Assembly: GCA_020630875.1 (NCBI GenBank)
Contig: JAHDIH010000003.1
Coordinates: forward strand, 334,071 to 398,070
Length of the DNA stretch: 64,000 bases
Origin: Deltaproteobacteria bacterium
GTDB lineage: Bacteria > Myxococcota_A > Polyangia > Haliangiales > Haliangiaceae
Direction: 5' to 3'
Within the stretch, counting starts at the first letter, position 1; the number at the start of each line of letters is the position of its first letter. Below, in pieces: positions 1-64,000 of the stretch. The notes below the pieces were generated by a model, which was given only the letters and a program-made list of their open reading frames with translations, was not told the origin of the DNA and searched no databases. Position numbers and translations under genes: made by a program.

Positions 1-542
1 CGCAAGTGTCCGAAGGAATGGGTATCGTCGCAGCGATGCGGAGGGAGCTTGGTATCATGACAGTTCAACGCCCCCGTCGAACTATTAATCCATGTCACGG
101 AAGGATCACCGCGCACTGAGACGAACAAGCGATCGTCACCGCTCGCTAGTTGTTGAACCGAGATAGCTGACGCAAAACTGCCAACTCGAGCGACCTTGCC
201 TTCCACTAGAAAGTTATCTGCGGGGCAAACCAACACATGAGGTTGAACTTCGTCCCTCGTGCAGCCTTGTGGCACGACCTGCCCGTCAACCCAATCATCA
301 ACCACACTGCGAGTTTGGTCTGCATCGAAAGAAAGAATGGTGCCACTATTGAAAGACAAGTCCGAGTTTGCGTTAACTACAAACATCTCTGCACCGACGC
401 TACTTGAAGCAAGTGCTGTCGGAAAAAACAGTTCATCTTCCGGCGGCTCCACCGCGTCTCCTGAGGCTGCACATCCAGCCAAGGAAACAACTAACACACC
501 AAAAACTTTCATAAACAGGTTGGACTTTTGAGCTTCCGTCAT
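1..542 (-). CDS. Lipoprotein of unknown function, 3' end missing
   Basis: This reading frame stays open from an ATG at 542 to the window edge (about 180 codons visible), so the C-terminus is missing. The N-terminus has a hydrophobic stretch ending in the lipobox LAGC, followed by a Ser/Glu/Pro linker, so it should be a diacylated envelope lipoprotein. The visible mature part has short beta-like segments and several Cys and could be a beta-propeller or Ig-like fold, but I recognise no family. A GAGG Shine-Dalgarno 6-7 bases upstream favours the ATG at 542. An ATG at 512 would give a tidier signal peptide but has no such site. It lies 7 bases downstream of the ppdK stop and is probably the last visible gene of that run. 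The function is unknown. Confidence 0.7.
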   Translation of the reverse strand, partial: MTEAQKSNLFMKVFGVLVVSLAGCAASGDAVEPPEDELFFPTALASSSVGAEMFVVNANSDLSFNSGTILSFDADQTRSVVDDWVDGQVVPQGCTRDEVQPHVLVCPADNFLVEGKVARVGSFASAISVQQLASGDDRLFVSVRGDPSVTWINSSTGALNCHDTKLPPHRCDDTHSFGHL

Positions 543-549
543 GGTTGCC

Positions 550-3144
550 TCACTTTCTAATGTCTCGTCTTAATGCGGCTTGAGCCGCGGATAGCTTCGC
601 TATCGGTATTCGATACGGACTACAGGAAACGTAATCCAATGCCGTGCGGTGGCAAAACTCCACAGAAGAAGGATCGCCGCCATGCTCGCCACAGATACCA
701 ATTTTTAACTTCGTTTTGTTACTACGTCCTTTTTCGACCGCTAGTTCGATAAGACTGCCTACTCCCGCGCGATCGATGGTGACAAAAGGGTCCGCTCGAA
801 GCAGCCCTTGCTCTACGTACGCCGGTAAAAATTTGGCCGAGTCATCGCGAGAGTATCCAAAGACGGTCTGGGTCAGGTCATTGGTACCAAATGAAAAGAA
901 ATCTGCATGAGCTGCAATTTGGTCCGCCACCATGCACGCGCGAGGCAATTCGATCATGGTCCCTACCGGGACCGTTTCGCCTGGCACCGCCGCAACCAAT
1001 TCCGCAAGAAGTTTTAACTCTCCCGCAGAAGAAACGAAAGGAATCATGATTTCAGGTTGGGGATTTAATCCCGCATCTCTAAGTGCAGTGGTAGCTCGCA
1101 AAATCGCTTCTACTTGCATTCGATAAAGATCTGGATCCGTAACTCCTAACCTGCAACCTCGATGTCCAAGCATGGGGTTTGATTCCGCAAGACGTTCCAC
1201 GGCGTCTCTTACTACTGAGATATCGCAACCGAGTGCCACCGCGAGGGTAGCAATGTCATCTTCCTTTTTTGGAAGAAACTCATGCAGAGGAGGATCAAGC
1301 AGGCGGATAGTTACAGGAAGTCCATCCATTACCTTTAGAATTGCTGCAAAGTCAGCCGATTGAATTTCCAGGAGCTTTTGCAGCGTGTCGTCTCTGTCCC
1401 CGAGTTTCAAGATGACCTTACGAATCAAAGCTATTTTCTCTGGAGCAAAGAACATATGCTCGGTACGACATAACCCGATACCTTCCGCGCCATAACCACG
1501 CGCGGAACGGGCATCGGCTTCGGTATCCGCGTTGGCGCGAACTTTGAGGCGTCTAAATTCGTTAACCCATCCCATGACGGTTTGAAAACTATCGCTTGGT
1601 TCTGCAGGAAGAAGCGGAAGTTTCCCCTTGTAGACGTCTCCACTCTTTCCGTCGACTGTAATAAAAGCTTCTGAGGCTAATGTTTCATCCCCAAACGTCA
1701 CACTGTCCTTCGCCCACTTCATTCCTCTTGCAGCTGTAATGCAAGCGATGCCCATTCCCCTGGCGACAACCGCGGCATGAGAAGTCATGCCTCCCCTTTC
1801 TGTTACGATTGCCGCGGCTACTTTCATACCGTCGATGTCTTCAGGAGAAGTATCACGACGTACCAGTATCGGGGTAAGCCCTCTGTCGGCTAAGGCTACC
1901 GCTTCGCTTGAGGATAGGGCTACCACGCCCACAGCTGCCCCTGGAGACGCAGGAAGACCGTGACAAATGGGTGCCGCGCCGTGCTTCGGATCCAGCCTTG
2001 GGTGCATCAGTTCATCGATCTTGGAAACTTCCAAACTCATCACTGCGTCGCTTTTCGATAGGCGTCCCTCGTCTACTAAGTCAATCGCGATTTGAAGCAT
2101 CGCGGCACCAGTGCGTTTTCCAGACCTGGACTGCAATAGCCACAACTTTCCATCTTCGACGGTAAACTCGATGTCTTGCATATCACCAAAGTGTGCTTCT
2201 AGTTGAGTGGCCACTGAGATTAATGAAGCATGAGCCTCTGGCACAATTTTTTGCATCTCTGTCAAAGACTTCGGGGTATGAACCCCTGAAACGATGTCTT
2301 CCCCCTGAGCAGACTGCAAAAACTCACCGTACATTCCCTTTTTTCCGGTCGAAGGATTTCTGGTAAATGCGACCCCAGTTCCAGCCTTGTCGCCGCGATT
2401 TCCGAATACCATCCGTTGGATGTTCACTGCCGTGCACAGGTTGTCATCGATATTCTTCAGCGCTCGATACGAGAGAGCTCTGGCATTGGACCAAGAAGAA
2501 AAAACCGCGTGAATCGCTCCGCGCAGTTGTTCGTTACAATCCTCTGGAAACGTTTTTCCTGTGATTTCAAGTATTGAGATTTTGTACTTCGTAATTAGCT
2601 TCTTCGTTGCATCAAGCGACAGCTCAGAAACCGTAGAGCAAGCTTCCTGCCTGCAGGCTTCGTTGCTCAATGCTTCAAAAGGATTCTCATCATCTTTCGT
2701 TACACCTAAAACCACGTCACCATAGGTTGCAATAAGTCGTCTGTAGCAATCGTAGGCGAACTTTTCGTCTCCGGTACTTTTAGCCAGACCAACCACGGTC
2801 CTTTCGTTCAGGCCAACGTTCAAAATAGTGTCCATCATTCCAGGCATGGAAACCGCCGCCCCAGAACGAACGGAAACAAGCATGGGGCTATCTTCATCGC
2901 CAAACCCTTGCCGGCACGACTTTCCAATGTCTTCTAACGCCGCATCTATTTCTCGCCAGATCCCATCTGCAATCGTCTGCGTCGCTAAGAAGGTCCGGCA
3001 AACGCCACTTGAGATTGTAAACCCTGCAGGTACCGGGAACCCTAATCGGGACATCTCCGCAAGCGAATATCCTTTGCCTCCGACAAGTGACTTCTCTGCA
3101 ACTTCAGCACTTTCATCGCCGAAGCGGAAGATATGTCGACTCAC
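550..3144 (-). CDS. ppdK: Pyruvate, phosphate dikinase
   Basis: PPDK interconverts pyruvate + ATP + Pi and phosphoenolpyruvate + AMP + PPi in the cytoplasm, through a phospho-histidine that swings between two active sites. The 864 residues match the usual bacterial length. The N-terminal ATP-grasp part starts with the typical VGGKGYSLAEM segment. The swivelling phosphohistidine domain carries GGMTSHAAVVARG, with the His at about residue 456. The C-terminal TIM-barrel ends with the GICGEHGGDP motif that holds the catalytic Cys of the PEP site. The start is a GTG overlapping the glyS stop (GTGA), so the two are translationally coupled. The glyQ-glyS-ppdK order is common in deltaproteobacteria. 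No fused regulatory domain is present. Confidence 0.97.
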   Translation of the reverse strand: MSRHIFRFGDESAEVAEKSLVGGKGYSLAEMSRLGFPVPAGFTISSGVCRTFLATQTIADGIWREIDAALEDIGKSCRQGFGDEDSPMLVSVRSGAAVSMPGMMDTILNVGLNERTVVGLAKSTGDEKFAYDCYRRLIATYGDVVLGVTKDDENPFEALSNEACRQEACSTVSELSLDATKKLITKYKISILEITGKTFPEDCNEQLRGAIHAVFSSWSNARALSYRALKNIDDNLCTAVNIQRMVFGNRGDKAGTGVAFTRNPSTGKKGMYGEFLQSAQGEDIVSGVHTPKSLTEMQKIVPEAHASLISVATQLEAHFGDMQDIEFTVEDGKLWLLQSRSGKRTGAAMLQIAIDLVDEGRLSKSDAVMSLEVSKIDELMHPRLDPKHGAAPICHGLPASPGAAVGVVALSSSEAVALADRGLTPILVRRDTSPEDIDGMKVAAAIVTERGGMTSHAAVVARGMGIACITAARGMKWAKDSVTFGDETLASEAFITVDGKSGDVYKGKLPLLPAEPSDSFQTVMGWVNEFRRLKVRANADTEADARSARGYGAEGIGLCRTEHMFFAPEKIALIRKVILKLGDRDDTLQKLLEIQSADFAAILKVMDGLPVTIRLLDPPLHEFLPKKEDDIATLAVALGCDISVVRDAVERLAESNPMLGHRGCRLGVTDPDLYRMQVEAILRATTALRDAGLNPQPEIMIPFVSSAGELKLLAELVAAVPGETVPVGTMIELPRACMVADQIAAHADFFSFGTNDLTQTVFGYSRDDSAKFLPAYVEQGLLRADPFVTIDRAGVGSLIELAVEKGRSNKTKLKIGICGEHGGDPSSVEFCHRTALDYVSCSPYRIPIAKLSAAQAALRRDIRK

Positions 3145-5201
3145 GACTCCTCCGTATTTACTTGGCGAAAGTCAGCGATACGCCCAAAAGCATCTCTAAT
3201 ATTTGCTAACATGTTTAACCGGTTGTTACGGATGGACTCTTCTTTGTCCATCACTAATACTTTGTCGAAAAACTGATCAATCGGCTCCTTCAGCTCAGAA
3301 AGCTTAGCCAAAGCTACATCGTACTGTTGAGAAGCCACAGAGTCCGACACCGTGTTTTGAACTGAAGAAAATGCCTTCCACAATGATTTCTCCGGAGCCT
3401 CAGAGAAAATACTTTGGTCTACGGATCCGGCATCGTGGCCTTTAACAATGTTAGAAACTCGTTTTAATCCGGCAGCCAAAGAACTGAACTCAGCGGTAGT
3501 ACTAAACTTGGAGAGTGCAGAAAGTCGCGCTTTGACATCAGCAACGTTATCCCAACCGGCACTCAAAACCGCGCTAATGAGATCGCTTCGATACTGCTCC
3601 CCAAGCACGCGATTCATTCGTTGGGTTAGAAACGAAAACACCTCGGAGGATACGTCTCGATCCAAAAATTTGCCTTGCTCACGGTACAAACCAAGCGCGT
3701 TATCGATTGTACTCGCAACCGATAACGTTGACTTTTTTGCTGCCAGTAGGGTCAAGAGGGCAATGGAAGCTCGTCGCAATCCAAATTGGTCCGCAGAACC
3801 AGTTGGTTTTAGGTTTCCAGCAAAACCACCAACCACCATATCGAACCTGTCGGCAACCGCCAATGCTGTGCCAACATCAGAGGTCGGCAGCGTATCTCCT
3901 GCAAAACGTGGTAGGTAGTGTTCTTCGATCCCCTGCGCTATCTGACCAGGCTCTCCTGCCACCGTCGCGTAATAGCGCCCCATGACTCCTTGAAGATCCG
4001 GAAACTCCGACACCATCTTTGAGGAAAGGTCGCTCTTGCAAATGGCGGCTGCTCTTTCAACAACGTCGCTTCCGCCAATTTCTTGAGATACAAGTTTGGC
4101 CAGTTTTCCAAGACGCTGCACTCGCTCTCCCATGGTCCCAAGTTGTTTATGATAGAGCACCGAGGAGAGGGTCTCGCCCATGCTCTGCAGGCCGGTTTTG
4201 AGATCCTCATCGTAGAAGAACTTGGCGTCGGACAGCCGGGCCACCAGAACCTTTTCGTTTCCTTTTCTGATCAGCTCCATGTCATCGGCTTTGGTTGCGG
4301 CGATGGTGACAAAGCTGTTCGTCAGTCCCTTTTCGTTTTCACAAGCGAAGTACCGTTGATGCGATCGCATCGCAGAAACGATTACTTCATCCGGTATCGA
4401 CAGAAAAGCTTCATCAAACGTTCCGACCACGGGCTCTGGCCACTCCACCAATTGGCTAACTTCCGCTACTAGTTCCTTATCTTCACGAACTCGCAGGGTG
4501 CCCTCCGAGATTGAGGCGAGTCCGGCTTCGATGAGCTTCCGTCTTTCTGTGGCATCCACCATTACATAATGTTTACGAAGCTGGTCCGAGTAGTTCTCAA
4601 CGTCTACCTCAAAGGAACCTTCGGATAGAAAGCGATGACCATAACTTTTCGATCCTGAGTGGATTCCAGCAAATGTAACAGGAAGTACTTGCTTTCCGAG
4701 TAAAAAGACGAGCCATCTGAGAGGTCTAACGAAAGTCTCCGCCATGGCTCCCCAGCGCATGGACTTTCCCCAAGGCCAATTTGCAATCAGACTGGTAAGA
4801 ACTTCCGGCAAAACCTCGTGAGAGGGTCTTCCGGTGTGCTCGACCAGGCAGCGCAAATATTCGCCTTTTTTTCCTTCCACTTCCCCCTTCTGGAGAGCCT
4901 CCGGATTCAAGCCATTCTTTTTAGCAAACCCTAACGCTGCTTTCGTCGGTTTTCCATCAGCGTCAAAAGCAATCCTTGCTGGAGGACCTACCAAAAGTTC
5001 TTCATGGTCTGACTGAGTCGTAGCTACATCTTTCAGAATTAGAGCGAGCCTTCGCGGCGTTCCAAACACTTGAGCTTCGCCAAATGCGATCCGTTGTTCC
5101 TTGAGTCTTTTTTGAAACTCTGAAGAAAGGTATTGCATCGCACCATCAGTGAACCGTGCGGGAATTTCTTCGCATCCAATTTCTACAAGTAAATCAGGCA
5201 T
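3141..5201 (-). CDS. glyS: Glycyl-tRNA synthetase beta subunit
   Basis: This is the large subunit of the bacterial alpha2beta2 glycyl-tRNA synthetase. It binds tRNA-Gly and is needed for charging. The protein begins with the family signature [16 protein letters not shown], continues through the tRNA_synt_2f body (for example KSMRWG and the RSHQRYF segment near residue 275), and ends with a DALR-like anticodon-binding region rich in Leu/Arg. An upstream in-frame start at 5255 would add 18 residues that read back over glyQ. I choose the ATG at 5201 because homologous proteins start there, and it overlaps the glyQ end by 8 bases as expected for coupled subunits. The length is 686 aa, as is usual for GlyS. 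Confidence 0.97.
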
Positions 5202-6174
5202 AATGCTTCTCCAAATAAGACTTGGCAGCACGCCCCGCCGCAAGAGCTGCTGCATTCAGCCCCGCCTCTTCGTGCTCCCTAAACACCTTGGCAACGTCTG
5301 GCCCCGCTTCACCGAGCAGTGGAAACTCCAATGCCGCTCTGCTTTTTAAGTAACCTTCTGCGCATCCCTTGGCCAGATTTCGCACCCTACCGATGTAGCG
5401 CTGTCTTTCGGTAACGCTAATCGCGCCACGAGCATCCAATAAATTGAACGCATGGGAACTCTTTACGCAGTAGTCGTAAGCAGGAAGTACGAGATCTACA
5501 GCGAGAAGCCTTTTGCACTCTTCTTCGTAGCGATTGAACATGTCGAATTTTAGATCGGTGTTGACCTGTTCAAAGCTGTACTTTGAAAACTCAACTTCAT
5601 GTTGGTGACGAATTTGTCCGTAAGTAAAATTGTCGTTCCATTTTAAATCGTAAACGCTATCGACGTTTTGCAGGTACATGCAAATCCGTTCCACTCCATA
5701 CGTAAGTTCAGCGAGGGTTGGCATCAGTTCGATCCCCCCTGCTTGTTGAAAATACGTGAACTGAGTAATCTCCATCCCGTCGCACCAAACCTCCCAGCCA
5801 AGCCCCCAAGCACCAAGTGTCGGCGACTCCCAGTCGTCTTCTACGAAACGAATATCGTGAGCCTTACTAGAAAGTCCAATGGCTTCCAAAGACTCCAGAT
5901 ACAGTTCTTGAACATTGATAGGAGAAGGTTTCAATCCCACCTGAAACTGAAAATAGCCGCCGAGACGATTTGGGTTTTCACCGTAACGTCCGTCGGAAGG
6001 ACGTCGACAAAACTGAGGGTAAGCGACTTGGTAGGGCTCCGGCCCCAAAGATCTAAGCAGCGTGTCCGGGTGAAAAGTTCCCGCGCCGACCTCGAGGTCG
6101 AGAGGCTGCTGCAACACGCAGCCCTTATCCATCCAATACCGTTGCAGGTTGAAAATCAGTGATTGTACATTCAT
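5194..6174 (-). CDS. glyQ: Glycyl-tRNA synthetase alpha subunit
   Basis: This is the catalytic class II subunit that activates glycine with ATP and transfers it to tRNA-Gly together with GlyS. The sequence is diagnostic: the N-terminus reads [14 protein letters not shown], followed by the [21 protein letters not shown] and [18 protein letters not shown] segments that form the class II motifs. The 326-residue length is slightly above the usual of about 300. A 62-base gap separates it from the upstream small membrane gene. That gap has no recognisable Shine-Dalgarno but contains a 10-bp tandem repeat. Function is secure. Confidence 0.98.
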
Positions 6175-6190
6175 AGGCTGTGGCCGTTTA

Positions 6191-6210
6191 ATTCCGAGAA
6201 ATTCCGAGAA
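6191..6210. repeat. Perfect 10-bp tandem duplication upstream of glyQ
   Basis: ATTCCGAGAA occurs twice head to tail in the gap between the small anchored protein gene and glyQ. It may be a duplication by slippage or a binding site in the glyQ leader. Nothing else in the sequence decides between these. Confidence 0.6.
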
Positions 6211-6236
6211 GTTGCGGGAACCTAGCAGCCACCTAA

Positions 6237-6767
6237 CTAGAGGTCAATGGTGCCTCCAGATCGTCTGCTACGCTTACGTTTTCGTAACTTGATGGTAACT
6301 CCAAGATCGGCTCCCGCGAGATCGTAGGTTTTCTTAAAACGCTTGTAACCTCGGGCAGATACCTTGACCCGAGCCTGAGTTTTTCCATCTATTTCTTCGA
6401 TTTCTACCTGCCAAGGGGACTTGAAACGTTTGCCGTTGATCTCCACTTTCGCCTTTCTTGATGCCGAAGATGGCTCAATAAGTAGGGTCAGCACCGGTTT
6501 CTTGGATGACGCGATGGCATCTTGCTCGCTAGCAGCATCTAGCTGGCGAGGTGAAGCATCGAAGTTTGAAGCGTCGTCGATTGGCGCAGCATCTCGGAAG
6601 CCTGCGTCACGTTTGTCCATGGCGTTTGCTGCGTCAGCGACCGGGGACGCATCAGCTGTTCCCGTCACCATAGCGGGAGCATCCGCAGGTTTGCCCGCTA
6701 AAAGTCCTAAAAATGTACCTGTGGCCACCCCGACGGAGGCAATTACCGGTAGTAAATAACGCGACAC
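6237..6767 (-). CDS. Small membrane-anchored protein with Asp/Ala-rich linker and PEGA-like domain
   Basis: The 176 residues divide into three parts: an N-terminal hydrophobic anchor (about residues 4-24), a low-complexity Asp/Ala/Ser linker (about 30-90) of the kind common in myxobacterial envelope proteins, and a C-terminal beta-rich domain (about 92-175). The last part reads [20 protein letters not shown] and then FKSPWQVEI and ARGYKRFKK, which resembles a PEGA domain (often found on surface or sensor proteins). The tail is very basic. The start is GTG at 6767. There is no clear Shine-Dalgarno, and an AACAAT hexamer lies 5 bases upstream of the GTG. It sits between recO and glyQ on the same strand. 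Its role is unknown and the domain call is tentative. Confidence 0.7.
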
Positions 6768-6791
6768 GCCCTATTGTTACCAAACATCCAC

Positions 6792-7499
6792 CTATTGATG
6801 AAGTGCGAGTACCTGCTTTAGAAATTGTTGAGACTTCAAAGGCTTGCCGATTTGTCTAATTAGCACCCGTGCCAGCCAAGTCGCAGCCTGGCGACTGAAA
6901 GCTTCTTGCGTGTCTTGGCCGATCAGCGCCAAAGCAGCCTCTGTCCCAATCTCGCGACTATGATTGGTCAACTCACAGCTCTCACAAACCAAAACCGCGT
7001 TCTCTAACGAAAAATGTCTAATGGCTCCCTGGTTGCCGCACTCACAGCCTTGCAGTGGACCAACGATACCGATTTCTTGCAGGATAATCTTTTGAAGGGA
7101 CAATAACGAACCAAAAGGCCGCTCGGAGAGTTCCGCGTAGAACGCTTGCAGGGCATCAAACATTCTCGGCTCAGGTTGTCCCGCGACCACGCACACGGAA
7201 AGAAACTCTGTGCCATACGCTGCGATAGCTGATGACACGAGATCGCTTGCCACAGATGAGTAATCTATGTTGGTCGAGGCAGAAGTAAGAGAAGCGAAAG
7301 ATTTAGACACTCGGTACTCGATGTCCAACTTACGGTAATAATCCACAGAACTACTAAATCGCTTGGAAGACTTCCGAGCATTGCGCGCTATGGCGCTAAG
7401 GCGACCAAACTCAAACGAAAAAAGATCAACCATCCAGTCGGCCTCCCGCCAAGGACGTTTTGACAAAACAAACGCTTGGTCGCTAACTAGCTGTGCCAC
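6792..7499 (-). CDS. recO: DNA repair protein RecO
   Basis: RecO works in the RecFOR pathway, loading RecA onto SSB-coated single-stranded DNA and annealing strands. The 235-residue protein has the expected N-terminal OB-fold (about 1-80, with the typical early segment FVLSKRPWREADWMVDLFS), then a helical C-terminal domain. The zinc site is visible as CEC near residue 142 and CESC near 162, the arrangement found in many RecO proteins. The start is a GTG at 7499 inside the end of the RodZ-like gene (13-base overlap), so it is probably translated by coupling. The pairing of recO with glyQ/glyS is common in deltaproteobacteria. Confidence 0.9.
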   Translation of the reverse strand: MAQLVSDQAFVLSKRPWREADWMVDLFSFEFGRLSAIARNARKSSKRFSSSVDYYRKLDIEYRVSKSFASLTSASTNIDYSSVASDLVSSAIAAYGTEFLSVCVVAGQPEPRMFDALQAFYAELSERPFGSLLSLQKIILQEIGIVGPLQGCECGNQGAIRHFSLENAVLVCESCELTNHSREIGTEAALALIGQDTQEAFSRQAATWLARVLIRQIGKPLKSQQFLKQVLALHQ

Positions 7500-7954
7500 G
7501 TATCCGCAGCCACGGTGTTTTGTGTTACACCCTCGCCCGCAGTTTCTGGTCCACGCATCAAGTAACTCATGGTCACGGTCGCGATAATTAACAGCACTAC
7601 CACTGCCAGAGTCACGCCGTTACGGCTCGTGACTGGTTCTTCAATTTTTTGCCAGGGTACGTAACCGTCGAACTCTTCGATCTCTTCACCGAAGTCTTTG
7701 GTACCTTTTGCAAGGTGTGGAGTTTGGAACTCACTGTATTGCGAAAGTATTTCGCTTGCATCAATTCCCAGAACCTGAGCGTAAGACTTAATAAAGCCGC
7801 GAACAAAAACGGGAGCGGGAAGCTCGTCGTGTTTTTCTTGTTCAAGAGCGCGGAGCGAGTTCTTAGGAACTTTAGTACTTTGCGCCACATCCTCAATGGA
7901 GAGTCCGAGAGCTTCACGCTTACTCGCTAGTCGTTGGCCGTAGGAAGTATCCAC
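7487..7954 (-). CDS. RodZ-like protein: HTH domain plus one membrane segment, short form
   Basis: Residues 5-75 are a Cro/CI-type helix-turn-helix of the RodZ (HTH_25) kind: YGQRLASKREALGLSIEDVA, then SLRALEQEKHDELPAPVFVRG and FIKSYAQVLGID. Residues about 112-134 form a single membrane helix, and only about 20 residues follow. RodZ links MreB to the cell-wall elongation machinery through the HTH and usually has a periplasmic DUF4115 domain, which is missing here. A GTG start at 7954 directly abuts the TAA of the TPR lipoprotein gene and has a strong GGAGGG site inside that gene. It may be a true short RodZ or a related anchored regulator. Confidence 0.75.
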   Translation of the reverse strand: MDTSYGQRLASKREALGLSIEDVAQSTKVPKNSLRALEQEKHDELPAPVFVRGFIKSYAQVLGIDASEILSQYSEFQTPHLAKGTKDFGEEIEEFDGYVPWQKIEEPVTSRNGVTLAVVVLLIIATVTMSYLMRGPETAGEGVTQNTVAADTWHS

Positions 7955-8761
7955 TTACTGTCCCTCCGCAGCGCACATGTTTGCCACACAACTTTTCGCT
8001 CCGAGCGATAAACACTTCGAAGCAGAGCTTTGGGCTTCCGCACTTCTTCCTAACTCGAGGTACGCCCTAGTGGCGTACAGGTAAGGTTCTTGATAATTGC
8101 ATTCCTCAGTCATGGCTTGCGATAAGTACTGTAGGGCTTTCTCCCACTCCTTACCAGCGAAATAAACACGCCCGAGCCGATAATTTATCAGACAGTCGTT
8201 TGGGGCGAATTGGAGGGCCTGTCGAAGCTCTTTCAGCGCTTCGATTTGGCTGTTGTCCTCAAAATGGGCCCAACCTAAGTTGAGTCTTACTTGGGCTAAG
8301 TTACCGACACGACTAGGATGAAGAAGTGCTTGATTCAACAAAGCTATCGCCGCCTTGGGAGACTGCGCCAACAGTTCGACAACCCCGGCTTCTGCATAGG
8401 CCTGACCGTAATTGGAATCCAAGGTGATCGCGGTCTTAAAGTGGCTGCGAGCTTTTCCTAGGAATTCGCTCATCTCTTCCCTGTGAGCCGTGGCGTCCAT
8501 TCCGGTGAGACAACCGTCGAGTTCGAGAATTTTCTTTTGTACGTAAACTTCCCGTAGATCGATCATGCCCAAGAGGTAATGGGCCTCGAAGCTTTGGGGA
8601 TCGTATGTGATTGCCTTAAGTGCGTGGACTTCCGCTTGGGCGTAGTCAGCATTTTGAAATCGGTTTTTCGCAAGATTAAGCTGGTTAAAGCTCTTCTTTG
8701 GGTTTTTGGGGGTCGGGCATGCTGCGAAAAGCAACATTATCGATATCAAAAACAGCTTCAT
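7955..8761 (-). CDS. TPR-repeat lipoprotein (PilF/PilW-like)
   Basis: The 268-residue protein starts with a lipoprotein signal ending in FAAC (Cys at 15), then carries about five to six tetratricopeptide repeats (for example residues 37-70 around YAQAEVHALKAITYDPQSFE, and 120-210). TPR lipoproteins of this kind act as scaffolds; PilF/PilW pilotins for type IV pilus secretins are the best-known case. No pilus genes are visible here, so the specific role is inference. It heads a long minus-strand run toward recO, glyQS and ppdK. A possible promoter lies at 8773-8801, and the downstream RodZ-like start touches its stop codon. Confidence 0.8.
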   Translation of the reverse strand: MKLFLISIMLLFAACPTPKNPKKSFNQLNLAKNRFQNADYAQAEVHALKAITYDPQSFEAHYLLGMIDLREVYVQKKILELDGCLTGMDATAHREEMSEFLGKARSHFKTAITLDSNYGQAYAEAGVVELLAQSPKAAIALLNQALLHPSRVGNLAQVRLNLGWAHFEDNSQIEALKELRQALQFAPNDCLINYRLGRVYFAGKEWEKALQYLSQAMTEECNYQEPYLYATRAYLELGRSAEAQSSASKCLSLGAKSCVANMCAAEGQ

Positions 8762-8772
8762 CTTGCCTGCGG

Positions 8773-8801
8773 AATCTATATGTAATGCGTGACCAAGTCA
8801 A
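8773..8801 (-). promoter_or_regulatory. Candidate sigma-70 promoter for the TPR lipoprotein run
   Basis: TTGACT (8796-8801) lies 17 bp from TAGATT (8773-8778) on the minus strand; an overlapping TATAGA would give a 15-bp spacer. The predicted transcript would begin only about 5 bases before the ATG at 8761, so its leader would be too short for a Shine-Dalgarno. Confidence 0.45.
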
Positions 8802-8852
8802 CGCACAGGCAACTACAGAAATGCAAACCTTTTTTTGTAGCGGCAGCCCGTG

Positions 8853-8858
8853 TAGTGT
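8853..8858 (+). promoter_or_regulatory. Candidate -10 element, leaderless spacing, for the hydrolase gene
   Basis: TAGTGT ends exactly 6 bases before the ATG at 8865. No good -35 is visible (a T-run occupies the position). The start codon has no Shine-Dalgarno. This is a weaker member of the leaderless set described in the findings. Confidence 0.35.
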
Positions 8859-8864
8859 AGCTCC

Positions 8865-9740
8865 ATGATTGCGCCAGGCCCCAAAGCACCAACTGAAACT
8901 TTTGAGGTTCCGCGAAGTAAAGACGAGACCATTTACGGAGAATGGTTTCCAACCACGAGCGCCAAAGCAAACGCGCTCATTCTTCACGGTTACGCAGAAC
9001 ACTGTGGCCGTTACCGCGAAGTAGCGAACGTCTTGAATGCCTCAGGGCTCAGTGCCCTTAGCTTTGACTTTAGAGGGCATGGCCGTTCTACGGGACAAAG
9101 GGGCTTTATTCGCTCGTTCAGCGATTATCACGAAGACGTACTGCTCGCGATTGCAGAGCTCAACAAACGATGCGACCCAGCGCTACCGCTGGTTATTGTG
9201 GCTCATTCGAACGGGGCACTCGTTGCACTTCATATGTTGTGTTCACCAGCTCCTGCGATCACCCCAACATTCCTGGTGGTGTCGTCCCCATTTTTAGGAC
9301 TGGGAGTGGAAGTCCCAGCTGCTAAAAAAGCATTGGCTACTATTGCAGGGAAACTAGTGCCAACCCTCGCGCTTCCTAACGAGTTGACTCCTGACATGTT
9401 AACGTCGGACAAAGAAAAACAGAACGAGCGCGCCGCAGACACCCTGTGCCATGACGTAGCCAATGCCCGTTGGTACACTGAAGCAAAGTCCGCACAGGAA
9501 ATGGTGAAAAACCGCGCGCCAGACATGCGGGTTCCGTCCAGTTGGCTGGTCGCGGGGAACGACCAAATCGCCAATCCTGAGACTGCTAGAGCCGTTCGTA
9601 GCAAACTGACCGCTCAGAGTACGCTAACGTCGTATGATTCGATGCAGCATGAAATTTTCAACGAGTCCGACCGCGCCAAAGTCTTCGAAGATCTTTCTAC
9701 GGTAATCAGTGATCAACTCTTCCGCCCTTCAGAAAACTGA
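8865..9740 (+). CDS. Alpha/beta hydrolase, monoacylglycerol-lipase / S33 type
   Basis: The 291-residue protein is a serine hydrolase of the Hydrolase_4 (monoacylglycerol lipase-like) family. It shows the oxyanion-loop segment LILHGYAEHCGRY (residues 38-50), the strongly conserved FDFRGHGRSTGQRG (68-80), a nucleophile elbow AHSNGA with Ser115 (a variant of the usual GHSxGG), an Asp in AGNDQIANP and a His in MQHEIFNE near the C-terminus, so the triad looks intact. No signal peptide is visible, so it is probably cytoplasmic or membrane-peripheral. The likely substrate is a mono- or lysoglyceride, but this is inference. It is divergent from the TPR lipoprotein and lies upstream of a TetR regulator, which might control it. 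Confidence 0.88.
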   Translation: MIAPGPKAPTETFEVPRSKDETIYGEWFPTTSAKANALILHGYAEHCGRYREVANVLNASGLSALSFDFRGHGRSTGQRGFIRSFSDYHEDVLLAIAELNKRCDPALPLVIVAHSNGALVALHMLCSPAPAITPTFLVVSSPFLGLGVEVPAAKKALATIAGKLVPTLALPNELTPDMLTSDKEKQNERAADTLCHDVANARWYTEAKSAQEMVKNRAPDMRVPSSWLVAGNDQIANPETARAVRSKLTAQSTLTSYDSMQHEIFNESDRAKVFEDLSTVISDQLFRPSEN

Positions 9741-9824
9741 CGTAAAATCAGTGAATTACACCCATCGAACGATATTTTGCTACTAGATTTCAAGTACTTA
9801 GGGCGAGTATTGAAGTGTTCTCAC

Positions 9825-9839
9825 TTGAGTTAACCTCAA
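9825..9839. promoter_or_regulatory. Inverted repeat upstream of tetR gene, possible operator
   Basis: TTGAG-TTAAC-CTCAA has perfect 5-bp arms around 5 bases. A second small inverted repeat, AAGTG-TTCT-CACTT, lies just upstream (9813-9826). Both are in the AT-rich stretch before the TetR-type gene and are candidate regulator sites only. Confidence 0.3.
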
Positions 9840-9868
9840 TATTTTTTTTCCCACACTGCATTTCTCTG

Positions 9869-9897
9869 TTGACCAAAGCTCCCAGGGTGAGTAAACC
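9869..9897 (+). promoter_or_regulatory. Candidate promoter of the TetR gene with leaderless spacing
   Basis: TTGACC (9869-9874), a 17-bp spacer, TAAACC (9892-9897), then exactly 6 bases to the ATG at 9904. The -10 is weak, but it lies within the palindrome at 9887-9903, which fits autorepression. Confidence 0.45.
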
Positions 9898-9903
9898 ACT
9901 CAC
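9887..9903. promoter_or_regulatory. Palindrome abutting the TetR start codon, candidate autoregulatory operator
   Basis: GTGAGT-AAACC-ACTCAC is a perfect inverted repeat with 6-bp arms and a 5-bp centre, ending at the base before the ATG at 9904. TetR-family repressors commonly bind palindromes of this size next to their own gene. Binding here would block the proposed -10 and the start. Confidence 0.5.
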
Positions 9904-10551
9904 ATGACTACCGCTCAAGAGAGAAGACAGCAGGAACGACAGGCACGCCGCCGTCGGATTCAAGAGGCAGCTCGAGAAGTGTTTGCAGCCAAAGGCTACG
10001 CCAAAACATCGATCGAACAAGTCGCACGGCAGGCATCGCTGTCTGTGGGCGCGATTTACCTCTATTTCCGTTCTAAAGAGGACCTATACGTATCCCTCTT
10101 AGAAGAAACACTTTTGACTATCGATGGAGAACTGAAAACCATTCGTTCCTCAGGGAACCCTCAAGGTCTTAAGGCAGCGTGGAATTACCTATTTCAATGG
10201 GCTACCGCAGACGTGGAAGGAACTCGAATCCTACGTCTCATTTCCCAACCAGGTGTACGCAAACAACTTTCAGACCAAGTGGCAGAAGCAACGTCATCAG
10301 GTCTTGGACGTCTGCGAGAGCACTTCGGAGCACTCATCGCTGAAGGTGTTAGCAAAGATCGCTACCATTCGATAAGCCCTGGAGAAAGCGCAGACATAAT
10401 CTGGTCGCTGTTCCTTGGAGTACTTCAGTCAAGTGACGCTCGAACCAACCTGAGCATATCAGGAGCCACCCTGGAAGAATCAGCAGCTACCGCTTTCCGT
10501 ACGATTGAAGGAAGCTGGCTGAAAAATCAATCTGTAGCCGAAGCTGCATAA
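9904..10551 (+). CDS. TetR/AcrR-family transcriptional regulator
   Basis: The 215-residue protein has the standard architecture. A basic Arg/Gln-rich N-terminal tail (about 1-20) leads into a TetR_N helix-turn-helix (about 21-67, with FAAKGYAKTSIEQVARQASL and the highly conserved GAIYLYFRSKEDLY), and a divergent all-helical ligand domain makes up the rest. Such proteins normally repress neighbouring genes until a small ligand binds. A palindrome directly before the ATG suggests autoregulation. The ligand cannot be told from sequence. The adjacent lipase-like hydrolase and the FadL-like gene some 3 kb away would fit a lipid signal, but that is only inference. A strong terminator follows at 10569. 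Confidence 0.92.
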   Translation: MTTAQERRQQERQARRRRIQEAAREVFAAKGYAKTSIEQVARQASLSVGAIYLYFRSKEDLYVSLLEETLLTIDGELKTIRSSGNPQGLKAAWNYLFQWATADVEGTRILRLISQPGVRKQLSDQVAEATSSGLGRLREHFGALIAEGVSKDRYHSISPGESADIIWSLFLGVLQSSDARTNLSISGATLEESAATAFRTIEGSWLKNQSVAEAA

Positions 10552-10568
10552 GTTTCTGAAACGATCTG

Positions 10569-10599
10569 AAAAGAGCCTTCCTCGTGAGGGCTCTTTTTT
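10569..10599 (+). terminator. Rho-independent terminator after the TetR gene
   Basis: The 9-bp arms AAAAGAGCC / GGCTCTTTT enclose a small inner CTC/GAG pairing and run into six T residues. It isolates the TetR unit from the next gene. Confidence 0.9.
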
Positions 10600-10691
10600 G
10601 TTTCTTAGTCCATCGTTGACGCGAGCTGGTTGTACCAAAGTATCTGAGTTTGGTTCTTAATTGCCTACATCATCCTATGCGACTGTGAGGG

Positions 10692-11759
10692 ATGGTAAAA
10701 TTGTCAGTGGGGTTACTAATGATACTCGGTCTCGTCGGGCAGGCTGAAGCGGCAGACTTAGGATGTACCGAAAGTGGTGGCGTCTGCTGTTTGACGAGTG
10801 CGTCTTGCGACCAAACTCAGCCTGACTGCGATTGCGACGGGATTCCGGACGCCACTGATACCGATGATGACAACGATGGGGTTTGCGACGTAGACATTTC
10901 GTTGAACGTGGTGGCCACCGGATGCATTAATCGAGCAGGTGGAGACCCCTCACCACGTAACCCGCTGGTTTGCGGCGACTTCGACATGGACACGTGCGAT
11001 GATTGCTCAAGGGGCAACACTTGCTTCTGGGACTATAACGATCCGTCCAACGCTACGACGGAGGCAAACTATCTTGCATGCGTCACGGCTATCAGTGACG
11101 TGGGGGGAAATGGACTGGTAATCGGACAAGATGGTTTCGGACCAGCTGCGAACTTCAACACCTCCGATGATGGAGCATGGTTTGGCACAAACGACGGCGA
11201 GTGCCGAGCGGATGCCGACAACGACGGGATTCCAGATGCTTTCGATTCTAATCCAAACGACCCAACACAGTGTGGTGATAGTGATAACGATGGATGCGAG
11301 GATTGCAGCAACCAGGTAGACGGACTTGGAGCACTCGCCGATTTTGATCTAGGCCAACAAACCGATCCTACAATCTGCGCCAACCAAGGATTCACAGCTC
11401 CCTGCGACATTTATCGAAACGATGGGCCAGATGCAGATGGTGATGGATTCTGTGACGTGGGCGACGATGACGATGGTGATGGTGTCCCCAACAGCCAAGA
11501 CAGTGCCCCCAACGACCCGTGGGTTTGTGGCATAGACGCGGATAACGATGGATGTGACGATTGCGCATTCACCGATGGCGACAATCCTAATCCTGATGGC
11601 CCCGACCCAGCCGGTAATGTACCGTGCGTACCGTCAAATCAAAATCCGGGGGCAACCGCCGGGGGAGCCGGATGCAGCCACGGAAGCACCACGCTTCCGC
11701 TAGCACTACTATTGCTTGCCGCATTTCTTCGGAGCCGACGACGACGCATAATTCACTGA
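10692..11759 (+). CDS. Secreted Asp-rich calcium-repeat protein with MYXO-CTERM-like tail
   Basis: The 355-residue protein has a signal peptide (about residues 1-20, ending AEAA). The body is filled with thrombospondin type 3-like repeats rich in Asp, such as DNDGIPDA, DADGDGFCDV and DGVPNSQDSAPND, with many paired Cys. These normally bind Ca2+. The C-terminus carries a short GGAGCS segment, a hydrophobic helix (about 333-345) and a RRRR cluster. This is the layout of MYXO-CTERM sorting signals, in which an invariant Cys is retained after cleavage and the protein is displayed on the cell surface. The ATG at 10692 is the first in-frame start after a stop; its GAGGG is too close to be a good ribosome site. 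The binding role is unknown. Confidence 0.8.
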   Translation: MVKLSVGLLMILGLVGQAEAADLGCTESGGVCCLTSASCDQTQPDCDCDGIPDATDTDDDNDGVCDVDISLNVVATGCINRAGGDPSPRNPLVCGDFDMDTCDDCSRGNTCFWDYNDPSNATTEANYLACVTAISDVGGNGLVIGQDGFGPAANFNTSDDGAWFGTNDGECRADADNDGIPDAFDSNPNDPTQCGDSDNDGCEDCSNQVDGLGALADFDLGQQTDPTICANQGFTAPCDIYRNDGPDADGDGFCDVGDDDDGDGVPNSQDSAPNDPWVCGIDADNDGCDDCAFTDGDNPNPDGPDPAGNVPCVPSNQNPGATAGGAGCSHGSTTLPLALLLLAAFLRSRRRRIIH

Positions 11760-11765
11760 GTTAAA

Positions 11766-13352
11766 TCAATAGCAGTAGTCGTAGTCGCCATCGTTGTATC
11801 CGTCGCCGTAACCATCAGAGTATCCCGTATTGTAACCTGAGTCGCAGCTGGAGTCCCACTCGACCGAATACCCTGCTTCGTAACCACTGTCGTAGCTGGT
11901 CGTATACATGGCGTTAAAGCCATCAATGTACCCCGCATCGTAGGAGGCATCCGCCGCGTCGTAGTAACCACTGCTGTATCCGGCATTGTAACCGCTATCG
12001 TAGCCGGCAGCGAACCCGGCGTCATAGCCTATGGGATAACTGTCGTTATAGCAGCGAAGGTACGCCTCAGCTGCTCCATCTGCAAAACCTACGGTCTCAC
12101 CATCGCTTATCCCTGCGGCATACCCATCAACCAATCCCACGTTATATCCCGCCGACCTGCCAACAGGGATACCTTCCGCCCGTCCTGCTTGGTACTCGAC
12201 ATTTGCATCTTTGGCCGCATTGAAAGCATTCCAATAGGGCTTCATGCTGTACGTATCGGAGTAGCCTTGCTCAAAACACAGTTGCAGATATTTATCACGG
12301 TCCACTTCTTCGGAGCGTAACTTCCCAATGCCGATGAAGTTAAAACTGCCGCAACGACTACCATCGTAGTACCCCCAATCGTACCCATCCGAATGACCAT
12401 CGGGATAACAAGCTGCATAGCCATCTGAGTAACCATCGTTTTCGCCTGCGGTGTACCCGTCGTTACGCCCCTGTTGTTGTCCCAACGACGAACCATCCGC
12501 GTACCCCAAGGAATAGTCTACCCCATCTCCGGCACGGTACCCGTCTGTAAATCCGGCAGGGTAACCTTGATGGTATCCCGTCGCATTTCCATCTCCATAC
12601 CCGGCGTTGAATCCGTCATTGTCACCGCTAACGCAGGATGCACTGTCGGCAAGACCCGCTTGGTGCCCTAGGTCGTATCCAGTATCGTATCCGGCGGGAT
12701 AGGCCGTATTGTGGTCGAAACCTTCCGCATAACCTGTGGCGTATCCCGAACTGTACCCGTCGGCGTAGCCATCATCAAACGTAAGAGCTTCCCCATCCGC
12801 AGTCCCTCGAACCGCATCCTCCGCCATTTGCATGTCTGCAGCCGCAATCCCATCGCTTCGGGACGTCGAGAGATCCAACGCAATGGAGCAATCCAGATAC
12901 CCCTTAGCCCGCAAAGAAACGTTCGATTTTGAAACCGCTGAGGATTCTTCACCCCTACTATAGGCCAAAGTCATTTCTTGCGATGCGGCGCCCTCTTCAA
13001 GCGGGCTGAATCGAATATTGATGGTGCAGCGGCCAGTTTGCGCTGGCAAGACGAGTCCGCTGATGCAGGTTCCGGAAGTTAGCAATTCAAACGGAGCGGT
13101 GATCGAAAGTCCCAATGGCGATACGTCCCGAAGTACGGCGTCAGCATCTCCTTCATTAATCACCTCAAACGAAGTCTGAGTAGATCGAAGAAGTGGGGTG
13201 TCAGCGAAGGTCTTATCCGATTCTTTATCTACCGGTGCAATCGTAAGCAGTGGCCCTGAGGGGTGTTGCGTGCACCCAACCCCCAACACACTAGTCAAAA
13301 CGCCTGCCGCCAACACCTTTGTCATTGCTAGCGGACGTCTCCCAACCTTCAT
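11766..13352 (-). CDS. Lipoprotein with ASH/Ig-like domain and a very long GX3 (Gly-Tyr) tetrapeptide repeat
   Basis: I do not know this protein as a named family. The 528 residues start with a basic n-region and hydrophobic segment ending in GVGC (Cys27), so it is probably a lipoprotein. Residues about 57-149 resemble a choice-of-anchor D/ASH Ig-like domain (SFEVINEGDADAVLRDVSP, RCTINIRFSP). From about residue 194 to the end the sequence is dominated by a four-residue period with Gly at position 1 and often Tyr at position 2 (GYAD GYSS GYAT GYAE), broken by single Cys and by one charged non-repeat block (about 320-370). GX3 runs of this type are known from Yae1/LTO1 and FliH. The start at 13352 is preferred over longer forms, which would overlap the FadL gene. 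It ends 6 bases from the convergent MYXO-CTERM-like gene. Confidence 0.75.
   Translation of the reverse strand: MKVGRRPLAMTKVLAAGVLTSVLGVGCTQHPSGPLLTIAPVDKESDKTFADTPLLRSTQTSFEVINEGDADAVLRDVSPLGLSITAPFELLTSGTCISGLVLPAQTGRCTINIRFSPLEEGAASQEMTLAYSRGEESSAVSKSNVSLRAKGYLDCSIALDLSTSRSDGIAAADMQMAEDAVRGTADGEALTFDDGYADGYSSGYATGYAEGFDHNTAYPAGYDTGYDLGHQAGLADSASCVSGDNDGFNAGYGDGNATGYHQGYPAGFTDGYRAGDGVDYSLGYADGSSLGQQQGRNDGYTAGENDGYSDGYAACYPDGHSDGYDWGYYDGSRCGSFNFIGIGKLRSEEVDRDKYLQLCFEQGYSDTYSMKPYWNAFNAAKDANVEYQAGRAEGIPVGRSAGYNVGLVDGYAAGISDGETVGFADGAAEAYLRCYNDSYPIGYDAGFAAGYDSGYNAGYSSGYYDAADASYDAGYIDGFNAMYTTSYDSGYEAGYSVEWDSSCDSGYNTGYSDGYGDGYNDGDYDYCY
11769..12773 (-). repeat. DNA encoding degenerate 12-bp (GX3) tandem repeats
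   Basis: The sequence encodes Gly-(Tyr/Phe/any)-x-x units at 12-bp spacing, seen on the plus strand as recurrent gTAnCCn-type blocks (for example GTAACC, GTATCC, GTACCC). The repeats are diverged at DNA level, with no long identical copies, so they look ancient and protein-selected rather than a recent expansion. Confidence 0.8.
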
Positions 13353-13372
13353 TAATTCAAGTTGAGTTTCAT
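13352..13372 (-). other. Seven-codon mini-ORF between FadL and GX3 lipoprotein genes
   Basis: Right after the FadL-gene TAA comes ATG with five sense codons (MKLNLN) and a TAA whose last two bases overlap the ATG of the GX3 lipoprotein gene (TAATG). It could re-initiate ribosomes onto the GX3 start, which has no Shine-Dalgarno. It may equally be chance. Confidence 0.25.
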
Positions 13373-14707
13373 TTACTTGAGTTTGTACTTTAGCCCAAGT
13401 CCGACTAGTAGCCATTGTTGTTTGTAGGTTCCATCATTAACAAATACCGGCGGGTCTTCGGCGCCTCTAATGGGATTTACTTGTGCTTCGCGTCCATTGC
13501 CGGGAGCAATGGTATGAGTAGTACGTGGAGTAGCCGCAAGCGCTAAGCTCCACGTGTACTTTCCTTTCTGATAGCGAAGTCCAGCGCCAAGAAAGTGCTT
13601 GTCTAAATCAATGAGCTTAACCGATACGTTCTCGTCGGGACTTGCCCCGGTTTCGTAAGCGTAACCAGCAGAGAGCGTCAGTGTGTCCGACAGAGAGTAC
13701 TGTCCGCCGATTCGCGCGGAGTAGACGTTGTTAAAACTAAAGTCCAAGTCAATGGCACCAAGCTCATAGGTACCAATGCCAACCACGTTTTCAATAGTCG
13801 CGTCTCTTGGGTCAATACGAATACGATCGAGCATTTTCCAAAACTCCGCTTGCAAGGAAAGTTCCGCTCTCCACTTTTTTCCTCTTATCTCAATACCAGC
13901 GGCAGCAATTGGTGCGTACCAGAAATCTAAGTCTGCCTTGTTACCGTTTATCTCGGCACTGTCAAAAATATTATCGCTTGGAAGTGTTACCTCGATGCTA
14001 CCGCCACCAGTAACTTTAGCTGGCGCTTGCAGAGAAAGACCTACTCGCATGTTGTCTTTAGGTAAATAGACCGCACCAACCGATAAGCTGGGCGAAAGAA
14101 AGCTCCAAATATCAGCTCTAACTACCGCATCGAAGTCTGGATCTTCCGGAGCACAAAACGTTTGCCCTGGACAAGAGGAGACGACAGAGGTCGCAGCCAA
14201 ACGATACACAAAGTTTTGCACCATACCGCCAACGTACAGTTTATCCGAAACTTTATACGAAGCGCCAAAGCCTAACGCAATGGCTGCGGTTTGCGACATA
14301 TCTCCCATCGAGTACCTTTGTGGCCCGTCAATATCAAACTTCGGAAGCCCTCCGTAGGGAGCGTACAAACCTGCCGCAAACCGAATTTTGCTGTTGAACT
14401 TCCAACTTGCCGCTAAGGTTGGAATCGGTAACCCTTTGTTCTGATCCTTTACCGATGGAAGAGCGTTCCCTCCGGAATCTACACGCTCGTACGATAGAGG
14501 CCTCGATACGAAGCTAAAGTCGACATGCAGATTGGTCCCTGTCTCAAAAGCGATGCTCGCGGGGTTCGTGCTCCAGAACTCGAGTCCTTCTCCACCAGCA
14601 ACAGATGCCCCGCCCCGCATTACCGATGCGACTCCTCTTGTTGGCAGCTGAAGTCCGCCTGCGGAAGCTTCGGTTGCGACCAAAAGTAATACGATAAATT
14701 TCTTCAT
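13373..14707 (-). CDS. Outer-membrane hydrophobic-compound transporter, FadL/OmpP1/TodX family
   Basis: FadL-family barrels move long-chain fatty acids or other hydrophobic molecules across the outer membrane. The 444-residue protein has a signal peptide (about 1-16, ASAGG), a plug-like N-terminal region with the family hallmark pattern around STNPASIAF (NPA motif) and VASVMRGGASVAGGEG, and a beta-barrel to the end (YKLK). AAGLYAPYGG and several alternating aromatic strands match the family. Its ATG overlaps the stop of the giant lipoprotein gene (ATGA), indicating coupled expression, and the GX3 lipoprotein follows 20 bases downstream. The substrate is unknown. Confidence 0.85.
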   Translation of the reverse strand: MKKFIVLLLVATEASAGGLQLPTRGVASVMRGGASVAGGEGLEFWSTNPASIAFETGTNLHVDFSFVSRPLSYERVDSGGNALPSVKDQNKGLPIPTLAASWKFNSKIRFAAGLYAPYGGLPKFDIDGPQRYSMGDMSQTAAIALGFGASYKVSDKLYVGGMVQNFVYRLAATSVVSSCPGQTFCAPEDPDFDAVVRADIWSFLSPSLSVGAVYLPKDNMRVGLSLQAPAKVTGGGSIEVTLPSDNIFDSAEINGNKADLDFWYAPIAAAGIEIRGKKWRAELSLQAEFWKMLDRIRIDPRDATIENVVGIGTYELGAIDLDFSFNNVYSARIGGQYSLSDTLTLSAGYAYETGASPDENVSVKLIDLDKHFLGAGLRYQKGKYTWSLALAATPRTTHTIAPGNGREAQVNPIRGAEDPPVFVNDGTYKQQWLLVGLGLKYKLK

Positions 14708-17700
14708 CGATTTCGTTCCTCAATAATTCGAATAATTTTCGGAAAACCACGATCTTTATCATTAAAAAAACCGGAGATTGAATCGGCTATTGCTTGAACG
14801 TCTGCGGTCGTATGAGCTTTGGACGCATCTTGCGTCGGCTGGTCTCGTGACACAGAAGCCACCACTGTAGAAAGATGGGCCACCGGTAACCGACCATTTC
14901 CCGAGTCGGAAAACATTCGATTAATGATTCCGAGCACGACCCCTTCGCTGTCTACGGACAACAAACGGTGGTTGAGTCTCACGAGTGCATCAGCCCAACC
15001 GTTATCCCCTGTAATTCCAGTACCAACCAGTCGCAACACAGAGTAGAACTCTTCACCTTGAGCCATTAAATCAATCATTGTTGCGGAACCTGCAACGACA
15101 GCTTCTACATTGTCGGAATCAGAAAGTATGGTCGAAACAACTTTGCTTAGTTCTCGCCGGACGTCTGCCGGAATGCCATCGGCCATATCAAAGAAGCCGC
15201 TGGTAAGTGGACTGGTCAACATAGAAAGAGCGTCTTCCGGCAAAGTCTGTCGAGCCCAATCGTCGCGGTCCCCGAAGGCATCGTGCTCCGAGATACGATC
15301 ACGAAGTAAATCGATAGTCGCTATCGACAATCCTACTAGATCTCTATTCTTAAACCGCCAGCCTGAAACATTCTCGCCACGAACCAAAGCATCAACCATG
15401 CCTTTAGTTCCTACCGGCCAGTTTACATCACTCGCCACCGCATCTTGCGCACGTCTTAGTCCGTAAACCATAAGGTGTGCAGGAGTTAGACTGTCGTGCG
15501 GCCCCCCATCAAGTCTCGGTATTTCGCTATCGCCGCCCCAAGTCCGAAGTCCTGGTACCTCCGACAGCACAAAACCAACCATTTCATCAATACTTCGCGC
15601 AAGAGGTTGCCCCCCCGCCGAGGTAGCATCTACGGCTTGCAGCAATCCTACCAAAGAAGGTACAAAGTCAGGATCTTCTAGCGTCTCAATTAAGAATGGC
15701 TCGAAACTTTGGAGGTTAGAAGCCTTCGCATAACCTTGGGTATCCTCTACCCGATTATGATCCGTGGAATCTTCCGATGGCCAATGTTGATAGAGCACGG
15801 TCAGGATGTCGACAAGTATTTCCTCGGCATCATGATCTGCAAAGACTTGTACTAGCGGTCGAAGGTCGCTATAGAAGTTGTCTTTTTCCCAAGATGGCAG
15901 CGCGTCACTGTGTACTTGAGTGTACTTGACGCCATGCTTTGTTTCCACCGGGTCGGCTATTTCCGCAAGGAATGATGGCGCAGGGTCTAATAGTAGTACG
16001 CGAGTCAACGCTTCAGGGGTTGGGTGCGTTCTGAACCCTTCGATTCCAACCATATCCTCCATCATGTTGTCGGTCACTAGCAGTTCAATGAGAGTGCTGT
16101 CCCAGTTAAACGGAAGCTCCGCCTTTCGAACAGGGACGCCATTATCGTAAACCACTGCTCCATTTTGCTTCTTGTACGCTATCGACTGAACGAAAAACAC
16201 TGCCACATTATCGATTTGAAGAAGCGCACATTCATCGTAGGTTTTAATTGGAATTCCAAGATTCAATGGGTCAGTTACGCGTGCCCCTTGCTTGTTACAA
16301 TACTTGAGTCTGTTCGAGTCGGAAACAAGGTACAGAATGCGTTGCATTAAAGAGCGATTGGATCCTGAGTCGGTAAAGCTTCTATCAACTGGACTTGTGA
16401 AGTCACCAACCACTTGTTGATTAACTCCAAACGTAAATTTATCGCGGAACTTCATGCTTTTTGCGAATTTACGCATCATGGTCGTGGTTTGCGGGCGTGC
16501 CAACTCTTCTATCAATTGCTCGTGCAACCCCGGGTGGGCTGCCATGGCTTGCAGGTGTGGCAATAGATCATCAATTAGCGTTTGGTTGTTAGCCAATACG
16601 GCATTAGGATAGTTGTCCAGTCGACGGGCGGTAGCTACAGCGGCTTCGGCAAAATGCGCAAGCTCTGACTCTTTAGTGCGAAACAATTCTCTTGTTCCCA
16701 CCAACAGCTCATCAATTTCTTGATGGCGAAGCAAAGTCGTCAAACTATGCACCAAATCCATTGCCGGGGAATCGTTTCCATCAAAACCTTGGTACGTTAT
16801 TTCTTCACCATTGGGGTAAGTGCGAGTTGATTCGCTACGCAAGCCTAACATTTTTTGCATTCCGCCAAGCAAGTTGAGCAGCGGCTGCGTTTCTGGATCG
16901 AAAAAGAGAGGTGCATTGCGTGTCAAAGCTGACATCACCGTCTTACCCGTATCGCGATATTCGTAAACGGTACTTCCACCAGGAGCAGAAAGTACTCGAC
17001 CAAGAGAATCACGCGGAAGAAGTCCTGGAGAGTTTGGATGTGGAAATGGCGTCTCGACGACGACAGGCTGACCATTGGTATCTATAAAGTTTCCGGCCCC
17101 GTCAGTATCTGCAAGACCGTCGTTATTCTTGTCAACGAGTCCCATTGGCCAGCTGCCACTTACTCGCGTAACCTTCGCCTTCCCTCTCTCATCGAGTACT
17201 ACCGCGGGACTTGACGTGCCGTTGATGAGTGGTTGCTCTGAGAGTAGATAGTCTGAGGCTATCGATAGAATTTCTTGTTCGTCGCCCGCGCCAAAATTTC
17301 TGAGAGATGCGCCGACTCCGGTAAGCATTTGCGAAAATCCATCTCGAGCTCGGCCACCTGGAGCCACCTCGGCAAGAAACTGAGCAAGAGAGGTAGAAAC
17401 CTCAGGAGAACTTGTTAACGCGGCGATCATCCCCCCCGGTTTGGCGGAGAGCCCTTCTTGGTTAACAAAGTGGGCGATGGACGTTAGCGACTCACTATCT
17501 TCTGAGAGCGTAAGTGAAAATTCTGCTAGTGCGTTGGCGGCTCCCCGGGTCACGCCATCGTCGTGCGCAAGATGCACTTCCTTGGATGCAAGAATCGTTT
17601 GCAACTTTGCGGCGGTATCTTCGGGGACAAGGTGGTCTAAGGTCTGCTCAGTGAGTAATCGATCTTGTTGAAAAGCTTGCGCCTGTGGAGGTGCGGAAGT

Positions 17701-17919
17701 TGGAACGTCGTAACCAAAGCAATACGTTTTTGCCCTTGCACCACTAACATCAACAATTCCATCGCCATCAGCTAAGTCAGCATGGTAATCGAGACGACGA
17801 CAAAACAGCGATGCTACTTCTTCACCAAAACTGCCATGACCATCGTCGACCCTTTCAGGAAGTGGTTCGCTGCATGCCGTTGCAAACACCAGAAAAAGGG
17901 CGGTTCTCTGCATGAACAT
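14704..17919 (-). CDS. Giant lipoprotein of unknown function, coupled to the FadL-like gene
   Basis: The 1071-residue protein has a short signal with the lipobox ATAC (Cys16). The mature part begins with an Asp/Gly segment (HADLADGDGIVDV) and then appears largely alpha-helical, with no transmembrane segments and a repeating character of helix pairs (for example around SMLTSPLTSGFFDMADGIP, and SKVVSTILSDSDNVEAVVAG). I recognise no named domain. The ATGA overlap with the FadL-like gene implies a joint role at the outer membrane, possibly as a periplasmic or surface partner of the transporter; that is inference. A TATAGG hexamer ends 6 bases before the ATG at 17919. A start two codons later (17913) is possible. 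Confidence 0.8.
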   Translation of the reverse strand: MFMQRTALFLVFATACSEPLPERVDDGHGSFGEEVASLFCRRLDYHADLADGDGIVDVSGARAKTYCFGYDVPTSAPPQAQAFQQDRLLTEQTLDHLVPEDTAAKLQTILASKEVHLAHDDGVTRGAANALAEFSLTLSEDSESLTSIAHFVNQEGLSAKPGGMIAALTSSPEVSTSLAQFLAEVAPGGRARDGFSQMLTGVGASLRNFGAGDEQEILSIASDYLLSEQPLINGTSSPAVVLDERGKAKVTRVSGSWPMGLVDKNNDGLADTDGAGNFIDTNGQPVVVETPFPHPNSPGLLPRDSLGRVLSAPGGSTVYEYRDTGKTVMSALTRNAPLFFDPETQPLLNLLGGMQKMLGLRSESTRTYPNGEEITYQGFDGNDSPAMDLVHSLTTLLRHQEIDELLVGTRELFRTKESELAHFAEAAVATARRLDNYPNAVLANNQTLIDDLLPHLQAMAAHPGLHEQLIEELARPQTTTMMRKFAKSMKFRDKFTFGVNQQVVGDFTSPVDRSFTDSGSNRSLMQRILYLVSDSNRLKYCNKQGARVTDPLNLGIPIKTYDECALLQIDNVAVFFVQSIAYKKQNGAVVYDNGVPVRKAELPFNWDSTLIELLVTDNMMEDMVGIEGFRTHPTPEALTRVLLLDPAPSFLAEIADPVETKHGVKYTQVHSDALPSWEKDNFYSDLRPLVQVFADHDAEEILVDILTVLYQHWPSEDSTDHNRVEDTQGYAKASNLQSFEPFLIETLEDPDFVPSLVGLLQAVDATSAGGQPLARSIDEMVGFVLSEVPGLRTWGGDSEIPRLDGGPHDSLTPAHLMVYGLRRAQDAVASDVNWPVGTKGMVDALVRGENVSGWRFKNRDLVGLSIATIDLLRDRISEHDAFGDRDDWARQTLPEDALSMLTSPLTSGFFDMADGIPADVRRELSKVVSTILSDSDNVEAVVAGSATMIDLMAQGEEFYSVLRLVGTGITGDNGWADALVRLNHRLLSVDSEGVVLGIINRMFSDSGNGRLPVAHLSTVVASVSRDQPTQDASKAHTTADVQAIADSISGFFNDKDRGFPKIIRIIEERNR

Positions 17920-17925
17920 AATACG

Positions 17926-17931
17926 CCTATA
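17926..17931 (-). promoter_or_regulatory. Candidate -10 element, leaderless spacing, for the giant lipoprotein gene
   Basis: TATAGG lies on the minus strand exactly 6 bases upstream of the ATG at 17919, and no Shine-Dalgarno is present. There is no convincing -35. The 81-base gap before it contains no other feature. Confidence 0.4.
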
Positions 17932-18000
17932 CCACCATACTCTTCCCTACAGCGAAAGCCCTGACGCGCCGCGGCGTGCATTATGTTGCGACTCGATGCG

Positions 18001-18789
18001 TCATTGCAGGGTGCGATCGAAATACTGAATGACCCGCTCCAGAACCTCTCGCGTCGGATGTCCTTCTTTATCCACAAAATCCAAAGTAAGAATCGAGTGA
18101 CCAACTCCCGGTACAACATCAAGTTGAATTCTCAACTTGTCTTTATTAAAGGTCTCTTCCAGCTTTTCGAACTTTGAATTGCGACACAGAGGATCGTGCT
18201 TAAAACGAGCGCACATCATCGGCCCTACTTTGTCCAGTTTGTCGCGAACTTGAACAATCTCGTCCTCCGATAAGTGCAATCCCCCACCAGAATGAAATGG
18301 TAATGAGGGCTGACTTGCGTATGCAGCTAGCACCGCGTCATCAGCAATTAGGCTGATTGCAAAGTTACCTGTTAAACACATGCCGATAACGCCTATCCCA
18401 ACGTTTCCTCTGTCCGCTTTTACCTTGGCGCAGAGTGACTTCAACCAGTTCACGACAGGACTGGAATCATCACTGGAAAATAATGCAAACTCTTGACGCA
18501 TGCAAAAGACTCTTAGGAAGTTCGAGACGTAGGAAACTTTTCCGACGGTTCCTAATAAGTGAGGAAGTACAACGTAATAGCCCGCATCGGCGAACTTCTT
18601 TGCTAAACTTAAGGTTTGTGGCCCAATCCCTGGTAACTCTTGAATGATCAGTACCGTCTTGTCACCATCCCCTAGCGTATAAACGTCGCGTTCATAAAGC
18701 CGTCCTGCTACTAACTCCGCCGAAAACCTAAACCGGCCGAAGCCCAAAGACTCAGGGTTTTCTGACTTTGAAAATAATGATATCGCCAA
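18001..18789 (-). CDS. Dienelactone hydrolase-family protein
   Basis: This is an alpha/beta hydrolase of the dienelactone hydrolase type, with IIQELPGIGP (family Glu), a Cys nucleophile in GMCLTG (about residue 138) and a His in GVGHSILTLDF. The substrate is not predictable; many members act on lactones or esters. The reading frame extends back to 18819, but that would make an odd Arg-rich start. An excellent AGGAGG site 6 bases before a TTG at 18789 makes TTG the likely start, giving 262 aa. This ribosome site lies inside the methyltransferase gene, whose last 38 bases overlap this gene, so the two should be co-expressed. No signal peptide with this start. Confidence 0.8.
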   Translation of the reverse strand: MAISLFSKSENPESLGFGRFRFSAELVAGRLYERDVYTLGDGDKTVLIIQELPGIGPQTLSLAKKFADAGYYVVLPHLLGTVGKVSYVSNFLRVFCMRQEFALFSSDDSSPVVNWLKSLCAKVKADRGNVGIGVIGMCLTGNFAISLIADDAVLAAYASQPSLPFHSGGGLHLSEDEIVQVRDKLDKVGPMMCARFKHDPLCRNSKFEKLEETFNKDKLRIQLDVVPGVGHSILTLDFVDKEGHPTREVLERVIQYFDRTLQ

Positions 18790-19549
18790 AAATCGCCTCC
18801 TCGTAATCCCTAAACCCAACCCGTGACAGCCATCCCGCTAATTCTCGTTGGTCAAAAGTCCTAATGCCTACTAAGGACGCTAGCCTTCGCCTTACAAAAG
18901 AAGACGACTGTAAAAACGCGCTGCCCACATAAACTCCGCCACTTCGAAGTACGCGCCTTACTTCACGAAACACATCCTCTGGAGCTCGATAAGCGTGAAG
19001 TGCTCCTGCATTATTCACCCCAGAAAATACACCACTTTTAAGCGGAAGCTCATGGGCGTCGGCCCGTAGCAGTGTCACGTTGTCATAGGCTCGATTCTTT
19101 GCATGCGCAGCTTCCAACATGGGGATTGAAATGTCGACACCAATGACACTTTGTGAAGGACAACTTGATGCAATTCCACGAGTAAACAAACCGGTTCCGC
19201 AAGACAGATCCAGCCAAGGACCATCAATGTGATCTAGCCCAAGACTTTGTTTGTGAACGAAGTATTCACTACCAAATCCTCCTGTTAAAAGATTAGAGTC
19301 GTTTCCCGAAGTGAACCTTACAAACCACGGGCGCCACCACTTTTCATAGAGCCGTGCGTAAAGAGTACTTTCCGCGATACGTTGATCCATAGTGGTTGGT
19401 TCAGGTGTTGTCGTAGCATCCAACATATCTATGAAGTCTCCGCAGTCGAATCTAACCCCACATTCCATACACTCACAGGTTCTTTTGGTAGAGGCTAAAG
19501 AACCACGACAACGAGCACACGCTAGTAGACTGATACCTTCTTCATCCAT
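18752..19549 (-). CDS. SAM-dependent class I methyltransferase with N-terminal zinc ribbon
   Basis: The 265-residue protein begins with a Cys-rich ribbon (ACARC near residue 10 and CECMEC near 25) like those preceding ubiE/RlmA-type methyltransferases. It continues with a Rossmann methyltransferase: motif I WLDLSCGTGLF (about 111-121), motif II acidic end VIGVDIS, motif III LLRADAHELPLKSGVF and the AFRE-VRRVLRSGG type motif. It uses S-adenosylmethionine on an unknown substrate; the ribbon resembles RlmA-like rRNA methyltransferases, but the match is loose. It overlaps the upstream permease gene by 8 bases and the downstream hydrolase gene by 38, so all three are probably one unit. Confidence 0.85.
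   Translation of the reverse strand: MDEEGISLLACARCRGSLASTKRTCECMECGVRFDCGDFIDMLDATTTPEPTTMDQRIAESTLYARLYEKWWRPWFVRFTSGNDSNLLTGGFGSEYFVHKQSLGLDHIDGPWLDLSCGTGLFTRGIASSCPSQSVIGVDISIPMLEAAHAKNRAYDNVTLLRADAHELPLKSGVFSGVNNAGALHAYRAPEDVFREVRRVLRSGGVYVGSAFLQSSSFVRRRLASLVGIRTFDQRELAGWLSRVGFRDYEEAIFGDIIIFKVRKP
18784..18800 (-). promoter_or_regulatory. Ribosome binding site deciding a TTG start
   Basis: AGGAGG-CGATTT-TTG on the minus strand, embedded in the methyltransferase coding region, matches an ideal Shine-Dalgarno at ideal spacing. It sets the DLH-family start at 18789 rather than 18819. Confidence 0.6.
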
Positions 19550-20873
19550 TGTCTTCCTCTGATTCCGGCCCGGCTGATTGCTTCCAACTCTTGTCCTTTA
19601 TGTACAGAAATATTACTTGGATTATGGACCATGTGGGAACGGCAAGCAGTGCTCCGGTCAGCCCCCAGGTCTTTTCACCAACTATTAGTGCAAAGATAAC
19701 GAGCACCGGATGAATTTTTGCCGACGTTCCAATGATCTTTGGATTTAGCAAGTTCGCCTCTACAAAGTGGATTGCGCCAATCCAAACCACGATTGCAATG
19801 GCCTTGGTAACCTCAAGTCCGCTGTCTCCAGAAACGAGCGCTGCGATGACAATGGGAACCGTAGATAACAGTGTTCCAAAAATAGGAATCAAACTAAGAA
19901 GCGTAGCGACAACAGCAAGAATCAATGAGTACTTAACGCTAAAGATAAGCAAGCCAACGTACGTCAAGACTCCGTTAACCAAACAGATCATGACCTGACC
20001 ACGTATGACCCCAGACAATCCTTCATCAATTCCTTTGACGATAACGTCATAGTCGTCACGATGCATCGCAGGAAAAAGCGAACGAACGAATTTGTGAATT
20101 TTCTCTAGGTCGATCATCAAAAAGGCCGCAATCATCAGTGTGACGAAGAAGCTAAAGAACCCTCCAAGCAGTGATGTAATGATCTTTTTTCCGATAGCAA
20201 ATACGCTGCCAATTTCGGTTCTAAAATATTCTAGGACTTGTTTGAACGAAGCACGAATCTTATCTTCTGTGGTGTACGGAGTTTCTTCTGTCGTCTTTGG
20301 AGTGATTACAAATCCACCATCCCGAGACGGCGACACTTTTAATCCTTGAGGCTCAAGGACAATTGCGTAGGTGCCATCGTCCATGGGTTTGATCAGCCCT
20401 GACGCACCGTACGGGATATCCGGCCTTTCGGTCACCTTGGGTTTGAGTTCTTCCGGTTGCGGCAGTTGGTTGTCGATCCAGTTCGCTAACTCCGGCGCCC
20501 ATTCTTTATCAGCTTTCTCGTAGAGCGTCGGCAACTCATCGGCAAGCCGAGAAGCGTCCACGGAAAGACGCGGTATGACAAAAGCCCAAAAGGCCGCGGT
20601 TGCCGCGAGTATTACAATGTAGCAAATTACGATCGCCGCCCCTCTTGGCATGCGCCGCTCCCCGGACGAACTTACGGAAATTCGTCGAACAATAGGGGCA
20701 AGAATGTAGGCCAAAAGAGCACCGAATATAAACGGAAGAAGCGCTCGCCTGGCTAAAAATAGCACAAGGAGCGCAAAACCTAGAAAGCCCCACAATCTTG
20801 CGGAGCGTTTCATAGTTGAAACGATGGTTTCACGTCTGCTTCTTCTTACCGAGGTTCCACCATCATTTTCCAT
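19542..20873 (-). CDS. AI-2E/PerM-family membrane permease
   Basis: The 443-residue protein belongs to the AI-2E transporter (PerM/YdiK/TqsA) family: two early membrane segments (about 25-65), a third at about 80, a long soluble loop (about 100-215) with no membrane segments, and then the conserved C-terminal membrane block including the GLSGVIRGQVMICLVNG and LSLIPIFGTLLSTVPIVI segments. Members export small molecules or ions; the substrate here is unknown. The gene starts 5 bases after the rpsA stop. The first ATG (20873) and one 20 codons later (20813) are both possible. Confidence 0.88.
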   Translation of the reverse strand: MENDGGTSVRRSRRETIVSTMKRSARLWGFLGFALLVLFLARRALLPFIFGALLAYILAPIVRRISVSSSGERRMPRGAAIVICYIVILAATAAFWAFVIPRLSVDASRLADELPTLYEKADKEWAPELANWIDNQLPQPEELKPKVTERPDIPYGASGLIKPMDDGTYAIVLEPQGLKVSPSRDGGFVITPKTTEETPYTTEDKIRASFKQVLEYFRTEIGSVFAIGKKIITSLLGGFFSFFVTLMIAAFLMIDLEKIHKFVRSLFPAMHRDDYDVIVKGIDEGLSGVIRGQVMICLVNGVLTYVGLLIFSVKYSLILAVVATLLSLIPIFGTLLSTVPIVIAALVSGDSGLEVTKAIAIVVWIGAIHFVEANLLNPKIIGTSAKIHPVLVIFALIVGEKTWGLTGALLAVPTWSIIQVIFLYIKDKSWKQSAGPESEEDNG

Positions 20874-20878
20874 ACGGG

Positions 20879-22615
20879 CTATTCTTTATCGTCGTCTCCA
20901 CCAAGTCCAGCGAGCTTGCCACTGAAAACGTCACCCAATGTTGCTCCACCAGCGGCTTGAGCCGAGGTGTAACCTTGAGCATCCGCCATTTCTTTGGCTC
21001 TACGTGCAGATTTTATCGAAAGTCCAATCTTTCGCTCCACGATGTCGATGCTGATGAATTCTACTTTTACAGTCTCACCGATGTTGAGTACAGCTCGTGG
21101 GTCATCGATATGCTCGTCAGAAATCTCTGACACGTGAACCAACCCTTCGATGCCTCTTCCAAGGTCCACGAAAGCTCCGAAGTCGAGAATCTTAACGACT
21201 TCAGCGTCAACGATTTGTCCGATTTTGTACTCGCGAGGAATAATATCCCATGGGTCTTCACCCATTTGCTTGAGTCCAAGAGAAATCTTTGGCTTGTCGC
21301 CTTCGTCGTGCTCAATATTGAGCATCATCGCTTCTACTTCGTCACCTTTAGTGAAGATTTCAGAAGGATGTTTCACGCGCTGGGTCCAGCTCATGTCGCT
21401 GATGTGAATCAGCCCGTCGATTCCTTCTTCGATTTCTACGAACACACCAAAGTCGGCGATGTTTCGAACGATACCTTTAACCTTGGTGTTGAGCGGATAC
21501 TTCTCTAGAAGTTGCTCGTAAGGATTCGGCTCTAGTTGTTTCATCCCTAAAGAGATGCGGTTGTTCGCGATATCAATATCTAAAACCACGGCTTCTACCG
21601 GGTCACCAATCGCAACCATTTTAGACGGATGCTTGATTCTGCGAGTCCAAGACATTTCAGAAACGTGAACAAGACCTTCGATGCCTTCTTCAAGTTCTAG
21701 GAATGCGCCGTAGTCTTTGAGTGATACAACTTTTCCACGTACCACAGTTCCTGGAACGAACTTCTCTTGAGCACGAATCCATGGGTCTTCTGTGATTTGC
21801 TTGAGTCCGAGAGATACGCGCTCGGTATCCGCATTGAACTTAAGAACTTTAACACGAACGTGGTCGCCCACTCCGAACATTTCACTCGGATGCGTTACGC
21901 GTCCCCAGCTCATGTCGGTTACGTGAAGAAGTCCGTCAATCCCACCAAGGTCGATGAATGCACCGTACTCAGTCAGGTTCTTAACGATTCCTTCTGCAAT
22001 CTGCCCTTCTGCAAGACGTCCTAGAGTTGACTCTTTAAGAGCTGCCCTTTCTTTCTCAAGAAGTACGCGGCGGGACAATACGATGTTGCCTCGCTTTTTG
22101 TTGAATTTGATAACTTTGAATTTGTATCGCTGTCCCAGAAACACGTCCAAGTTGCGTACTGGTCGCAAGTCGACTTGAGATCCTGGTAGGAAGGCTTTGA
22201 CTCCACCGCGAATGGTGACGCTGAGTCCCCCCTTCACTCGTTGGGTTACCGTGCCTTCGATGAGCTCGTCTCGCTCGCAAGCGTCTGAGATTTCATCCCA
22301 AACTTTCAGGCGGTCCGCCTTCTCTTTAGAGAGCTCGCACATCCCTGCATCGTTCTCTCGGCTTTCCAAAAGAACTTCAATTTGATCGCCAGGCTTGACG
22401 TCGATTACGCCGTCAGCACCACGAAATTGATCCAGAGGAATTTGTCCCTCTGATTTGTACCCGATATCTACGAGCGCAAAATCTTTGTTCACTGCTATCA
22501 CAGTGCCTTGAAGGATATCTCCTTCTTTAACTTCCTCTTGCATTAAGCTTTGTTCAAAAAGCGCTGCAAAAGATTCCTCTCCACTATCCTGGCGGTTCGC
22601 CTCAACCATATTCAT
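20879..22615 (-). CDS. rpsA: 30S ribosomal protein S1
   Basis: S1 binds mRNA leaders and helps 30S subunits load structured or Shine-Dalgarno-poor messages. The 578 residues contain six S1 (OB-fold) repeats, with recurring motifs such as GIVKNLTEYGAFIDLGGIDG, LVHVSEMSW and KHPSEIF, at the usual length for Gram-negative S1. Repeats 3-6 are the most regular, as expected. The ATG at 22615 has an AAGGA site 4 bases upstream, so unlike many genes here it is translated with a normal leader. It follows cmk, a pairing conserved across proteobacteria. Confidence 0.98.
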   Translation of the reverse strand: MNMVEANRQDSGEESFAALFEQSLMQEEVKEGDILQGTVIAVNKDFALVDIGYKSEGQIPLDQFRGADGVIDVKPGDQIEVLLESRENDAGMCELSKEKADRLKVWDEISDACERDELIEGTVTQRVKGGLSVTIRGGVKAFLPGSQVDLRPVRNLDVFLGQRYKFKVIKFNKKRGNIVLSRRVLLEKERAALKESTLGRLAEGQIAEGIVKNLTEYGAFIDLGGIDGLLHVTDMSWGRVTHPSEMFGVGDHVRVKVLKFNADTERVSLGLKQITEDPWIRAQEKFVPGTVVRGKVVSLKDYGAFLELEEGIEGLVHVSEMSWTRRIKHPSKMVAIGDPVEAVVLDIDIANNRISLGMKQLEPNPYEQLLEKYPLNTKVKGIVRNIADFGVFVEIEEGIDGLIHISDMSWTQRVKHPSEIFTKGDEVEAMMLNIEHDEGDKPKISLGLKQMGEDPWDIIPREYKIGQIVDAEVVKILDFGAFVDLGRGIEGLVHVSEISDEHIDDPRAVLNIGETVKVEFISIDIVERKIGLSIKSARRAKEMADAQGYTSAQAAGGATLGDVFSGKLAGLGGDDDKE

Positions 22616-22653
22616 TAATTCCTTATTCGCTCAAAGCCGTAGCTTAGAACAGC

Positions 22654-22683
22654 CTTCTACGACTTATTGGACGAGTTTGTCAA
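22654..22683 (-). promoter_or_regulatory. Candidate rpsA promoter with normal leader
   Basis: A consensus TTGACA (22678-22683), an 18-bp spacer, then TAGAAG (22654-22659) lie in the 91-base cmk-rpsA gap. The predicted leader is about 32 nt and contains the AAGGA ribosome site, in contrast to the leaderless units. Confidence 0.5.
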
Positions 22684-22706
22684 CTCAGATCGGTGTAAGC
22701 AGCCGA

Positions 22707-23387
22707 TCATTTGTGGTTTCGAACCACTCCGACGATGGTATCGATGACCTTTTGAGCGGTCTGAAAGGACGAATCGATTGTTAAAGCATCTTCTGCGGGC
22801 TTCAGAGGCGCAATGGACCGAGTACGATCCTTACGATCGCGGCTCTTGATTTCCGACAATAACTGCTCATAATCAACGGTTTCACCTTTTGAAGTGTGCT
22901 CAAGAGCTCTGCGCTTCGCACGGACCTCTGGCGAGGCTTCCAGAAAGAACTTAAAGTCGGCATCTGGGAAGACCACGGTGCCCATGTCTCGTCCCTCAGC
23001 TACCACCGACCCCAAGGAAGCCACTTTGCGCTGAAGTGTCAGCAGTGCCTTTCTGACCCCCGCATGACGAGAAACGATGCTAGCCCCCCTGGATATCTCT
23101 GGCGTTCGAATCGCCAAACTCACGTCTCGTCCGTCCACTAGGGTCTTCTGTCCGACGGAGTCGTCAACGAAGTGAATCTTCAGTTCGTTGGCCAATCGAC
23201 ACAGTCCATCGTCATCCTCCCAATCTAGGTCAATTTCCTGTGCAATTAGCGCTACGGACCGGTACATGGCCCCCGTATCGAGAAACTGGAAACCTAAGGT
23301 CTTGGCCACGCTTTTCGCAACGGTAGACTTCCCCGCTCCTGCTGGACCGTCAATCGTGACAACCCGTTGTCGTTTCTTAGCACCCAT
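22707..23387 (-). CDS. cmk: Cytidylate (CMP/dCMP) kinase
   Basis: CMP kinase phosphorylates CMP and dCMP with ATP in pyrimidine nucleotide metabolism. The 226-residue protein has the P-loop GPAGAGKST (14-22), the FLDTGAMYRSVAL nucleoside-binding segment, VAEGRDMGTVVFPDA, and the lid-type RDRKDRTRSIAPLKPA motif near residue 180-195. Length and motif order are standard. It stands first in a run with rpsA. The ATG has no Shine-Dalgarno, and TAGTTT lies exactly 6 bases upstream, so it may be leaderless. Confidence 0.98.
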   Translation of the reverse strand: MGAKKRQRVVTIDGPAGAGKSTVAKSVAKTLGFQFLDTGAMYRSVALIAQEIDLDWEDDDGLCRLANELKIHFVDDSVGQKTLVDGRDVSLAIRTPEISRGASIVSRHAGVRKALLTLQRKVASLGSVVAEGRDMGTVVFPDADFKFFLEASPEVRAKRRALEHTSKGETVDYEQLLSEIKSRDRKDRTRSIAPLKPAEDALTIDSSFQTAQKVIDTIVGVVRNHK

Positions 23388-23393
23388 GAAAGG

Positions 23394-23399
23394 AAACTA
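23394..23399 (-). promoter_or_regulatory. Candidate -10 element, leaderless spacing, for cmk
   Basis: TAGTTT lies on the minus strand exactly 6 bases upstream of the cmk ATG; the -35 position (TAGGTA) is weak. No Shine-Dalgarno competes. Confidence 0.35.
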
Positions 23400-23439
23400 C
23401 CAGAAACCTGCGGTTGTACCTAGCGGGAGTTACTCATCG

Positions 23440-23468
23440 TTGTCATCGCAACTTCCTCAAGCTAGACT
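23440..23468 (+). promoter_or_regulatory. Promoter of the 23475 membrane gene with leaderless spacing
   Basis: TTGTCA (23440-23445, one mismatch to consensus), a 17-bp spacer, TAGACT (23463-23468), then exactly 6 bases to the GTG at 23475. It is one of the best examples and fixes the gene start. Confidence 0.6.
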
Positions 23469-23474
23469 TCGCTG

Positions 23475-24218
23475 GTGCCCCCGGACAAGGAAACGAAAAG
23501 ACCGGACAGAACCACAATTATAATGGTGCTGTTTGCGTTGTGCTGCTGGGTTTTGTTTTTGCTGCTGCCGATCTTCCAAATCGGCGTTTCCTCAAAAATA
23601 TTCGGCATCGTCCTGCTTTTAACTGGTTTGGGAGCGTTGTTCTTCGGCATTCTGTTCCGGTCTGCAATTCTGCTGATACCTTGCTACATCGGGTCTTTGA
23701 TGCTTCCACTCGCGCTCACGGAGGGAATGGCACTCCATATCTCAAGTTCACCTCTGAGATTCGCCTCCATGGGGGTTTCGCTGGTTTGCTACCTGAGCTT
23801 CTCGCACTTCTGGCTCGTACGTCCCCATCCTCCCGAGACGTTAACCGCGGCACCATCAGCAAGAAATCGATTCGACCGGCGCCTTTTGCTCTCGCAACTT
23901 TTGATATTGGTTGCCGGCGCTCTGCCCATAGCCCTTTTCGCGTTGATTCTTCACAACGACGCTATCGCAAGTTCGCTGCACCAAATGTACTCTGGGCGAA
24001 CCGCACTAATGAAAACGCTGTTAATCGCAGCTGCGTTGCTAGGTTGGGCGTTCTTGTTCAGACTGTACTTTCATCGCCCGCTATCTGAGCAAAGACGGAC
24101 AAAGCTTCGCTACGAGGCAGCTTATGGACTAATGCAGTCAAAGTACGGCCTGGTGTGGTTAAGTTTTCGATTGGTGCTAGGTGTGGCCTGTGGGCTGATT
24201 GTGTTAAATTTATTGTGA
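23475..24218 (+). CDS. Integral membrane protein of unknown function
   Basis: The 247-residue protein has about seven hydrophobic segments (roughly 17-35, 38-58, 62-85, 92-112, 138-160, 180-197, 225-247) and little soluble sequence, with positively charged loops. I recognise no family. The GTG start is chosen because a -35/-10 pair with 17-bp spacing ends 6 bases before it; an ATG at 23523 is the alternative. Its stop overlaps the next start (TGATG), and the following three genes are similarly coupled, so it opens a membrane/periplasm unit. A competing frame over the same bases (23414-24088) has no membrane pattern and looks spurious. Confidence 0.75.
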   Translation: MPPDKETKRPDRTTIIMVLFALCCWVLFLLLPIFQIGVSSKIFGIVLLLTGLGALFFGILFRSAILLIPCYIGSLMLPLALTEGMALHISSSPLRFASMGVSLVCYLSFSHFWLVRPHPPETLTAAPSARNRFDRRLLLSQLLILVAGALPIALFALILHNDAIASSLHQMYSGRTALMKTLLIAAALLGWAFLFRLYFHRPLSEQRRTKLRYEAAYGLMQSKYGLVWLSFRLVLGVACGLIVLNLL

Positions 24219-24403
24219 TGCGATTCTCTGTTCTTTCAATTTTAGGACTGTTGCTAATGCTGGGCAGCCTTTACTTCTTCGGTAGAGGTATTGCTTTTGC
24301 TGCCGAGCGAAACTACGCCGCGGCATTCATTGCTGTAATCGCCGGCGGATGCATCGTAGGGAGTGGGCGCGATCTGGTTCGTCTGGCCTTTTTACAAAAA
24401 TGA
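24218..24403 (+). CDS. Small two-helix membrane protein
   Basis: The 61 residues form two hydrophobic segments (about 2-24 and 33-50) joined by a short charged turn, FAAERN. It is too short for a recognised domain. The ATG overlaps the preceding stop (TGATG), and its own stop overlaps the next ATG (ATGA), so it is almost certainly translated with both neighbours. It may be an accessory subunit of the upstream membrane protein. Confidence 0.7.
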   Translation: MRFSVLSILGLLLMLGSLYFFGRGIAFAAERNYAAAFIAVIAGGCIVGSGRDLVRLAFLQK

Positions 24404-25875
24404 GACTGCTACTGTTCTTTTTACTCGTTTCTTGTGGCGAGTCGCAAACCAACGCCCCACCGCCAATACCGGTAAACTTGGGAGAAGTAATTGCAGCACA
24501 AGAAACCACCGTTGGAACCGTTAACGGGAAACCACTAGGAGACCGCTGCGTTCGCGATCTGATGACTGAGATGACGCAGGAGAAAGCACTAGAAAAGTGC
24601 GTAGACTTTGAGCTACTCGCCCAAGAAGCGGAAAAACAAGAGCTGAACAACACACCAGAAACGAGACGCCGCTATCGACAAGCACTTGTAAGCGCAATGC
24701 TAAGAAACTTCGCGGCCCAAGCAAAAGGAGTAGAGAATCTCGGCATTGGTGCTTTTCAACAAACCTATCGTGAGCTCAAAGCTCTAAAACAGAAAGGAAT
24801 TCCAGACTACTTTGATCACGAAGAAGTACGCGGTGCATTTTACGGCAGAATTAAGACTATCGAAACCAAAGCGGCGCTTAAGTCGGCAGTACAGAGACTC
24901 ACTTTCACAAAAATTCAGCTGCGCGATGAAGAAAGTTACTTCAACTTCGGCACCATCGTTCCGTCTTGGCACGCGATGTCAGACTACGAAAAAGGGTTCA
25001 TCAAAAGCTGGTATCCAGGTTGCAGCCTTCCGCAGAACACCTTGGAGTACCTGGAATCAAATTGGGACGACGAAAAGACCATGCGAGAAGCCGCAGATGA
25101 AAGTGAGAAAATCGCAAGAAACAAACAAGTACAACTAGCTAGGATCGATGAAACCATCAAGACCATGTGTGCGTCGCCTGGCCTGCAAGTCGTCACCCCT
25201 GACGAGTTTGACAACGTCCCCATTGCTACTAAGTTTGCCCTAGACCGTCCCACTAGCAGATTAGGTTTCGCGATTTACGCGGCGGAGGGAAGACCGTCCT
25301 CGTTAACAGAGAAAGAACTTGAAAAAAAATACGCGCAGCTGATCAAGAACGCAGAAACCAACCACAATAACGAGGCAAAGCGAAGAATCAACATTGCCTA
25401 CCGAGCATTACAAGGACAAGAGGAGCTTAACGTCTACGACCTCAAAACCGCGATAGCAGAAGTGGCGGGAGACTTTGACACCGAGGTTCGTAACTTTGTG
25501 ATGAGTCCAAGAAAAGGGAAGCTCGAAGAAAACTTTGCCAATGCCCTATTCGGTTTGAAAGGTGAAGGAGAAATCGCGGCACCAATAGAAACAAACTGGG
25601 GTTGGGACATCGTGGGCATGCATTCTCTTTTGCCGGCTCGCACATGGTCTCTGGAGCAAGCCATCCCACACCTTGACGAACACTACGTGTTCCCAGTCGT
25701 TCATGAAAGAACGCCAACCGTTTGGAAAAAAGTGCAAGAGCAAATCCCTGTTGATGGCCCTCATCGCAAAGCGGCCAATAGTTGGTATGGTGAGCTTCGC
25801 AAAGAAAACGGCATCAGCGTGCAAATCAACGGGAAGTTGTTAACTCACCTAATCAGCGCTAAGAATTCTAAGTAA
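24400..25875 (+). CDS. SurA/parvulin-like lipoprotein (peptidyl-prolyl isomerase-like)
   Basis: The 491-residue protein starts with a lipoprotein signal ending in LVSC (Cys11). Residues about 35-130 look like a SurA N-terminal chaperone region (VGTVNGKPLGDRCVRDLM and many Leu/Glu helices), and about 345-415 resembles a parvulin rotamase core: AEVAGDFDTEV, FANALFGLKGEGEIAAPIETNWGWDIVGM. The last matches the typical F-L-G-E-x-PV-T-GWHI pattern. Such proteins assist folding of outer-membrane proteins in the periplasm. The ATG overlaps the small membrane gene stop (ATGA). Whether isomerase activity is kept is unknown. A longer frame from 24349 is discounted because only the 24400 start gives a signal peptide. 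Confidence 0.75.
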   Translation: MRLLLFFLLVSCGESQTNAPPPIPVNLGEVIAAQETTVGTVNGKPLGDRCVRDLMTEMTQEKALEKCVDFELLAQEAEKQELNNTPETRRRYRQALVSAMLRNFAAQAKGVENLGIGAFQQTYRELKALKQKGIPDYFDHEEVRGAFYGRIKTIETKAALKSAVQRLTFTKIQLRDEESYFNFGTIVPSWHAMSDYEKGFIKSWYPGCSLPQNTLEYLESNWDDEKTMREAADESEKIARNKQVQLARIDETIKTMCASPGLQVVTPDEFDNVPIATKFALDRPTSRLGFAIYAAEGRPSSLTEKELEKKYAQLIKNAETNHNNEAKRRINIAYRALQGQEELNVYDLKTAIAEVAGDFDTEVRNFVMSPRKGKLEENFANALFGLKGEGEIAAPIETNWGWDIVGMHSLLPARTWSLEQAIPHLDEHYVFPVVHERTPTVWKKVQEQIPVDGPHRKAANSWYGELRKENGISVQINGKLLTHLISAKNSK

Positions 25876-25902
25876 ACGCAAGCACGAACAATCATTCTAG
25901 CC

Positions 25903-25908
25903 TATATT
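25903..25908 (+). promoter_or_regulatory. -10 element with leaderless spacing for the DUF4350-moxR-DUF58 unit
   Basis: TATATT ends exactly 6 bases before the ATG at 25915. This is the closest match to the TATAAT consensus in the leaderless set, but the -35 position (AAGCAC) is poor. No Shine-Dalgarno precedes the ATG. Confidence 0.5.
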
Positions 25909-25914
25909 ACCCCA

Positions 25915-27156
25915 ATGAGGTTTGCGGCGATGATATTGGCAGTACTGCTAATGATAACGGCACGTGCCACCGCCGAAGACTACGACATCGACAGTGATGC
26001 TTGGCGAGGAGCACAAAACCTTCTTCTGTTAGCCTCAGCGCTTGGAATGGAGGTTTCGGTGCCTGACGAAATAGCCTGGGACGATCTTGAACAGAATGAC
26101 ATTTTGCTCATCCTTCACTATGAAAACGAACTTGAAGCGGCTCACGTCACGACTTTTCTGAGAAACGGTGGCAGGGTCATTATTGCCGATGACAGTGGTA
26201 GCGCTGGCCCTGCGCTAAGCAGACTGGGTTTTGAACGCACCACCGGTACTTCCGAGGCTCAAGAATTTTATCAAGGCTTAAAGCATGCCCCTATTGCCAG
26301 ACCACGAAGCAATCACCCGATTGCCAATGGCGTTGCCAAACTCTACACCAATGAACCCGCCGTTTTTAAAAATGAAAGTTCGAACATTTTTGGGTTCTCC
26401 AGTGGTGAGGGCATTGTAGCAGCAGGGAAACGTGGCCGCGGTGAATTTGTTGTCGTGACAGACCCGAGCATTTTCATCAATCGCATGCTCGAGTTCGAAG
26501 AAAACCGCGAATTCACCTCTAACGTGTTGCGATATATTTCTGGCGAACGCCCAGGTCAATCGACCCTGGTGATTTTGACTGGCGAAGCGAAACTGTTTGG
26601 TGCGCCTACCAAAATTTATCGTAGTGGCAACTGGAGTGAAAAGCTCAATGCTATCGTCGATGGAGCCAACGACTACTTGTTCACAGAAGCGGGAGCAAAA
26701 GCAATAGCTATCGTGCTTGCTGTCTTAGCCCCATTCTTCTTTCTGCTATTTGTACCACTAAGCCATAGACTTCCAGCATCAGCGAGTTGGACGAAGTTCG
26801 CTAACATCAGAGGAAACAATGCCCCACAAGCAATTAACGCCATTGAAGAGAATCCGAAACAAGCCAACGCAGTAATCCCAGCATCACTAATGAAGGACGA
26901 ACTTGTTCAAACGCTTTGCTCGCTATTGCAGCGAGAGATCCCACCAACCGATGCCGAGGCGATACGCTACTTAAGCGAAAACTTTGGCCCAGAAGCAGCC
27001 AAGCAGTACAAAGTTTGCGCTTCTGCATTTCAAAGCGTCCCAAATCTCGCGCAAGCTCAATCCCCTTGGTATCAAGGGCATATTTCTACCGCAGCAATGA
27101 TGACTCTTTCAGATAAGCTGCAGCGCTTTCACCAACTAGTAAGAACCCAGCAATGA
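25915..27156 (+). CDS. DUF4350-type membrane protein of the MoxR-DUF58 module
   Basis: The 413-residue protein has a signal peptide (about 1-20), a periplasmic DUF4350-like Rossmann-type domain (about 25-205: AWRGAQNLLLLASALGMEV, then DILLILH, FLRNGGRVIIADDSG), one membrane helix (about 263-283) and a cytoplasmic helical tail. DUF4350 proteins regularly accompany MoxR ATPases and DUF58 proteins, though their biochemical role is not settled. Here the stop overlaps the moxR ATG (ATGA). The start has TATATT 6 bases upstream and no ribosome site, so the message may be leaderless. Confidence 0.8.
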   Translation: MRFAAMILAVLLMITARATAEDYDIDSDAWRGAQNLLLLASALGMEVSVPDEIAWDDLEQNDILLILHYENELEAAHVTTFLRNGGRVIIADDSGSAGPALSRLGFERTTGTSEAQEFYQGLKHAPIARPRSNHPIANGVAKLYTNEPAVFKNESSNIFGFSSGEGIVAAGKRGRGEFVVVTDPSIFINRMLEFEENREFTSNVLRYISGERPGQSTLVILTGEAKLFGAPTKIYRSGNWSEKLNAIVDGANDYLFTEAGAKAIAIVLAVLAPFFFLLFVPLSHRLPASASWTKFANIRGNNAPQAINAIEENPKQANAVIPASLMKDELVQTLCSLLQREIPPTDAEAIRYLSENFGPEAAKQYKVCASAFQSVPNLAQAQSPWYQGHISTAAMMTLSDKLQRFHQLVRTQQ

Positions 27157-28124
27157 CTAACAACAGAATAGAACCAAACATATTGACGCAGGTGCAATCA
27201 CTTGCAAAAAGTATCATCGACGAAGTGGGCAAAGCTTACATTGGTCCTCGTAGCGTCTCTAGAGTTTTGCTAACCGCGGTAATTGCCAAAGGTCATGTGC
27301 TGATAGAGGGCGTACCGGGAGTGGCCAAAACAACCCTGGTCAAAGCATTCGCGGAAGCTTTGGGGTGCGAAAACAAAAGAATTCAATTTACCCCCGATCT
27401 TCTTCCTTCCGATATTACGGGTACCAACATTCTCGACATGGCTACCAGTCAATTCAAACTCCAACGAGGACCTTTGTTCGCCAATGTCGTCCTAGGGGAT
27501 GAAATAAACCGAGCGCCCGCCAAAACACAATCTGCTCTCTTAGAAGCCATGCAAGAAAGTCAGATTACAATTGATGGTGAAACCTATGAATTGCCTAGCC
27601 CCTTCTTTGTGCTTGCCACGCAGAATCCTTTGGAGCATGAAGGCACATACCCGCTTCCCGATGCCCAAATCGACCGTTTTCTGTTCAAACTAGAGATGGG
27701 TTACCCAAGTGTCGCCGACGAAAAAAGAATGCTTTTGGCCTATGGTCAAGCAAAGCCCAAAATCAACTCTATCGTAAGCGCTCAAGAAATCGAAAGATTG
27801 CATGTACTCGCTTCCGAAGTATTCGTAGCAGAAGAGATACTTGATTACGTCTTGGCGATTTCTCAATTTACCAGGAGTCATCAACACGTTCTCGTTGGCG
27901 CCTCGCCAAGAGCGTCACTGGCCATTCTTCATGCTGTTAAATCTCTCGCTTTGCTCTCAGGACGAGATTACGTGATTCCTGATGACGTACAAGAGTTAGC
28001 GGCTTTCGCGTTAGCTCATCGTATTGTGATGACCGCAGACGCGGAGCTTCAAAGGGTCGGCGGCAAGCAAGTAATTCAAGAGGCGCTTTCGAAAGTTCCA
28101 TACCGCGCGGTGCAAGCCAGATAG
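27153..28124 (+). CDS. MoxR-family AAA+ ATPase
   Basis: MoxR ATPases act as chaperones that load cofactors or assemble complexes, usually together with DUF58/von Willebrand factor A proteins. The 323 residues hold Walker A GVPGVAKT (53-60), Walker B VVLGDEIN (112-119), sensor I ATQNP, the MoxR-specific EGTYPLPDAQIDRF stretch, and the C-terminal lid GASPRASLAILHAVKSLAL. All ATPase residues appear present. It overlaps the upstream gene by 4 bases and the DUF58 gene starts at the very next base after its stop. The client is unknown. Confidence 0.95.
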   Translation: MTNNRIEPNILTQVQSLAKSIIDEVGKAYIGPRSVSRVLLTAVIAKGHVLIEGVPGVAKTTLVKAFAEALGCENKRIQFTPDLLPSDITGTNILDMATSQFKLQRGPLFANVVLGDEINRAPAKTQSALLEAMQESQITIDGETYELPSPFFVLATQNPLEHEGTYPLPDAQIDRFLFKLEMGYPSVADEKRMLLAYGQAKPKINSIVSAQEIERLHVLASEVFVAEEILDYVLAISQFTRSHQHVLVGASPRASLAILHAVKSLALLSGRDYVIPDDVQELAAFALAHRIVMTADAELQRVGGKQVIQEALSKVPYRAVQAR

Positions 28125-29741
28125 ATGTTACCAATCCCCACAATAACCTGCTTTATCACGGGACTGACGTCACTAGTCGTACTTGTTGCTGGAATCCTGC
28201 TAACCAATGCTCCCATCGCAGCACTCGGTGGTGTATTGCTTGTAGTGCTCTGTTGCGGTTATCTTTTGAGTCTTTCCTTAGTGGTACATTTGAGACGACG
28301 GCTGGTGACGATAGAATGGTGGGTTACCCAAGATCAGCTAGCTCAAGGCAAAGTAACCAAAGGTGTAACTTTCGATATCACACTGCAATTCAACAATGAC
28401 AGTCCTCAACCAATTACTTTCGTTTCTTGCAAACCACAAACGGGCAGTGGATTGTCGGCGGAAGACGTAGTCAACCTTGTAGTTCCACCGAGGACCAAAG
28501 CTCAAGTCAACCTAGCAGCAGTAGGCCAATCGGTGGGCTATCATGTAGCGCACGGAATAGTTACCACAACGTCGGATGCATTCGGTCTTTTTCATCTGCG
28601 CTCCTACTTTCCAAGTCCCATAGGTCTTCGTGTTCATCCAAAAACCAGCCGAGCTATCAAAGGAATCAGCAAAAAGACTTTTCAAACATCGAGCCATCAA
28701 ACAGGTGAGAACCGGAACAAGCGCAAAGGGCAATCAGGAGATCTTAGTGAGCTAAGAAACTATGCCGCTGGGGACCCGTTAAAACGAGTCGCTTGGAAAG
28801 CGTCGGCAAAAAAAGGTTCCCTGGTCGTAAAAGAGTTCGAACCCGACGTGCTGATCTCCACTATGTACCTTCTGGACGCAGGGGCCTCAATGAGGCGCGG
28901 CCAATTAGGCTATACAAAGCTCGACCACTCGATAGATCTCTTATCCAACACCATGGAGAAAGACATGATGAGTGGAATGAAAGTAGGACTGCTCTGTTTT
29001 GATTCGCGAGTGATTTCCCATGTTTTACCCGGCAACTCACCACAACACAAACTATCGTTATCCAATAGCCTGCTGTCGCTCAGTACAATCGTTGACGAAG
29101 ACTTAACTGATATTACGGCTGGGGAGTTAGTAAGCAAGATTGGCGAATATTTTTTATTCCAAGAAGGTCTTAAACTCAAACTTCCAGCCACACCTCCTAT
29201 CAACTCGCCAGAATGGCAACATATTCAGGCCGGATCCGACGGTTCACTTTTCGACTTACGTCAGCTGCATAAAAGTACCTCGCAGTTCGTGGAGTCGATC
29301 AAACGCGGGAGTAATGCCAAAGACTGGCTATGGACCGAACCATTAGTATCCGCGGACAGCGACAAAAGCTTTTCTCAACTTCGATTGTTTTGCAAAGTAA
29401 GAGGAATACAACTTCCTTACCGGCAAGGTTGGAATCTAGGTCAACGGTCTATGGGTTTCTCTCAAGCCATCAGTTCAGCGCTTAATCATGGCCGGACCAA
29501 TAGAATTGTGATCGTTTCTGATTTCGCTGGCGTTTTTGAAGACGTAAAAGCTGCCACAACCGCACTGACTGCGGCCAAGCAAAAAGGGAGAATTGTCGAT
29601 GCCGCTTTTCCTTGGCTTGAAATGAATGCCACAAGTAACGAGGCGTCCTCTCTAGCTAAAGAAATCTTTCAACGCAACCAGCAGTCGAGCTTCACTGCCG
29701 TAAAACATCAACTGTTGCGCCACGGCATTCGAATCAACTAG
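28125..29741 (+). CDS. DUF58 (von Willebrand factor A-like) membrane protein, long form
   Basis: DUF58 proteins work with the adjacent MoxR ATPase. The 538-residue protein has two N-terminal membrane helices (about 5-30, 32-57), a beta domain (about 65-175), the hallmark DUF58 motif GDLSELRNYAAGDPLKRVAW (205-224), and a VWA-like core starting at LLDAGASM (about 249), where DxGxS stands in for the usual metal site DxSxS. About 100 extra residues (roughly 310-430) make it longer than common members. It abuts moxR and overlaps the convergent smc gene by 8 bases. Confidence 0.9.
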   Translation: MLPIPTITCFITGLTSLVVLVAGILLTNAPIAALGGVLLVVLCCGYLLSLSLVVHLRRRLVTIEWWVTQDQLAQGKVTKGVTFDITLQFNNDSPQPITFVSCKPQTGSGLSAEDVVNLVVPPRTKAQVNLAAVGQSVGYHVAHGIVTTTSDAFGLFHLRSYFPSPIGLRVHPKTSRAIKGISKKTFQTSSHQTGENRNKRKGQSGDLSELRNYAAGDPLKRVAWKASAKKGSLVVKEFEPDVLISTMYLLDAGASMRRGQLGYTKLDHSIDLLSNTMEKDMMSGMKVGLLCFDSRVISHVLPGNSPQHKLSLSNSLLSLSTIVDEDLTDITAGELVSKIGEYFLFQEGLKLKLPATPPINSPEWQHIQAGSDGSLFDLRQLHKSTSQFVESIKRGSNAKDWLWTEPLVSADSDKSFSQLRLFCKVRGIQLPYRQGWNLGQRSMGFSQAISSALNHGRTNRIVIVSDFAGVFEDVKAATTALTAAKQKGRIVDAAFPWLEMNATSNEASSLAKEIFQRNQQSSFTAVKHQLLRHGIRIN

Positions 29742-32700
29742 CGTTTTTTTCCAATTTGCTAAGGGCAACGCCTACCAACTTGGAAACTCCTGGCACTTGC
29801 ATTGTCACTCCATAGAGGGAATCGGCAATTTCCATTGTTCGTTTGTTATGCGTGATCACGATAAACTGAGATCTGTCAGTCATGCTGCGAACAATTTCAT
29901 TGTAGCGGTCGACATTCGCATCGTCCAAAGGCGCATCAACCTCGTCAAGGATGCAGAACGGCGATGGTTTGATTAGAAATATCGAAAAAATCAACGCTAC
30001 AGCGGTCAGTGCTTTTTCTCCACCAGAAAGCTGCTCGACTGTAGAATTTTTCTTTCCTGGCGGCCTAGCAAAAATTTCGACTCCTGCTTCAAGAATATCT
30101 TCTGCTTCCGTTAAAGCTAAGTGAGCCTTGCCACCACGGAACAACTTGGGGAAGAGTTCTTGGAACTGTGCGTTTACTGCTTCGTACGTTTCTTTGAAAA
30201 TCTTACGAGACGTTCGGTTGATTTTGCCAATCGCCTTCTCAAGTTGCTCAACAGCGTTTTCCAGGTCGTCTCGTTGCCCTGCAAGGTACTCGTATCGTTC
30301 AGAAACCTCACGATATTCTTCAATCGCTGTAAGGTTGACGACATCTCCCATCCTACGTAGCAGTCGCCGGAGTTCTTCCGAGCGTGCTACTTCCTCCTCG
30401 CTGGGAAGTGGTTTGCGATGGTAGTCGTGAAGAATGTCTGCGATGGTGAGTTGATGACGGTCGTAGAGGGTTTGTGCGAGAACCCGAAGATCCGTCGCAG
30501 CATTGGCCAGTGATACTTCACTTGCATTCGCTTTCTCGGAGAGAGTCTCAACGCCTTGTCTCAACTCTCTCATTTTTGCATCTGCCTCTGTTAACGACTG
30601 ATGGGCCGCGGTCAACTCTTGCATTCCAGAGGCAAGATTCGTTGCCGCTTTGTCCTTTTGCTCGATAAGAGATTCAATCGTTGCAACCTCTCCCGCCGCT
30701 TCACTTTTCACTGTCTCACTCCGCACCGTGTCAGCAGCTAGCGATTCCTCAATCCTAGCTAGTAGTTCGGCACTTTCCGCCATCGATGCTTTTAGCTGCT
30801 GCGCTGTGGACGCCACGGAAGACTTCTTTTCGTGTAACGTCGCGGCCCTTACCTCAAGTTCACGAAGCGAATCCGCTGCCTCAACATGCTGCGACTGAGC
30901 TTGCCGAACCGCAGATGTTAAATGTTCGATTCTCGATGCCAAAAGCTCTATTTCAGCCTGAAGTTCCTGTACTTCACGTGCCGCCTCAGAGGCGCTTTTC
31001 AACTTGCTCTCCACCAATAGAATTAACTGGTGCTTTTCACTGTCTATTTTTGCTAGCGACTCGCGAGAACTGTCACGTTTTTGTCGCGCACTTTCTGCGT
31101 CTTTCTCGGCGCTGACAACGGCTACCTCTTTTTCATGAGCTTCTTTTTTGCTTTGATCAAGTGCACGTTCCGTATTTTGCAAACGCTCTTGAGCTTGATG
31201 GGACTCACCTTCTAACCAAGCTTGTTTTTGCTGCAGATCCTTGATTTCTGCTTCCAGCTCCTCGATCTCTCGTTTTCTTGCGAGAATCCCAGCGTGTTGC
31301 GTTTGGTCCTGACAGCCCCAAATAAGGCCTCTTTCGTCAATGACATCGCCTTGCATAGAAACCACCGAGCCACCAACAACTCGCTGCATCCGCAGGGCGT
31401 CGGATGTAGTTTGAACAATCAAAGTGTTGGCCAAAACCGTTTGTGCCAAAAATTCGTATCCGGGAGCAACTTCAACCAAATCACTCGCATACCCCACGAT
31501 CGACGAATCCGAGACTTCATGGTTTCTGGCAACAGAAGAGGACGTCTTGCTTACAAAGAGAGCCGCTCCTGCTTCTTCCTGACGAAGCATTTCGATCGCG
31601 ACGAGTGCAGCGGAGGAGTCGTCGACGACGATTGCCGACAGGTAACTACCAAGAGCAGCTTCTATCGCGAGTTCTAAATGCGCCGGGACCACGAGTTTAT
31701 CCGCAACGAGCCCTCTGATGCCCGACAGTTGACTTCGTTTGTCATCTGAAAGTACCACCTTCGTACCACCGGGCATTCCTTCGCAGCGTCTTTGAATCTC
31801 TACCAGAGATTTAAGTCGCGACTTTTGCTCGGCCAGTTGGACGGCGCCATCGCTTAGCTTGGTAGCCAACTCTCTGCGCTCTGCAGCCAGGCGATCTTTG
31901 TTTTCTTGCAGTTGTTCGAGACGATTTCCTAAGTCAAGCTGCGTCTGTTTGAGTGATGCGAGTCGCGCTTCTTCTTGTCGACATTGAGCAGCCAGCCCCT
32001 TTAACTCCTGTTGCAACTGCTCTGACTCCAGCTCCAGTTTAGCGACTTCTTGTTGCAACCGTTCTACGGTTTCTTTACTCGAGGTCGCTTGAGTATTGCT
32101 GACCGCAAAGCGTTCCCTGGCTTCATCTCGTTTATTCTCCGAAATTCGTAGTTCGTCAGTCAGGGTAGTGACTTCAGACTCTAGCGCCGCAATCAGCGTT
32201 CTGCGGTCTGCCAATTGTTTTTCGGTAGCTTCGTGCTCAATCATCAAGGAATCCAACCCTTGACTTTGTTCGAGTATCGCTTGTTCTTTATCTTGGTGCG
32301 CCCCGAAGATCTCACCACGGCGCGCCGTCGCAACCTTAATGCGTTCCGCGATTTCAAGCTGCTCTTTTTGCAGAAACGTCTTGCGGTTTTCAGCCAGCTT
32401 GCTCTCATTCTCAAGTTCAAAGATTCGCTCTTTGATCTTTGCTACTTCTTGCTCTTTGGCCGCAACTGCGAGTTTCTGCTCGTTTAGAGACCCGTCAAGC
32501 TCTTCAATGGCTTTGCGATCGGCTGAAAGTCGCTTCTTCGCGTCACTCAAACCATGCTCTTCGGATCGGTTGGCACTCTTTAATCGAAGGTAGTCGAAAC
32601 TGGTCTGCCACAGTTCCAGACCACGAAGCTCGTTTTTATAGCTGCGGTAACGCTCCGCTTTTTGAGCTTGTCGTTTCAAAGATGCTTGGCGCGTCTCGAG

Positions 32701-33477
32701 CTCAGTAACAATATCAGAAACTCGAGCAAGGTTTTGCTTGGTTTGTTCCAAACGCCGTTGAGCGGCCCTACGCTTGCTCTTAAACTTTGTAATCCCCGCG
32801 GCCTCTTCAATGATGGCTCGCCGATCACCTGGACGGGAAGAAACGATTTGCCCGACTCTCCCCTGCTCGATGATAGAGTACGCTTTCGTACCAACGCCGC
32901 TTCCCATGAAGAAATCTTGAATATCTCTTAAGCGACAAGGGATACGGTTAATCATGTACTGAGACGTTCCGTCTCGAAACAGTCGTCGGGTGACCGCCAC
33001 TTCTGTGAACTGAGAAAAGTCGACGGGCGGTGGAGCCTCCGCAAAAATGTCAAAACTGTCGGCTTCCTCTGGTGTGGGCTCTTCTTCGGAAACCTGCTCC
33101 ATAGTGGCTTCCGCACCTTCGTCCGAGTTGGTATCTTTCGCTATTTCCGTGTCGTTGGCGGCCTTTTGGTCAACGGGAGACGTTGATGCAGCGGGAGCCA
33201 TCCATCGTGACGGTTGAACGTCGTCAAATGTAAGGGTCACTTCTGCCATAGACGCTGGCCCTCTACCGTCAGAACCAGCGAAAATCACGTCGTCCATAGC
33301 TTTGCCACGGAGGTGCTTGGCGGACTGTTCCCCCATGCACCAACGAATCGCGTCGACGATATTCGACTTGCCGCAACCATTGGGTCCCACTACGGACGTG
33401 ATGTTGTGATCAATATTGATCACACTGCGATCGCAAAAAGACTTGAAGCCAATTATTTCTACACGGGTAATTCTCAT
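29734..33477 (-). CDS. smc: Chromosome segregation ATPase SMC with acidic head insertion
   Basis: SMC forms the condensin ring that compacts and separates chromosomes. The 1247 residues carry an N-terminal head with Walker A GPNGCGKS (31-38), a coiled coil, a hinge near 580-690 (LSGIRGLVADKLVV), a second coiled coil, and a C-terminal head with the signature LSGGEK (1150-1155) and Walker B ILDEVDAPLDD (about 1176-1186). Between VTLTFDD and EVAVTRRLFRDG, residues about 87-155 are an inserted low-complexity acidic segment where typical SMC proteins have about 10-15 residues. The ATG has AAGGA 5 bases upstream, a normal leader. No scpA or scpB is visible nearby. The C-terminus overlaps the DUF58 gene. 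Confidence 0.96.
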   Translation of the reverse strand: MRITRVEIIGFKSFCDRSVINIDHNITSVVGPNGCGKSNIVDAIRWCMGEQSAKHLRGKAMDDVIFAGSDGRGPASMAEVTLTFDDVQPSRWMAPAASTSPVDQKAANDTEIAKDTNSDEGAEATMEQVSEEEPTPEEADSFDIFAEAPPPVDFSQFTEVAVTRRLFRDGTSQYMINRIPCRLRDIQDFFMGSGVGTKAYSIIEQGRVGQIVSSRPGDRRAIIEEAAGITKFKSKRRAAQRRLEQTKQNLARVSDIVTELETRQASLKRQAQKAERYRSYKNELRGLELWQTSFDYLRLKSANRSEEHGLSDAKKRLSADRKAIEELDGSLNEQKLAVAAKEQEVAKIKERIFELENESKLAENRKTFLQKEQLEIAERIKVATARRGEIFGAHQDKEQAILEQSQGLDSLMIEHEATEKQLADRRTLIAALESEVTTLTDELRISENKRDEARERFAVSNTQATSSKETVERLQQEVAKLELESEQLQQELKGLAAQCRQEEARLASLKQTQLDLGNRLEQLQENKDRLAAERRELATKLSDGAVQLAEQKSRLKSLVEIQRRCEGMPGGTKVVLSDDKRSQLSGIRGLVADKLVVPAHLELAIEAALGSYLSAIVVDDSSAALVAIEMLRQEEAGAALFVSKTSSSVARNHEVSDSSIVGYASDLVEVAPGYEFLAQTVLANTLIVQTTSDALRMQRVVGGSVVSMQGDVIDERGLIWGCQDQTQHAGILARKREIEELEAEIKDLQQKQAWLEGESHQAQERLQNTERALDQSKKEAHEKEVAVVSAEKDAESARQKRDSSRESLAKIDSEKHQLILLVESKLKSASEAAREVQELQAEIELLASRIEHLTSAVRQAQSQHVEAADSLRELEVRAATLHEKKSSVASTAQQLKASMAESAELLARIEESLAADTVRSETVKSEAAGEVATIESLIEQKDKAATNLASGMQELTAAHQSLTEADAKMRELRQGVETLSEKANASEVSLANAATDLRVLAQTLYDRHQLTIADILHDYHRKPLPSEEEVARSEELRRLLRRMGDVVNLTAIEEYREVSERYEYLAGQRDDLENAVEQLEKAIGKINRTSRKIFKETYEAVNAQFQELFPKLFRGGKAHLALTEAEDILEAGVEIFARPPGKKNSTVEQLSGGEKALTAVALIFSIFLIKPSPFCILDEVDAPLDDANVDRYNEIVRSMTDRSQFIVITHNKRTMEIADSLYGVTMQVPGVSKLVGVALSKLEKNAS

Positions 33478-33600
33478 CGGATTCCTTGGGCTCTCACCAG
33501 CACCACCATCATCGATCGCTCTGACATATCGGGGGGTTGTAACGCAATTCAGTCGATTTGACCTAGCCCCAATTTGCCCTGTGGTCTAGATTAGGAGTCG

Positions 33601-35247
33601 ATGCGAATAATTGTCGCCACTTGGCTCGTTATTACGAGCGCTCAATCCTTCGCAGCCCCCACTCTGAACGTGAAAGGACGGGCTGAAATTGAGCTTGACC
33701 CCGTTTCTCGGAAGAATGAACTGGTGGCAGTTGCCGGAACGCTGCGGGACCGTTACGCCAAAACACCGATTCCTAATCAAGGGGTTACCGTTACCATTGG
33801 CGACCAGCTGCAAACACCATTAACGGACGACGAAGGATACTTTACCGCCTCTTTCCCCATCACGGATGGTATCTACGACGTCAGTGCGGTGTTCGCAGGA
33901 GCGCCGGAGTTTTCCGCGGCTCGAGTGTCGTTGGAAAAGGTAGATGTTTCAAAAACGGCATTAAAAATTTCGTTAGAAGTTCCTAACGTCGCGGATCATG
34001 GAACATCACTGACCGTCCGAGGACAAGCATCGGGAAAAAATTCCAACCCGACGTTGGTATTGGAAGCGACGTTTAATGATGGCGCTGAAGACGTTCCACT
34101 CGAAGATGTCCAAGTCACTTCAGGAAAATTTCAATTCGAACTTACTAAGGAACAAATCGGAGAGCCTGGTGAAAAGTCGATACGCTTATCCTTTCCAGGT
34201 AACGCGGGATTCAACCCAGCAACGTCCAAGGCCAATTTTATTTCACGCGCTACTACCACACTTTCGCTCGTTCTCAAATCAAGCGCAATATTAGCCTACG
34301 AAGCTAGGCAAACTTTTACAGGGACCCTCACCACCAAAGAACGTTTACGTCCTATCCCCAAAGCAGCCATTACTATTGTTTCTGGTTCGAGAAGCGTCGC
34401 TCAAATCCTCACGGATTCCAGTGGCAACTACGAAATAAGTCTACTGGGCGCCGAACTTGGAGAAGGCCCGCATCAACTTCAAGCGTTGTTTTCCCCCACG
34501 TCTGGTCGTTTGAGTCCGAGTCGTTCGGCACCGCTTTCTCTTAAAGTTCAAGCTCCCCAACCTTCTTCGCCTTGGCCCAGCGTCATCGTGTTGTTTGCGG
34601 TACTAGCGTTCGTCGGCCTCACTGCCTTTCTTTACCAGAAGACCAAAAATACTCCAGAACGCTCACCAACGTCTTCGGCACCACCAGTGAGAGGGCTGAA
34701 CAAAGCAAGACGCAAAACCTCCCGCAGAGCGAATCACTTTACCGGTACCATTGTATCAATTCCCAAAGACGTGCCTCTAAGCGGTACACTATGCTGGAAC
34801 GAACAAGAGGTATTCAGCTCACCAGACGGACGGTTCTCCATTGAGTCCCTGCCCCCTGGCAACCACTTAGTGACGTGCACGGCCGAAGGGCACGTTCCAG
34901 AGACGGTCGCCGTCAATATGCCCCACAAAGGGGAGTTTTCAGAAGTTGCGATCGGCTTATTCCCTTTCCGAGAAGCCATGTTTGAGAGTTACCGACAGCT
35001 TGTGCTGCCACTACTTCCACAGAAACTAGTAACGGTTGCGACACCTAGACAGACCATTGATTACGCCAAACGCCACTTCGAAGAAGGAAAATTGACTGAG
35101 CTTACCCTTCTCGTAGAGAAAGCCTACTTCGCTGAAGCTACCGTGAACGAAATGACACTTGCTCATGTCAATCAACGAATCGACGCATTAACTGAGATTC
35201 CGGTTGCCACTTCTACGTTTTCATCTATAAATCACCCCCATGTTTGA
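33601..35247 (+). CDS. Membrane protein with Ig-like/carboxypeptidase-regulatory-like domains, possible DUF4129-like tail
   Basis: The 548-residue protein has a signal peptide (about 1-19), a periplasmic region with two or three Ig-like/CarboxypepD_reg-like units ([21 protein letters not shown] near residue 42 and [21 protein letters not shown] near 240), one membrane helix (about 323-345), a basic cytoplasmic linker and a further carboxypeptidase-regulatory-like domain (about 382-450). The last 50 residues ([20 protein letters not shown] and following) resemble the end of DUF4129 proteins that accompany MoxR/DUF58 systems, but this is a weak match. It overlaps ftsY by 8 bases. TAGATT lies 8 bases before the ATG, and an AGGAG only 3 bases before it. 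Confidence 0.65.
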
Positions 35248-36478
35248 AATCATCGCTATCGCTGTAGCTTTCCTCACCATTGGTGGTGTTGTGTTCGGGA
35301 TTCGTCGCGCATCCGAGAAGCAACTTCCTAAAGAAAAGCAGCGTCCTTCTTTACCTGAAAAAGCAGACCAAAGGGTCTCTGGACGAAAGACGCACAGCGA
35401 TGCAGAACCTGCAATTGCCAAGTCGCCAACACCGGAAGGCAAGGAGCTAACTCAACCGGTAAGCGAAGAACCTGCCCAAGACGTTGAGCCCGACGCCCCA
35501 GAAGAAAAAGAAGCGGAACTACCCGAAGAACCTGAAGACTCTCAAGAAGATGCCTACCGCAAAGGCTTGAAGAAGACAAAAGGCGGATTTGTAACAAAAC
35601 TCAGCAAATTGTTTTCAAAGAAGCAACTTGACGAAGACCTTCTCGATTCAGTGGAGGAAGTTCTATTCACCGCCGACATTGGCCCTAAAACAGCACAGAA
35701 ATTGCTAAGCGGGGTAAAGGGAACGTTATCTAAGGCTGAGCTGACCGACGGGGAAAAAGTGTGGAACGCTCTTGTAGACCAGAGTACCGCGCTCGTAACA
35801 AGAGAACACCCGCCAATAGATTTCGCGGCTCACAAACCTTTCGTCTTGTTAATGATCGGTGTCAACGGTGTCGGAAAAACCACGACCATCGGAAAAATCA
35901 CGGCCAAGCTGAAGGCGGAAGGAAAGTCCGTACTTCTTGCGGCGGGTGATACATTTCGCGCCGCTGCGGTGGAACAACTTGAAGTGTGGGGGGAACGGTC
36001 CGGTGTAGAAGTAGTGAAAGGAAAGTCTGGCTCCGATCCGTCATCGGTAATTTTTGAAGCGATAAAGCAAGGAGCGCGAGACGGCATCGACGTCGTTATT
36101 GCAGACACCGCGGGACGTCTTCACACCAAGGTCGATCTCATGGACGAACTAAAAAAGATCTCACGTGTTTGCGACAAGGCCAACCCAGGAGCGCCTCACG
36201 AGACCTGGATCGTGCTTGACGCCACCACGGGCCAGAATGCTATTCAACAGGCTCAAATTTTTAAAGACGCCAGTAACCTCTCTGGCATTGTGCTGACGAA
36301 ACTGGATGGAACGGCCAAAGGAGGCGTTATACTGGGTATTTGCGACCAATTGGACGTTCCCGTGAGGTACGTCGGTGTCGGTGAACAGATCAAAGACTTG
36401 CGTCCGTTCGATCCCTCTTTGTTCGTTTCCTCTCTCTTTGATCGCGACGAGGCAAGCTCAGGTGGCGCGGATACTTGA
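35240..36478 (+). CDS. ftsY: Signal recognition particle receptor FtsY with N-terminal membrane segment
   Basis: FtsY is the SRP receptor that delivers ribosomes making membrane proteins to the translocon. The 412 residues comprise an N-terminal hydrophobic helix (about 3-22), an acidic linker (about 30-112, rich in Glu/Pro), then the NG domain with G1 [10 protein letters not shown] (about 209-218), the DTFRAAA insertion-box segment, G3 DTAGRLHTK and G4 [10 protein letters not shown]. The terminal membrane helix is found in deltaproteobacterial FtsY proteins, while E. coli FtsY has only the acidic region. Its start lies inside the previous gene. Confidence 0.97.
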
Positions 36479-36515
36479 TTTTGAGCGATTGAGTAAGGCA
36501 TAGTCTCGCAGGTTG

Positions 36516-36530
36516 CTCACGTCGCGTGAG
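36516..36530. promoter_or_regulatory. Short inverted repeat before the first beta-barrel gene
   Basis: CTCACG-TCG-CGTGAG is a perfect 6-bp stem just upstream of the AAGGAAG ribosome site and the ATG at 36542. It could be a leader hairpin or an operator in the 63-base gap after ftsY. Confidence 0.35.
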
Positions 36531-36541
36531 AAGGAAGCAAT

Positions 36542-37447
36542 ATGAAGCCATCATCATTCAAACATGTTTTACTAGCGTTGCTCATGTTCATCACCGTTCC
36601 TGCTTGGTCGCAGGACGATGAAATCGAACTTGATGACAATGACGTCTCTGAACCCTCGACTGACGCCGGTGGCGATGCTGGAGAACTCACTATAGGTGAA
36701 GACGAAGTATCGACCGAACCAGCAGCAGAAGTGGGTGAAGAGCAAATGACACTGGAGCCTGAGCTTGATGCTCGGCCTGAGAGAAAGCTTTCGAATGCAG
36801 ACGTTGTTGCTGTGGTTCACAATCCTTTCTTGAAACAACGTCGTATCGAGCTGTCGCCATCGATTGGTGTGACAATGAATGACAACATCATTCGTCACTA
36901 TCAATTCAACGGACAACTCAACTACTACTTGTCCGCGAGATTGGCGATAGGAGTTGAAGGTGGCATTTTCGCAGACGACCCGCTGCCCGCATTGCAACTT
37001 ACAGGTTGGCAAGCACGCAGACTCCCCACCGTAAACAAGTACAACTGGGGTGCCGCGCTTAACCTTCACTACGTACCCATTTATGGAAAGTTCGCGCTGT
37101 TCGGTAAGAAAATTCTTCAGTGGGAAACTTTCGTTACCGTAGGTATCGGGGTGACTCAGAGTGAAGTGATTCCGCGTAACGCAGCAAACGATCCGTTTAC
37201 TAACATTCTCATAACTCCTAATGTTGGGGCGTCGTTTAGATTCTTCATCACCAAATGGCTCACCGTTCAGGTTGGCGTCAGAGACTACCTCTTCCTAGAC
37301 AAATTTGAAGATCGAAACCGGGGTATGGAGAAAGACGCAGATGCTGCCAAGCAAGAAGCTGACTCTGCTTTTGTCAATCACCTTGTTTTCCAGGCTGGAA
37401 TTAGCGTTTGGATTCCATTCTCATTCGACTACACAACATTCCGCTAG
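36542..37447 (+). CDS. Outer-membrane beta-barrel protein, first of a tandem pair
   Basis: The 301-residue protein has a signal peptide (about 1-23, PAWS), an acidic low-complexity linker (about 24-80, Asp/Glu-rich), a short HNPFLKQRRIELSPS motif and then a barrel of about eight strands (IGVTMNDNI onward) ending in SFDYTTF with a terminal aromatic pattern. It resembles the myxobacterial outer-membrane beta-barrel domain family that occurs as tandem copies. AAGGAAG at good spacing marks the ATG at 36542. The role is unknown; the acidic linker may bind cations or peptidoglycan-associated partners, which is inference. Confidence 0.75.
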   Translation: MKPSSFKHVLLALLMFITVPAWSQDDEIELDDNDVSEPSTDAGGDAGELTIGEDEVSTEPAAEVGEEQMTLEPELDARPERKLSNADVVAVVHNPFLKQRRIELSPSIGVTMNDNIIRHYQFNGQLNYYLSARLAIGVEGGIFADDPLPALQLTGWQARRLPTVNKYNWGAALNLHYVPIYGKFALFGKKILQWETFVTVGIGVTQSEVIPRNAANDPFTNILITPNVGASFRFFITKWLTVQVGVRDYLFLDKFEDRNRGMEKDADAAKQEADSAFVNHLVFQAGISVWIPFSFDYTTFR

Positions 37448-37458
37448 AGGCCCCCACC

Positions 37459-38310
37459 ATGATTAAACTAATTACAAATACAGTTCTAATCGCACTCGTC
37501 GCTCTACCTCATGTGGCGAACGCTGAATCCAAAAAATCGTTGGACGATATTTTCGTTCCTATCGATAAACAACCAGCTGTCCGGGGACGGATTCTCTGGG
37601 TCAAAAAACGATTCGAAGTGACCCCGCTGTTCGAATCTACCGTCAACGCGGAATACAGGCACTCCCTTGGACCGGGCTTAAAACTAGAATATCACTTCTC
37701 GGATATGTTCTCGATCGGTGTTTTAGGAGTCTACAACGTGTCTATCGATACCAATCTAACGGAGAGAATTGTAGAAACTCTTCCTGATACGTCAAACCCG
37801 AACTACGATGCAGACCCGACTCCAAGTAAAGATCAGTACTCTCAGCATCTCAACAGCATTCCGATTCATGGCGCCGCTTACGTAAGTTTCACCCCTTGGT
37901 ACGGAAAACTCGCGGCTTTCGATTCTGCGTTTCTCAGCTTCGACTTCTACTTCCAAGCTGGAGTGGCGCTCGCGATGTTAGAAAATAGTTGTAACTCTTC
38001 TGTCTGCAGCGACGAAAATCCTGACGGAGAACCTGGAATGCCAGGCGACCGAGATCCACGCAACGACTTACCCCTCAACGATGGTACCAAGATCGGACTC
38101 TACCTCGGTGGTGGGATTCATCTGTTCTTGTCGGAGTGGCTGGCTTTGGATTTAACAGTACGCAGCTACCTGTTCAGTGATAACCCATCTGGACTTGACA
38201 CAAACTTTGACCGCAAAGTCACAGACGACGACTCTTCGTTCTCCAACCACTTGTTCATGGGCGTTGGCTTTTCAATTATGTTGCCAACGAAAGCGAAGCG
38301 AACGCCTTAA
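37459..38310 (+). CDS. Outer-membrane beta-barrel protein, second of a tandem pair
   Basis: The 283-residue protein has a signal peptide (about 1-22, ANAES) and a barrel that parallels the upstream gene: FEVTPLFESTVNAEYRHSLGPG (about 53-74), HFSDMFSIGVLGVYN, EWLALDLTVRSYLFSDN and a final LFMGVGFSIMLP strand. It lacks the acidic linker and has instead a small Cys/Asp/Pro loop near 176-205 (NSCNSSVCSDENPDG). The start at 37459 follows the upstream stop with AGAGG at 8 bases; a longer frame from 37408 would overlap the first gene and lose the signal. A strong terminator follows. Confidence 0.75.
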   Translation: MIKLITNTVLIALVALPHVANAESKKSLDDIFVPIDKQPAVRGRILWVKKRFEVTPLFESTVNAEYRHSLGPGLKLEYHFSDMFSIGVLGVYNVSIDTNLTERIVETLPDTSNPNYDADPTPSKDQYSQHLNSIPIHGAAYVSFTPWYGKLAAFDSAFLSFDFYFQAGVALAMLENSCNSSVCSDENPDGEPGMPGDRDPRNDLPLNDGTKIGLYLGGGIHLFLSEWLALDLTVRSYLFSDNPSGLDTNFDRKVTDDDSSFSNHLFMGVGFSIMLPTKAKRTP

Positions 38311-38331
38311 AAACGACCGTATCCAAATAAG

Positions 38332-38367
38332 AAAGGGCCAGAGAAAACCTCTGGCCCTTTTTTTTGA
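38332..38367. terminator. Terminator after the beta-barrel pair, possibly bidirectional
   Basis: The 12-bp stem AAAGGGCCAGAG / CTCTGGCCCTTT with a 5-base loop is followed by a T-run on the plus strand. The minus strand also reaches a T-rich stretch (TTTCTTATTT), so it may serve the convergent PDZ gene too. Confidence 0.92.
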
Positions 38368-38378
38368 GTAAAATACTA

Positions 38379-38954
38379 CTAACGTAATCTACACTGCTCA
38401 CCACCAAGAGCGGAAATGCATCGCAAGCTCAGTTGATGCCGCACCTTGCGGAATACCCAACTTGGCATTAAATCCAACCTGGCATAAGCAGTTCTAATTC
38501 CATTGTCTTGCGAACGAACGGTCATCTGCACAATATCGTACGGCTCTTGACTGCGCACGCTACGTACCACTGAAGTCGCCGACTTAGTCCGTTGCCCTGC
38601 TACGGTTAAGATGGTGTCTCCTGGCAAAACTCCCGACTTTGCGGCGGGCGATCCTGGAGTAACCTTGACTACCTTCGCGCCGTTACTGTCTAAGTCACTA
38701 CGAACTACAATTCCAAGCCATGCTGGTGCGACGCTTGAGTAGTGCGACGCTGCCCTGACTTCCGCTTTAGGTTTGGACATTTGAACCGCACTAGCAATAT
38801 TCGAAACACTAAACCCTACGGCAATTCCTGCCAAAGTGCATAGTGACAACAATATTCCTGTTGTTCCTCTGTCGAATGCTGCAGTTGTGATTACTTCTTT
38901 TCGTAATGCCAATGTTGTCCCCTCGTCGTTGTTTTTTGCTGTCATCGTTTTCAC
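38379..38954 (-). CDS. Membrane-anchored PDZ-domain protein without protease
   Basis: The 191-residue protein has a charged N-terminus, one membrane helix (about 32-55), and a PDZ domain (about 78-165) with WLGIVV, the GSPAAKSGVLPGDTIL binding-groove segment and VQMTVRSQDNGI. PDZ domains bind C-terminal peptides and usually regulate DegP/Tail-specific proteases, but no protease domain is fused. The last 30 residues have two Cys that could pair. The GTG at 38954 has TATAGG exactly 6 bases upstream; the ATG at 38945 has a GGGGGAAGG ribosome site instead, and either start is possible. It is divergent from the TamB-like gene. Confidence 0.8.
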   Translation of the reverse strand: MKTMTAKNNDEGTTLALRKEVITTAAFDRGTTGILLSLCTLAGIAVGFSVSNIASAVQMSKPKAEVRAASHYSSVAPAWLGIVVRSDLDSNGAKVVKVTPGSPAAKSGVLPGDTILTVAGQRTKSATSVVRSVRSQEPYDIVQMTVRSQDNGIRTAYARLDLMPSWVFRKVRHQLSLRCISALGGEQCRLR

Positions 38955-38960
38955 CTTCCC

Positions 38961-38966
38961 CCTATA
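38961..38966 (-). promoter_or_regulatory. Candidate -10 element for the PDZ gene
   Basis: TATAGG lies on the minus strand exactly 6 bases before the GTG at 38954. The adjacent GGGGGAAGG could instead serve the ATG at 38945, so the leaderless reading is uncertain here. Confidence 0.3.
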
Positions 38967-39065
38967 GGCTAGAATAAGAAAAAAACACGAAGTACGCTAG
39001 GAAAAAGTTACTAGCATCCACAAACGTAGCGTGTCCTATAGGCGTCATGGTAGGTTAACGTAGTC

Positions 39066-42000
39066 GTGAGTCGAGTATTCCCAAATGATGACGGCGGTAG
39101 CTCAGACAGCCGCGATTGGCACTATAGGCAAGGAAATTCGACGTCTAAGCTAAAAACGAAAACTCCTTTTCGAAAAAAAATGTTGTGGTTCTTTGTAGTA
39201 CTACTTCTGACATGTGTGATCTTAATCGCCATCGCCAGGATCATGTTTAATGGCCCCGCCCTGGCACTAAAAGTGAAGAGTGCAATGAATGATTCGTTCT
39301 CTGGAAGAACAGAAATTCGATCAATCACATGGCCGGTAACAAAAATGTACAAGGGAATTACTGGCGGATGGCTGCCGGTGGAGATCAAAGGGCTAAGAAT
39401 TCATGATGACCGCCATCCGATTCTAGAAGTTGAAACCATTACCGCAGAGGTCGACGTGCATGCTTTAATGAAAGGCAACTACATTGCTAGAAATGTAAAG
39501 GTACTCGAAGGCGGTTACCTCTTTGTGCGAGAAGTCGAGATTCCGAAGCTGATTAGAGACAATAAGTACGATACGCTTGAGTACAGCATCCTTGCTGCGT
39601 TCGACTCTTACGAACTCAAAAAGTCAGTACGGAGCGGTCTTTACGCAAGTTCTGGTCCCGTCTTTGATATTCGTGACATTGAAGTTAAAAAACTCGACAT
39701 CGACATAGAACTTAGAGTCGAAGAAACTCAAGAGAACCCTGCCTACAAGTTGTCTATTGAAAACGCACAATCCACAGGATTTGTATTCGCGGACCTGCGA
39801 AACCCACTACGTTTTGACTTTTTCTACTCTCTTGTCCCTAGCGCTGAGAAGGCGACACTGCACATTCCTGGCGTCAAACCTTTGGAGTTTGCTAACTTAA
39901 AAACAAACGAACTACACCAACTTCCACTAAATTGGCCGAAACCGACTGCGACAGCCGATCTCCGGTGGGACTTTGCCGGTACTGGAGTCGCTAACTCTGA
40001 AGTACGGATACGAGGCGGTATGCTAGATGTCGACCACCACTTCTTTGGTGGCACCTACGTCATGGACTTAGATGTGAGCAATGCGGGAGGACTTGCAGAA
40101 TACCTCAGTCACGGCCGAGCTAAAGGAAAAGACTTGGCGCTTAACCTTCACTTAGGTGGTCCAACCGTACTTTACAATCTGATGGTTCAGATGCAAAAGC
40201 TGGATCTGTCGCTTCCGGGATTCGGAAACTGCGACAGCATCCCCGCACAAGTCGCGGACCTCAAATTGAAGATGGACTATGCAACCAACGAAGCAACGTT
40301 GGATCAAGCGAAAATAAAAGTCGAGAAAGGCGTGATCACCCTTCGCTCCTCCATCGCTAACCCCTTCGACGACGAACTGAGACGTTTTCATCGACTTAGT
40401 GTCAACACGCCTTCTTCAAGTAGCATCGATTTATCTCGGTGCGTGCCTCGCGAGGTTACGGATGCAGCCAAAGGCTCTAAGTTATGGGGACGAGCCAATG
40501 TAAAAGGAACAATGTCAAACCTAAGACTCACAGAGATGGACTATCATCTAGGAAAGTCCAGATTCGATGGAGAGCTTGCACTGTTGCAACGCAATGGGCA
40601 GCAGCGGCTGGCAATCAAAGAGCTGTCGCTTCTTCGAGGCAAAAACTCGGTGGCTCTTGCCGGTGACATAGGACTAAGCACGCAAAAGCTTAACCTCGAA
40701 CTCAAATCTATTGACGTTCCCAATCTAGGAGGCGTCCTTAAAGACTTCGAACTCCCTTTGGTGGCATCGAGTCTCCAAGGGACAGGAACGCTCACCGGAA
40801 GCTTTGACAATCCAAAGTTAACGTCAAGTGCCGTTGCCTCTGGCATTCCTTTGTTTGACAGCGTCAATATCGACTCGACCTATCACAACAATAAGCTGGT
40901 GGCACAAAAGATTACGTCTTCGAAAGGTGGCCTAAAAGGAAACCTTTCATACGATCTAGAGCGAGGAAAACTAGAGAAAGCTTCCATTGAAACCACCAAA
41001 CTGATGCTTTCAGATATTTCTAGTGCGTTGTCTGGCACGCTTACTGTTGCAGCTTCTTTGACGGGAAACGTAGAAAAACTAGACGGTACCTTCTCAGCAA
41101 TCACGGACGGACTAACGGTAGCTGGAGACCCGGTTGAAACTTTCGCAGTCAACGGCACACTCGACAAAGGAAATTTGTTCGCTGACGCAAACTTTTCCCG
41201 TTCTGGTGGCGGCGACGGTCAATTGGAACTCAGCCGCAGTAGTACCGGAGAGCTGACGAGCAGTCTCGAAATACGCAATTTTGTATTGGAAACTTTTCTT
41301 AGCCCGGCATCTCCAAGCCAATCCCCTTTGGGGGGAACTCTAAACGCCTCGCTCGACCTAAACGGAACGGCATCAGATCCCAACGTCTCAGGTCAAATCG
41401 CTCTGGCAAAGAACTGGGTACTCGACGGACTGCTCGGAAACGGAAAATTTGCGATTTCTTCCAACAACAACATCGTGACGATCAAAGGCACACACTCTCA
41501 AGCAAGATTGGAATACGATGCCACAGTTTCACTCAAAGACTTGATGTCTTCAGAACTAAGAGTTGAGTTTAGTAATTTGGAATTGGACCACATTTCTACG
41601 CTGCTGTTTGAAGAGTACGGCGTGCGTGGCAAAGTAAGTGGCGAAGTCACGTTTCGTAAGGACCTTCTAAAGAATGAAGCATTCAGTGCTGACGTGACTA
41701 TCAACAAACTGTTCCTTTCGTACGGCGACGGTGTTGAAAAAGCAGTGGTTCGAAATATCACACCACTGGTTGCAGTGTACGATGGCGCTCAGCTCGTATT
41801 CCAAGGACCTGCCCAACTTGAAACGCCAAGTGGAGTGATATCGGTAAGTGGCTCAGCCAACGAACAAGGTCCAAAGTTTGTCTTAAAAGGTGACATTGAT
41901 GTAGGAATCATCAGTAATTTATTAGCCTTGGAAGCTGGAGACATCTCGGGGAAAGTGTCTATGAACTTGACCACCGCGGGGACTTGGAACGCACCTGAAC

Positions 42001-43691
42001 TGCAAGGCGATGTCAGCATGGATAAGATCCAACTGAGGCACCCTGGCAACGGGAGTGTGGTGACCTTTGGAAACGCAAAAGTCACGTTCCAAGACGACCG
42101 GATACAAGTCGATGGCCTAGCCGTCGCAACCTCTGATCGATACTCCGGCAGACGGTCGGTATTTGAAGCGAATGTCGGAGCACAGGTTAACGGTTTGTCG
42201 ATTACCGACTGGAACGTGTTAGGTGAAGGCGAAATATCCGGAGAGATGCTTCGTGCGTTCTTTCCCAATCAAGTTGCCGATGCCTACGGCGCCATTCTTG
42301 TAGAAGATATTGCAATCATCGATGAAGCATCGACCCTAATTGTTCTAGGAGAAATAGATCTTGCCCCTACCGTTATTCCGGAAGCAGAACGACTGACGGT
42401 CCGTCCGAGGGGACTACGTAGAGAAGTCAAAGTGACTCAAGGTCGCTTGAAGTTCGACGCTGACAGACTTTGTTTCGACAACATCCAAGCGTCTGTGGAC
42501 GAAGAATCCAGAATCGGTATCGGCAAAGACGGCTGTGAGGATGAGGGAGCCAAACAATACAGCGCAATTGACCTCACGAATTTGATGCCCGAATCGGTCG
42601 ACGTCACGCTTTGGGCGCGAGACATTCCTTATCGGATCCCAAACGTTTTAGATTTCACCTTCAACAGCGACCGAATCAATATCGTAGGTGAACTTGACGA
42701 CCTGCACGTCGGAGGTAGTGTGCAAGTGAGAGATGCCTATTTTATTCAGAGCCTGAATGTCACAGAATTCATCACACCTTCGCGTATCGGGAGTAGTGAC
42801 GGTTCCTCCATCGCCGACAACCCCATCTTCGCCAACGCCAAGCTAGGATGCTCAAAAAGAGAAATAGACTGCGACAAGTTGACGTTGGAAGTGCAGTCCT
42901 TGCAAATAAAAAACAACATCGCAGATGCGGAGCTGAAGAGCGAGTTAATCTACGTTAGCGGCAGCATTGGCGATCCTAGGTTTGATGGAGCCATCGAAGT
43001 AACAAGAGGACGGTTTAGCCTGCCATCGGTGCGGGCTAAGTTTACTGAAACAGGAGGAAACATACGATTTTCTGCCGCTCGCCCATTGGCCGAAGACAAC
43101 CCGCGCGTGGAAGTTCAATCCACCGCCGACTATCGAGACCAAACCGGTAAAGATCACGTAATTACCCTGAAAATGAGCGGCGGTTATCCCAAAATCGTAC
43201 TCGACTATTTCACAGATACCGGACTGGACAAGTCGCAAACTATCAGCCTTATGATCTTGGGAAGAACTATCGACGACTTGCGCCAAAGGTTTGGCGACGA
43301 CTCATTGCCAGACAACATCACTTCCAATACAGACAGCAAGGATCAGGACGAAAACCCCCTTGACCAGTTAGGAAAAGACCTATTCGGCTCCTACTTTGGT
43401 GATCGAGCGTCAGGATTTCTAAGAAACCTCACGGATATTGACATAATCAGGCTCAGCATCAGTACCTCGTCAATCGAGTTCTACGCAGAAGAGCGTTGGA
43501 CAACGAACCTAAGATTGTCCGGTTCTTGGTCCCAAAGTGCGCAACAGCGACGTATTCGCGTGAAAGGCTCACTTATTCTCAACCAAGACTTTTCGATCGA
43601 CGCAGAATACGGGATATTCTCCTTTGAGAGTGGTGAAGAAGACAGAACCGATAGGCGGATTAGTGGTCTCTATCGCCGACTTTGGCGTTAA
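39066..43691 (+). CDS. TamB-like translocation and assembly module protein (AsmA-like, DUF490)
   Basis: TamB-family proteins span the periplasm as long beta-taco grooves and carry lipids, or assist protein insertion, to the outer membrane. The 1541-residue protein has a cytoplasmic N-terminal stretch, a single membrane helix (about 39-61), a very long beta-rich AsmA-like middle (LNLHLGGPTVLYNL-type repeats), and the conserved TamB C-terminal domain (about 1180-1541), including the RFSLPSVRAKFTETGGNIRF and LSISTSSIEFYAEERWT segments. It starts with GTG. Its end overlaps the TamA-like gene by 29 bases. The usual tamA-tamB order is reversed here, but the pairing is kept. Confidence 0.9.
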   Translation: MSRVFPNDDGGSSDSRDWHYRQGNSTSKLKTKTPFRKKMLWFFVVLLLTCVILIAIARIMFNGPALALKVKSAMNDSFSGRTEIRSITWPVTKMYKGITGGWLPVEIKGLRIHDDRHPILEVETITAEVDVHALMKGNYIARNVKVLEGGYLFVREVEIPKLIRDNKYDTLEYSILAAFDSYELKKSVRSGLYASSGPVFDIRDIEVKKLDIDIELRVEETQENPAYKLSIENAQSTGFVFADLRNPLRFDFFYSLVPSAEKATLHIPGVKPLEFANLKTNELHQLPLNWPKPTATADLRWDFAGTGVANSEVRIRGGMLDVDHHFFGGTYVMDLDVSNAGGLAEYLSHGRAKGKDLALNLHLGGPTVLYNLMVQMQKLDLSLPGFGNCDSIPAQVADLKLKMDYATNEATLDQAKIKVEKGVITLRSSIANPFDDELRRFHRLSVNTPSSSSIDLSRCVPREVTDAAKGSKLWGRANVKGTMSNLRLTEMDYHLGKSRFDGELALLQRNGQQRLAIKELSLLRGKNSVALAGDIGLSTQKLNLELKSIDVPNLGGVLKDFELPLVASSLQGTGTLTGSFDNPKLTSSAVASGIPLFDSVNIDSTYHNNKLVAQKITSSKGGLKGNLSYDLERGKLEKASIETTKLMLSDISSALSGTLTVAASLTGNVEKLDGTFSAITDGLTVAGDPVETFAVNGTLDKGNLFADANFSRSGGGDGQLELSRSSTGELTSSLEIRNFVLETFLSPASPSQSPLGGTLNASLDLNGTASDPNVSGQIALAKNWVLDGLLGNGKFAISSNNNIVTIKGTHSQARLEYDATVSLKDLMSSELRVEFSNLELDHISTLLFEEYGVRGKVSGEVTFRKDLLKNEAFSADVTINKLFLSYGDGVEKAVVRNITPLVAVYDGAQLVFQGPAQLETPSGVISVSGSANEQGPKFVLKGDIDVGIISNLLALEAGDISGKVSMNLTTAGTWNAPELQGDVSMDKIQLRHPGNGSVVTFGNAKVTFQDDRIQVDGLAVATSDRYSGRRSVFEANVGAQVNGLSITDWNVLGEGEISGEMLRAFFPNQVADAYGAILVEDIAIIDEASTLIVLGEIDLAPTVIPEAERLTVRPRGLRREVKVTQGRLKFDADRLCFDNIQASVDEESRIGIGKDGCEDEGAKQYSAIDLTNLMPESVDVTLWARDIPYRIPNVLDFTFNSDRINIVGELDDLHVGGSVQVRDAYFIQSLNVTEFITPSRIGSSDGSSIADNPIFANAKLGCSKREIDCDKLTLEVQSLQIKNNIADAELKSELIYVSGSIGDPRFDGAIEVTRGRFSLPSVRAKFTETGGNIRFSAARPLAEDNPRVEVQSTADYRDQTGKDHVITLKMSGGYPKIVLDYFTDTGLDKSQTISLMILGRTIDDLRQRFGDDSLPDNITSNTDSKDQDENPLDQLGKDLFGSYFGDRASGFLRNLTDIDIIRLSISTSSIEFYAEERWTTNLRLSGSWSQSAQQRRIRVKGSLILNQDFSIDAEYGIFSFESGEEDRTDRRISGLYRRLWR

Positions 43692-46600
43692 TGCCAAAAT
43701 CGGGTTACTGATTCTACTTGCGACGGGGCAAGCCTTAGCGCAAACTACGGATGCCACCTCAGATGAGCCCAAGCCTGTAGTGGCTCCCATGGAAGATGCT
43801 GCCGCGTCCGATGCTCCTGAGACTGAGACTCCCAGTGCATCGCCGACACTCGGCGCGGACGCTTCTGAAGAGTCGGTGGACGCCTCTCCAGAAGTTCGTC
43901 CCTTTGCAGAAGACGATGACGACGTTGAACCTTCAGAGAACGGTGCCGCCGAACCAAGCGCGGAAGTGGAAAACTCGGAGAACTCAGAACCGGAAAATAT
44001 CGCTATTGGAAAATTGGTGATTGTCGGACAGCTTCGCGATCCGGCGCCGATGCTTCATAAGTTTTTCTGGCCGGTAGTGCGCACGATGCGCTCCCTATCC
44101 TCTTTCGAAACCGATAGGCTGACTGAACTTTCCGAAAGCTTAGGATACGAAATTCAAAGCAAGCAATTAGTGGGCAATCAACTTTCACTTACCCTACGCC
44201 CGGTCCTCCGCGTCCGCCACATCAACGTCGACGTTAAAGACCAAAGCATCGGGGCTTCATTTTCTCACACCCTCCGTTGGATTTTTACTCTCGGACAAAT
44301 GGATAAAGCGGATATTGGTTTAATTCTTCGGGAAGATATTGAAAAGCGTATTCGCTTAAGACCCGGCTCGATATTTCCGCATGATAAAGTCGCGCAACAA
44401 GAACGATTAACGATTGAGACGGCCATTGTCGTCAAATACTTCCGCCAACAGGGATTTGGGGATGTGAAGGTCTCCATGGCTTCAAAGAAGCGCGGAAAAT
44501 GGCAAGTAGAAATCAACATATCGATCGATCGTGGTGAGCGTTATCGGCTGGGAACCATATCCCCTGACCGGGTGAGGGACCCCAATGTCGTCGTCACAAA
44601 CCGAGAAATTAGAGAAGAGTTCGACATCAAACAACGTTTTCTAAGAATTCCATTTGGCAACAAACCATTCACCACGGAGACCCTGCGCGAAGGCTTAGAA
44701 AAAGTAAGAAAGCTCTACCACGAAGAAGGCTACCCTGGAGTTCGGGTGACTGGCCGGCTGGACGAAGTAGCCAGTTTCAACAGAGAAGCCAAGACCATAG
44801 ACTTTCCCTTGCGAATCGACAAACGGCGTAAAGTAGAAGTTCAGTTCATCGTCGTCGACAACCCCAATGCCAACGTCGAGTCTTTAAAAAACGTGCTCAC
44901 CTTTGCCAGCGAGTCTGCCTACGATGAATACGAAGCCGAACAGTCCGCGATCGCGCTGACGGAATATTATCAGAAACGAGGAAGATTTGACGTCACGGTA
45001 GAGTGGCGCAGGGATCGTAGCAATCAGGCTTCAAAGTCAGAGAAGTACACTTTTCTTATTCGAGAAGGACGTGAAGCGCAAGTCAGCAAAATATTGTTTA
45101 CGGGAAACAAAGCCCTAAAAGACGGTTTTTTGGCCGACCAGCTGCAAACGAAAATCTATGGGCTACTCAACGGCGGATTCGTCACCAAAAGCCAACTGGA
45201 GCAAGACAGAAAAACCATCGCTTCTACTTACCGTGAGAAAGGCTATCTCAACGTCAAGGTGAGAAGCGAGATTGCACGACGCAAAGAACTGTTAAGCTAT
45301 GGCGCAGCGATTGGCGTCACGCTAGGAAGCAAATCGTTACCTAACGGGGTCAACATCCTTTTTCACATCGACGAAGGGCCAAAAAGTATTGTTGAGGAGG
45401 TGAGAATTGAAAGCCTAAATTCGAGGGAGCCTCTGCAGGTAACCACAGAGAAGATCCTTTCAAGGCTTAAACTAAAAAAAGGCGTGGTGTTTAACCCGAC
45501 TTTAGTAAAGAAAGAATCGTCACAGATACTTTCCTACTTGGGAACTCTTGGTTTTCAAGACGCAAAAGTCGAGACCACTCTTACCAGCAACGGCAACAAG
45601 GTATTTATCACTCACGCAATAAAACAAGGAAAGAAAATGAAGGTGGGCGAAGTGGCCATCCGCGGTAACTTCAAAACAGAAAAGTGGATTATAGAAGACG
45701 AGCTTTCGCTTTCAAGAGGACAAACGCTTACGACTTCTAACTTTGACTCGGCGAGGCAAAGACTGCGTGCAACGGGACTTTTTCGCTCTATAGAGCTTAA
45801 AGAGGCATCACGCTCGTCCACGCTGTACGACACCACTGCCAACTTAGTGTTGAACCTTCAAGAAGCAAGCGACTACATTGCGGCGTTCGAATTTGCTCTT
45901 GGTTATACTTCGGACCTGGAAGCGGTTTTTGCAAAAGCGGCTACCAAAAGCCAAAACATGTTTGGGTTAGGAATTCGCGGCAACGTAAGTGCGGAAAGCG
46001 CCCTGGACCTAGTCGGTGATGGAGGATTTGGCGACTACTTCAGGACCTTTGTTGACTACGAAGAGTACCACGAAGTCGAGTCAACCTTTGAGTTTCCTCA
46101 GTGGCTTTCACGTAGAACAGTTGGTCTTGCGTTCAATACTGAGCTTACTGGATTTCTCCGTCAACGACGTTCTGACAGATTTGGGGCACTAAGAAGTTTT
46201 GGCTCGCGACTTCGCATCAGTCGCACGATTCAGTCGGGGTTGCTACGAAACTGGCAAATTGGACTTCGCTACGCCATTCGCCAGTGGAATCGAGATGAAG
46301 ACCTCATTCGTCCTTCCGGAGCCAACGAAGATCTACTAAGCAGCCCCATTCGAACCCGTACGGAGTCTTTTGGCCTCAACGTAATCATCGACAAACGAAA
46401 AAAAGGGAATACGCCTGAGGTGATCGCACCGGATAATGGCTACCGTCTTGAAGTCAACGTGGAGACGGCTACCGAGTTCTTGTTCGGGGAAAGTACGTTC
46501 GTTAAATTTGGGGCGAGCTTACAGAACTTCTGGTCCATCAAAAATCGGGCGGTCGTTGGCAATTACTTAAGGTACAACCACGGCGTTCCCCTTGGTGGTG

Positions 46601-47013
46601 CCGTGCTCCTACCAGCGGTGGAACGGTTCTTTGCAGGAGGTAACCAAGAAATACGAGGAATAGAAGAAGACAGAGCGCTGACAGAGATTCTGAGTAACCC
46701 CCTGGTTGGGCCTGCGGGTATTCAAAGGTTCGCCATAATCCCTACTGGTGGAAACATTCGTTTTATTCATAACTTAGACGTTCAAATCCAGCTATTCGAT
46801 ATTCTTGCCGGCGTAATGTTTATTGATACCGCAATCGTTACCAACAGTTTAGATGGCTTCAAGCTGGGGGATTTGCGTCATGGAGTCGGAATTGGAATCA
46901 GATCTCAATGGGATTTGCTGCCATTCTCATTGGAATATGCAGTTCCAATAGATCCGGTCCTCGGAGACGACCCTCGAGGACGTCTGCATTTTCGCATTGG
47001 ACTAGTTTTTTGA
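43663..47013 (+). CDS. BamA/TamA-family outer-membrane protein with many POTRA domains
   Basis: Omp85-family proteins fold proteins into the outer membrane. From a GTG at 43663 the 1116-residue protein has a signal peptide (about 1-27), an acidic Glu/Ser/Pro segment (about 28-105), about six POTRA-like units (for example RHINVDV, GTISPDR, KVEVQFIV, QVSKILFTGN, IVEEVRIES, KVGEVAIRGN) and a C-terminal barrel with the loop-6 IRG motif near residue 995, ending RGRLHFRIGLVF, which carries the terminal-Phe Omp85 signal. TamA usually has three POTRAs and BamA five. The reading frame continues upstream to a TTG at 43624, but the 43663 start gives a proper signal. It overlaps the TamB-like gene by 29 bases. 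Confidence 0.88.
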   Translation: MVSIADFGVNAKIGLLILLATGQALAQTTDATSDEPKPVVAPMEDAAASDAPETETPSASPTLGADASEESVDASPEVRPFAEDDDDVEPSENGAAEPSAEVENSENSEPENIAIGKLVIVGQLRDPAPMLHKFFWPVVRTMRSLSSFETDRLTELSESLGYEIQSKQLVGNQLSLTLRPVLRVRHINVDVKDQSIGASFSHTLRWIFTLGQMDKADIGLILREDIEKRIRLRPGSIFPHDKVAQQERLTIETAIVVKYFRQQGFGDVKVSMASKKRGKWQVEINISIDRGERYRLGTISPDRVRDPNVVVTNREIREEFDIKQRFLRIPFGNKPFTTETLREGLEKVRKLYHEEGYPGVRVTGRLDEVASFNREAKTIDFPLRIDKRRKVEVQFIVVDNPNANVESLKNVLTFASESAYDEYEAEQSAIALTEYYQKRGRFDVTVEWRRDRSNQASKSEKYTFLIREGREAQVSKILFTGNKALKDGFLADQLQTKIYGLLNGGFVTKSQLEQDRKTIASTYREKGYLNVKVRSEIARRKELLSYGAAIGVTLGSKSLPNGVNILFHIDEGPKSIVEEVRIESLNSREPLQVTTEKILSRLKLKKGVVFNPTLVKKESSQILSYLGTLGFQDAKVETTLTSNGNKVFITHAIKQGKKMKVGEVAIRGNFKTEKWIIEDELSLSRGQTLTTSNFDSARQRLRATGLFRSIELKEASRSSTLYDTTANLVLNLQEASDYIAAFEFALGYTSDLEAVFAKAATKSQNMFGLGIRGNVSAESALDLVGDGGFGDYFRTFVDYEEYHEVESTFEFPQWLSRRTVGLAFNTELTGFLRQRRSDRFGALRSFGSRLRISRTIQSGLLRNWQIGLRYAIRQWNRDEDLIRPSGANEDLLSSPIRTRTESFGLNVIIDKRKKGNTPEVIAPDNGYRLEVNVETATEFLFGESTFVKFGASLQNFWSIKNRAVVGNYLRYNHGVPLGGAVLLPAVERFFAGGNQEIRGIEEDRALTEILSNPLVGPAGIQRFAIIPTGGNIRFIHNLDVQIQLFDILAGVMFIDTAIVTNSLDGFKLGDLRHGVGIGIRSQWDLLPFSLEYAVPIDPVLGDDPRGRLHFRIGLVF

Positions 47014-47017
47014 GCGC

Positions 47018-47046
47018 TTGACACCGAAGGCCACGTAGCCCATATT
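47018..47046 (+). promoter_or_regulatory. Promoter of the small basic protein gene with leaderless spacing
   Basis: Consensus TTGACA (47018-47023), a 17-bp spacer and CATATT (47041-47046), then exactly 6 bases to the ATG at 47053. It has the clearest -35 in the leaderless set and lies right after the TamA-like stop. Confidence 0.65.
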
Positions 47047-47052
47047 CCCGTC

Positions 47053-47154
47053 ATGGGCCGCGGAGACAGCAGAAGAACACTAAAGATGAAACGTAGACGA
47101 AGTCAAGCCAAGCTTAAGGCTCGGCGATTGAAGAAAATTACCGCTGCGAAGTAA
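47053..47154 (+). CDS. 33-residue highly basic protein, ribosomal THX-like
   Basis: This small ORF encodes [12 protein letters not shown] followed by a run of Lys/Arg and Ala (total 33 aa, about half basic). The opening MG(R/K)GD is like ribosomal protein bTHX, which sits in the 30S head. The C-terminal half differs from the usual THX motif, so it may be a divergent THX, another ribosome-bound peptide, or a nucleic-acid-binding peptide. It lies between tamA and the thioesterase, and the thioesterase TTG begins 1 base after its stop. A near-consensus promoter with 6-base spacing argues that it is real and leaderless. I have no further evidence for its function. Confidence 0.6.
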
Positions 47155-47155
47155 T

Positions 47156-47638
47156 TTGACTCCTCGTACACCACTCGCATCACACTGTACAATGACTCAG
47201 ATCGTGATGCCTGGACACACCAATGGACCTGCAGGCGTTTTGTTCGGCGGCGTAATGATGCAATGGATTGACGTTTGTGCTGGAGTTTCGGCAATGAGAC
47301 ACTCGCGAGGTGGGGTGGTAACCGCTTCGATAGATCGGTTGGATTTCATGGTACCGGTACGAGTTTCCGACATCGTCATTCTTAAGTCGCAAGTCAACTT
47401 CGTACGTAACACTTCGATGGAAGTAGGTTGCAGAGTGGAAACGGAGTGTCCCAATACCGGAGAAGTACGCTACACGACTAAAGCGTACTTGACGTTTGTT
47501 GCCGTTGATAACGAAGGGCGACCTCGCAAAGCCCCTCCGTTGGAACTTCTCAACGAAGACGACAAAAAACGTGCGGAGCAAGCAGCCTTAAGGCGCGTAA
47601 GGCGGCTGCAAGCCGCGGGAAAAATTAACAATGGATAA
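47156..47638 (+). CDS. Acyl-CoA thioesterase, hotdog fold (YciA-like)
   Basis: Hotdog thioesterases hydrolyse acyl-CoA thioesters. The core motif is clear: [11 protein letters not shown], then [13 protein letters not shown] (Asp in the hotdog active-site region), [18 protein letters not shown] and VILKSQVNF. This matches the 4HBT acyl-CoA thioesterase group with PxDTNxxGxxFGGxxM. The start is uncertain. A TTG at 47156, directly after the small basic gene, gives a first strand before MTQ as in YciA and is chosen; an ATG at 47192 would begin at MTQ. The Arg/Lys-rich C-terminus ([16 protein letters not shown]) is an odd extension. It overlaps ygfZ by 8 bases. Confidence 0.85.
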
Positions 47639-48359
47639 CGTCTGGGACATATCCGGTACTCATCTACTGGTTACGGGCAAAGACTGCACAAGATTTCTTC
47701 ACGGACTATGTACCGCGGACCTCAATGCGCTCTCTACGGGCCAACATGCCGTGGCATCATTTCTCAACGCTAAAGGTCGGGTCAGAGGTGTCGCCGATGT
47801 ACTCGTGCAAGAGGAAGGCCTGCTACTTCTTTTGGAACCATGCCTTGTCGAAAAAACGCAAAGTTTTCTCAACAAACATGCCATTTTAGATGACGTCACC
47901 ATCGAAAAGAAGGAAGTCGAAGCCCATCACGTTTGGGTCACGAGTGTGGATGTTTGGAATCCTCCACTGCTTGGAAAGCGTCAAAGTACTAATTCCCACG
48001 AAAGAATTAGAGTTGAAGGCGGTCGTCCCAAATATGGCATAGACGTCTCTGAAGATAACTTTCCCTTCGAATCCACACTAGGCCAATTTGTCGATTACAA
48101 AAAGGGTTGCTACATTGGGCAAGAGCCGGTTTCCCGCGTTCACTTCAAGGGACAACCAAGCAAACAGCTGCGCAAACTTACCTTTGAAGGTGATGCACCA
48201 CCCGCTCCGGAAAAAATTTCTCACGAGGCCCGTAGCAACGCCGGAACCATGACTTCATCGTTTGGAAACGTTGCCATGGGATACATCCACCGAAGTGTAG
48301 ATAACGACGGAGATACCGTGACTGTTGCTGGACAAACTGCGGTCATTTCGAATTTCTGA
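47631..48359 (+). CDS. ygfZ: Folate-binding YgfZ/GcvT-like protein
   Basis: YgfZ is a tetrahydrofolate-binding protein that supports maintenance of certain Fe-S enzymes (for example MiaB). The 242 residues show the N-terminal GcvT-like fold ([20 protein letters not shown], then [15 protein letters not shown]) and the family signature [12 protein letters not shown] near residue 160, where the Cys is the key residue. It is slightly shorter than E. coli YgfZ (326 aa), as in many proteobacteria. It overlaps the thioesterase gene and is likely in the same unit. Confidence 0.92.
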
Positions 48360-48371
48360 CAAGCTCAAGCC

Positions 48372-48400
48372 TTGGCACCATGGCGGGAGTAACGCACAAT
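48372..48400 (+). promoter_or_regulatory. Promoter of the 48407 lipoprotein gene with leaderless spacing
   Basis: TTGGCA (48372-48377, one mismatch), a 17-bp spacer and CACAAT (48395-48400), then exactly 6 bases to the GTG at 48407. No Shine-Dalgarno is seen. Confidence 0.55.
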
Positions 48401-48406
48401 GGCTAA

Positions 48407-49606
48407 GTGAAGCACTGGCCAATCGCATTACTGAGCCTGTTGGCCTGTAGAGACTCCATAAGCGACTTTGACTCGCTGCCAATCAACATTCAATACCTAG
48501 ACACGAACATGGCAACCATGCGATTGGAGATAGATGGAAACGTAAAGTCTGCTCTTATAGACACGCTATCGCCGTTAACCATGGAACATAATTTGGAAGA
48601 AGGCCGAAAGGATACGGAAGTACTCGTAATGGGAAATACATCACAAGGATGGCAATCCCGTGCTGCATTTACCTCCGCAGATGTTTGGCAATACGCGCTT
48701 TGCGACGCCGCCAACTGCAATGCGGGCGAAACGGGAAGTTTTCCAGTAGAAGCCATACTCGGAGCTGACTTACTTTCGAAAAATGCACTTCGATTTTCAG
48801 ACCAGGAAGTAACAATCGTGCCTGATGTAGTTGGTAACTCTGAGGATCGAGCTAAGCGATGCGACGCCGTATTCTCCAAAACGATGTTTGGCGGAGGACA
48901 ACTAGCCATCGCTGATACGGTGATAAAATATACCGGCCGTCGCCCGACGGTTGGAGCGTGTTTGGCCTATAACGAGGACCCCACAAAGCTGGATGCTGAT
49001 GAGCAAGGTGTAGACCTAACGTTGGTTATTGCTAGCGCTGTTCCTAAAACAATGATTGGTCAATCAGCGTACCTCCGCTATCGGAATTACGTAGGCGCCA
49101 CCAATGCTCCTGATGTAGACACTCTTCCAACTGCGGCGGTTTCGCTTTATGGCAATCAATACAACGTAGCGTTAGCGACCCTTCCCAAACTAGCACTCGT
49201 CGGACAATTGTCTGACTTCAGAGGGCCTTGCTGGGAGCGAACCGCCAATATTACGCAACGACAAGGCAATGGCAGATGCCTGCAAGGCATCGTTTGCCCA
49301 TGCGACGAAGGTGAGCTTTCATGCCGCGCGGGCGCCGTCGCGCAATTCGACAAGACATTCGATGTGTACGTGGTTCCGGATACCATCCCGATTCTGGCCA
49401 CTGTGAGGAATGAATTAGGGGCGCTGACTTCTCAGGTCGATGGATTATTAGCAACCGGAGACTTACAAGGGACCGTTTTTGAACTTGACTACCCCAATAA
49501 TCGAGTTGTGCTTGCATGCGACGATGCGAATCCTAACTGCGAAGTATTTCCTCAAATCATCACGAAGGGCGAAGTAAGTGCACTCGCCCAGTGCGACTCT
49601 CCTTAG
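48407..49606 (+). CDS. Lipoprotein with degenerate aspartyl-protease-like features
   Basis: The 399-residue protein begins with a lipoprotein signal ending in LLAC (Cys14). The mature part shows patterns reminiscent of retropepsin/pepsin-like folds: LEIDGNVKSALIDTLSP (where a catalytic DTG/DTS would be, here DTL), VEAILGADLLSKNALRF (the common GxDxL flap-side strand), and VDGLLATGDLQGTVFELDYPN at the end. The catalytic Gly/Ser is replaced, so activity is doubtful; a binding role is as likely. A Cys-rich segment (near 277-318, CWER, CLQG, CPCDEGELSC) suggests disulfides. The start GTG has an excellent leaderless promoter. The stop overlaps the convergent aroA stop. Family unknown; the fold assignment is tentative. 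Confidence 0.7.
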   Translation: MKHWPIALLSLLACRDSISDFDSLPINIQYLDTNMATMRLEIDGNVKSALIDTLSPLTMEHNLEEGRKDTEVLVMGNTSQGWQSRAAFTSADVWQYALCDAANCNAGETGSFPVEAILGADLLSKNALRFSDQEVTIVPDVVGNSEDRAKRCDAVFSKTMFGGGQLAIADTVIKYTGRRPTVGACLAYNEDPTKLDADEQGVDLTLVIASAVPKTMIGQSAYLRYRNYVGATNAPDVDTLPTAAVSLYGNQYNVALATLPKLALVGQLSDFRGPCWERTANITQRQGNGRCLQGIVCPCDEGELSCRAGAVAQFDKTFDVYVVPDTIPILATVRNELGALTSQVDGLLATGDLQGTVFELDYPNNRVVLACDDANPNCEVFPQIITKGEVSALAQCDSP

Positions 49607-50931
49607 CCTGCTTCAATCTGTGCGCCAAGTTCGTTCATGCACGATACGAATGTTGGAAATGAAGTTTCGACGTTGTCGGCGTTATTTACGATAACCTCTC
49701 CGTCACTACGCAACCCAGCGACCGCGGCAGTCATGGCAATGCGATGGTCGCCAAAAGAATCAACGGAAGCCGAAAGAAATTGCCGAGAAGGTTGTCCCTC
49801 CACGGAGAACCAGTCAGGTCCAGAGTCAGTCTTCACTCCTAAACTCGACAAAAGGGTGCAAGTGCTGGCGATTCGGTCTGACTCTTTTACGCGTAACTCA
49901 TGAGCGTCACGAAATACCGTCGTTCCTGGCAAGGTTGCCGCAACCAGCGCAAGAATCGGTATTTCGTCGATGGCACGTATCACCACCTCGCCTGAAATCT
50001 CGGTGGGGCGATGAAGAGCCGCGGCGTTACGAGAGACAGTCAAATCTGCGACTAAATCTCCGTTAACCATTCTTTGGCATTCCTTTTCAACCAAGATGCC
50101 CATAGCACCCAAGATATCAACAAACCCAGTTCTAGTCGGATTTACGCAAACATCAGAGATGGTGACCCTTTCCGCATTGCAAAGCACCGCAGCGCATACG
50201 ATAAACGCGGCAGAAGAGGGATCTCCAGGAACCTCAATGCGAGCTGCCTTGAGCCTCCGGTCCCAACCAGATGGGGTCACCGTAATCACGTTTCCCTGTA
50301 CCAGTATGGGGGCACCGATACTCGCAAGCATAAGTTCGGTATGATTTCGAGCAGGCCCAGATTCTACAATCGTCGTGGTTCCCTTCGCGTACAGAGCCGC
50401 GAGGATCAACGCGGATTTAACTTGCGCACTAGCAATTGGCATTTGGTATTCAATTCCAGTCAAAGCCGCGGGATGTACCACGAGTGGTGGATAGGTGTTT
50501 CCTTGGTCTTGGCTTCCGGAAATAAGAGCGCCCATCCGTGACAACGGCTTGGTGACTCGCGCCATCGGACGCTTCACTAACGACGCATCTCCCGTCAGGG
50601 TGGTAGAAAAAGATTGTCCGCACAGTAGTCCGGTAAGAAGGCGAATTGTCGTTCCAGAGTTGCCGCAATCAATAACACCACCGGCGCCGGTCATTCCGTC
50701 TAAGCCTTTGCCGTGAACGACGACTCGCTCCCCTTGCCTTTCAACATCTATTCCAAGCTGAGCTACGGCGTTTTGAGTCCCGATATTATCTCTACCAGTT
50801 CCCAACCCAAGGATTTCACAAGTTCCGTCAGAAATAGCCGAGAACATTAACGCTCGGTGAGATATTGATTTGTCTCCTGGAACCGTAACCCTGCCGCTAA
50901 GATCGGCACTAATTTTAGAAACAATTTTCAT
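49603..50931 (-). CDS. aroA: 3-phosphoshikimate 1-carboxyvinyltransferase (EPSP synthase)
   Basis: EPSP synthase joins shikimate-3-phosphate and phosphoenolpyruvate in the shikimate pathway. The 442 residues contain the hallmark GDKSISHRALMFSA (about 19-32), GNSGTTIRLLTGLL (about 89-102) and ELRVKESDRI (about 350-359) motifs, with the conserved Lys, Arg and Asp residues visible. The start overlaps the lipoprotein stop (ATGA). It follows pheA-hisC-lipoprotein in one direction, so phenylalanine biosynthesis and chorismate supply are co-transcribed. Confidence 0.98.
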   Translation of the reverse strand: MKIVSKISADLSGRVTVPGDKSISHRALMFSAISDGTCEILGLGTGRDNIGTQNAVAQLGIDVERQGERVVVHGKGLDGMTGAGGVIDCGNSGTTIRLLTGLLCGQSFSTTLTGDASLVKRPMARVTKPLSRMGALISGSQDQGNTYPPLVVHPAALTGIEYQMPIASAQVKSALILAALYAKGTTTIVESGPARNHTELMLASIGAPILVQGNVITVTPSGWDRRLKAARIEVPGDPSSAAFIVCAAVLCNAERVTISDVCVNPTRTGFVDILGAMGILVEKECQRMVNGDLVADLTVSRNAAALHRPTEISGEVVIRAIDEIPILALVAATLPGTTVFRDAHELRVKESDRIASTCTLLSSLGVKTDSGPDWFSVEGQPSRQFLSASVDSFGDHRIAMTAAVAGLRSDGEVIVNNADNVETSFPTFVSCMNELGAQIEAG

Positions 50932-51776
50932 TTTCGAGAAAGCCCTTCTATGTAATGACTTAAACTTTTGGGACCTATCGTGGCAACGACTACGGTGGTT
51001 TTCTCTTGGCTGTTGAGCCTCACCGTGGGACGAACTTTCGCCAGCTGATAGGCCTGCCCTACTTCACTGCCAACAATTCCGAACAGCCACCGCTTGGCGG
51101 CTCTAACGACCTCCTCTCGCTCTACCGCACTTCTCGAGTTAGCCATCGCTACCAGCGCAAAGTCATCAGCGACGTCGGCCCACACCGACAGAGAACTCGG
51201 GGCAACTTCAATTCCCATGATATTTGCTAAACCCAGCTGCTGTTGCAAGTCGATATTGTATACCGCACGAAAACTCGCCGCTTTGGCTTTTTCAGGCATC
51301 GCGCCTGCACGAAGCGCCATAAGCTGTTTGTCACCGAGTATGCTTTGCTTCGGATGCGCCTTCATTGGTGCTATCCGCTTTTTAAGTTGAGGGGGGCCCG
51401 CAACGTAAATATCACCGTGAACTCGGGTGAACGTTTCTTCCGGCTTGGACTTGGATTTGACGAATATCAACATCCCGGCTTCTTTGGTTCCCACGTGGAA
51501 CCCTGCCAGAACCAACGTGCTTATCTTGGCTACCCCTACCATCGAGAGGTCAGAGCTGCCCGACTCAAAAGCCTTTCCTACCTTTTCGTTTTTTCTAACG
51601 CGCTCTAAATCAAATTCGAGCAATAGGTTGGCGCCATCAGGTACGTAGCGAAGAATTGCATCTCCGGCGGTCTGGGCTCTTTCAATCTTTTTTACCGAAC
51701 GACTCTTTTTATTGTTCGCGGAGCCAGCATTAATAACGCAGCCTGAGAAAACCAAGATAATGATTACGACGCGCAT
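50928..51776 (-). CDS. Secreted/lipoprotein of unknown function between hisC and aroA
   Basis: The 282-residue protein has an N-terminal signal with FSGC (Cys13) or, alternatively, cleavage after NAGSA (about 20). After a basic linker, YVPDGANLLLEFDLERVRKNEKVGKAF resembles the opening of DUF3352-type proteins that bear an LLL-x-D pattern, followed by paired beta/alpha segments (STLVLAGFHVG, LSVWADVADDFALVAMANS). It looks like a periplasmic domain of unknown binding role. It overlaps hisC by 13 bases and aroA by 4, so it is translated with an aromatic amino acid unit but has no obvious part in that pathway. Confidence 0.7.
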   Translation of the reverse strand: MRVVIIILVFSGCVINAGSANNKKSRSVKKIERAQTAGDAILRYVPDGANLLLEFDLERVRKNEKVGKAFESGSSDLSMVGVAKISTLVLAGFHVGTKEAGMLIFVKSKSKPEETFTRVHGDIYVAGPPQLKKRIAPMKAHPKQSILGDKQLMALRAGAMPEKAKAASFRAVYNIDLQQQLGLANIMGIEVAPSSLSVWADVADDFALVAMANSRSAVEREEVVRAAKRWLFGIVGSEVGQAYQLAKVRPTVRLNSQEKTTVVVATIGPKSLSHYIEGLSRK

Positions 51777-52879
51777 ACTTCTCGCAGTATACGATGGACG
51801 AACTCTCGATCGTTTTCATGATACGTAGAAATACGTAGGTAGTCTGGCAGTCCCCAGTTCGCCATGGGGCGAACAATCAAACCGCGATTCAAAAGAGCAT
51901 CATGTACTGACTGCGATGCTGGCCCAAACTTCGCTAATATGAAGTTAGTGCGAGTCGGTTCGTGCCTCACGTTTAATTCATCAAAAAGTGATTGCATTTC
52001 TGCAATGCATTGAGTGTTTTGCTTTTGAGAAGCTTTCAAAAAGTCATCGTCGGATGCGGCCGCACAAGCTGCGGTTTGAGCAATAGTGTTTACGTTGAAT
52101 GGTCGACGTCCTCGATGAATAATCCCTGTAATTTCGGAAGTGGAAATTCCGTAACCAACGCGTACTCCAGCTAAACCATAAGCTTTTGAGAAGGTACGAG
52201 TAATGATCAGTCGTTCTCTGTCCCCGCGATATTTCTCAGCCGATGTATAGTCGTCACTGACCACCGCATACTCGTAGTACGCCTCATCAATTATCAGCAC
52301 AATTCTAGCCGGCAGTTTCCTTATCAGCGTTGCCAGTTCCTCGTTAGAAAGATGAGCACCTGTCGGGTTGTTTGGATGGGCGACAAACACTATTTTTGTA
52401 AATTCATCAACCTGAGCGAGAATTCCTTCTACGTTACATCGTAACCCGTCTACTGGGGCAACCTCACGAGACTCAATGGCTTGTGCTTTGGCTTGCAACT
52501 TATAAGAAATAAACGAGTATTGAGGCATTACCACGTTGTCTCGACCTGGCTGACAAAATGCCCTCATCGCAAGACCAATCAATTCGTTGGAACCGGCAGT
52601 CGCCACGATCTCATCTTGAGGCACCCCACGCTGCTCCGCCAATACGGAGGTGAGCTTATGACAAGCGGCATCAGGGTAACGTGAAAGCACCGTTTGGTCA
52701 GTAGCCATAGCTTTAAGCGCTAGTGGTGATGGTCCCAATGGATTTTCGTTAGATGCTATTTTGACAACGTGCTCTAGACCTAGTTGACGACGTACCTCTT
52801 CAATCGGTTTTCCTGGTTGGTATGGCAATAGTTCGCCGATATGAGATGGAACGGTACCGTCACTGAGCATCGATGGCAT
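51764..52879 (-). CDS. hisC: Histidinol-phosphate/aromatic aminotransferase
   Basis: This PLP-dependent fold type I aminotransferase has KIASNENPLGPSPLALKAM (36-54), the aspartate cofactor segment HPNNPTGAHLS, YYEYAV, and the lysine loop RTFSKAYGLAGVRVGYG with the internal aldimine Lys. The 371 residues match HisC. Since pheA lies directly upstream and no his genes are near, it may serve as an aromatic aminotransferase (for phenylpyruvate) as well as, or instead of, acting in histidine synthesis; this is inference. A 47-base gap follows pheA, and it overlaps the next gene by 13 bases. Confidence 0.93.
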   Translation of the reverse strand: MPSMLSDGTVPSHIGELLPYQPGKPIEEVRRQLGLEHVVKIASNENPLGPSPLALKAMATDQTVLSRYPDAACHKLTSVLAEQRGVPQDEIVATAGSNELIGLAMRAFCQPGRDNVVMPQYSFISYKLQAKAQAIESREVAPVDGLRCNVEGILAQVDEFTKIVFVAHPNNPTGAHLSNEELATLIRKLPARIVLIIDEAYYEYAVVSDDYTSAEKYRGDRERLIITRTFSKAYGLAGVRVGYGISTSEITGIIHRGRRPFNVNTIAQTAACAAASDDDFLKASQKQNTQCIAEMQSLFDELNVRHEPTRTNFILAKFGPASQSVHDALLNRGLIVRPMANWGLPDYLRISTYHENDREFVHRILREVCAS

Positions 52880-52926
52880 ATGCGCAAGATGGCATGAATC
52901 CGTGGACGTCTAAAGGGTTTGTTTCC

Positions 52927-53997
52927 TCAAAAATCGCTCGCCGGATAACTACCCAGAACGAGCGCAGCACCGTTACTATTTATGGTATTTAAGGCCTTGA
53001 TTACCGCGGGTTCTGAAGCTCCCCCATGGATGTCAACGAAAAATACGTACTCCCACTTTCTCGTTTTTGAGGGCCTGCTTTCGATTTTAGCGAGGTTCAC
53101 CCCGGCTTCCGCGAAAGACTTAAGTGCAGAAAGCAATGCGCCTGCTTCGTGCTGAAGCGTCAGTAAGCACGAAGTCTTCCAGTTCGGCCCCTTTGATTCT
53201 GTAAGCGGTTCCTTAGCGATGACGAAAAAGCGCGTAAAGTTGTCGCTGTGATCCTGCACGTTACTTTGTAAGACTGCAAGCTCATAAGCTTCCGCTGCTA
53301 CTTTTGACCCCAATGCAGCGGTGTGGAGTTCATCTTTGGCTCGCCGGACGCCTTCCACCGTTGAAATGGTCGGTACGAGCTCTGCGCGAGGGTAGTTAGA
53401 CGCGATAAACCTTCGACACTGCGCCAACGCTTGCGGGTGGGAGACGATTCTATTGATAGTCGCGCCTTTCTTTCCGATCAGTTGGTGGTTTATTGGCGTA
53501 GCCACTTCACCTACGATGTGAACGGTGCCTTGCACCAATAAATCCAGCGTTTCGCGAACGCTTCCTTCCAGCGAGTTTTCAACTGGCACGACTCCGAAGT
53601 TTACATCTCCACTGCTTACGTCTGAGAAAACTTGATTGATCGATTTACTCTGAACAAGTTCTGGAGCACTACCAAAATGCGCAAGCGCTGCTTGATGCGT
53701 AAAGGTCCCCATGGGACCAAGAAATCCAACTCTAAGCCCCTTCTGCAGGGAACGACAACCACTGATAACTTCCTTAAATACGGAGACAACGGCATCTGCA
53801 GGAAACTCCCCGGCAAGTTTCCTAACCCCTTCCAAAACGACTTCTTCGCGCTGTGGGGCGTAGGTTGGCCCTTCTGCCCGACTTTTGGCCTTTCCTATCC
53901 CTTCTGCGGCGATTGCCCTGGTGTTGAGCAGTTTTACGATCTCACCATCAATGCGATCGATCTCTGTACGTAATTCTTGTAGCTTATCCTCGCTCAC
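52927..53997 (-). CDS. pheA: Bifunctional chorismate mutase/prephenate dehydratase
   Basis: PheA makes phenylpyruvate from chorismate. The 356 residues have an N-terminal chorismate mutase (about 1-88: LRTEIDRIDGEIVKLLNTRA), a prephenate dehydratase domain (about 94-270, with GPMGTFTHQAA, the VENSLEGSV motif, and NFTRFFVIAKE) and a C-terminal ACT domain (about 280-356, with ESRPSKTRKWEYVFFVD for phenylalanine feedback). The start is GTG at 53997, with TATGCT 5 bases upstream and no Shine-Dalgarno, so it may be leaderless. Confidence 0.97.
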   Translation of the reverse strand: MSEDKLQELRTEIDRIDGEIVKLLNTRAIAAEGIGKAKSRAEGPTYAPQREEVVLEGVRKLAGEFPADAVVSVFKEVISGCRSLQKGLRVGFLGPMGTFTHQAALAHFGSAPELVQSKSINQVFSDVSSGDVNFGVVPVENSLEGSVRETLDLLVQGTVHIVGEVATPINHQLIGKKGATINRIVSHPQALAQCRRFIASNYPRAELVPTISTVEGVRRAKDELHTAALGSKVAAEAYELAVLQSNVQDHSDNFTRFFVIAKEPLTESKGPNWKTSCLLTLQHEAGALLSALKSFAEAGVNLAKIESRPSKTRKWEYVFFVDIHGGASEPAVIKALNTINSNGAALVLGSYPASDF

Positions 53998-54002
53998 GAC
54001 CT

Positions 54003-54008
54003 AGCATA
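54003..54008 (-). promoter_or_regulatory. Candidate -10 for pheA
   Basis: TATGCT on the minus strand lies 5 bases before the GTG at 53997; a weak GTTACA -35 sits 19 bp upstream. The spacing is one base shorter than the leaderless set, so it is only a partial match. A TATAGT slightly upstream is an alternative. Confidence 0.3.
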
Positions 54009-54012
54009 CTAC

Positions 54013-54018
54013 TATAAT
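54013..54018 (+). promoter_or_regulatory. Perfect TATAAT in the pheA-dsbD divergent gap
   Basis: TATAAT on the plus strand could be the -10 for the dsbD unit with a leader of about 32-40 nt, but no -35 of quality is present. It overlaps the region read by the divergent pheA promoter. Confidence 0.3.
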
Positions 54019-54056
54019 GAACATTCCTGTAACAACCATGCCCGACCAAGCGACTA

Positions 54057-55463
54057 ATGATTGAAATGAAACGCTCAAACTCTCGATTTCTAGCTCCCAT
54101 TTTCTTGGGTTTGTTCTTCTTACTGTTCGTTACCGGTTGCGACAGCGACCTTGATTACAACGACGCGAAAGACAAAGGCATTCTCTATCTTTACGGAGTA
54201 GCCTTTGTCGCTGGCTTCCTTACGTCTCTCACCCCATGCGTATACCCAATGATTCCGATTACCATGAGTCTGTTTGGGGCCAAGGGAGAGTCGGTATCTC
54301 GCGGAAAAGCATTTCTGCTTGCGTTTGCCTACGTACTTGGAATGGCAGCGCTATTCACCCCTTTGGGAGTTGGATTCGCACTTGCAGGGCAAAAAACAGG
54401 CTTCGGACAATTGCTTGGCGAGTGGTACGTTGTCTTGCCGCTGTGTTTGATGTTCTTGGCTTTCGCGCTGTCCCTTTTTGGTCTTTTCGAAATGAAACTG
54501 CCCTACGGCCTGCAACAAAAGCTCAACAACGTAGGAGGTGCTGGCTATAAAGGTGCTTTTGGGATGGGGCTGGTTGGCGGACTAATCGCAGCCCCATGCG
54601 TTGGCCCGTTTGCGTTGAGTATGTTGACCGCGATTGCAACGAAAGGTGGTCAAGCGGAGGGGGCAGAGCTTTTGTCGGTTGCCATAGAGGGTGGTCTCGC
54701 GATGTTTTTCTATGCGCTTGGTATTGGCGTAATCTTCATGGCTTTAGCCCTGTTCTCTATGAGCGTCCCACGCAGTGGACAGTGGATGGAGTGGATAAAA
54801 AGTTTCTTCGGAATAATGATTCTCGTAATGATTTTTTACTATCTACGTCCGCTATTTCCCGCGCTTGAGGACTTGGTACAAAATAGTATTCCATTCCGAC
54901 TAGGAGCCATAGCTCTTGCCCTGGTAGGAGTTGCCATCGGATCAATCCATCTTTCTTTTCATGGAACATCAAACGCTATCAAACTGCGAAAAGCGCTGGG
55001 AGTAGCTCTCGGGGTCGTGGGAGGCGCCGGTCTCTTCTTAAGTTTTTACAAAGCTCCCCCGCCACCAAAGGTAGACAAGAATGCGGAACTAGTCTGGGTC
55101 AAAAAGGGCAACTCACAAGAACGAATGACTGAAGCACTAGAGCTCGCGAAGAAAAGTAACAAAGGTGTCATGATAGACTTCTGGGCTAGCTGGTGCGCCC
55201 CATGCAAAAAACTAGACATTACCATGGTCGATCCCGAGGTTTACCCGGCCTTAGGAAGTAACTTCATAGCAGTGAAAATCGACATGACCGATCCTTCAGA
55301 TATCGATAACCTCGTGCAAACTAAGTATAAAGGAGGGCTGCCAACGTTGGTGTTCCTCGACAGTGCCGGGACAGAGCGCGCTCGAATTACAAAGCCTGTG
55401 ACGCCCACCGAGATGCGGAAGGTCGTGGAACAAGCCGCGTCCGCTGAACCAGGTAAAAAATGA
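54057..55463 (+). CDS. dsbD: Thiol:disulfide interchange protein DsbD, short form
   Basis: DsbD passes electrons from cytoplasmic thioredoxin across the inner membrane to periplasmic reductants. The 468-residue protein has eight or so membrane segments with the conserved redox Cys61 in LTPCVYP and Cys181 in AAPCVGPF, and a C-terminal thioredoxin domain with WCAPC (379-383). The usual N-terminal periplasmic alpha domain (about 130 residues) is missing; the N-terminus is a hydrophobic segment ending in VTGC (Cys28) that could be a lipobox or simply a membrane anchor. The ATG at 54057 and a second ATG three codons later (54066) both lack a ribosome site. It is coupled to a thioredoxin-like lipoprotein (ATGA). 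Confidence 0.9.
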   Translation: MIEMKRSNSRFLAPIFLGLFFLLFVTGCDSDLDYNDAKDKGILYLYGVAFVAGFLTSLTPCVYPMIPITMSLFGAKGESVSRGKAFLLAFAYVLGMAALFTPLGVGFALAGQKTGFGQLLGEWYVVLPLCLMFLAFALSLFGLFEMKLPYGLQQKLNNVGGAGYKGAFGMGLVGGLIAAPCVGPFALSMLTAIATKGGQAEGAELLSVAIEGGLAMFFYALGIGVIFMALALFSMSVPRSGQWMEWIKSFFGIMILVMIFYYLRPLFPALEDLVQNSIPFRLGAIALALVGVAIGSIHLSFHGTSNAIKLRKALGVALGVVGGAGLFLSFYKAPPPPKVDKNAELVWVKKGNSQERMTEALELAKKSNKGVMIDFWASWCAPCKKLDITMVDPEVYPALGSNFIAVKIDMTDPSDIDNLVQTKYKGGLPTLVFLDSAGTERARITKPVTPTEMRKVVEQAASAEPGKK

Positions 55464-55816
55464 GCCGACTTGCGCCACTGTTCTTCGCTGTCATGCTCGC
55501 AAGTGGCTGCGACTCGACGGCAAAAGCTCCCTCCCCATCATCAGACGACAACAAACTAATCGTGTTTACAGCGGACTGGTGCGCCTCTTGCCAGGAACTT
55601 AAAAAAGTCATGGCTTCGGCCAAAGTTGCCAAGGCTTTGGAAACCTATTCCGTAGTTGTCTACGATCAAACCAAAGAAACCAAAGAAGCACTCCTTGTGG
55701 CCAAAGAGTATGGCGTCTCTCGCCTTCCTTTTGTTGTCAAGGAAAGAAATGGGCAACGAATGGCGCCGTACGGTGGCGTAGTGGAAGCTTCAGACTTACT
55801 GAACTACTTAAAATGA
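55460..55816 (+). CDS. Thioredoxin-fold lipoprotein
   Basis: The 118-residue protein has a lipoprotein signal ending in ASGC (Cys17), then a single thioredoxin-like fold with VFTADWCASCQEL (CxxC, about 35-47) and the cis-Pro strand SRLPFVVKER. It is probably a periplasmic thiol reductase or isomerase receiving electrons from the adjacent DsbD, perhaps substituting for the missing alpha domain of that protein; this is inference from the ATGA overlap and the shared pathway. No other active-site oddity is visible. Confidence 0.88.
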   Translation: MSRLAPLFFAVMLASGCDSTAKAPSPSSDDNKLIVFTADWCASCQELKKVMASAKVAKALETYSVVVYDQTKETKEALLVAKEYGVSRLPFVVKERNGQRMAPYGGVVEASDLLNYLK

Positions 55817-55824
55817 TATAGTTC

Positions 55825-55853
55825 TTGCACCAAACACCTCGCAGCACTAGCCT
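55825..55853 (+). promoter_or_regulatory. Candidate promoter of the C45-like gene, leaderless spacing to GTG
   Basis: TTGCAC (55825-55830), a 17-bp spacer and TAGCCT (55848-55853), then exactly 6 bases to the GTG at 55860. The ATG at 55857 would be only 3 bases from the -10, so the GTG is favoured. Confidence 0.45.
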
Positions 55854-55859
55854 CCAATG

Positions 55860-57488
55860 GTGACGCTTCTGCCGCAAAAGCAGCCAAGACGAGCGAGTAC
55901 AAGACTAAGACTTGCGTTGGTTCTTGTGATCATTGTGGTTATCGCTATTTCCCTTTCATGGCGTTATTTTAAAAAGCAAGGAGACTACCCCAACTACTAC
56001 CATCCCGTTGCAGGTCAAACGATTACGGATGGTGAAAAGCTAATTTTCAGAGACTCTGTGGCCCAACGGAAAAAGGGTCATCTTTTGGCATTACTTCGAG
56101 GCGTAGCGGATAAACGAGGGGCCGCTCGAGTAGAACTTGCCAACCTATCGAAAAGCGACAGACCACTAACTACCGACTTTGAGCGGCAATACGCCTCTGA
56201 TACGATATGGGACTGGTTTGCAAAAGAAATCGCCGTAAAGTATCGGTTACGTAATCTTCCAAAGTCCTTGAGCTTCCAAGAAAATGTGGAGCTGGCCAAC
56301 CTCGCCCACTACTCTGGTGTGACCTACAGAAAGGCACTTTACGATGAATTGTTTTACGACCTGGGGAAAAGTCAGACGTCGTCAGGCAAACTGGACACCG
56401 CCTCAAGAAATCTCACGGTAGTGTCATCTGCTCATCAAAACCGTCCGATGATGGTGGTAAAAAGTCTTGCGCTTCCGGGCCTTAAAGACAACGGTGAGTC
56501 CTTATCTAAATCACTTGGGATCTTTGCCCACCAACACTTAAACCTCAACTACGTCACTGTAGGTTTTTCATCACAGCTAGGTGCGTTCATTGGAGTAAAT
56601 GAAAAAAAACTTCTAGTCTCACTGCACGTTCTGCCGACAAGCGAGACAAACTTTGGCGCGGTACCATCGACGGTGCTGGTAAATCGCATCTTATCTTCTG
56701 CGAATTCCACAGAGGAAGCAGTCACGATCCTCAAAGACACTCCCATTGCTGGCTCAGGAATCTTCACCATAGCGAGTGGAATCAGTAACAAAACGGTCGT
56801 AGTAGAAAAAACACCTAGTAGGACTTTTGTCAGAACAAAGCATAGAGATGTCGTCGGTGACCTGTACACATCCCCCAAAATTGGAGTCGATGCAGCGAAC
56901 AACTGGAGAATGAGACAAGGATGGCCACTCAAACGAATCCAAAATGCGCGAGCTCTTCTCAGACTCGTAAAAAACAGAAGCGACATGATCTCTTTGGCAT
57001 CGTCTACCAAAACATTGGACCGTAACGAACTTCCTATTGGGCACCGAGCAAGCGTTCTCGACGAAAGAAGTCTTTTTCGCGTTTTAGTTAACTTGAATAC
57101 GATGGACTTACTGCTGCACGACCGCACAGGCAAGTCTATCAACGTAAGCCTTACGGATCTGATGAGTGGTAGGTTCGTAACCCCGGCTAATGCATCATGG
57201 CCCATCAATCGAGAGCGTTTGCGCCTGGCATGGGAGAGTGAACTACTGGTACGCCGCGCCAAGGCATTAAACGGACAAGCTCAAGCCCGCAGGACGATTA
57301 TGGCGGCTCTGGCTCAAGTCACCGACGCCAGTGAAGTGCACCAAGCGCTTGCGGAAATCAGTACTCCCAATGAAGCGCTGTCTCACTATGAAAAAGCGCT
57401 GATCGGAGTCGATGATGATATTGTAAAGAAATCTCTTGAGAGTTCTATCGAACAGCTAAAGGAACGTAGGACTAGAGCTCGGCCCTGA
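55860..57488 (+). CDS. C45/AAT-like (penicillin acyltransferase-fold) membrane protein lacking the nucleophile Cys
   Basis: The 542-residue protein has a basic N-terminus, one membrane helix (about 16-38) and a periplasmic region. Residues about 200-350 follow the C45 acyltransferase/hydrolase pattern: LTVVSSAHQNRPMMVVKSLALPG (near where the nucleophile Cys and GRNLD motif normally occur), AFIGVNEKKLLVSLHV, STVLVNRILSSANSTEEAVTIL and SGISNKTVVVEKTPS. The family self-cleaves at a Cys, but this whole protein has no Cys at all, so it is probably inactive or uses another residue. The C-terminal 60 residues are helical. It overlaps the convergent FHA gene by 17 bases. Confidence 0.6.
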   Translation: MTLLPQKQPRRASTRLRLALVLVIIVVIAISLSWRYFKKQGDYPNYYHPVAGQTITDGEKLIFRDSVAQRKKGHLLALLRGVADKRGAARVELANLSKSDRPLTTDFERQYASDTIWDWFAKEIAVKYRLRNLPKSLSFQENVELANLAHYSGVTYRKALYDELFYDLGKSQTSSGKLDTASRNLTVVSSAHQNRPMMVVKSLALPGLKDNGESLSKSLGIFAHQHLNLNYVTVGFSSQLGAFIGVNEKKLLVSLHVLPTSETNFGAVPSTVLVNRILSSANSTEEAVTILKDTPIAGSGIFTIASGISNKTVVVEKTPSRTFVRTKHRDVVGDLYTSPKIGVDAANNWRMRQGWPLKRIQNARALLRLVKNRSDMISLASSTKTLDRNELPIGHRASVLDERSLFRVLVNLNTMDLLLHDRTGKSINVSLTDLMSGRFVTPANASWPINRERLRLAWESELLVRRAKALNGQAQARRTIMAALAQVTDASEVHQALAEISTPNEALSHYEKALIGVDDDIVKKSLESSIEQLKERRTRARP

Positions 57489-58245
57489 AGAGCTGATCTC
57501 CTACTCGAAAGCATGCGCCAGTTCCAACCGTAATTGGTTTCGTAAATTTGGCGTACGTCCCATTAGAGCTTTTGAGGTCGCAAAGGTACGCCTTGCCACC
57601 ATCCATCCGTAACATGGCGTGAATTCGCGAAAGAAATCCGTCTTCGGGAAAACGAATTTCCCCTTCCTCTCTTCCTACTGACGTTTCCCCGCAGAGCAAG
57701 CGAACGTCTCCCAGATCACCGTTTGCGAGAATTTGCACAATACGCCCCCAAGATTTCTTGACCGGACTTCCGAACAACGCGACATCGTGTCTGGTAATTG
57801 TATCTCCACCTTGCCCGCCACTTAAGTGAAGTCGAAATACCTGTCGTCCGACCAAAAACTCTTGATTTTCTTCCAATTGAATCGAGCCATCAACTCGTAA
57901 GAAAATACCATTCCACTCATCCAAAGGTTCCAGCGTAATGCCGCCACTGGCTTTCCTAATCCGAAGATGGGAGTCAGCCAAAAATGGGTCGTCCGCAAAA
58001 GCAACCGTTGCCCCAGGATTGCGCCCAATGGTGCAGTCTTCGGTGTCAATATTGTAAGACGTTCCATCTGCGCCTGATTTATCGATTACAGTTAACTTCA
58101 GCCAACGTCTTGCTGCAAGCGTTGCAGCGCGCGTCTTGGTTGGTGGACGAGTAACATCGGCAGAAAGACCACCGAAGTGGTTTCCACAACTTAAGCAAAA
58201 GGCCGTCCCCGGAGGGCTTTCATAGCCACATTTTCTGCATTGCAT
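57472..58245 (-). CDS. Zinc-ribbon protein with two FHA domains
   Basis: The 257-residue protein starts with a zinc ribbon MQCRKC and FCLSCG (residues 3-20). A first FHA-like domain (about 50-130, CTIGRNPGATVAF) precedes a second, canonical one (about 170-250) with TSVGREEGEI, LSRIHAM and KSSNGTY, the residues that bind phosphothreonine. FHA proteins recognise Thr-phosphorylated partners of Ser/Thr kinases, which are abundant in myxobacteria; none is in this window. The frame continues upstream to 58302, but the ATG at 58245 has a strong GAGGGGAG ribosome site and is chosen. It overlaps the convergent C45-like gene. Confidence 0.9.
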   Translation of the reverse strand: MQCRKCGYESPPGTAFCLSCGNHFGGLSADVTRPPTKTRAATLAARRWLKLTVIDKSGADGTSYNIDTEDCTIGRNPGATVAFADDPFLADSHLRIRKASGGITLEPLDEWNGIFLRVDGSIQLEENQEFLVGRQVFRLHLSGGQGGDTITRHDVALFGSPVKKSWGRIVQILANGDLGDVRLLCGETSVGREEGEIRFPEDGFLSRIHAMLRMDGGKAYLCDLKSSNGTYAKFTKPITVGTGACFRVGDQLFRAEL

Positions 58246-58300
58246 CTGTTTCTCCCCTCTTTCCGTCACAATAGCGGTCGATTGCCCTTTTAAAATACCC

Positions 58301-58318
58301 AAACATTGGGCAACGTTT
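58301..58318. promoter_or_regulatory. Imperfect inverted repeat in the FHA/lipoprotein divergent gap
   Basis: AAACATT-GGGC-AACGTTT pairs 6 of 7 bases. It overlaps a TTGGGC hexamer (58306-58311) that, with CACTAT at 58329-58334 (17-bp spacer), could be the -35/-10 for the gene at 58381. Weak but worth noting. Confidence 0.25.
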
Positions 58319-58380
58319 GCGTCGGTTCCACTATCATAGAAGCAACGGCCTTGCGTCGCAATGGAAGGTGAGGATAACTC

Positions 58381-59379
58381 ATGCTCAGACTACTACTTTT
58401 TACACTCATAGCCGGATGTTCGGGCGCCCCACAGGTAGCCACTTTTCCCGAAAATCCCCATACAACCAAAGCTGGAGACTATTGCGGCAAGTTTGAGGGC
58501 ACCGCGTTAGATCAAAACAACGCCCCCGTCGCCAATGCCGTCGTTTGGGCCACCTGGACCAAAACGAACGGACAACTGCCAGCAGGGTTCGAGGAAAAAC
58601 TTACGTCCACCGATGCTAATGGTAAGTACGTAATCCCCAAACTTAAGGTGTGCGATCATTCTGTTTCAGACTTTGTCCTCTACATTTATAAAAAGAATCA
58701 TATCGCTTACCGCTCAGATAGACTGTTTCCAAGCTTTGAGCGTCGATTTGACTTCTACCAAAGATCGAACCAAGCCGTGATGCCTGGGCTAAATTCAGGG
58801 TTCTCTCATAAACGACACCTCGAGTACTTGGGAAGTGCTCCCGCAATCGCTACTAACTTCGAATGGGAGCAAGCGTTGGCCGAGTCCGAAGGCGATGATG
58901 TAGAAATAGCAGTGCCAACCGGCATTAATCGTCGCATTGTCGCATCTCAGCTATTGTCACCCAAACTTATAGAAGACGTATTAAGTTACAAGGGGGACTA
59001 CACTGCTGGGCCGTTGGGTGACCAACCAGACACGGACATGTATTCGACCATGCACTTGCAAGCCAACAACAGCGACCAGAGTTACGATATCGCGGTGAGA
59101 ATGTGGACATTTTCAAACGCGCAAGCCGCCAGGGAATCGTTTGTTGGAATGGTGGACTCACTTCCGAATGCGAAAGAAAAGAAGGCTCTTCCTTGGGGCA
59201 ACGTGGACGGCGTGATCGGAGACCAGGGGCCAGTTAAGGCAATGGGACTTGTAGACTACTCCCGAAACATCGCGCTGATTTTAACTTGCGGAAACAACCT
59301 GTGCAAAAACGAATCAGATCTAGAACTGATTACCAAAGAAACTTTTAAAGTATTGGAGTCGTTGTGGCCCGTAAAATAA
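58381..59379 (+). CDS. Lipoprotein with carboxypeptidase-regulatory-like domain
   Basis: The 332-residue protein has a lipoprotein signal ending in IAGC (Cys13). Residues about 38-110 form a carboxypeptidase-regulatory-like beta domain (FEGTALDQNNAPVANAVVWAT, TSTDANGKYVIPKLKVC), and the rest is a mixed fold with TFSNAQAARESFVGMVDSLPN and a final KETFKVLESLWP, somewhat like DUF-type gas vesicle-unrelated envelope domains; I cannot name it. GAGGA 7 bases before the ATG marks the start. The next gene overlaps its end by 16 bases, suggesting joint expression. Confidence 0.75.
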   Translation: MLRLLLFTLIAGCSGAPQVATFPENPHTTKAGDYCGKFEGTALDQNNAPVANAVVWATWTKTNGQLPAGFEEKLTSTDANGKYVIPKLKVCDHSVSDFVLYIYKKNHIAYRSDRLFPSFERRFDFYQRSNQAVMPGLNSGFSHKRHLEYLGSAPAIATNFEWEQALAESEGDDVEIAVPTGINRRIVASQLLSPKLIEDVLSYKGDYTAGPLGDQPDTDMYSTMHLQANNSDQSYDIAVRMWTFSNAQAARESFVGMVDSLPNAKEKKALPWGNVDGVIGDQGPVKAMGLVDYSRNIALILTCGNNLCKNESDLELITKETFKVLESLWPVK

Positions 59380-60482
59380 CACTTATACTCACCTTTCTCT
59401 CACTATCTTTGCCAGCACACGCGTGGGAATCGCAAACCCACGCCGGTATTGCCGCGCGAGCTGCGGCTCAATCTAACCTAGACGAGTTACTTAAGGCCGC
59501 AGGTAAAAAAAGAGGCCTAGAAACCGTACTGACACTGAAGAAGTCTGAAGCTCCAAAAATCTACGCTACGGTGGCTAAGTTCAGCCCATCGTGCGGTTTT
59601 GTACCTCATAACGAAAAACTACCAGCTAAAAGTTGGATCGCGCTCGGTGCTGCGGTTGCAGATTTGAATAGTGGACAGCATCACTTCTTAGACCCGACTA
59701 ACAAACGTGGCCTAAAAAGTGATCCGCCCGTTGCTTCAAAGTTAACTTCACGCGCGTTAAAGCGAAAGTCGCATAAAACCGGTTTGAGTGCCCTGAAATG
59801 GCTAGGACGCACCGACAGGAGCTACCCGATTGAAAAGCTTTCTATGCAACTCAAAAACATTAGCCAACTTTCAGATGCAGAACTCGCCAAACTTCTAGTG
59901 TCCATAGGCAATGCGCTGCACGTCCTGTCCGATATGAGTTCGCCAGCCCACGTCAGGAATGATGCGGAGTCATTGGTGCAAGGAACCAACAGAGGGTCGC
60001 TTATGGCTCATGGCTCTCGATTCGAAAAGGTTGCGCATTTAGCGTTTGGCAGAATCGCCATGCCGAACAAGCGTGTTGCTGTCCCAGTCTTCTCCACCTG
60101 GGAGGAATACTTTCACAACTCAAGTCAGTCAGGACTCGCCGACATCGTTTCTCGGCGATTTTTTTCAGAGTCGACGCTACCTCGTACTATCCCAATTCGT
60201 CCTGGCAAAGACCTAAAGCCAAATACTTCGCTAAGCAGTAAGATCGCCGGTAGTTTGCAGCGACCGAAGCCACGAGTGCCAGAGGAGCTGGATATCATCG
60301 CAGCTCAAAGCCAGTGGGCTAGACTGGAAAACAAAAGAGGGACCTGCATCGCAGAATACAAAGTTACCAAATTCAAGCTTCATTGGAAGATGTCGGACCA
60401 GTGCATGCGAGAGCAACAAAAAGAACTGCTTCCGGTAACCATCGCTTACGGTGCAGGACTAATCAATACCTTAGCGAAGTAG
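59364..60482 (+). CDS. Zinc-dependent phospholipase C-like / S1-P1 nuclease-fold secreted protein
   Basis: The 372-residue protein has a signal peptide (about 1-20, cleaving before WESQTHAG, where Trp1 and His residues resemble zinc ligands of zinc phospholipase C). The helical core contains IGNALHVLSDMSSPAHVRND (about 180-199), the classic HxxxDxxxPxH pattern of this superfamily. Members cleave phosphatidylcholine or nucleic acids in the periplasm or outside the cell. It could be the host-membrane or scavenging type; substrate not predictable. GTG start at 59364 inside the previous gene. Confidence 0.8.
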   Translation: MARKITLILTFLSLSLPAHAWESQTHAGIAARAAAQSNLDELLKAAGKKRGLETVLTLKKSEAPKIYATVAKFSPSCGFVPHNEKLPAKSWIALGAAVADLNSGQHHFLDPTNKRGLKSDPPVASKLTSRALKRKSHKTGLSALKWLGRTDRSYPIEKLSMQLKNISQLSDAELAKLLVSIGNALHVLSDMSSPAHVRNDAESLVQGTNRGSLMAHGSRFEKVAHLAFGRIAMPNKRVAVPVFSTWEEYFHNSSQSGLADIVSRRFFSESTLPRTIPIRPGKDLKPNTSLSSKIAGSLQRPKPRVPEELDIIAAQSQWARLENKRGTCIAEYKVTKFKLHWKMSDQCMREQQKELLPVTIAYGAGLINTLAK

Positions 60483-60565
60483 GCATTTATTCTATGGCGC
60501 TGGACGTTACTCAGCGAATGAGTGTACTAAACTGAAAAAATCGCCTGGTTGTGCTAAGTCAGGTC

Positions 60566-61180
60566 ATGCACGCCATTTTTTCTATTCTCCTTGTTTTAGT
60601 AGGGAACGCTTGCTCTGCCAAATCACCAGCGGTACCGCTTAAGTTTGCAGAGATCGAATCTGTACGTCTTCATAAGGCGCCGCTTTCATCCCCTGAGTTT
60701 CCAGCGCCACTCAAACAACTTTGGGGACGTTATAGCGACTTAGAGAAACAAGCCCCGCCTCCAGCAAACGAGATGCAAAACTGGTTAAAAACACGTCTCG
60801 ACACGGTGAAAGCGATTGCAGCCATAAAGAAAGTGGATAGAGAAACTCACAACTTCATCATTGCGGCAGCACTTAGAGATACAAGAAGTAAGCTACAGAA
60901 TGCTGACGTCAGCCTAGATGTAAGAAAACTAATAGTGAGTGAAATTGCTAAGCACACGCTGGTCAGGATCGAAGCGTGCATTCCCGCGGTTAAGAAAACG
61001 TTAAGCAACAAATGCAAAGCGTGGGCAGCCCAAGAAAGAAAGTGGTTAGGCAAAGCGCCGATCTCAGCAGGATCAAAACAAAAGGCAAAAATGCTTGGTC
61101 CAATAAAGTCGGGCGAAAGTTGCCCTGAGGGCTACGAAAAAATTGACTCCGAAAAATTCTGTATAAAATTCTTGGATTAA
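60566..61180 (+). CDS. Small lipoprotein, Lys-rich, helical, unknown function
   Basis: The 204-residue protein (start ATG at 60566; a GTG at 60551 is possible) has a signal segment ending in GNAC (about residue 16) and a mature region that is mostly helical and rich in Lys/Arg/Ala. It has a pair of Cys near 139 and 150 and a C-terminal CPEGYEKIDSEKFCIKF box that could form a disulfide. No family is recognised. The weak -35/-10 TGGACG and TACTAA (60502-60531) with a short leader would fit a normal transcript. It converges on the S9 peptidase gene 16 bases away without a terminator. Confidence 0.65.
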   Translation: MHAIFSILLVLVGNACSAKSPAVPLKFAEIESVRLHKAPLSSPEFPAPLKQLWGRYSDLEKQAPPPANEMQNWLKTRLDTVKAIAAIKKVDRETHNFIIAAALRDTRSKLQNADVSLDVRKLIVSEIAKHTLVRIEACIPAVKKTLSNKCKAWAAQERKWLGKAPISAGSKQKAKMLGPIKSGESCPEGYEKIDSEKFCIKFLD

Positions 61181-61196
61181 CCTGCCACTATCCCCG

Positions 61197-63128
61197 TCAC
61201 GGCCCCAACAAATGCTTGGTTAAAAACATTACCGCAAGTTGGTTGTACAAGTCCCGATTTGGCTTTTTCTTAAAGCCATGCCCCTCATCCATTGCTAAGT
61301 AATACCAAACGTCTTTGCCGTTTTTCTCTGCAGCATTCACAATTTGCTCCGCTTCACTTGCTGGAACGCGAGGATCGTTTGCACCTTGAGCCACAAACAA
61401 TGCAGACTTAATTTTTTCTACGTGATTAAGTGGAGATATTTTCTGTTGAAACTCACGCATCTTTGGATCTCGCTCGTCTCCATACTCTGCTCGTCGAAGA
61501 TCACGTCTGTAATCCGCGGTGTTTTCCAAAAATGTCACAAAGTTAGAAATTCCTACGACTTCCACTCCTGCAACGATTCGGGCGCTGTAGTGCATAAGCG
61601 ACGCCATTACCATATACCCACCATACGACCCCCCAATGACCGCCACCTTTTTGGCGTCCAGGTCAGGAGCGCTGTCAATCCAATCTAGTAACGCACCAAT
61701 GTCTTTCACGGAGTCTTCACGCTTGAAGCCATTGTCTAGCTTTACGAACGTCTTACCGTACCCAGTGGAACCACGCACGTTCGGAAGGAGAACAGATATG
61801 CCCTGATTCAGTAGATATTGTGTCCTTGCAGAATACCAGGGCCGACTTTGGCCCTCAGGGCCACCGTGAATGGAAACAACGACGGGCCTTGGACCTTCTC
61901 CACTAGCCTTGTAATAGAATGCAGAAATTTTCTTTCCATCAAAAGTCGTATATTCGATGAGTGTTGGCTTCACCAGCGAGCTTCTTGCCACGTCACCTAG
62001 TTCACTTTCGGTATACCGAGAAAACTTCTTTTCGGTGAACGAGTAGACAAAAGCGTCTCCGTTCGAAGTGGGCCCCGACAAAGTCATCATTAACTTGTTG
62101 CTCGCTCCTGGGGCAAACCCTAAACCACCAACCAAGGTATCTGGGGCCGCAATCGCTTGGTAGGAATACTTTGGCAACTGCAACTCATAAAGTTTCCCAT
62201 AGCCATTCTCATTGGTAGTAAAGACCGCACGCTTGTTATCCGAGGCTACTTCAAGCGATCCCACGTTCCAATTGAGTCCCTCTGTGAGATTTTTCCATTT
62301 CCCATCATTAAGGTTAAGCAAATACAGCTTTTGGAACTCTCCGTCTTTGTCACTTACAATTAGGACTTCATCATCGCTAGCGCCGAAGCGAGCTTCGGGG
62401 TTGGCGGTTTGTCCTTCAGGCGAAAGTCGCTTAAGCTTTCCAGTTGCGACCTCCAGCAAATACACGTGCGACTCGTTGATAGAAACGTATTTTCCAACCA
62501 ACAAATGGGTTCCATCACTAGACCAATCATGGGCGTACCACCAACCATCAGTTTCTAGAAGAAGTTTGCTGTCACCAGCAACGCCATGAGATACCCATAA
62601 GTCAAATGACTTTCCGTTTCGTCCGTTACTGTTGTAAACCATCTTCTTGCCATCTTTTGACCATAGCGGAGCACCGTTTCGGCTTTTGCCATCGGTAAGT
62701 TGTTGCGTCACACCGGTCTTCAAATCTCTGCGGAACAGTTGGTATTTCTCGTTCCCGCCAACATCCGCGAGATAAACCATAGCGTTTGAATTCCCAGGTA
62801 CGAATGAGGCGGAAGAGACCGGTTCTGGTAGAAACGTTACTTGTTGCCGGGCGCCCAATGGCTGCTTCACCAAGTGGACCTGCGACGTATCGCCAAAACG
62901 CGTGCGTACCAGTAAGTGGCCATTCGCTGCCATCGAAAGTGCGGAGGCACTTCTTCCCGAAGTGTAACGAGCCAAATCGCGCTTAAGCTCTTCTGGAATC
63001 TCTGGGGTGCCTCGCAGACGAACCTCCCCTACCTGCCTATCCCACTTAGACTGTCCAGTCTGAGACGCGGTGTTCGTGGTTAGTGACGAACTACAAGAAA
63101 CGGCTACGAAAAATAGTAAAAATCTCAC
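61197..63128 (-). CDS. Prolyl oligopeptidase-family (S9) lipoprotein
   Basis: S9 peptidases cleave peptides, often after proline, with a beta-propeller that gates access to an alpha/beta hydrolase. The 643-residue protein has a lipoprotein signal with AVSC (Cys12), a beta-propeller (about 60-370, with repeated WSKDGKK/WSSDGTH type blades, WDR/TolB-like), and the peptidase domain with VSIHGGPEGQ, GGSYGGYM (nucleophile Ser about residue 500), GANDPRVP (Asp) and DEGHGF (His), so the triad is intact. It is likely periplasmic or surface-exposed. The GTG at 63128 is preceded by TTGATT-17-CAGAAT with exactly 6 bases to the start. Confidence 0.92.
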   Translation of the reverse strand: MRFLLFFVAVSCSSSLTTNTASQTGQSKWDRQVGEVRLRGTPEIPEELKRDLARYTSGRSASALSMAANGHLLVRTRFGDTSQVHLVKQPLGARQQVTFLPEPVSSASFVPGNSNAMVYLADVGGNEKYQLFRRDLKTGVTQQLTDGKSRNGAPLWSKDGKKMVYNSNGRNGKSFDLWVSHGVAGDSKLLLETDGWWYAHDWSSDGTHLLVGKYVSINESHVYLLEVATGKLKRLSPEGQTANPEARFGASDDEVLIVSDKDGEFQKLYLLNLNDGKWKNLTEGLNWNVGSLEVASDNKRAVFTTNENGYGKLYELQLPKYSYQAIAAPDTLVGGLGFAPGASNKLMMTLSGPTSNGDAFVYSFTEKKFSRYTESELGDVARSSLVKPTLIEYTTFDGKKISAFYYKASGEGPRPVVVSIHGGPEGQSRPWYSARTQYLLNQGISVLLPNVRGSTGYGKTFVKLDNGFKREDSVKDIGALLDWIDSAPDLDAKKVAVIGGSYGGYMVMASLMHYSARIVAGVEVVGISNFVTFLENTADYRRDLRRAEYGDERDPKMREFQQKISPLNHVEKIKSALFVAQGANDPRVPASEAEQIVNAAEKNGKDVWYYLAMDEGHGFKKKPNRDLYNQLAVMFLTKHLLGP

Positions 63129-63134
63129 GTTGAG

Positions 63135-63163
63135 ATTCTGTAGTGAGCCGCAGTATTAATCAA
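63135..63163 (-). promoter_or_regulatory. Promoter of the S9 peptidase gene with leaderless spacing
   Basis: TTGATT (63158-63163) sits 17 bp upstream of CAGAAT (63135-63140) on the minus strand, and CAGAAT ends exactly 6 bases before the GTG. The -35 overlaps the stop codon of the upstream gene. Confidence 0.5.
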
Positions 63164-64000
63164 CGCTGCTTTTCGACAAAAGAAGTCCAAAACCATTGAT
63201 ATTCTTTCTGTACAAAGCTGGCGCTCCCCTTCGGTCCAACGCATGTCACCGTCTTACTATCGCTGCTGATGGAACAAAAACCCGCCAAGGTTTCGAGCAC
63301 ATTGTTTTTTAGTTCCCCATCCTTTTTCTGAAGTTCTTGTACCATTTCTTGCTTACCTAGCTTCCCCCACAAAAAGTCTCCCGAGACGGATTCCATTGCG
63401 GCATCTGAATCAGTCTCTAGGTTGCTTTGTACTGACTTCAGCAGTGCTTGAATTCCTGACGGCAAGTGGCTTTTCGTTGGAACAAAATTATCTTGCAGCT
63501 TATCGAGGCGTGCACCAACCTTCGCTACCTTGTACAAGCGTTTATGAATGCGCACATGCAAATCGTTGATCAGCGGGTCAAGCCAGTTGGGACGATCTCC
63601 CCCGCGAAGTGGCTGCGGCACTTCTCCCGCGAGCCACTTAGAAGCTTGACCAACGACATCAATCTGCCACGGTTGTTTTCCTCTCACCACGACTCTAAAA
63701 CGGACAAAGTATACGGAGCGAACGGCTTCTTGACCTAACGTGCCTCCCCCGTTTTGTCCCGCGGCGGCACCGGGTGCTTGGTTGGCCGCCCCCCCCCCAA
63801 CGGTTTGTCCGTTGGCACCAGTCACGCCTCGGCCTCGGACGGGATGCCATGACGTAGCGACTTCCCCTCTTACGGGATCTTCAACTAGATGAGGGTAACG
63901 TTTTCTGACCTCTTTGACGCATGCGTTAAACACGTTAGAAAAATCATCATCGTAGAGGCTAGAATTAGCTTCCTTGACCTCTTTTTTAGAGGGGCCACAA
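63160..64000 (-). CDS. Lipoprotein of unknown function, 5' end missing
   Basis: The frame is open from the stop at 63160 to the window edge. The first visible residues are CGPSKKEVKEANSSLYDDDF, which look like a mature lipoprotein right after its acylated Cys, so only the signal peptide and start codon appear to be missing. The body has an N-terminal domain (VFNACVKEVRKRYP, EVATSWHPV) split by a Gly/Asn/Gln/Ala-rich linker containing a ten-C run on the plus strand, then VYFVRFRVVVRGKQPWQIDVVGQA and a helical region. No named family is recognised. It probably belongs to the same unit as the S9 peptidase downstream, though that gene has its own candidate promoter. Confidence 0.75.
   Translation of the reverse strand, partial: CGPSKKEVKEANSSLYDDDFSNVFNACVKEVRKRYPHLVEDPVRGEVATSWHPVRGRGVTGANGQTVGGGAANQAPGAAAGQNGGGTLGQEAVRSVYFVRFRVVVRGKQPWQIDVVGQASKWLAGEVPQPLRGGDRPNWLDPLINDLHVRIHKRLYKVAKVGARLDKLQDNFVPTKSHLPSGIQALLKSVQSNLETDSDAAMESVSGDFLWGKLGKQEMVQELQKKDGELKNNVLETLAGFCSISSDSKTVTCVGPKGSASFVQKEYQWFWTSFVEKQR
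63789..63798. repeat. Ten-base C homopolymer inside a lipoprotein gene
   Basis: A run of ten C (ten G in the coding strand) encodes part of the Gly-rich linker of the right-edge lipoprotein. Such tracts can slip during replication, and a one-base change would shift the frame. Confidence 0.85.

Follow-up and report, generated by a model that had tools for sequence, protein, structure and literature searches.

Promoter-like sequences at start codons in the window

A total of seven genes in the window, the whole 64,000-nucleotide stretch of DNA analysed in the present study, are directly preceded by promoter-like sequences (Table 1). The original prediction had described at all of them a -10-like hexamer ending 6 bases before the start codon, and direct reading of the sequence recovered it in 7/7. 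Also recovered were a TTG-type -35 hexamer at a spacing of 17 bp in six of the seven (the exception being 25915, with AAGCAC at -35 to -30), GTG as the start codon of four, and the lack of a usable Shine-Dalgarno sequence, the Shine-Dalgarno score being negative in every case. The hexamers (positions -12 to -7) conform to a strict TAnnnT in three genes and to CAnnnT in three more, while that of the TetR-type gene has no final T. These starts were scored with a promoter model from whose training the window was excluded, and p-values were taken relative to the 3,295 ATG/GTG codons of the window. On this basis the seven fall in the top 0.03-1.2% of codons, and the optimum for each is a distance of 6 bases combined with a 17-bp spacer. 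The pattern at the seven starts is real and far beyond chance.

Protein family searches support the gene labels to differing degrees. The product of 63128 has a Peptidase_S9 match, the NCBIfam TetR-type matches of the 9904 product and the C45 match of the 55860 product are all under the curated cut-offs, and gene 48407, termed a lipoprotein in the original prediction, has no match in Pfam or NCBIfam. The 33-aa protein was matched at E≤0.1 in 26 of 36 genomes (its own counted), and its start codon is supported by conservation among relatives from the first residue. An ATG at 55857 was considered as the start of the C45-like gene and rejected, with p=0.10 compared with p=0.0003 for the overlapping GTG at 55860.

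Table 1 Promoter-like sequences and associated genes in the window (p-values from the promoter model)
Feature	Position	Strand	Details
-10 of hydrolase gene 8865, weaker	8853..8858	+	TAGTGT; p=0.034
Promoter, TetR-type gene	9869..9897	+	-35 TTGACC 9869-9874; -10 TAAACC 9892-9897; ATG 9904; p=0.0015
Candidate TetR-family regulator, predicted leaderless	9904..10551	+	start posterior 0.99
-10 of cmk, weaker	23394..23399	-	TAGTTT; start 23387; p=0.018
Promoter, membrane-protein gene	23440..23468	+	-35 TTGTCA; -10 TAGACT; GTG 23475; p=0.0006
-10 of DUF4350 gene, no -35	25903..25908	+	TATATT; ATG 25915; p=0.0118; DUF4350 match
-10, 8 bases before start 33601, additional	33587..33592	+	TAGATT; p=0.0052
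-10-like, SRP-GTPase gene 35240, at 6 bases, additional	35228..35233	+	TAAATC; spacer 18; p=0.003
Promoter, 33-aa basic gene	47018..47046	+	-35 TTGACA; -10 CATATT; ATG 47053; p=0.0018
33-aa basic protein, predicted leaderless	47053..47154	+	conserved from residue 1 in relatives
Promoter, gene 48407	48372..48400	+	-35 TTGGCA; -10 CACAAT; GTG 48407; p=0.0021
Promoter, C45-like gene	55825..55853	+	-35 TTGCAC; -10 TAGCCT; GTG 55860; p=0.0003
Promoter, S9 peptidase gene	63135..63163	-	-35 TTGATT 63163-63158; -10 CAGAAT 63140-63135; GTG 63128; p=0.0024

Four weaker cases with the same 6-base gap had also been proposed. Two of them, cmk and 8865, are plausible, while 17919 (p=0.13) and 38954 (p=0.33) were unsupported and their hexamers may be chance matches; the starts at 33601 and 35240 are additions to the predicted list. 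Among the genes set apart as having ribosome sites, Shine-Dalgarno scores agreed for smc (p=0.018), 36542 (p=0.003) and 58381 (p=0.031), for FHA only if its start is placed at 58245 (p=0.013), and weakly for rpsA (p=0.06-0.12).

The 6-base peak across the genome sample

Starts were examined in an 824-kb sample of the genome comprising 546 genes, which were called by our own gene finder, ignoring upstream sequence, rather than taken from a curated annotation; counting was restricted to genes of at least 100 codons whose coding score was not low. Final counts omit two stretches, L089 (all N) and L029 (8,076 bases repeated from L022). Some intermediate runs omit L089 only, and runs on all 40 stretches contain both. 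The comparison with shifted offsets proposed alongside the original prediction gave a sharp peak, with TAnnnT at 6 bases from 55 of the 546 starts versus a mean of 8.9 and a maximum of 16 at offsets 15-44; the neighbouring offsets 5, 7 and 8 had 20, 20 and 15.

As the pattern was searched for after it had been noticed, and several hexamers open with an in-frame TAG or TAA, it could be a selection artefact composed of chance matches picked by eye or of in-frame stops just upstream of the start. This reading is refuted at the genome level and we consider it very improbable. The form TA[CT]nnT, which is unable to begin with a stop codon, still peaks at 6 bases (24 versus a mean of 4.2; 546 genes), so the peak is not an in-frame-stop artefact, and in-frame offsets from 15 to 42 had 7-17 TAnnnT compared with 58 at 6 bases (set omitting L089 only). 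The peak is also carried by stretches beyond the window, the window itself having the strict motif at 6 bases in only 3/43, and in E. coli the hexamer was found at this distance in just 1/128 genes. Each of the six sampled contigs with >3 counted genes (17 contigs in total) contains the strict motif, which makes a contaminant an unlikely source. GTG starts are not significantly in excess among genes with a -10 in the final set (14/55 versus 82/491 in the rest, p=0.13); a larger set that included the repeated stretch had given p=0.017.

Based on a mixture model, the fraction of genes assigned to the promoter class was 0.41 and 0.51 in held-out halves of the 546 genes, with shifted controls of 0.007-0.047, and 0.31 for the window alone. 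The E. coli genes gave 0.00 under the model of this genome and 0.04 and 0.00 under their own held-out models. Deinococcus deserti is reported as leaderless-rich, and its plasmids, analysed with the same pipeline (248 genes in the fullest run, 87 only in some), showed a peak (12/248 at 6 bases versus a mean of 1.2), but the fraction was low and unstable, at 0.07 in one estimate and 0.16 in another, for which the controls stood at 0.10-0.14. Such low values for a leaderless-rich organism indicate that the absolute fraction is method-dependent, and with this qualification the promoter class accounts for some 40-50% of the predicted genes in the sample.

Elements of the candidate promoters and gene position

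An unseeded scan (28,160 tests) ranked G.TA, the extended -10, and TA...T first and second, and TTG at -35 to -33 eighth. TTG at the latter position occurred in 46 of the 546 genes versus a mean of 11.7 for offsets 0-25, and was commoner alongside a -10 (13/55 genes) than in the remainder (33/491), as was TG at -15/-14 (15/55 versus 41/491). A spacer of 17 bp received a fitted weight of 0.61. TG and TTG (within one base of the -35 place) co-occurred in 1/55 genes of the final set (p=0.04), earlier sets having given p=0.012 (L089 only omitted) and p=0.006 (another run). No such exclusion was seen in a larger set of 138 6-base sites, 16 of which have both elements (p=0.26); this set was model-chosen, partly on the -35. 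The housekeeping RpoD of the genome (728 aa, stretch L001) closely resembles RpoD chains of solved structure from residue 483 to residue 727, the part expected to contain the regions that bind the -10 and -35.

Shine-Dalgarno-like 4-mers were found in 2/55 genes with a -10 versus 99/491 without. Genes ≤15 bp after a co-directional gene had a mean probability of 0.24 for the promoter class and 0.57 for Shine-Dalgarno, compared with 0.50-0.66 and 0.22-0.31 in the remaining gene groups; the promoter class is thus depleted in genes packed inside operons. The position of the TA motif overlaps that of ribosome sites, as would be expected if the motif served translation, or reflected a preference for A/T-rich upstream sequence, with no promoter involved. 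That explanation is highly improbable given the enrichment of the -35 TTG and its association with the -10, the linkage of the TGn extension to the -10, and the rarity of the class inside operons.

The widespread sigma-70 promoters of the original prediction are supported by the 6-base peak, the -35 TTG or extended -10 and the loss of Shine-Dalgarno sites, and further by operon depletion, by controls close to zero both in this genome and in that of E. coli, and by the presence of the signal in relatives. The usual sigma-70 spacing puts the transcription start on the codon when the -10 ends 6 bases before it. From the observed sequence, position and joint occurrence of the elements, the Shine-Dalgarno contrast and the relatives, we infer that these are very likely sigma-70 promoters set so that transcription would start on or near the start codon; the precise position of the 5' end and translation without a leader are predicted consequences. 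A TAnnnT -10, helped either by a TGn extension or by a -35 of TTG type with a spacer of 16-18 bp (in most cases 17), would direct RNA polymerase to start at the first base of the codon or one or two bases away. The mRNA would then begin with AUG or GUG, without a leader or Shine-Dalgarno site, and ribosomes loaded with initiator tRNA may recognise this 5' codon directly, as described for other prokaryotes; operon-internal genes would more often rely on Shine-Dalgarno sites. Very short leaders, with the same promoters starting transcription between 1 and 4 bases ahead of the codon in many genes, are a less likely but appreciable alternative. The fitted distances tail to 7, 8 and 9 bases (weights 0.13-0.16, 0.07-0.08 and 0.08-0.09), and the 5' end may lie a base or so to either side of the codon, which could leave some genes with 1-3 nt of leader. 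Against this, the mode is exactly 6, with about half of the weight (0.47-0.55), and a distance of 5 is used as well (0.09-0.11).

Relatives, known systems and significance

The MYXO-CTERM sorting domain TIGR03901 was found in 18 of 19 lineage genomes searched (two matches in the host's own) and in none of 14 control genomes. 16S rRNA was not found in the assembly, and among 36 genomes of relatives partial 16S matches in two showed no 3'-end motif. The host looks like an uncultured member of the Myxococcota, probably a relative of the myxobacteria, which were included in the delta-Proteobacteria of the older taxonomy. Four relatives were sampled in depth, and the promoter signal recurs in three from the same class, including the host's family, and was not seen in the single genome from another class; small training sets left controls unclean in one of two fits for G001 (0.11-0.25) and G003 (0.06-0.15). 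In a pooled test on the relatives' cmk contigs, two genomes yielded only 6 genes, and the high-GC pool (183 genes) showed a small excess at 5-9 bases. At cmk itself, where a P-loop pattern allowed 15 of 30 loci to be read (the window's own not among them), TAnnnT stood 7-9 bases before the start in 7/15 orthologues versus 1/203 internal starts, and at exactly 6 bases in none of the 15. We lean slightly towards the view that one entire class within the Myxococcota has leaderless expression as a main mode (in this lineage for nearly half of genes), with two partly interchangeable start-fused promoter forms (TTG -35 or extended -10) and Shine-Dalgarno sites mostly operon-internal, the trait having been lost or never present in another class of the phylum.

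Comparable arrangements have been reported elsewhere. 'TA-led' leaderless genes are reported from 86 of 89 actinobacterial genomes at about 20% of genes; like the present ones, they have a TAnnnT -10 whose short distance from the start is constant, and they lack a Shine-Dalgarno (PMC3160421). The features by which TA-led genes are recognised (Zheng et al. 2011) were found here as a positional peak, held-out generalisation, absence in E. coli and Shine-Dalgarno loss. In contrast to Actinobacteria, the host belongs to a different phylum by the TIGR03901 test, and has a GC content of 49%, and its candidate promoters show either the TGn extension or an evident -35 with a 17-bp spacer. In Deinococcus-Thermus, an ORF-adjacent -10 at 6-7 bp precedes, on average, about 30% of ORFs, and transcripts and an eGFP reporter back its promoter action there (PMC12340547). 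Motif and distance are the same as here, whereas the host phylum differs, and the -35 and extended -10 are both visible in the predicted promoters here. For delta-Proteobacteria, leaderless genes are predicted in 8 of 33 genomes, at 15.8% on average and between 5.7 and 20.6% in individual genomes (PMC3160421), lower than the fraction estimated here, which was obtained by a different method. In a limited literature search, which included passages of PMC10783764, we found no work evidently concerned with leaderless expression in myxobacteria.

Start-fused promoters, known in other bacterial groups, thus look common in this bacterium. If this is true, gene callers that rely on ribosome sites may put many of the starts in this genome at the wrong codon (e.g. 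55857 versus 55860) and may overlook small genes such as that of the 33-aa protein. Since the trait is seen in this genome and in the three relatives sampled from its class, and was not seen in the one sampled from another, its gain or loss could be placed on a tree. The lineage would also offer a further group, beyond Deinococcus and the Actinobacteria, for studying what makes leaderless translation common.

Promoter elements at start codons

The genome sample comprised 40 stretches of 20 kb, two of which were left out, one being masked and the other overlapping a further stretch because contig C13 repeats C7. The remaining stretches together with the window gave a final set of 824 kb and 546 usable genes, with starts picked by coding statistics and start codon only. 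The original prediction that a -10 hexamer commonly ends 6 bases before the start codon was borne out by scoring this set against shifted positions, which revealed a sharp peak: TAnnnT ended 6 bases upstream in 55 of the 546 genes (Poisson p = 2e-25), versus 20 genes each at offsets 5 and 7 and a background at offsets 15-44 averaging 8.9 (maximum 16). A -10 variant unable to open with an in-frame stop was also in excess (24 vs 4.2). When three-letter patterns inside six columns were scanned without seeds in 560 genes outside the window (28,160 tests), G.TA, TA...T, T..TA, TG..A and TG.T came first, all in the same register, with TTG at -35..-33 ranking eighth; these patterns are the extended -10, the -10 and the -35.

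Within the window, the seven hexamers and six TTG elements were all found where they had been reported. As these sites had been picked by eye, a three-class model (promoter, Shine-Dalgarno or neither; soft seeds TANNNT, TTGACA and AGGAGG; distances uniform over 0-15) was trained solely on stretches outside the window. The fitted -10 was TAnnnT at 6 bases (weight 0.53; 0.96 for 5-9 combined) and the fitted -35 was TTG-type with a 17 bp spacer (weight 0.61); with distances widened to 0-30 the mode was still 6 (0.52). Ranked among the 3,295 ATG/GTG codons of the window, the seven starts had p = 0.0003-0.0118 with identical best spacing, and none had a Shine-Dalgarno score above 0. Among weaker cases proposed earlier, cmk and 8865 are plausible under the promoter model, while 17919 and 38954 were left unsupported. 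Of 41 window genes called by our own finder, 16 had P > 0.5 for Shine-Dalgarno and 18 for the promoter class, and the named sites are therefore part of a larger set.

Starts and features in the window that fit the promoter model
Feature	Position	Strand	Remark
TetR	9904		named start
Membrane gene	23475		named start
DUF4350	25915		named start
33-aa basic protein ORF	47053-47154	+	named start; conserved nearly end to end
Lipoprotein	48407		named start
C45-like	55860		named start
S9 peptidase	63128		named start
Further example	33601		absent from original prediction
Further example	35240		absent from original prediction
Further example	53997		absent from original prediction

The 33-aa ORF is missing from our gene finder's list and had no NCBIfam match, and is encoded in 26 of 36 genomes (own included) at E<=0.1. 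Since the best matches in these genomes all begin at residue 1, the start codon indicated by the promoter is the conserved one. As a guess, the product could be a small RNA- or ribosome-binding protein.

Behaviour and frequency of the elements

The upstream elements act like a promoter. Genes with the -10 more often carried a -35 TTG (13/55 vs 33/491 without) or TG at -15/-14 (15/55 vs 41/491), with both (TTG within one base) in 1 and neither in 25 of the 55 (p = 0.04; p = 0.012 and 0.006 in slightly larger gene sets). Mutual replacement of the extended -10 (TGn) and the TTG -35 is a tendency of the unselected set only, as 138 model-picked sites, chosen partly on the -35, showed no exclusion (16 with both, p = 0.26). 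A Shine-Dalgarno 4-mer preceded 2/55 genes with the -10 versus 99/491 others; the position and make-up of the promoter and the avoidance of ribosome sites are established features of these genes. Genes within 15 bp of a co-directional upstream gene had mean probabilities of 0.24 for the promoter class and 0.57 for Shine-Dalgarno, the remaining groups 0.50-0.66 and 0.22-0.31, respectively. Start-codon counts in the final set did not differ significantly (GTG p = 0.13, TTG p = 0.24); the fitted GTG share of 0.32 in the promoter class versus 0.10 arises because the model itself selected those starts.

With parameters fitted to one half of the genes and tested on the other half, the model assigned 0.41 and 0.51 of genes to the promoter class, versus 0.007-0.047 when upstream regions were shifted by 11, 20 or 31 bases; E. 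coli genes scored 0.00 under the present genome's model. The fraction in the window was 0.31. This fraction is method-dependent, because plasmids of D. deserti, a species known for leaderless mRNA, gave just 0.07 and 0.16 (controls for the second 0.10-0.14) in the same pipeline.

Host lineage and relatives

The window belongs to a 4.07 Mb draft genome of 17 contigs (GC 49% in the sampled part), in whose assembly no 16S was found. The lineage is placed in Myxococcota because the MYXO-CTERM domain occurs in 18/19 genomes of the relatives set (own genome included, with 2 matches) versus 0/14 controls. Contig C13 is a letter-for-letter copy of part of C7 at the two places compared (L005/L006, and L022 and L029; 3,210 and 8,076 bases), and such redundancy may explain part of the 6.1% contamination estimate. 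Stretch L089 (contig C5, 820001-840000) is N throughout its 20 kb.

Held-out promoter-class fractions from two fits each (shifted controls in brackets) were 0.21 (0.003-0.009) and 0.34 (0.11-0.25) in G001 and 0.31 (0.007-0.028) and 0.58 (0.06-0.15) in G003 (GC 73%), both of the same family, and 0.34 (0.02-0.04) and 0.20 (0.002-0.007) in G084 of the same class; strict TAnnnT at 6 bases occurred in 15/265 (mean 2.1), 19/255 (mean 0.8) and 10/248 genes (mean 0.9), respectively. In G042, the only representative of another class of the phylum and as one genome a thin basis for a class-level statement, the motif occurred in 2/236 genes (mean 2.6), and the fits gave 0.21 (0.21-0.23) and 0.36 (0.21-0.26).

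Proposed initiation and precedent

RpoD (L001) has a long N-terminal stretch (22-420) rich in lysine and alanine preceding the usual sigma regions. RNA polymerase with RpoD would initiate on the start codon, and the 5' AUG or GUG would be taken directly by ribosomes, a route described in PMC10783764 as running via IF2 and initiator tRNA. According to PMC3160421, 207 of 953 bacterial genomes are already predicted to have leaderless genes; the prediction is strongest in Actinobacteria and Deinococcus-Thermus and includes 8 of 33 delta-Proteobacteria genomes, at 5.7-20.6% of genes. The phenomenon is therefore known as a kind; its extent and lineage are new.

Follow-up and report, generated by a model that had tools for sequence, protein, structure and literature searches.

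A myxobacterial family of putative lipoproteins with glycine at every fourth residue, six conserved cysteines and a predicted helical fold

Long GxxxG repeats are rare. Repeated xxxG units occur in FliH/YscL, a cytoplasmic export component with 2–10 glycine repeats on average, in which the repeats are predicted to be helical and contacts of aromatic residues over glycine have been proposed; at the time of that 2009 analysis no structure with a long GxxxG repeat had been solved and the packing was unknown (PMC2674601). Ten GX3 tetrads are present in Yae1 and Lto1, cytosolic eukaryotic adaptors, of which Lto1 has a C-terminal tryptophan and requires its glycines for binding of Yae1 (PMC4523923). 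In the YG zipper of SMN, tyrosine and glycine interdigitate every four residues in an α-helix, each tyrosine packing on the backbone of the opposing helix's i+3 glycine, and structures of the YG box are available (PDB 4GLI, 4RG5; PMC8287954). The Cdz bacteriocins are proteins of 84–86 amino acids that are nearly all hydrophobic zipper and are secreted by type I systems (PMC5380434). The window analysed here, a stretch of 64,000 nucleotides from a Deltaproteobacteria bacterium, encodes a protein of 528 amino acids (Table 1) that resembles each of these in part: FliH/YscL in its repeated and predicted helical xxxG, Yae1/Lto1 in a long run with glycine at each fourth residue, SMN in the GYxxG phase with tyrosine three residues before glycine, which is dominant in the GX3 family, and Cdz as a putative glycine-zipper protein at the bacterial surface. 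A lipoprotein signal peptide is followed by an Ig-like domain and then by about 375 residues of the repeat.

The four-residue period is strong. Residues 187–528 contain 63 glycines, and pairs of glycines four residues apart number 46 compared with 11.3 in shuffled sequences (z 12.4); 40 pairs lie eight residues apart (z 10.4), an excess is present at each tested multiple of four up to 24, and over the same residues no pair falls at an odd distance. The sequence-only reading had the repeat extending to the C-terminus; the period itself holds, but the run is not continuous, being parted into two halves by a conserved non-repeat core, CFEQGYSDTYSMKPYWNAFNAAKDANVEYQAG (residues 359–390). In the 47 tetrads the position after glycine is tyrosine in 57% and phenylalanine in 9%, and the third position is aspartate in 38% and alanine in 23%. 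No DNA tandem repeat was found in the gene at a score of 30, the tetrads agree with each other at a mean of 5.7 of 12 bases with no identical pair, and all four glycine codons are used. As the DNA has no tandem repeat and the tetrads are mutually diverged, the period is kept at the level of the protein, as had been proposed. Between close homologues (56–69% identical) pairwise dN/dS is 0.36–0.66, glycine is shared in about three-quarters of the columns where either protein has it, and the codons differ in a quarter to a half of these shared columns; judged from these alignments, the family is under moderate purifying selection that retains the glycines in the protein. Low complexity and a dN/dS that is only moderately low might also be expected of a non-functional expansion under no constraint, an explanation to which we give almost no credence in view of the diverged synonymous codons and, as set out below, of ordered homology far above that of shuffled sequences and an invariant cysteine spacing.

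Table 1. Positions in the window of the GX3 lipoprotein gene, its parts and its neighbours
Feature	Position	Strand	Basis or remark
GX3 lipoprotein gene, 528 aa	11766..13352	-	open-reading-frame translation
Putative lipoprotein signal peptide and lipid-attachment Cys27 (MKVGRRPLAMTKVLAAGVLTSVLGVG, then C)	13272..13352	-	read from translation; alternative start Met10
Ig-like domain (choice-of-anchor-D/ASH type), about residues 40–150, with Cys96 and Cys109	12903..13235	-	profile matches below cut-off; same domain and Cys pair in L068
GX3 lobe A, residues 155–275, conserved Cys155 and Cys240	12528..12890	-	homology to short family; AlphaFold2 helices
Extra GX3 repeats, residues 276–350, Cys315 and Cys334, particular to window protein	12303..12527	-	insertion relative to homologues in alignment; pLDDT <50
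Conserved core and GX3 lobe B, residues 351–470, Cys359 and Cys434, NxxYQAG motif	11943..12302	-	alignment, Cys spacing, AlphaFold2 helices
C-terminal GX3 extension, Cys503 and Cys527 (conserved last Cys)	11769..11942	-	alignment; longer than in homologues; low pLDDT
FadL/OmpP1-like outer-membrane protein, about 20 bases before lipoprotein start	13373..14707	-	Pfam Toluene_X E 6e-31; upstream neighbour
1071-aa putative lipoprotein, no known family	14704..17919	-	homologue in 46/144 class genomes; synteny
Asp/Cys-rich protein, MYXO-CTERM-like end	10692..11759	+	NCBIfam MYXO-CTERM E 0.009, below cut-off; convergent neighbour

The window protein is a member of a conserved and apparently undescribed family of Myxococcota lipoproteins of about 290 amino acids; a limited search of open-licence papers found no description of it. 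A contig scan with the window protein alone as query returned no relative, whereas an alignment of homologues used against the whole genome collection gave 17 loci, all in records of Myxococcota or 'Deltaproteobacteria', with hosts that include Kofleriaceae, Plesiocystis pacifica and Paraliomyxa miuraensis. By our count 13 genomes out of 30 in the window's taxonomic family have a true member, and four further families of the class contain members as well; viral contigs searched with the family alignment gave no match. With a profile built from 15 short homologues the window protein scored 206 bits, compared with 79 ± 11.5 bits (maximum 110) for 300 shuffled versions that kept every glycine and cysteine and the phase composition, and 93 ± 9 bits (maximum 119) for 300 in which the order of the tetrads was shuffled. 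The periodicity on which the sequence-only reading had built is retained in homologues. Weak phylum-wide matches were rejected as family members because they consist of short low-complexity runs, as in L043–L048, of the GFSTGFSTG type or similar; the tetrad runs of L043, L044 and L048, from other Myxococcota genomes, are of this type and appear to be unrelated to the family. In one truncated homologue (L037, 7971–8261) the reading frame changes after the conserved N-terminal motif and soon reaches a stop; this is possibly a decaying copy or an assembly error.

Export as a lipoprotein, which had also been proposed, is supported by a signal peptide that ends in Cys27 and by the homologues, each of which has a signal peptide with [AG]C at its end. 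The ...LGVGC at its end in the window protein agrees with the general lipobox pattern. The start of the gene is ambiguous (Met at 13352 or 13325), and the longest open reading frame opens within the FadL-like gene, at 13415 (minus strand). The homologues in related genomes are mostly without the Ig-like domain and have the layout C(lipid)-xx(xx)-DCFDGGPLE..., lobe A, a charged linker and lobe B, with a lobe B core of DxxAYxRGLAxGKRDNPDYQAGY; their GxxxG motifs number 25–32 compared with 47 in the window protein. Invariant residues across the family are glycines, cysteines and a few D/E/N/P/Q/R, and the alignment has no invariant set of His, Ser and Lys. The ASH/Ig-like domain noted earlier in the window protein is recognizable, although its matches to NCBIfam choice_anch_D (E 4e-8) and to the Pfam HYDIN/VesB Ig-like profile (E 9e-4) both miss the curated thresholds, and as the former reaches 33.7 bits against a cut-off of 45 we name the domain Ig-like and do not file it as a choice-of-anchor-D member. 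One other genome (L068) has the same Ig-GX3 architecture, matches choice-of-anchor-D/ASH at the corresponding place (E 4e-5) and clusters with the window protein, at 100/99 support but on a long branch; unlike these two, the short GX3 family has no such domain. From the alignment the domain is an insertion of this subfamily, and since it is located exactly between the lipid cysteine and the first conserved DC of the family it would act as an inserted spacer.

All full-length short homologues have the same six cysteines besides that carrying the lipid, in the pattern C-(81–85)-C-(41–43)-C in lobe A and C-75-C-(37–41)-C in lobe B. The gap of exactly 75 residues does not vary among full-length members, L068 and the window protein (C359–C434) included; in the window protein the first gap of lobe A (C155–C240) is 85. 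The single cysteines that had been seen punctuating the runs are present but are not incidental, being the conserved cysteines of the family at their fixed spacing; the window protein has two more, together with extra repeats, in expansions at residues 276–350 and 471–528. The number of mature cysteines is even in all compared members but one (L022, with seven), and this, with their wide spacing and export of the protein, suggests that the conserved cysteines form disulfides. Another possibility is a cation-binding or metal-handling envelope protein, in which stripes of aspartate, or the cysteines, hold Ca2+ or another metal. The protein is strongly acidic (77 D+E versus 24 K+R after residue 20) and aspartate is the commonest residue before glycine, but it has no known metal motif, the aspartate positions are loosely kept (44% Asp and 27% Ala at the third position in homologue tetrads), the cysteines are widely separated and mostly occur in even numbers, and no twin-arginine signal for exporting a folded metalloprotein is conserved; we consider this role improbable. 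An iron-sulfur or metal-carrying scaffold, as suggested by the sequence-only reading, is unlikely from the cysteine pattern, which has no CxxC-type motif, and from the lack of a conserved twin-arginine signal.

An AlphaFold2 model of the window protein, built with 16 homologues, predicts regular helices in the two lobes (pLDDT 98–99) instead of disorder. In lobe A pLDDT is 91–99 over residues 161–270, with helices at 159–188, 192–212, 218–234 and 237–275, and in lobe B it is 92–99, with helices at 352–367, 371–383 and 385–468; model confidence is low for the Ig-like domain and for residues 276–350 and 471–528. The Paraliomyxa homologue is also modelled as helices, with a helical run of 88 residues and a mean pLDDT of 83, and pTM of the models is 0.48–0.63. 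The two lobes align with each other at an HHalign probability of 98.9, a score inflated by their shared low-complexity composition, which suggests that the GX3 body consists of two lobes from an internal duplication. Foldseek searches of PDB and of viral models returned no match with E below 1. The sole PDB sequence match below 0.01, to pyridoxal kinase (6su9), rests on a low-complexity Asn/His-Gly run and is not a relative.

The nearest solved structural precedent that we found for the repeat is the SMN YG zipper. In the predicted helices tyrosine directly follows glycine in 43% of homologue tetrads, as it does in the majority of those of the window protein, and an aromatic residue occupies this position in about two-thirds; by analogy, close packing of the glycine faces would be predicted. 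SMN, however, forms a short C-terminal homodimer helix in eukaryotes, whereas the GX3 protein is a single exported bacterial chain that carries dozens of tetrads as well as conserved cysteines, and the PDB searches gave no sequence match between the two. The resemblance is a likeness and not kinship.

Kinship with Yae1 and FliH, which the earlier reading had brought up for comparison, is not supported. The window protein scores 58 bits against Pfam Yae1_N (PF09811; cut-off 27.5), and in a control of one shuffle of each kind the match was lost when non-glycine residues were scrambled across positions or all residues were scrambled. A shuffle that kept only the glycine phase and positional composition, however, still scored 34.2 bits, and because this too exceeds the cut-off the match is no evidence of ancestry; bacterial matches to Yae1_N can be compositional. 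In NCBIfam FliH was matched below threshold, by the repeat part only (77 bits, cut-off 180), and the FliH C-terminal domain is absent. A Yae1/Lto1-like or FliH-like adaptor with an inherited deca-GX3 motif, for which these matches might be cited, is scarcely credible for an exported protein with conserved cysteines that ends in ...DYDYCY, without the C-terminal tryptophan of Lto1. Yae1/Lto1 is cytosolic with its ten tetrads, and FliH/YscL is cytoplasmic and has other domains, while GX3 members are exported, Cys-rich and have 25–47 GxxxG. A common mode of helix packing is possible; the claim of a common family fails.

Perhaps the helices zip between molecules rather than within one, which would let the protein polymerise or bind cells to one another as a self-assembling surface fibre or adhesin. 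GYxxG faces dimerise in SMN, on Caulobacter cells hydrophobic proteins with glycine zippers form aggregates, repeat number varies between the window protein and its homologues, and the GX3 domain would be held further out by the Ig-like spacer. The exact cysteine spacing and near-constant length of the short family are nevertheless more readily explained by a closed, fixed fold than by an open polymer. The composition is also acidic, polar and Tyr-rich, in contrast to the hydrophobic Cdz zippers, which are short and secreted where the GX3 protein is long (528 amino acids) and lipid-anchored, and no type I secretion genes were found among the scanned neighbours. We regard a fibre or adhesin as rather unlikely.

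The gene neighbourhood was considered with respect to the proposal that the protein forms a system with the adjacent FadL-like gene. The GX3 gene lies immediately downstream on the same strand and is likely to be co-transcribed with it, which would favour a part in FadL-type uptake of lipids or hydrocarbons. However, the FadL-like gene, which overlaps that of the 1071-aa putative lipoprotein by four bases, is paired with the latter in 12 of 12 relatives sampled from several families of the class, without a GX3 gene beside them, and in five of these FadL is directly convergent with a TetR gene across gaps of about 50–350 bases that leave no room for GX3. In the window this space is occupied by the GX3 gene and the convergent gene for the Asp/Cys-rich protein. 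The short homologues are in unrelated contexts with no relative of the window FadL nearby, and in L068 an OmpP1-like gene lies at a distance of more than 1 kb and is oppositely oriented. From this synteny the link with FadL looks recent and local; the proposed system finds no support and a function in such uptake is very unlikely. Neighbours of GX3 genes are common within one clade and different between clades, and among the loci examined no recurrent neighbour points to function. Separately, the 1071-aa protein, which has no Pfam or NCBIfam match, and FadL look like a conserved uncharacterised outer-membrane pair (13373–17919, minus strand), and the Asp/Cys-rich protein contains DxDxDG-type (thrombospondin-3-like) repeats.

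Taken as a whole, we lean somewhat towards a lipoprotein of the envelope that is braced by disulfides, packs its helices as zippers and serves as a non-enzymatic scaffold or binding protein, with greater confidence in the fold than in the role. The GX3 body would be a two-lobed, internally duplicated, all-helical domain of an exported lipoprotein, in which the glycine face of each helix allows helices to pack backbone to backbone, the aromatic residue after each glycine packs, in the manner of the SMN YG zipper, over a glycine of the adjacent helix, and Asp, Ala and Ser lie on the outside. Oxidation of the conserved cysteines outside the cytoplasm would staple the helices, the N-terminal lipid would hold the domain at the envelope and, in the window subfamily, the Ig-like spacer would stand between lipid and helices. 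A rigid acidic scaffold or binding module is the most likely role because no catalytic set is conserved, although such an absence is no proof. We also propose, tentatively, that GX3 is a new fold, a monomeric, disulfide-stapled, intrachain glycine-tyrosine zipper bundle that some lineages have extended and raised on an Ig-like stalk as a surface structure.

The mature domains of the family are soluble, about 270 residues long, predicted to be helical and possibly disulfide-locked, and could be expressed and crystallised. A solved GX3 domain would make extended glycine-zipper packing directly testable and, by extension, that of FliH and Yae1/Lto1; this previously unnamed myxobacterial family could therefore reveal how long glycine repeats fold.
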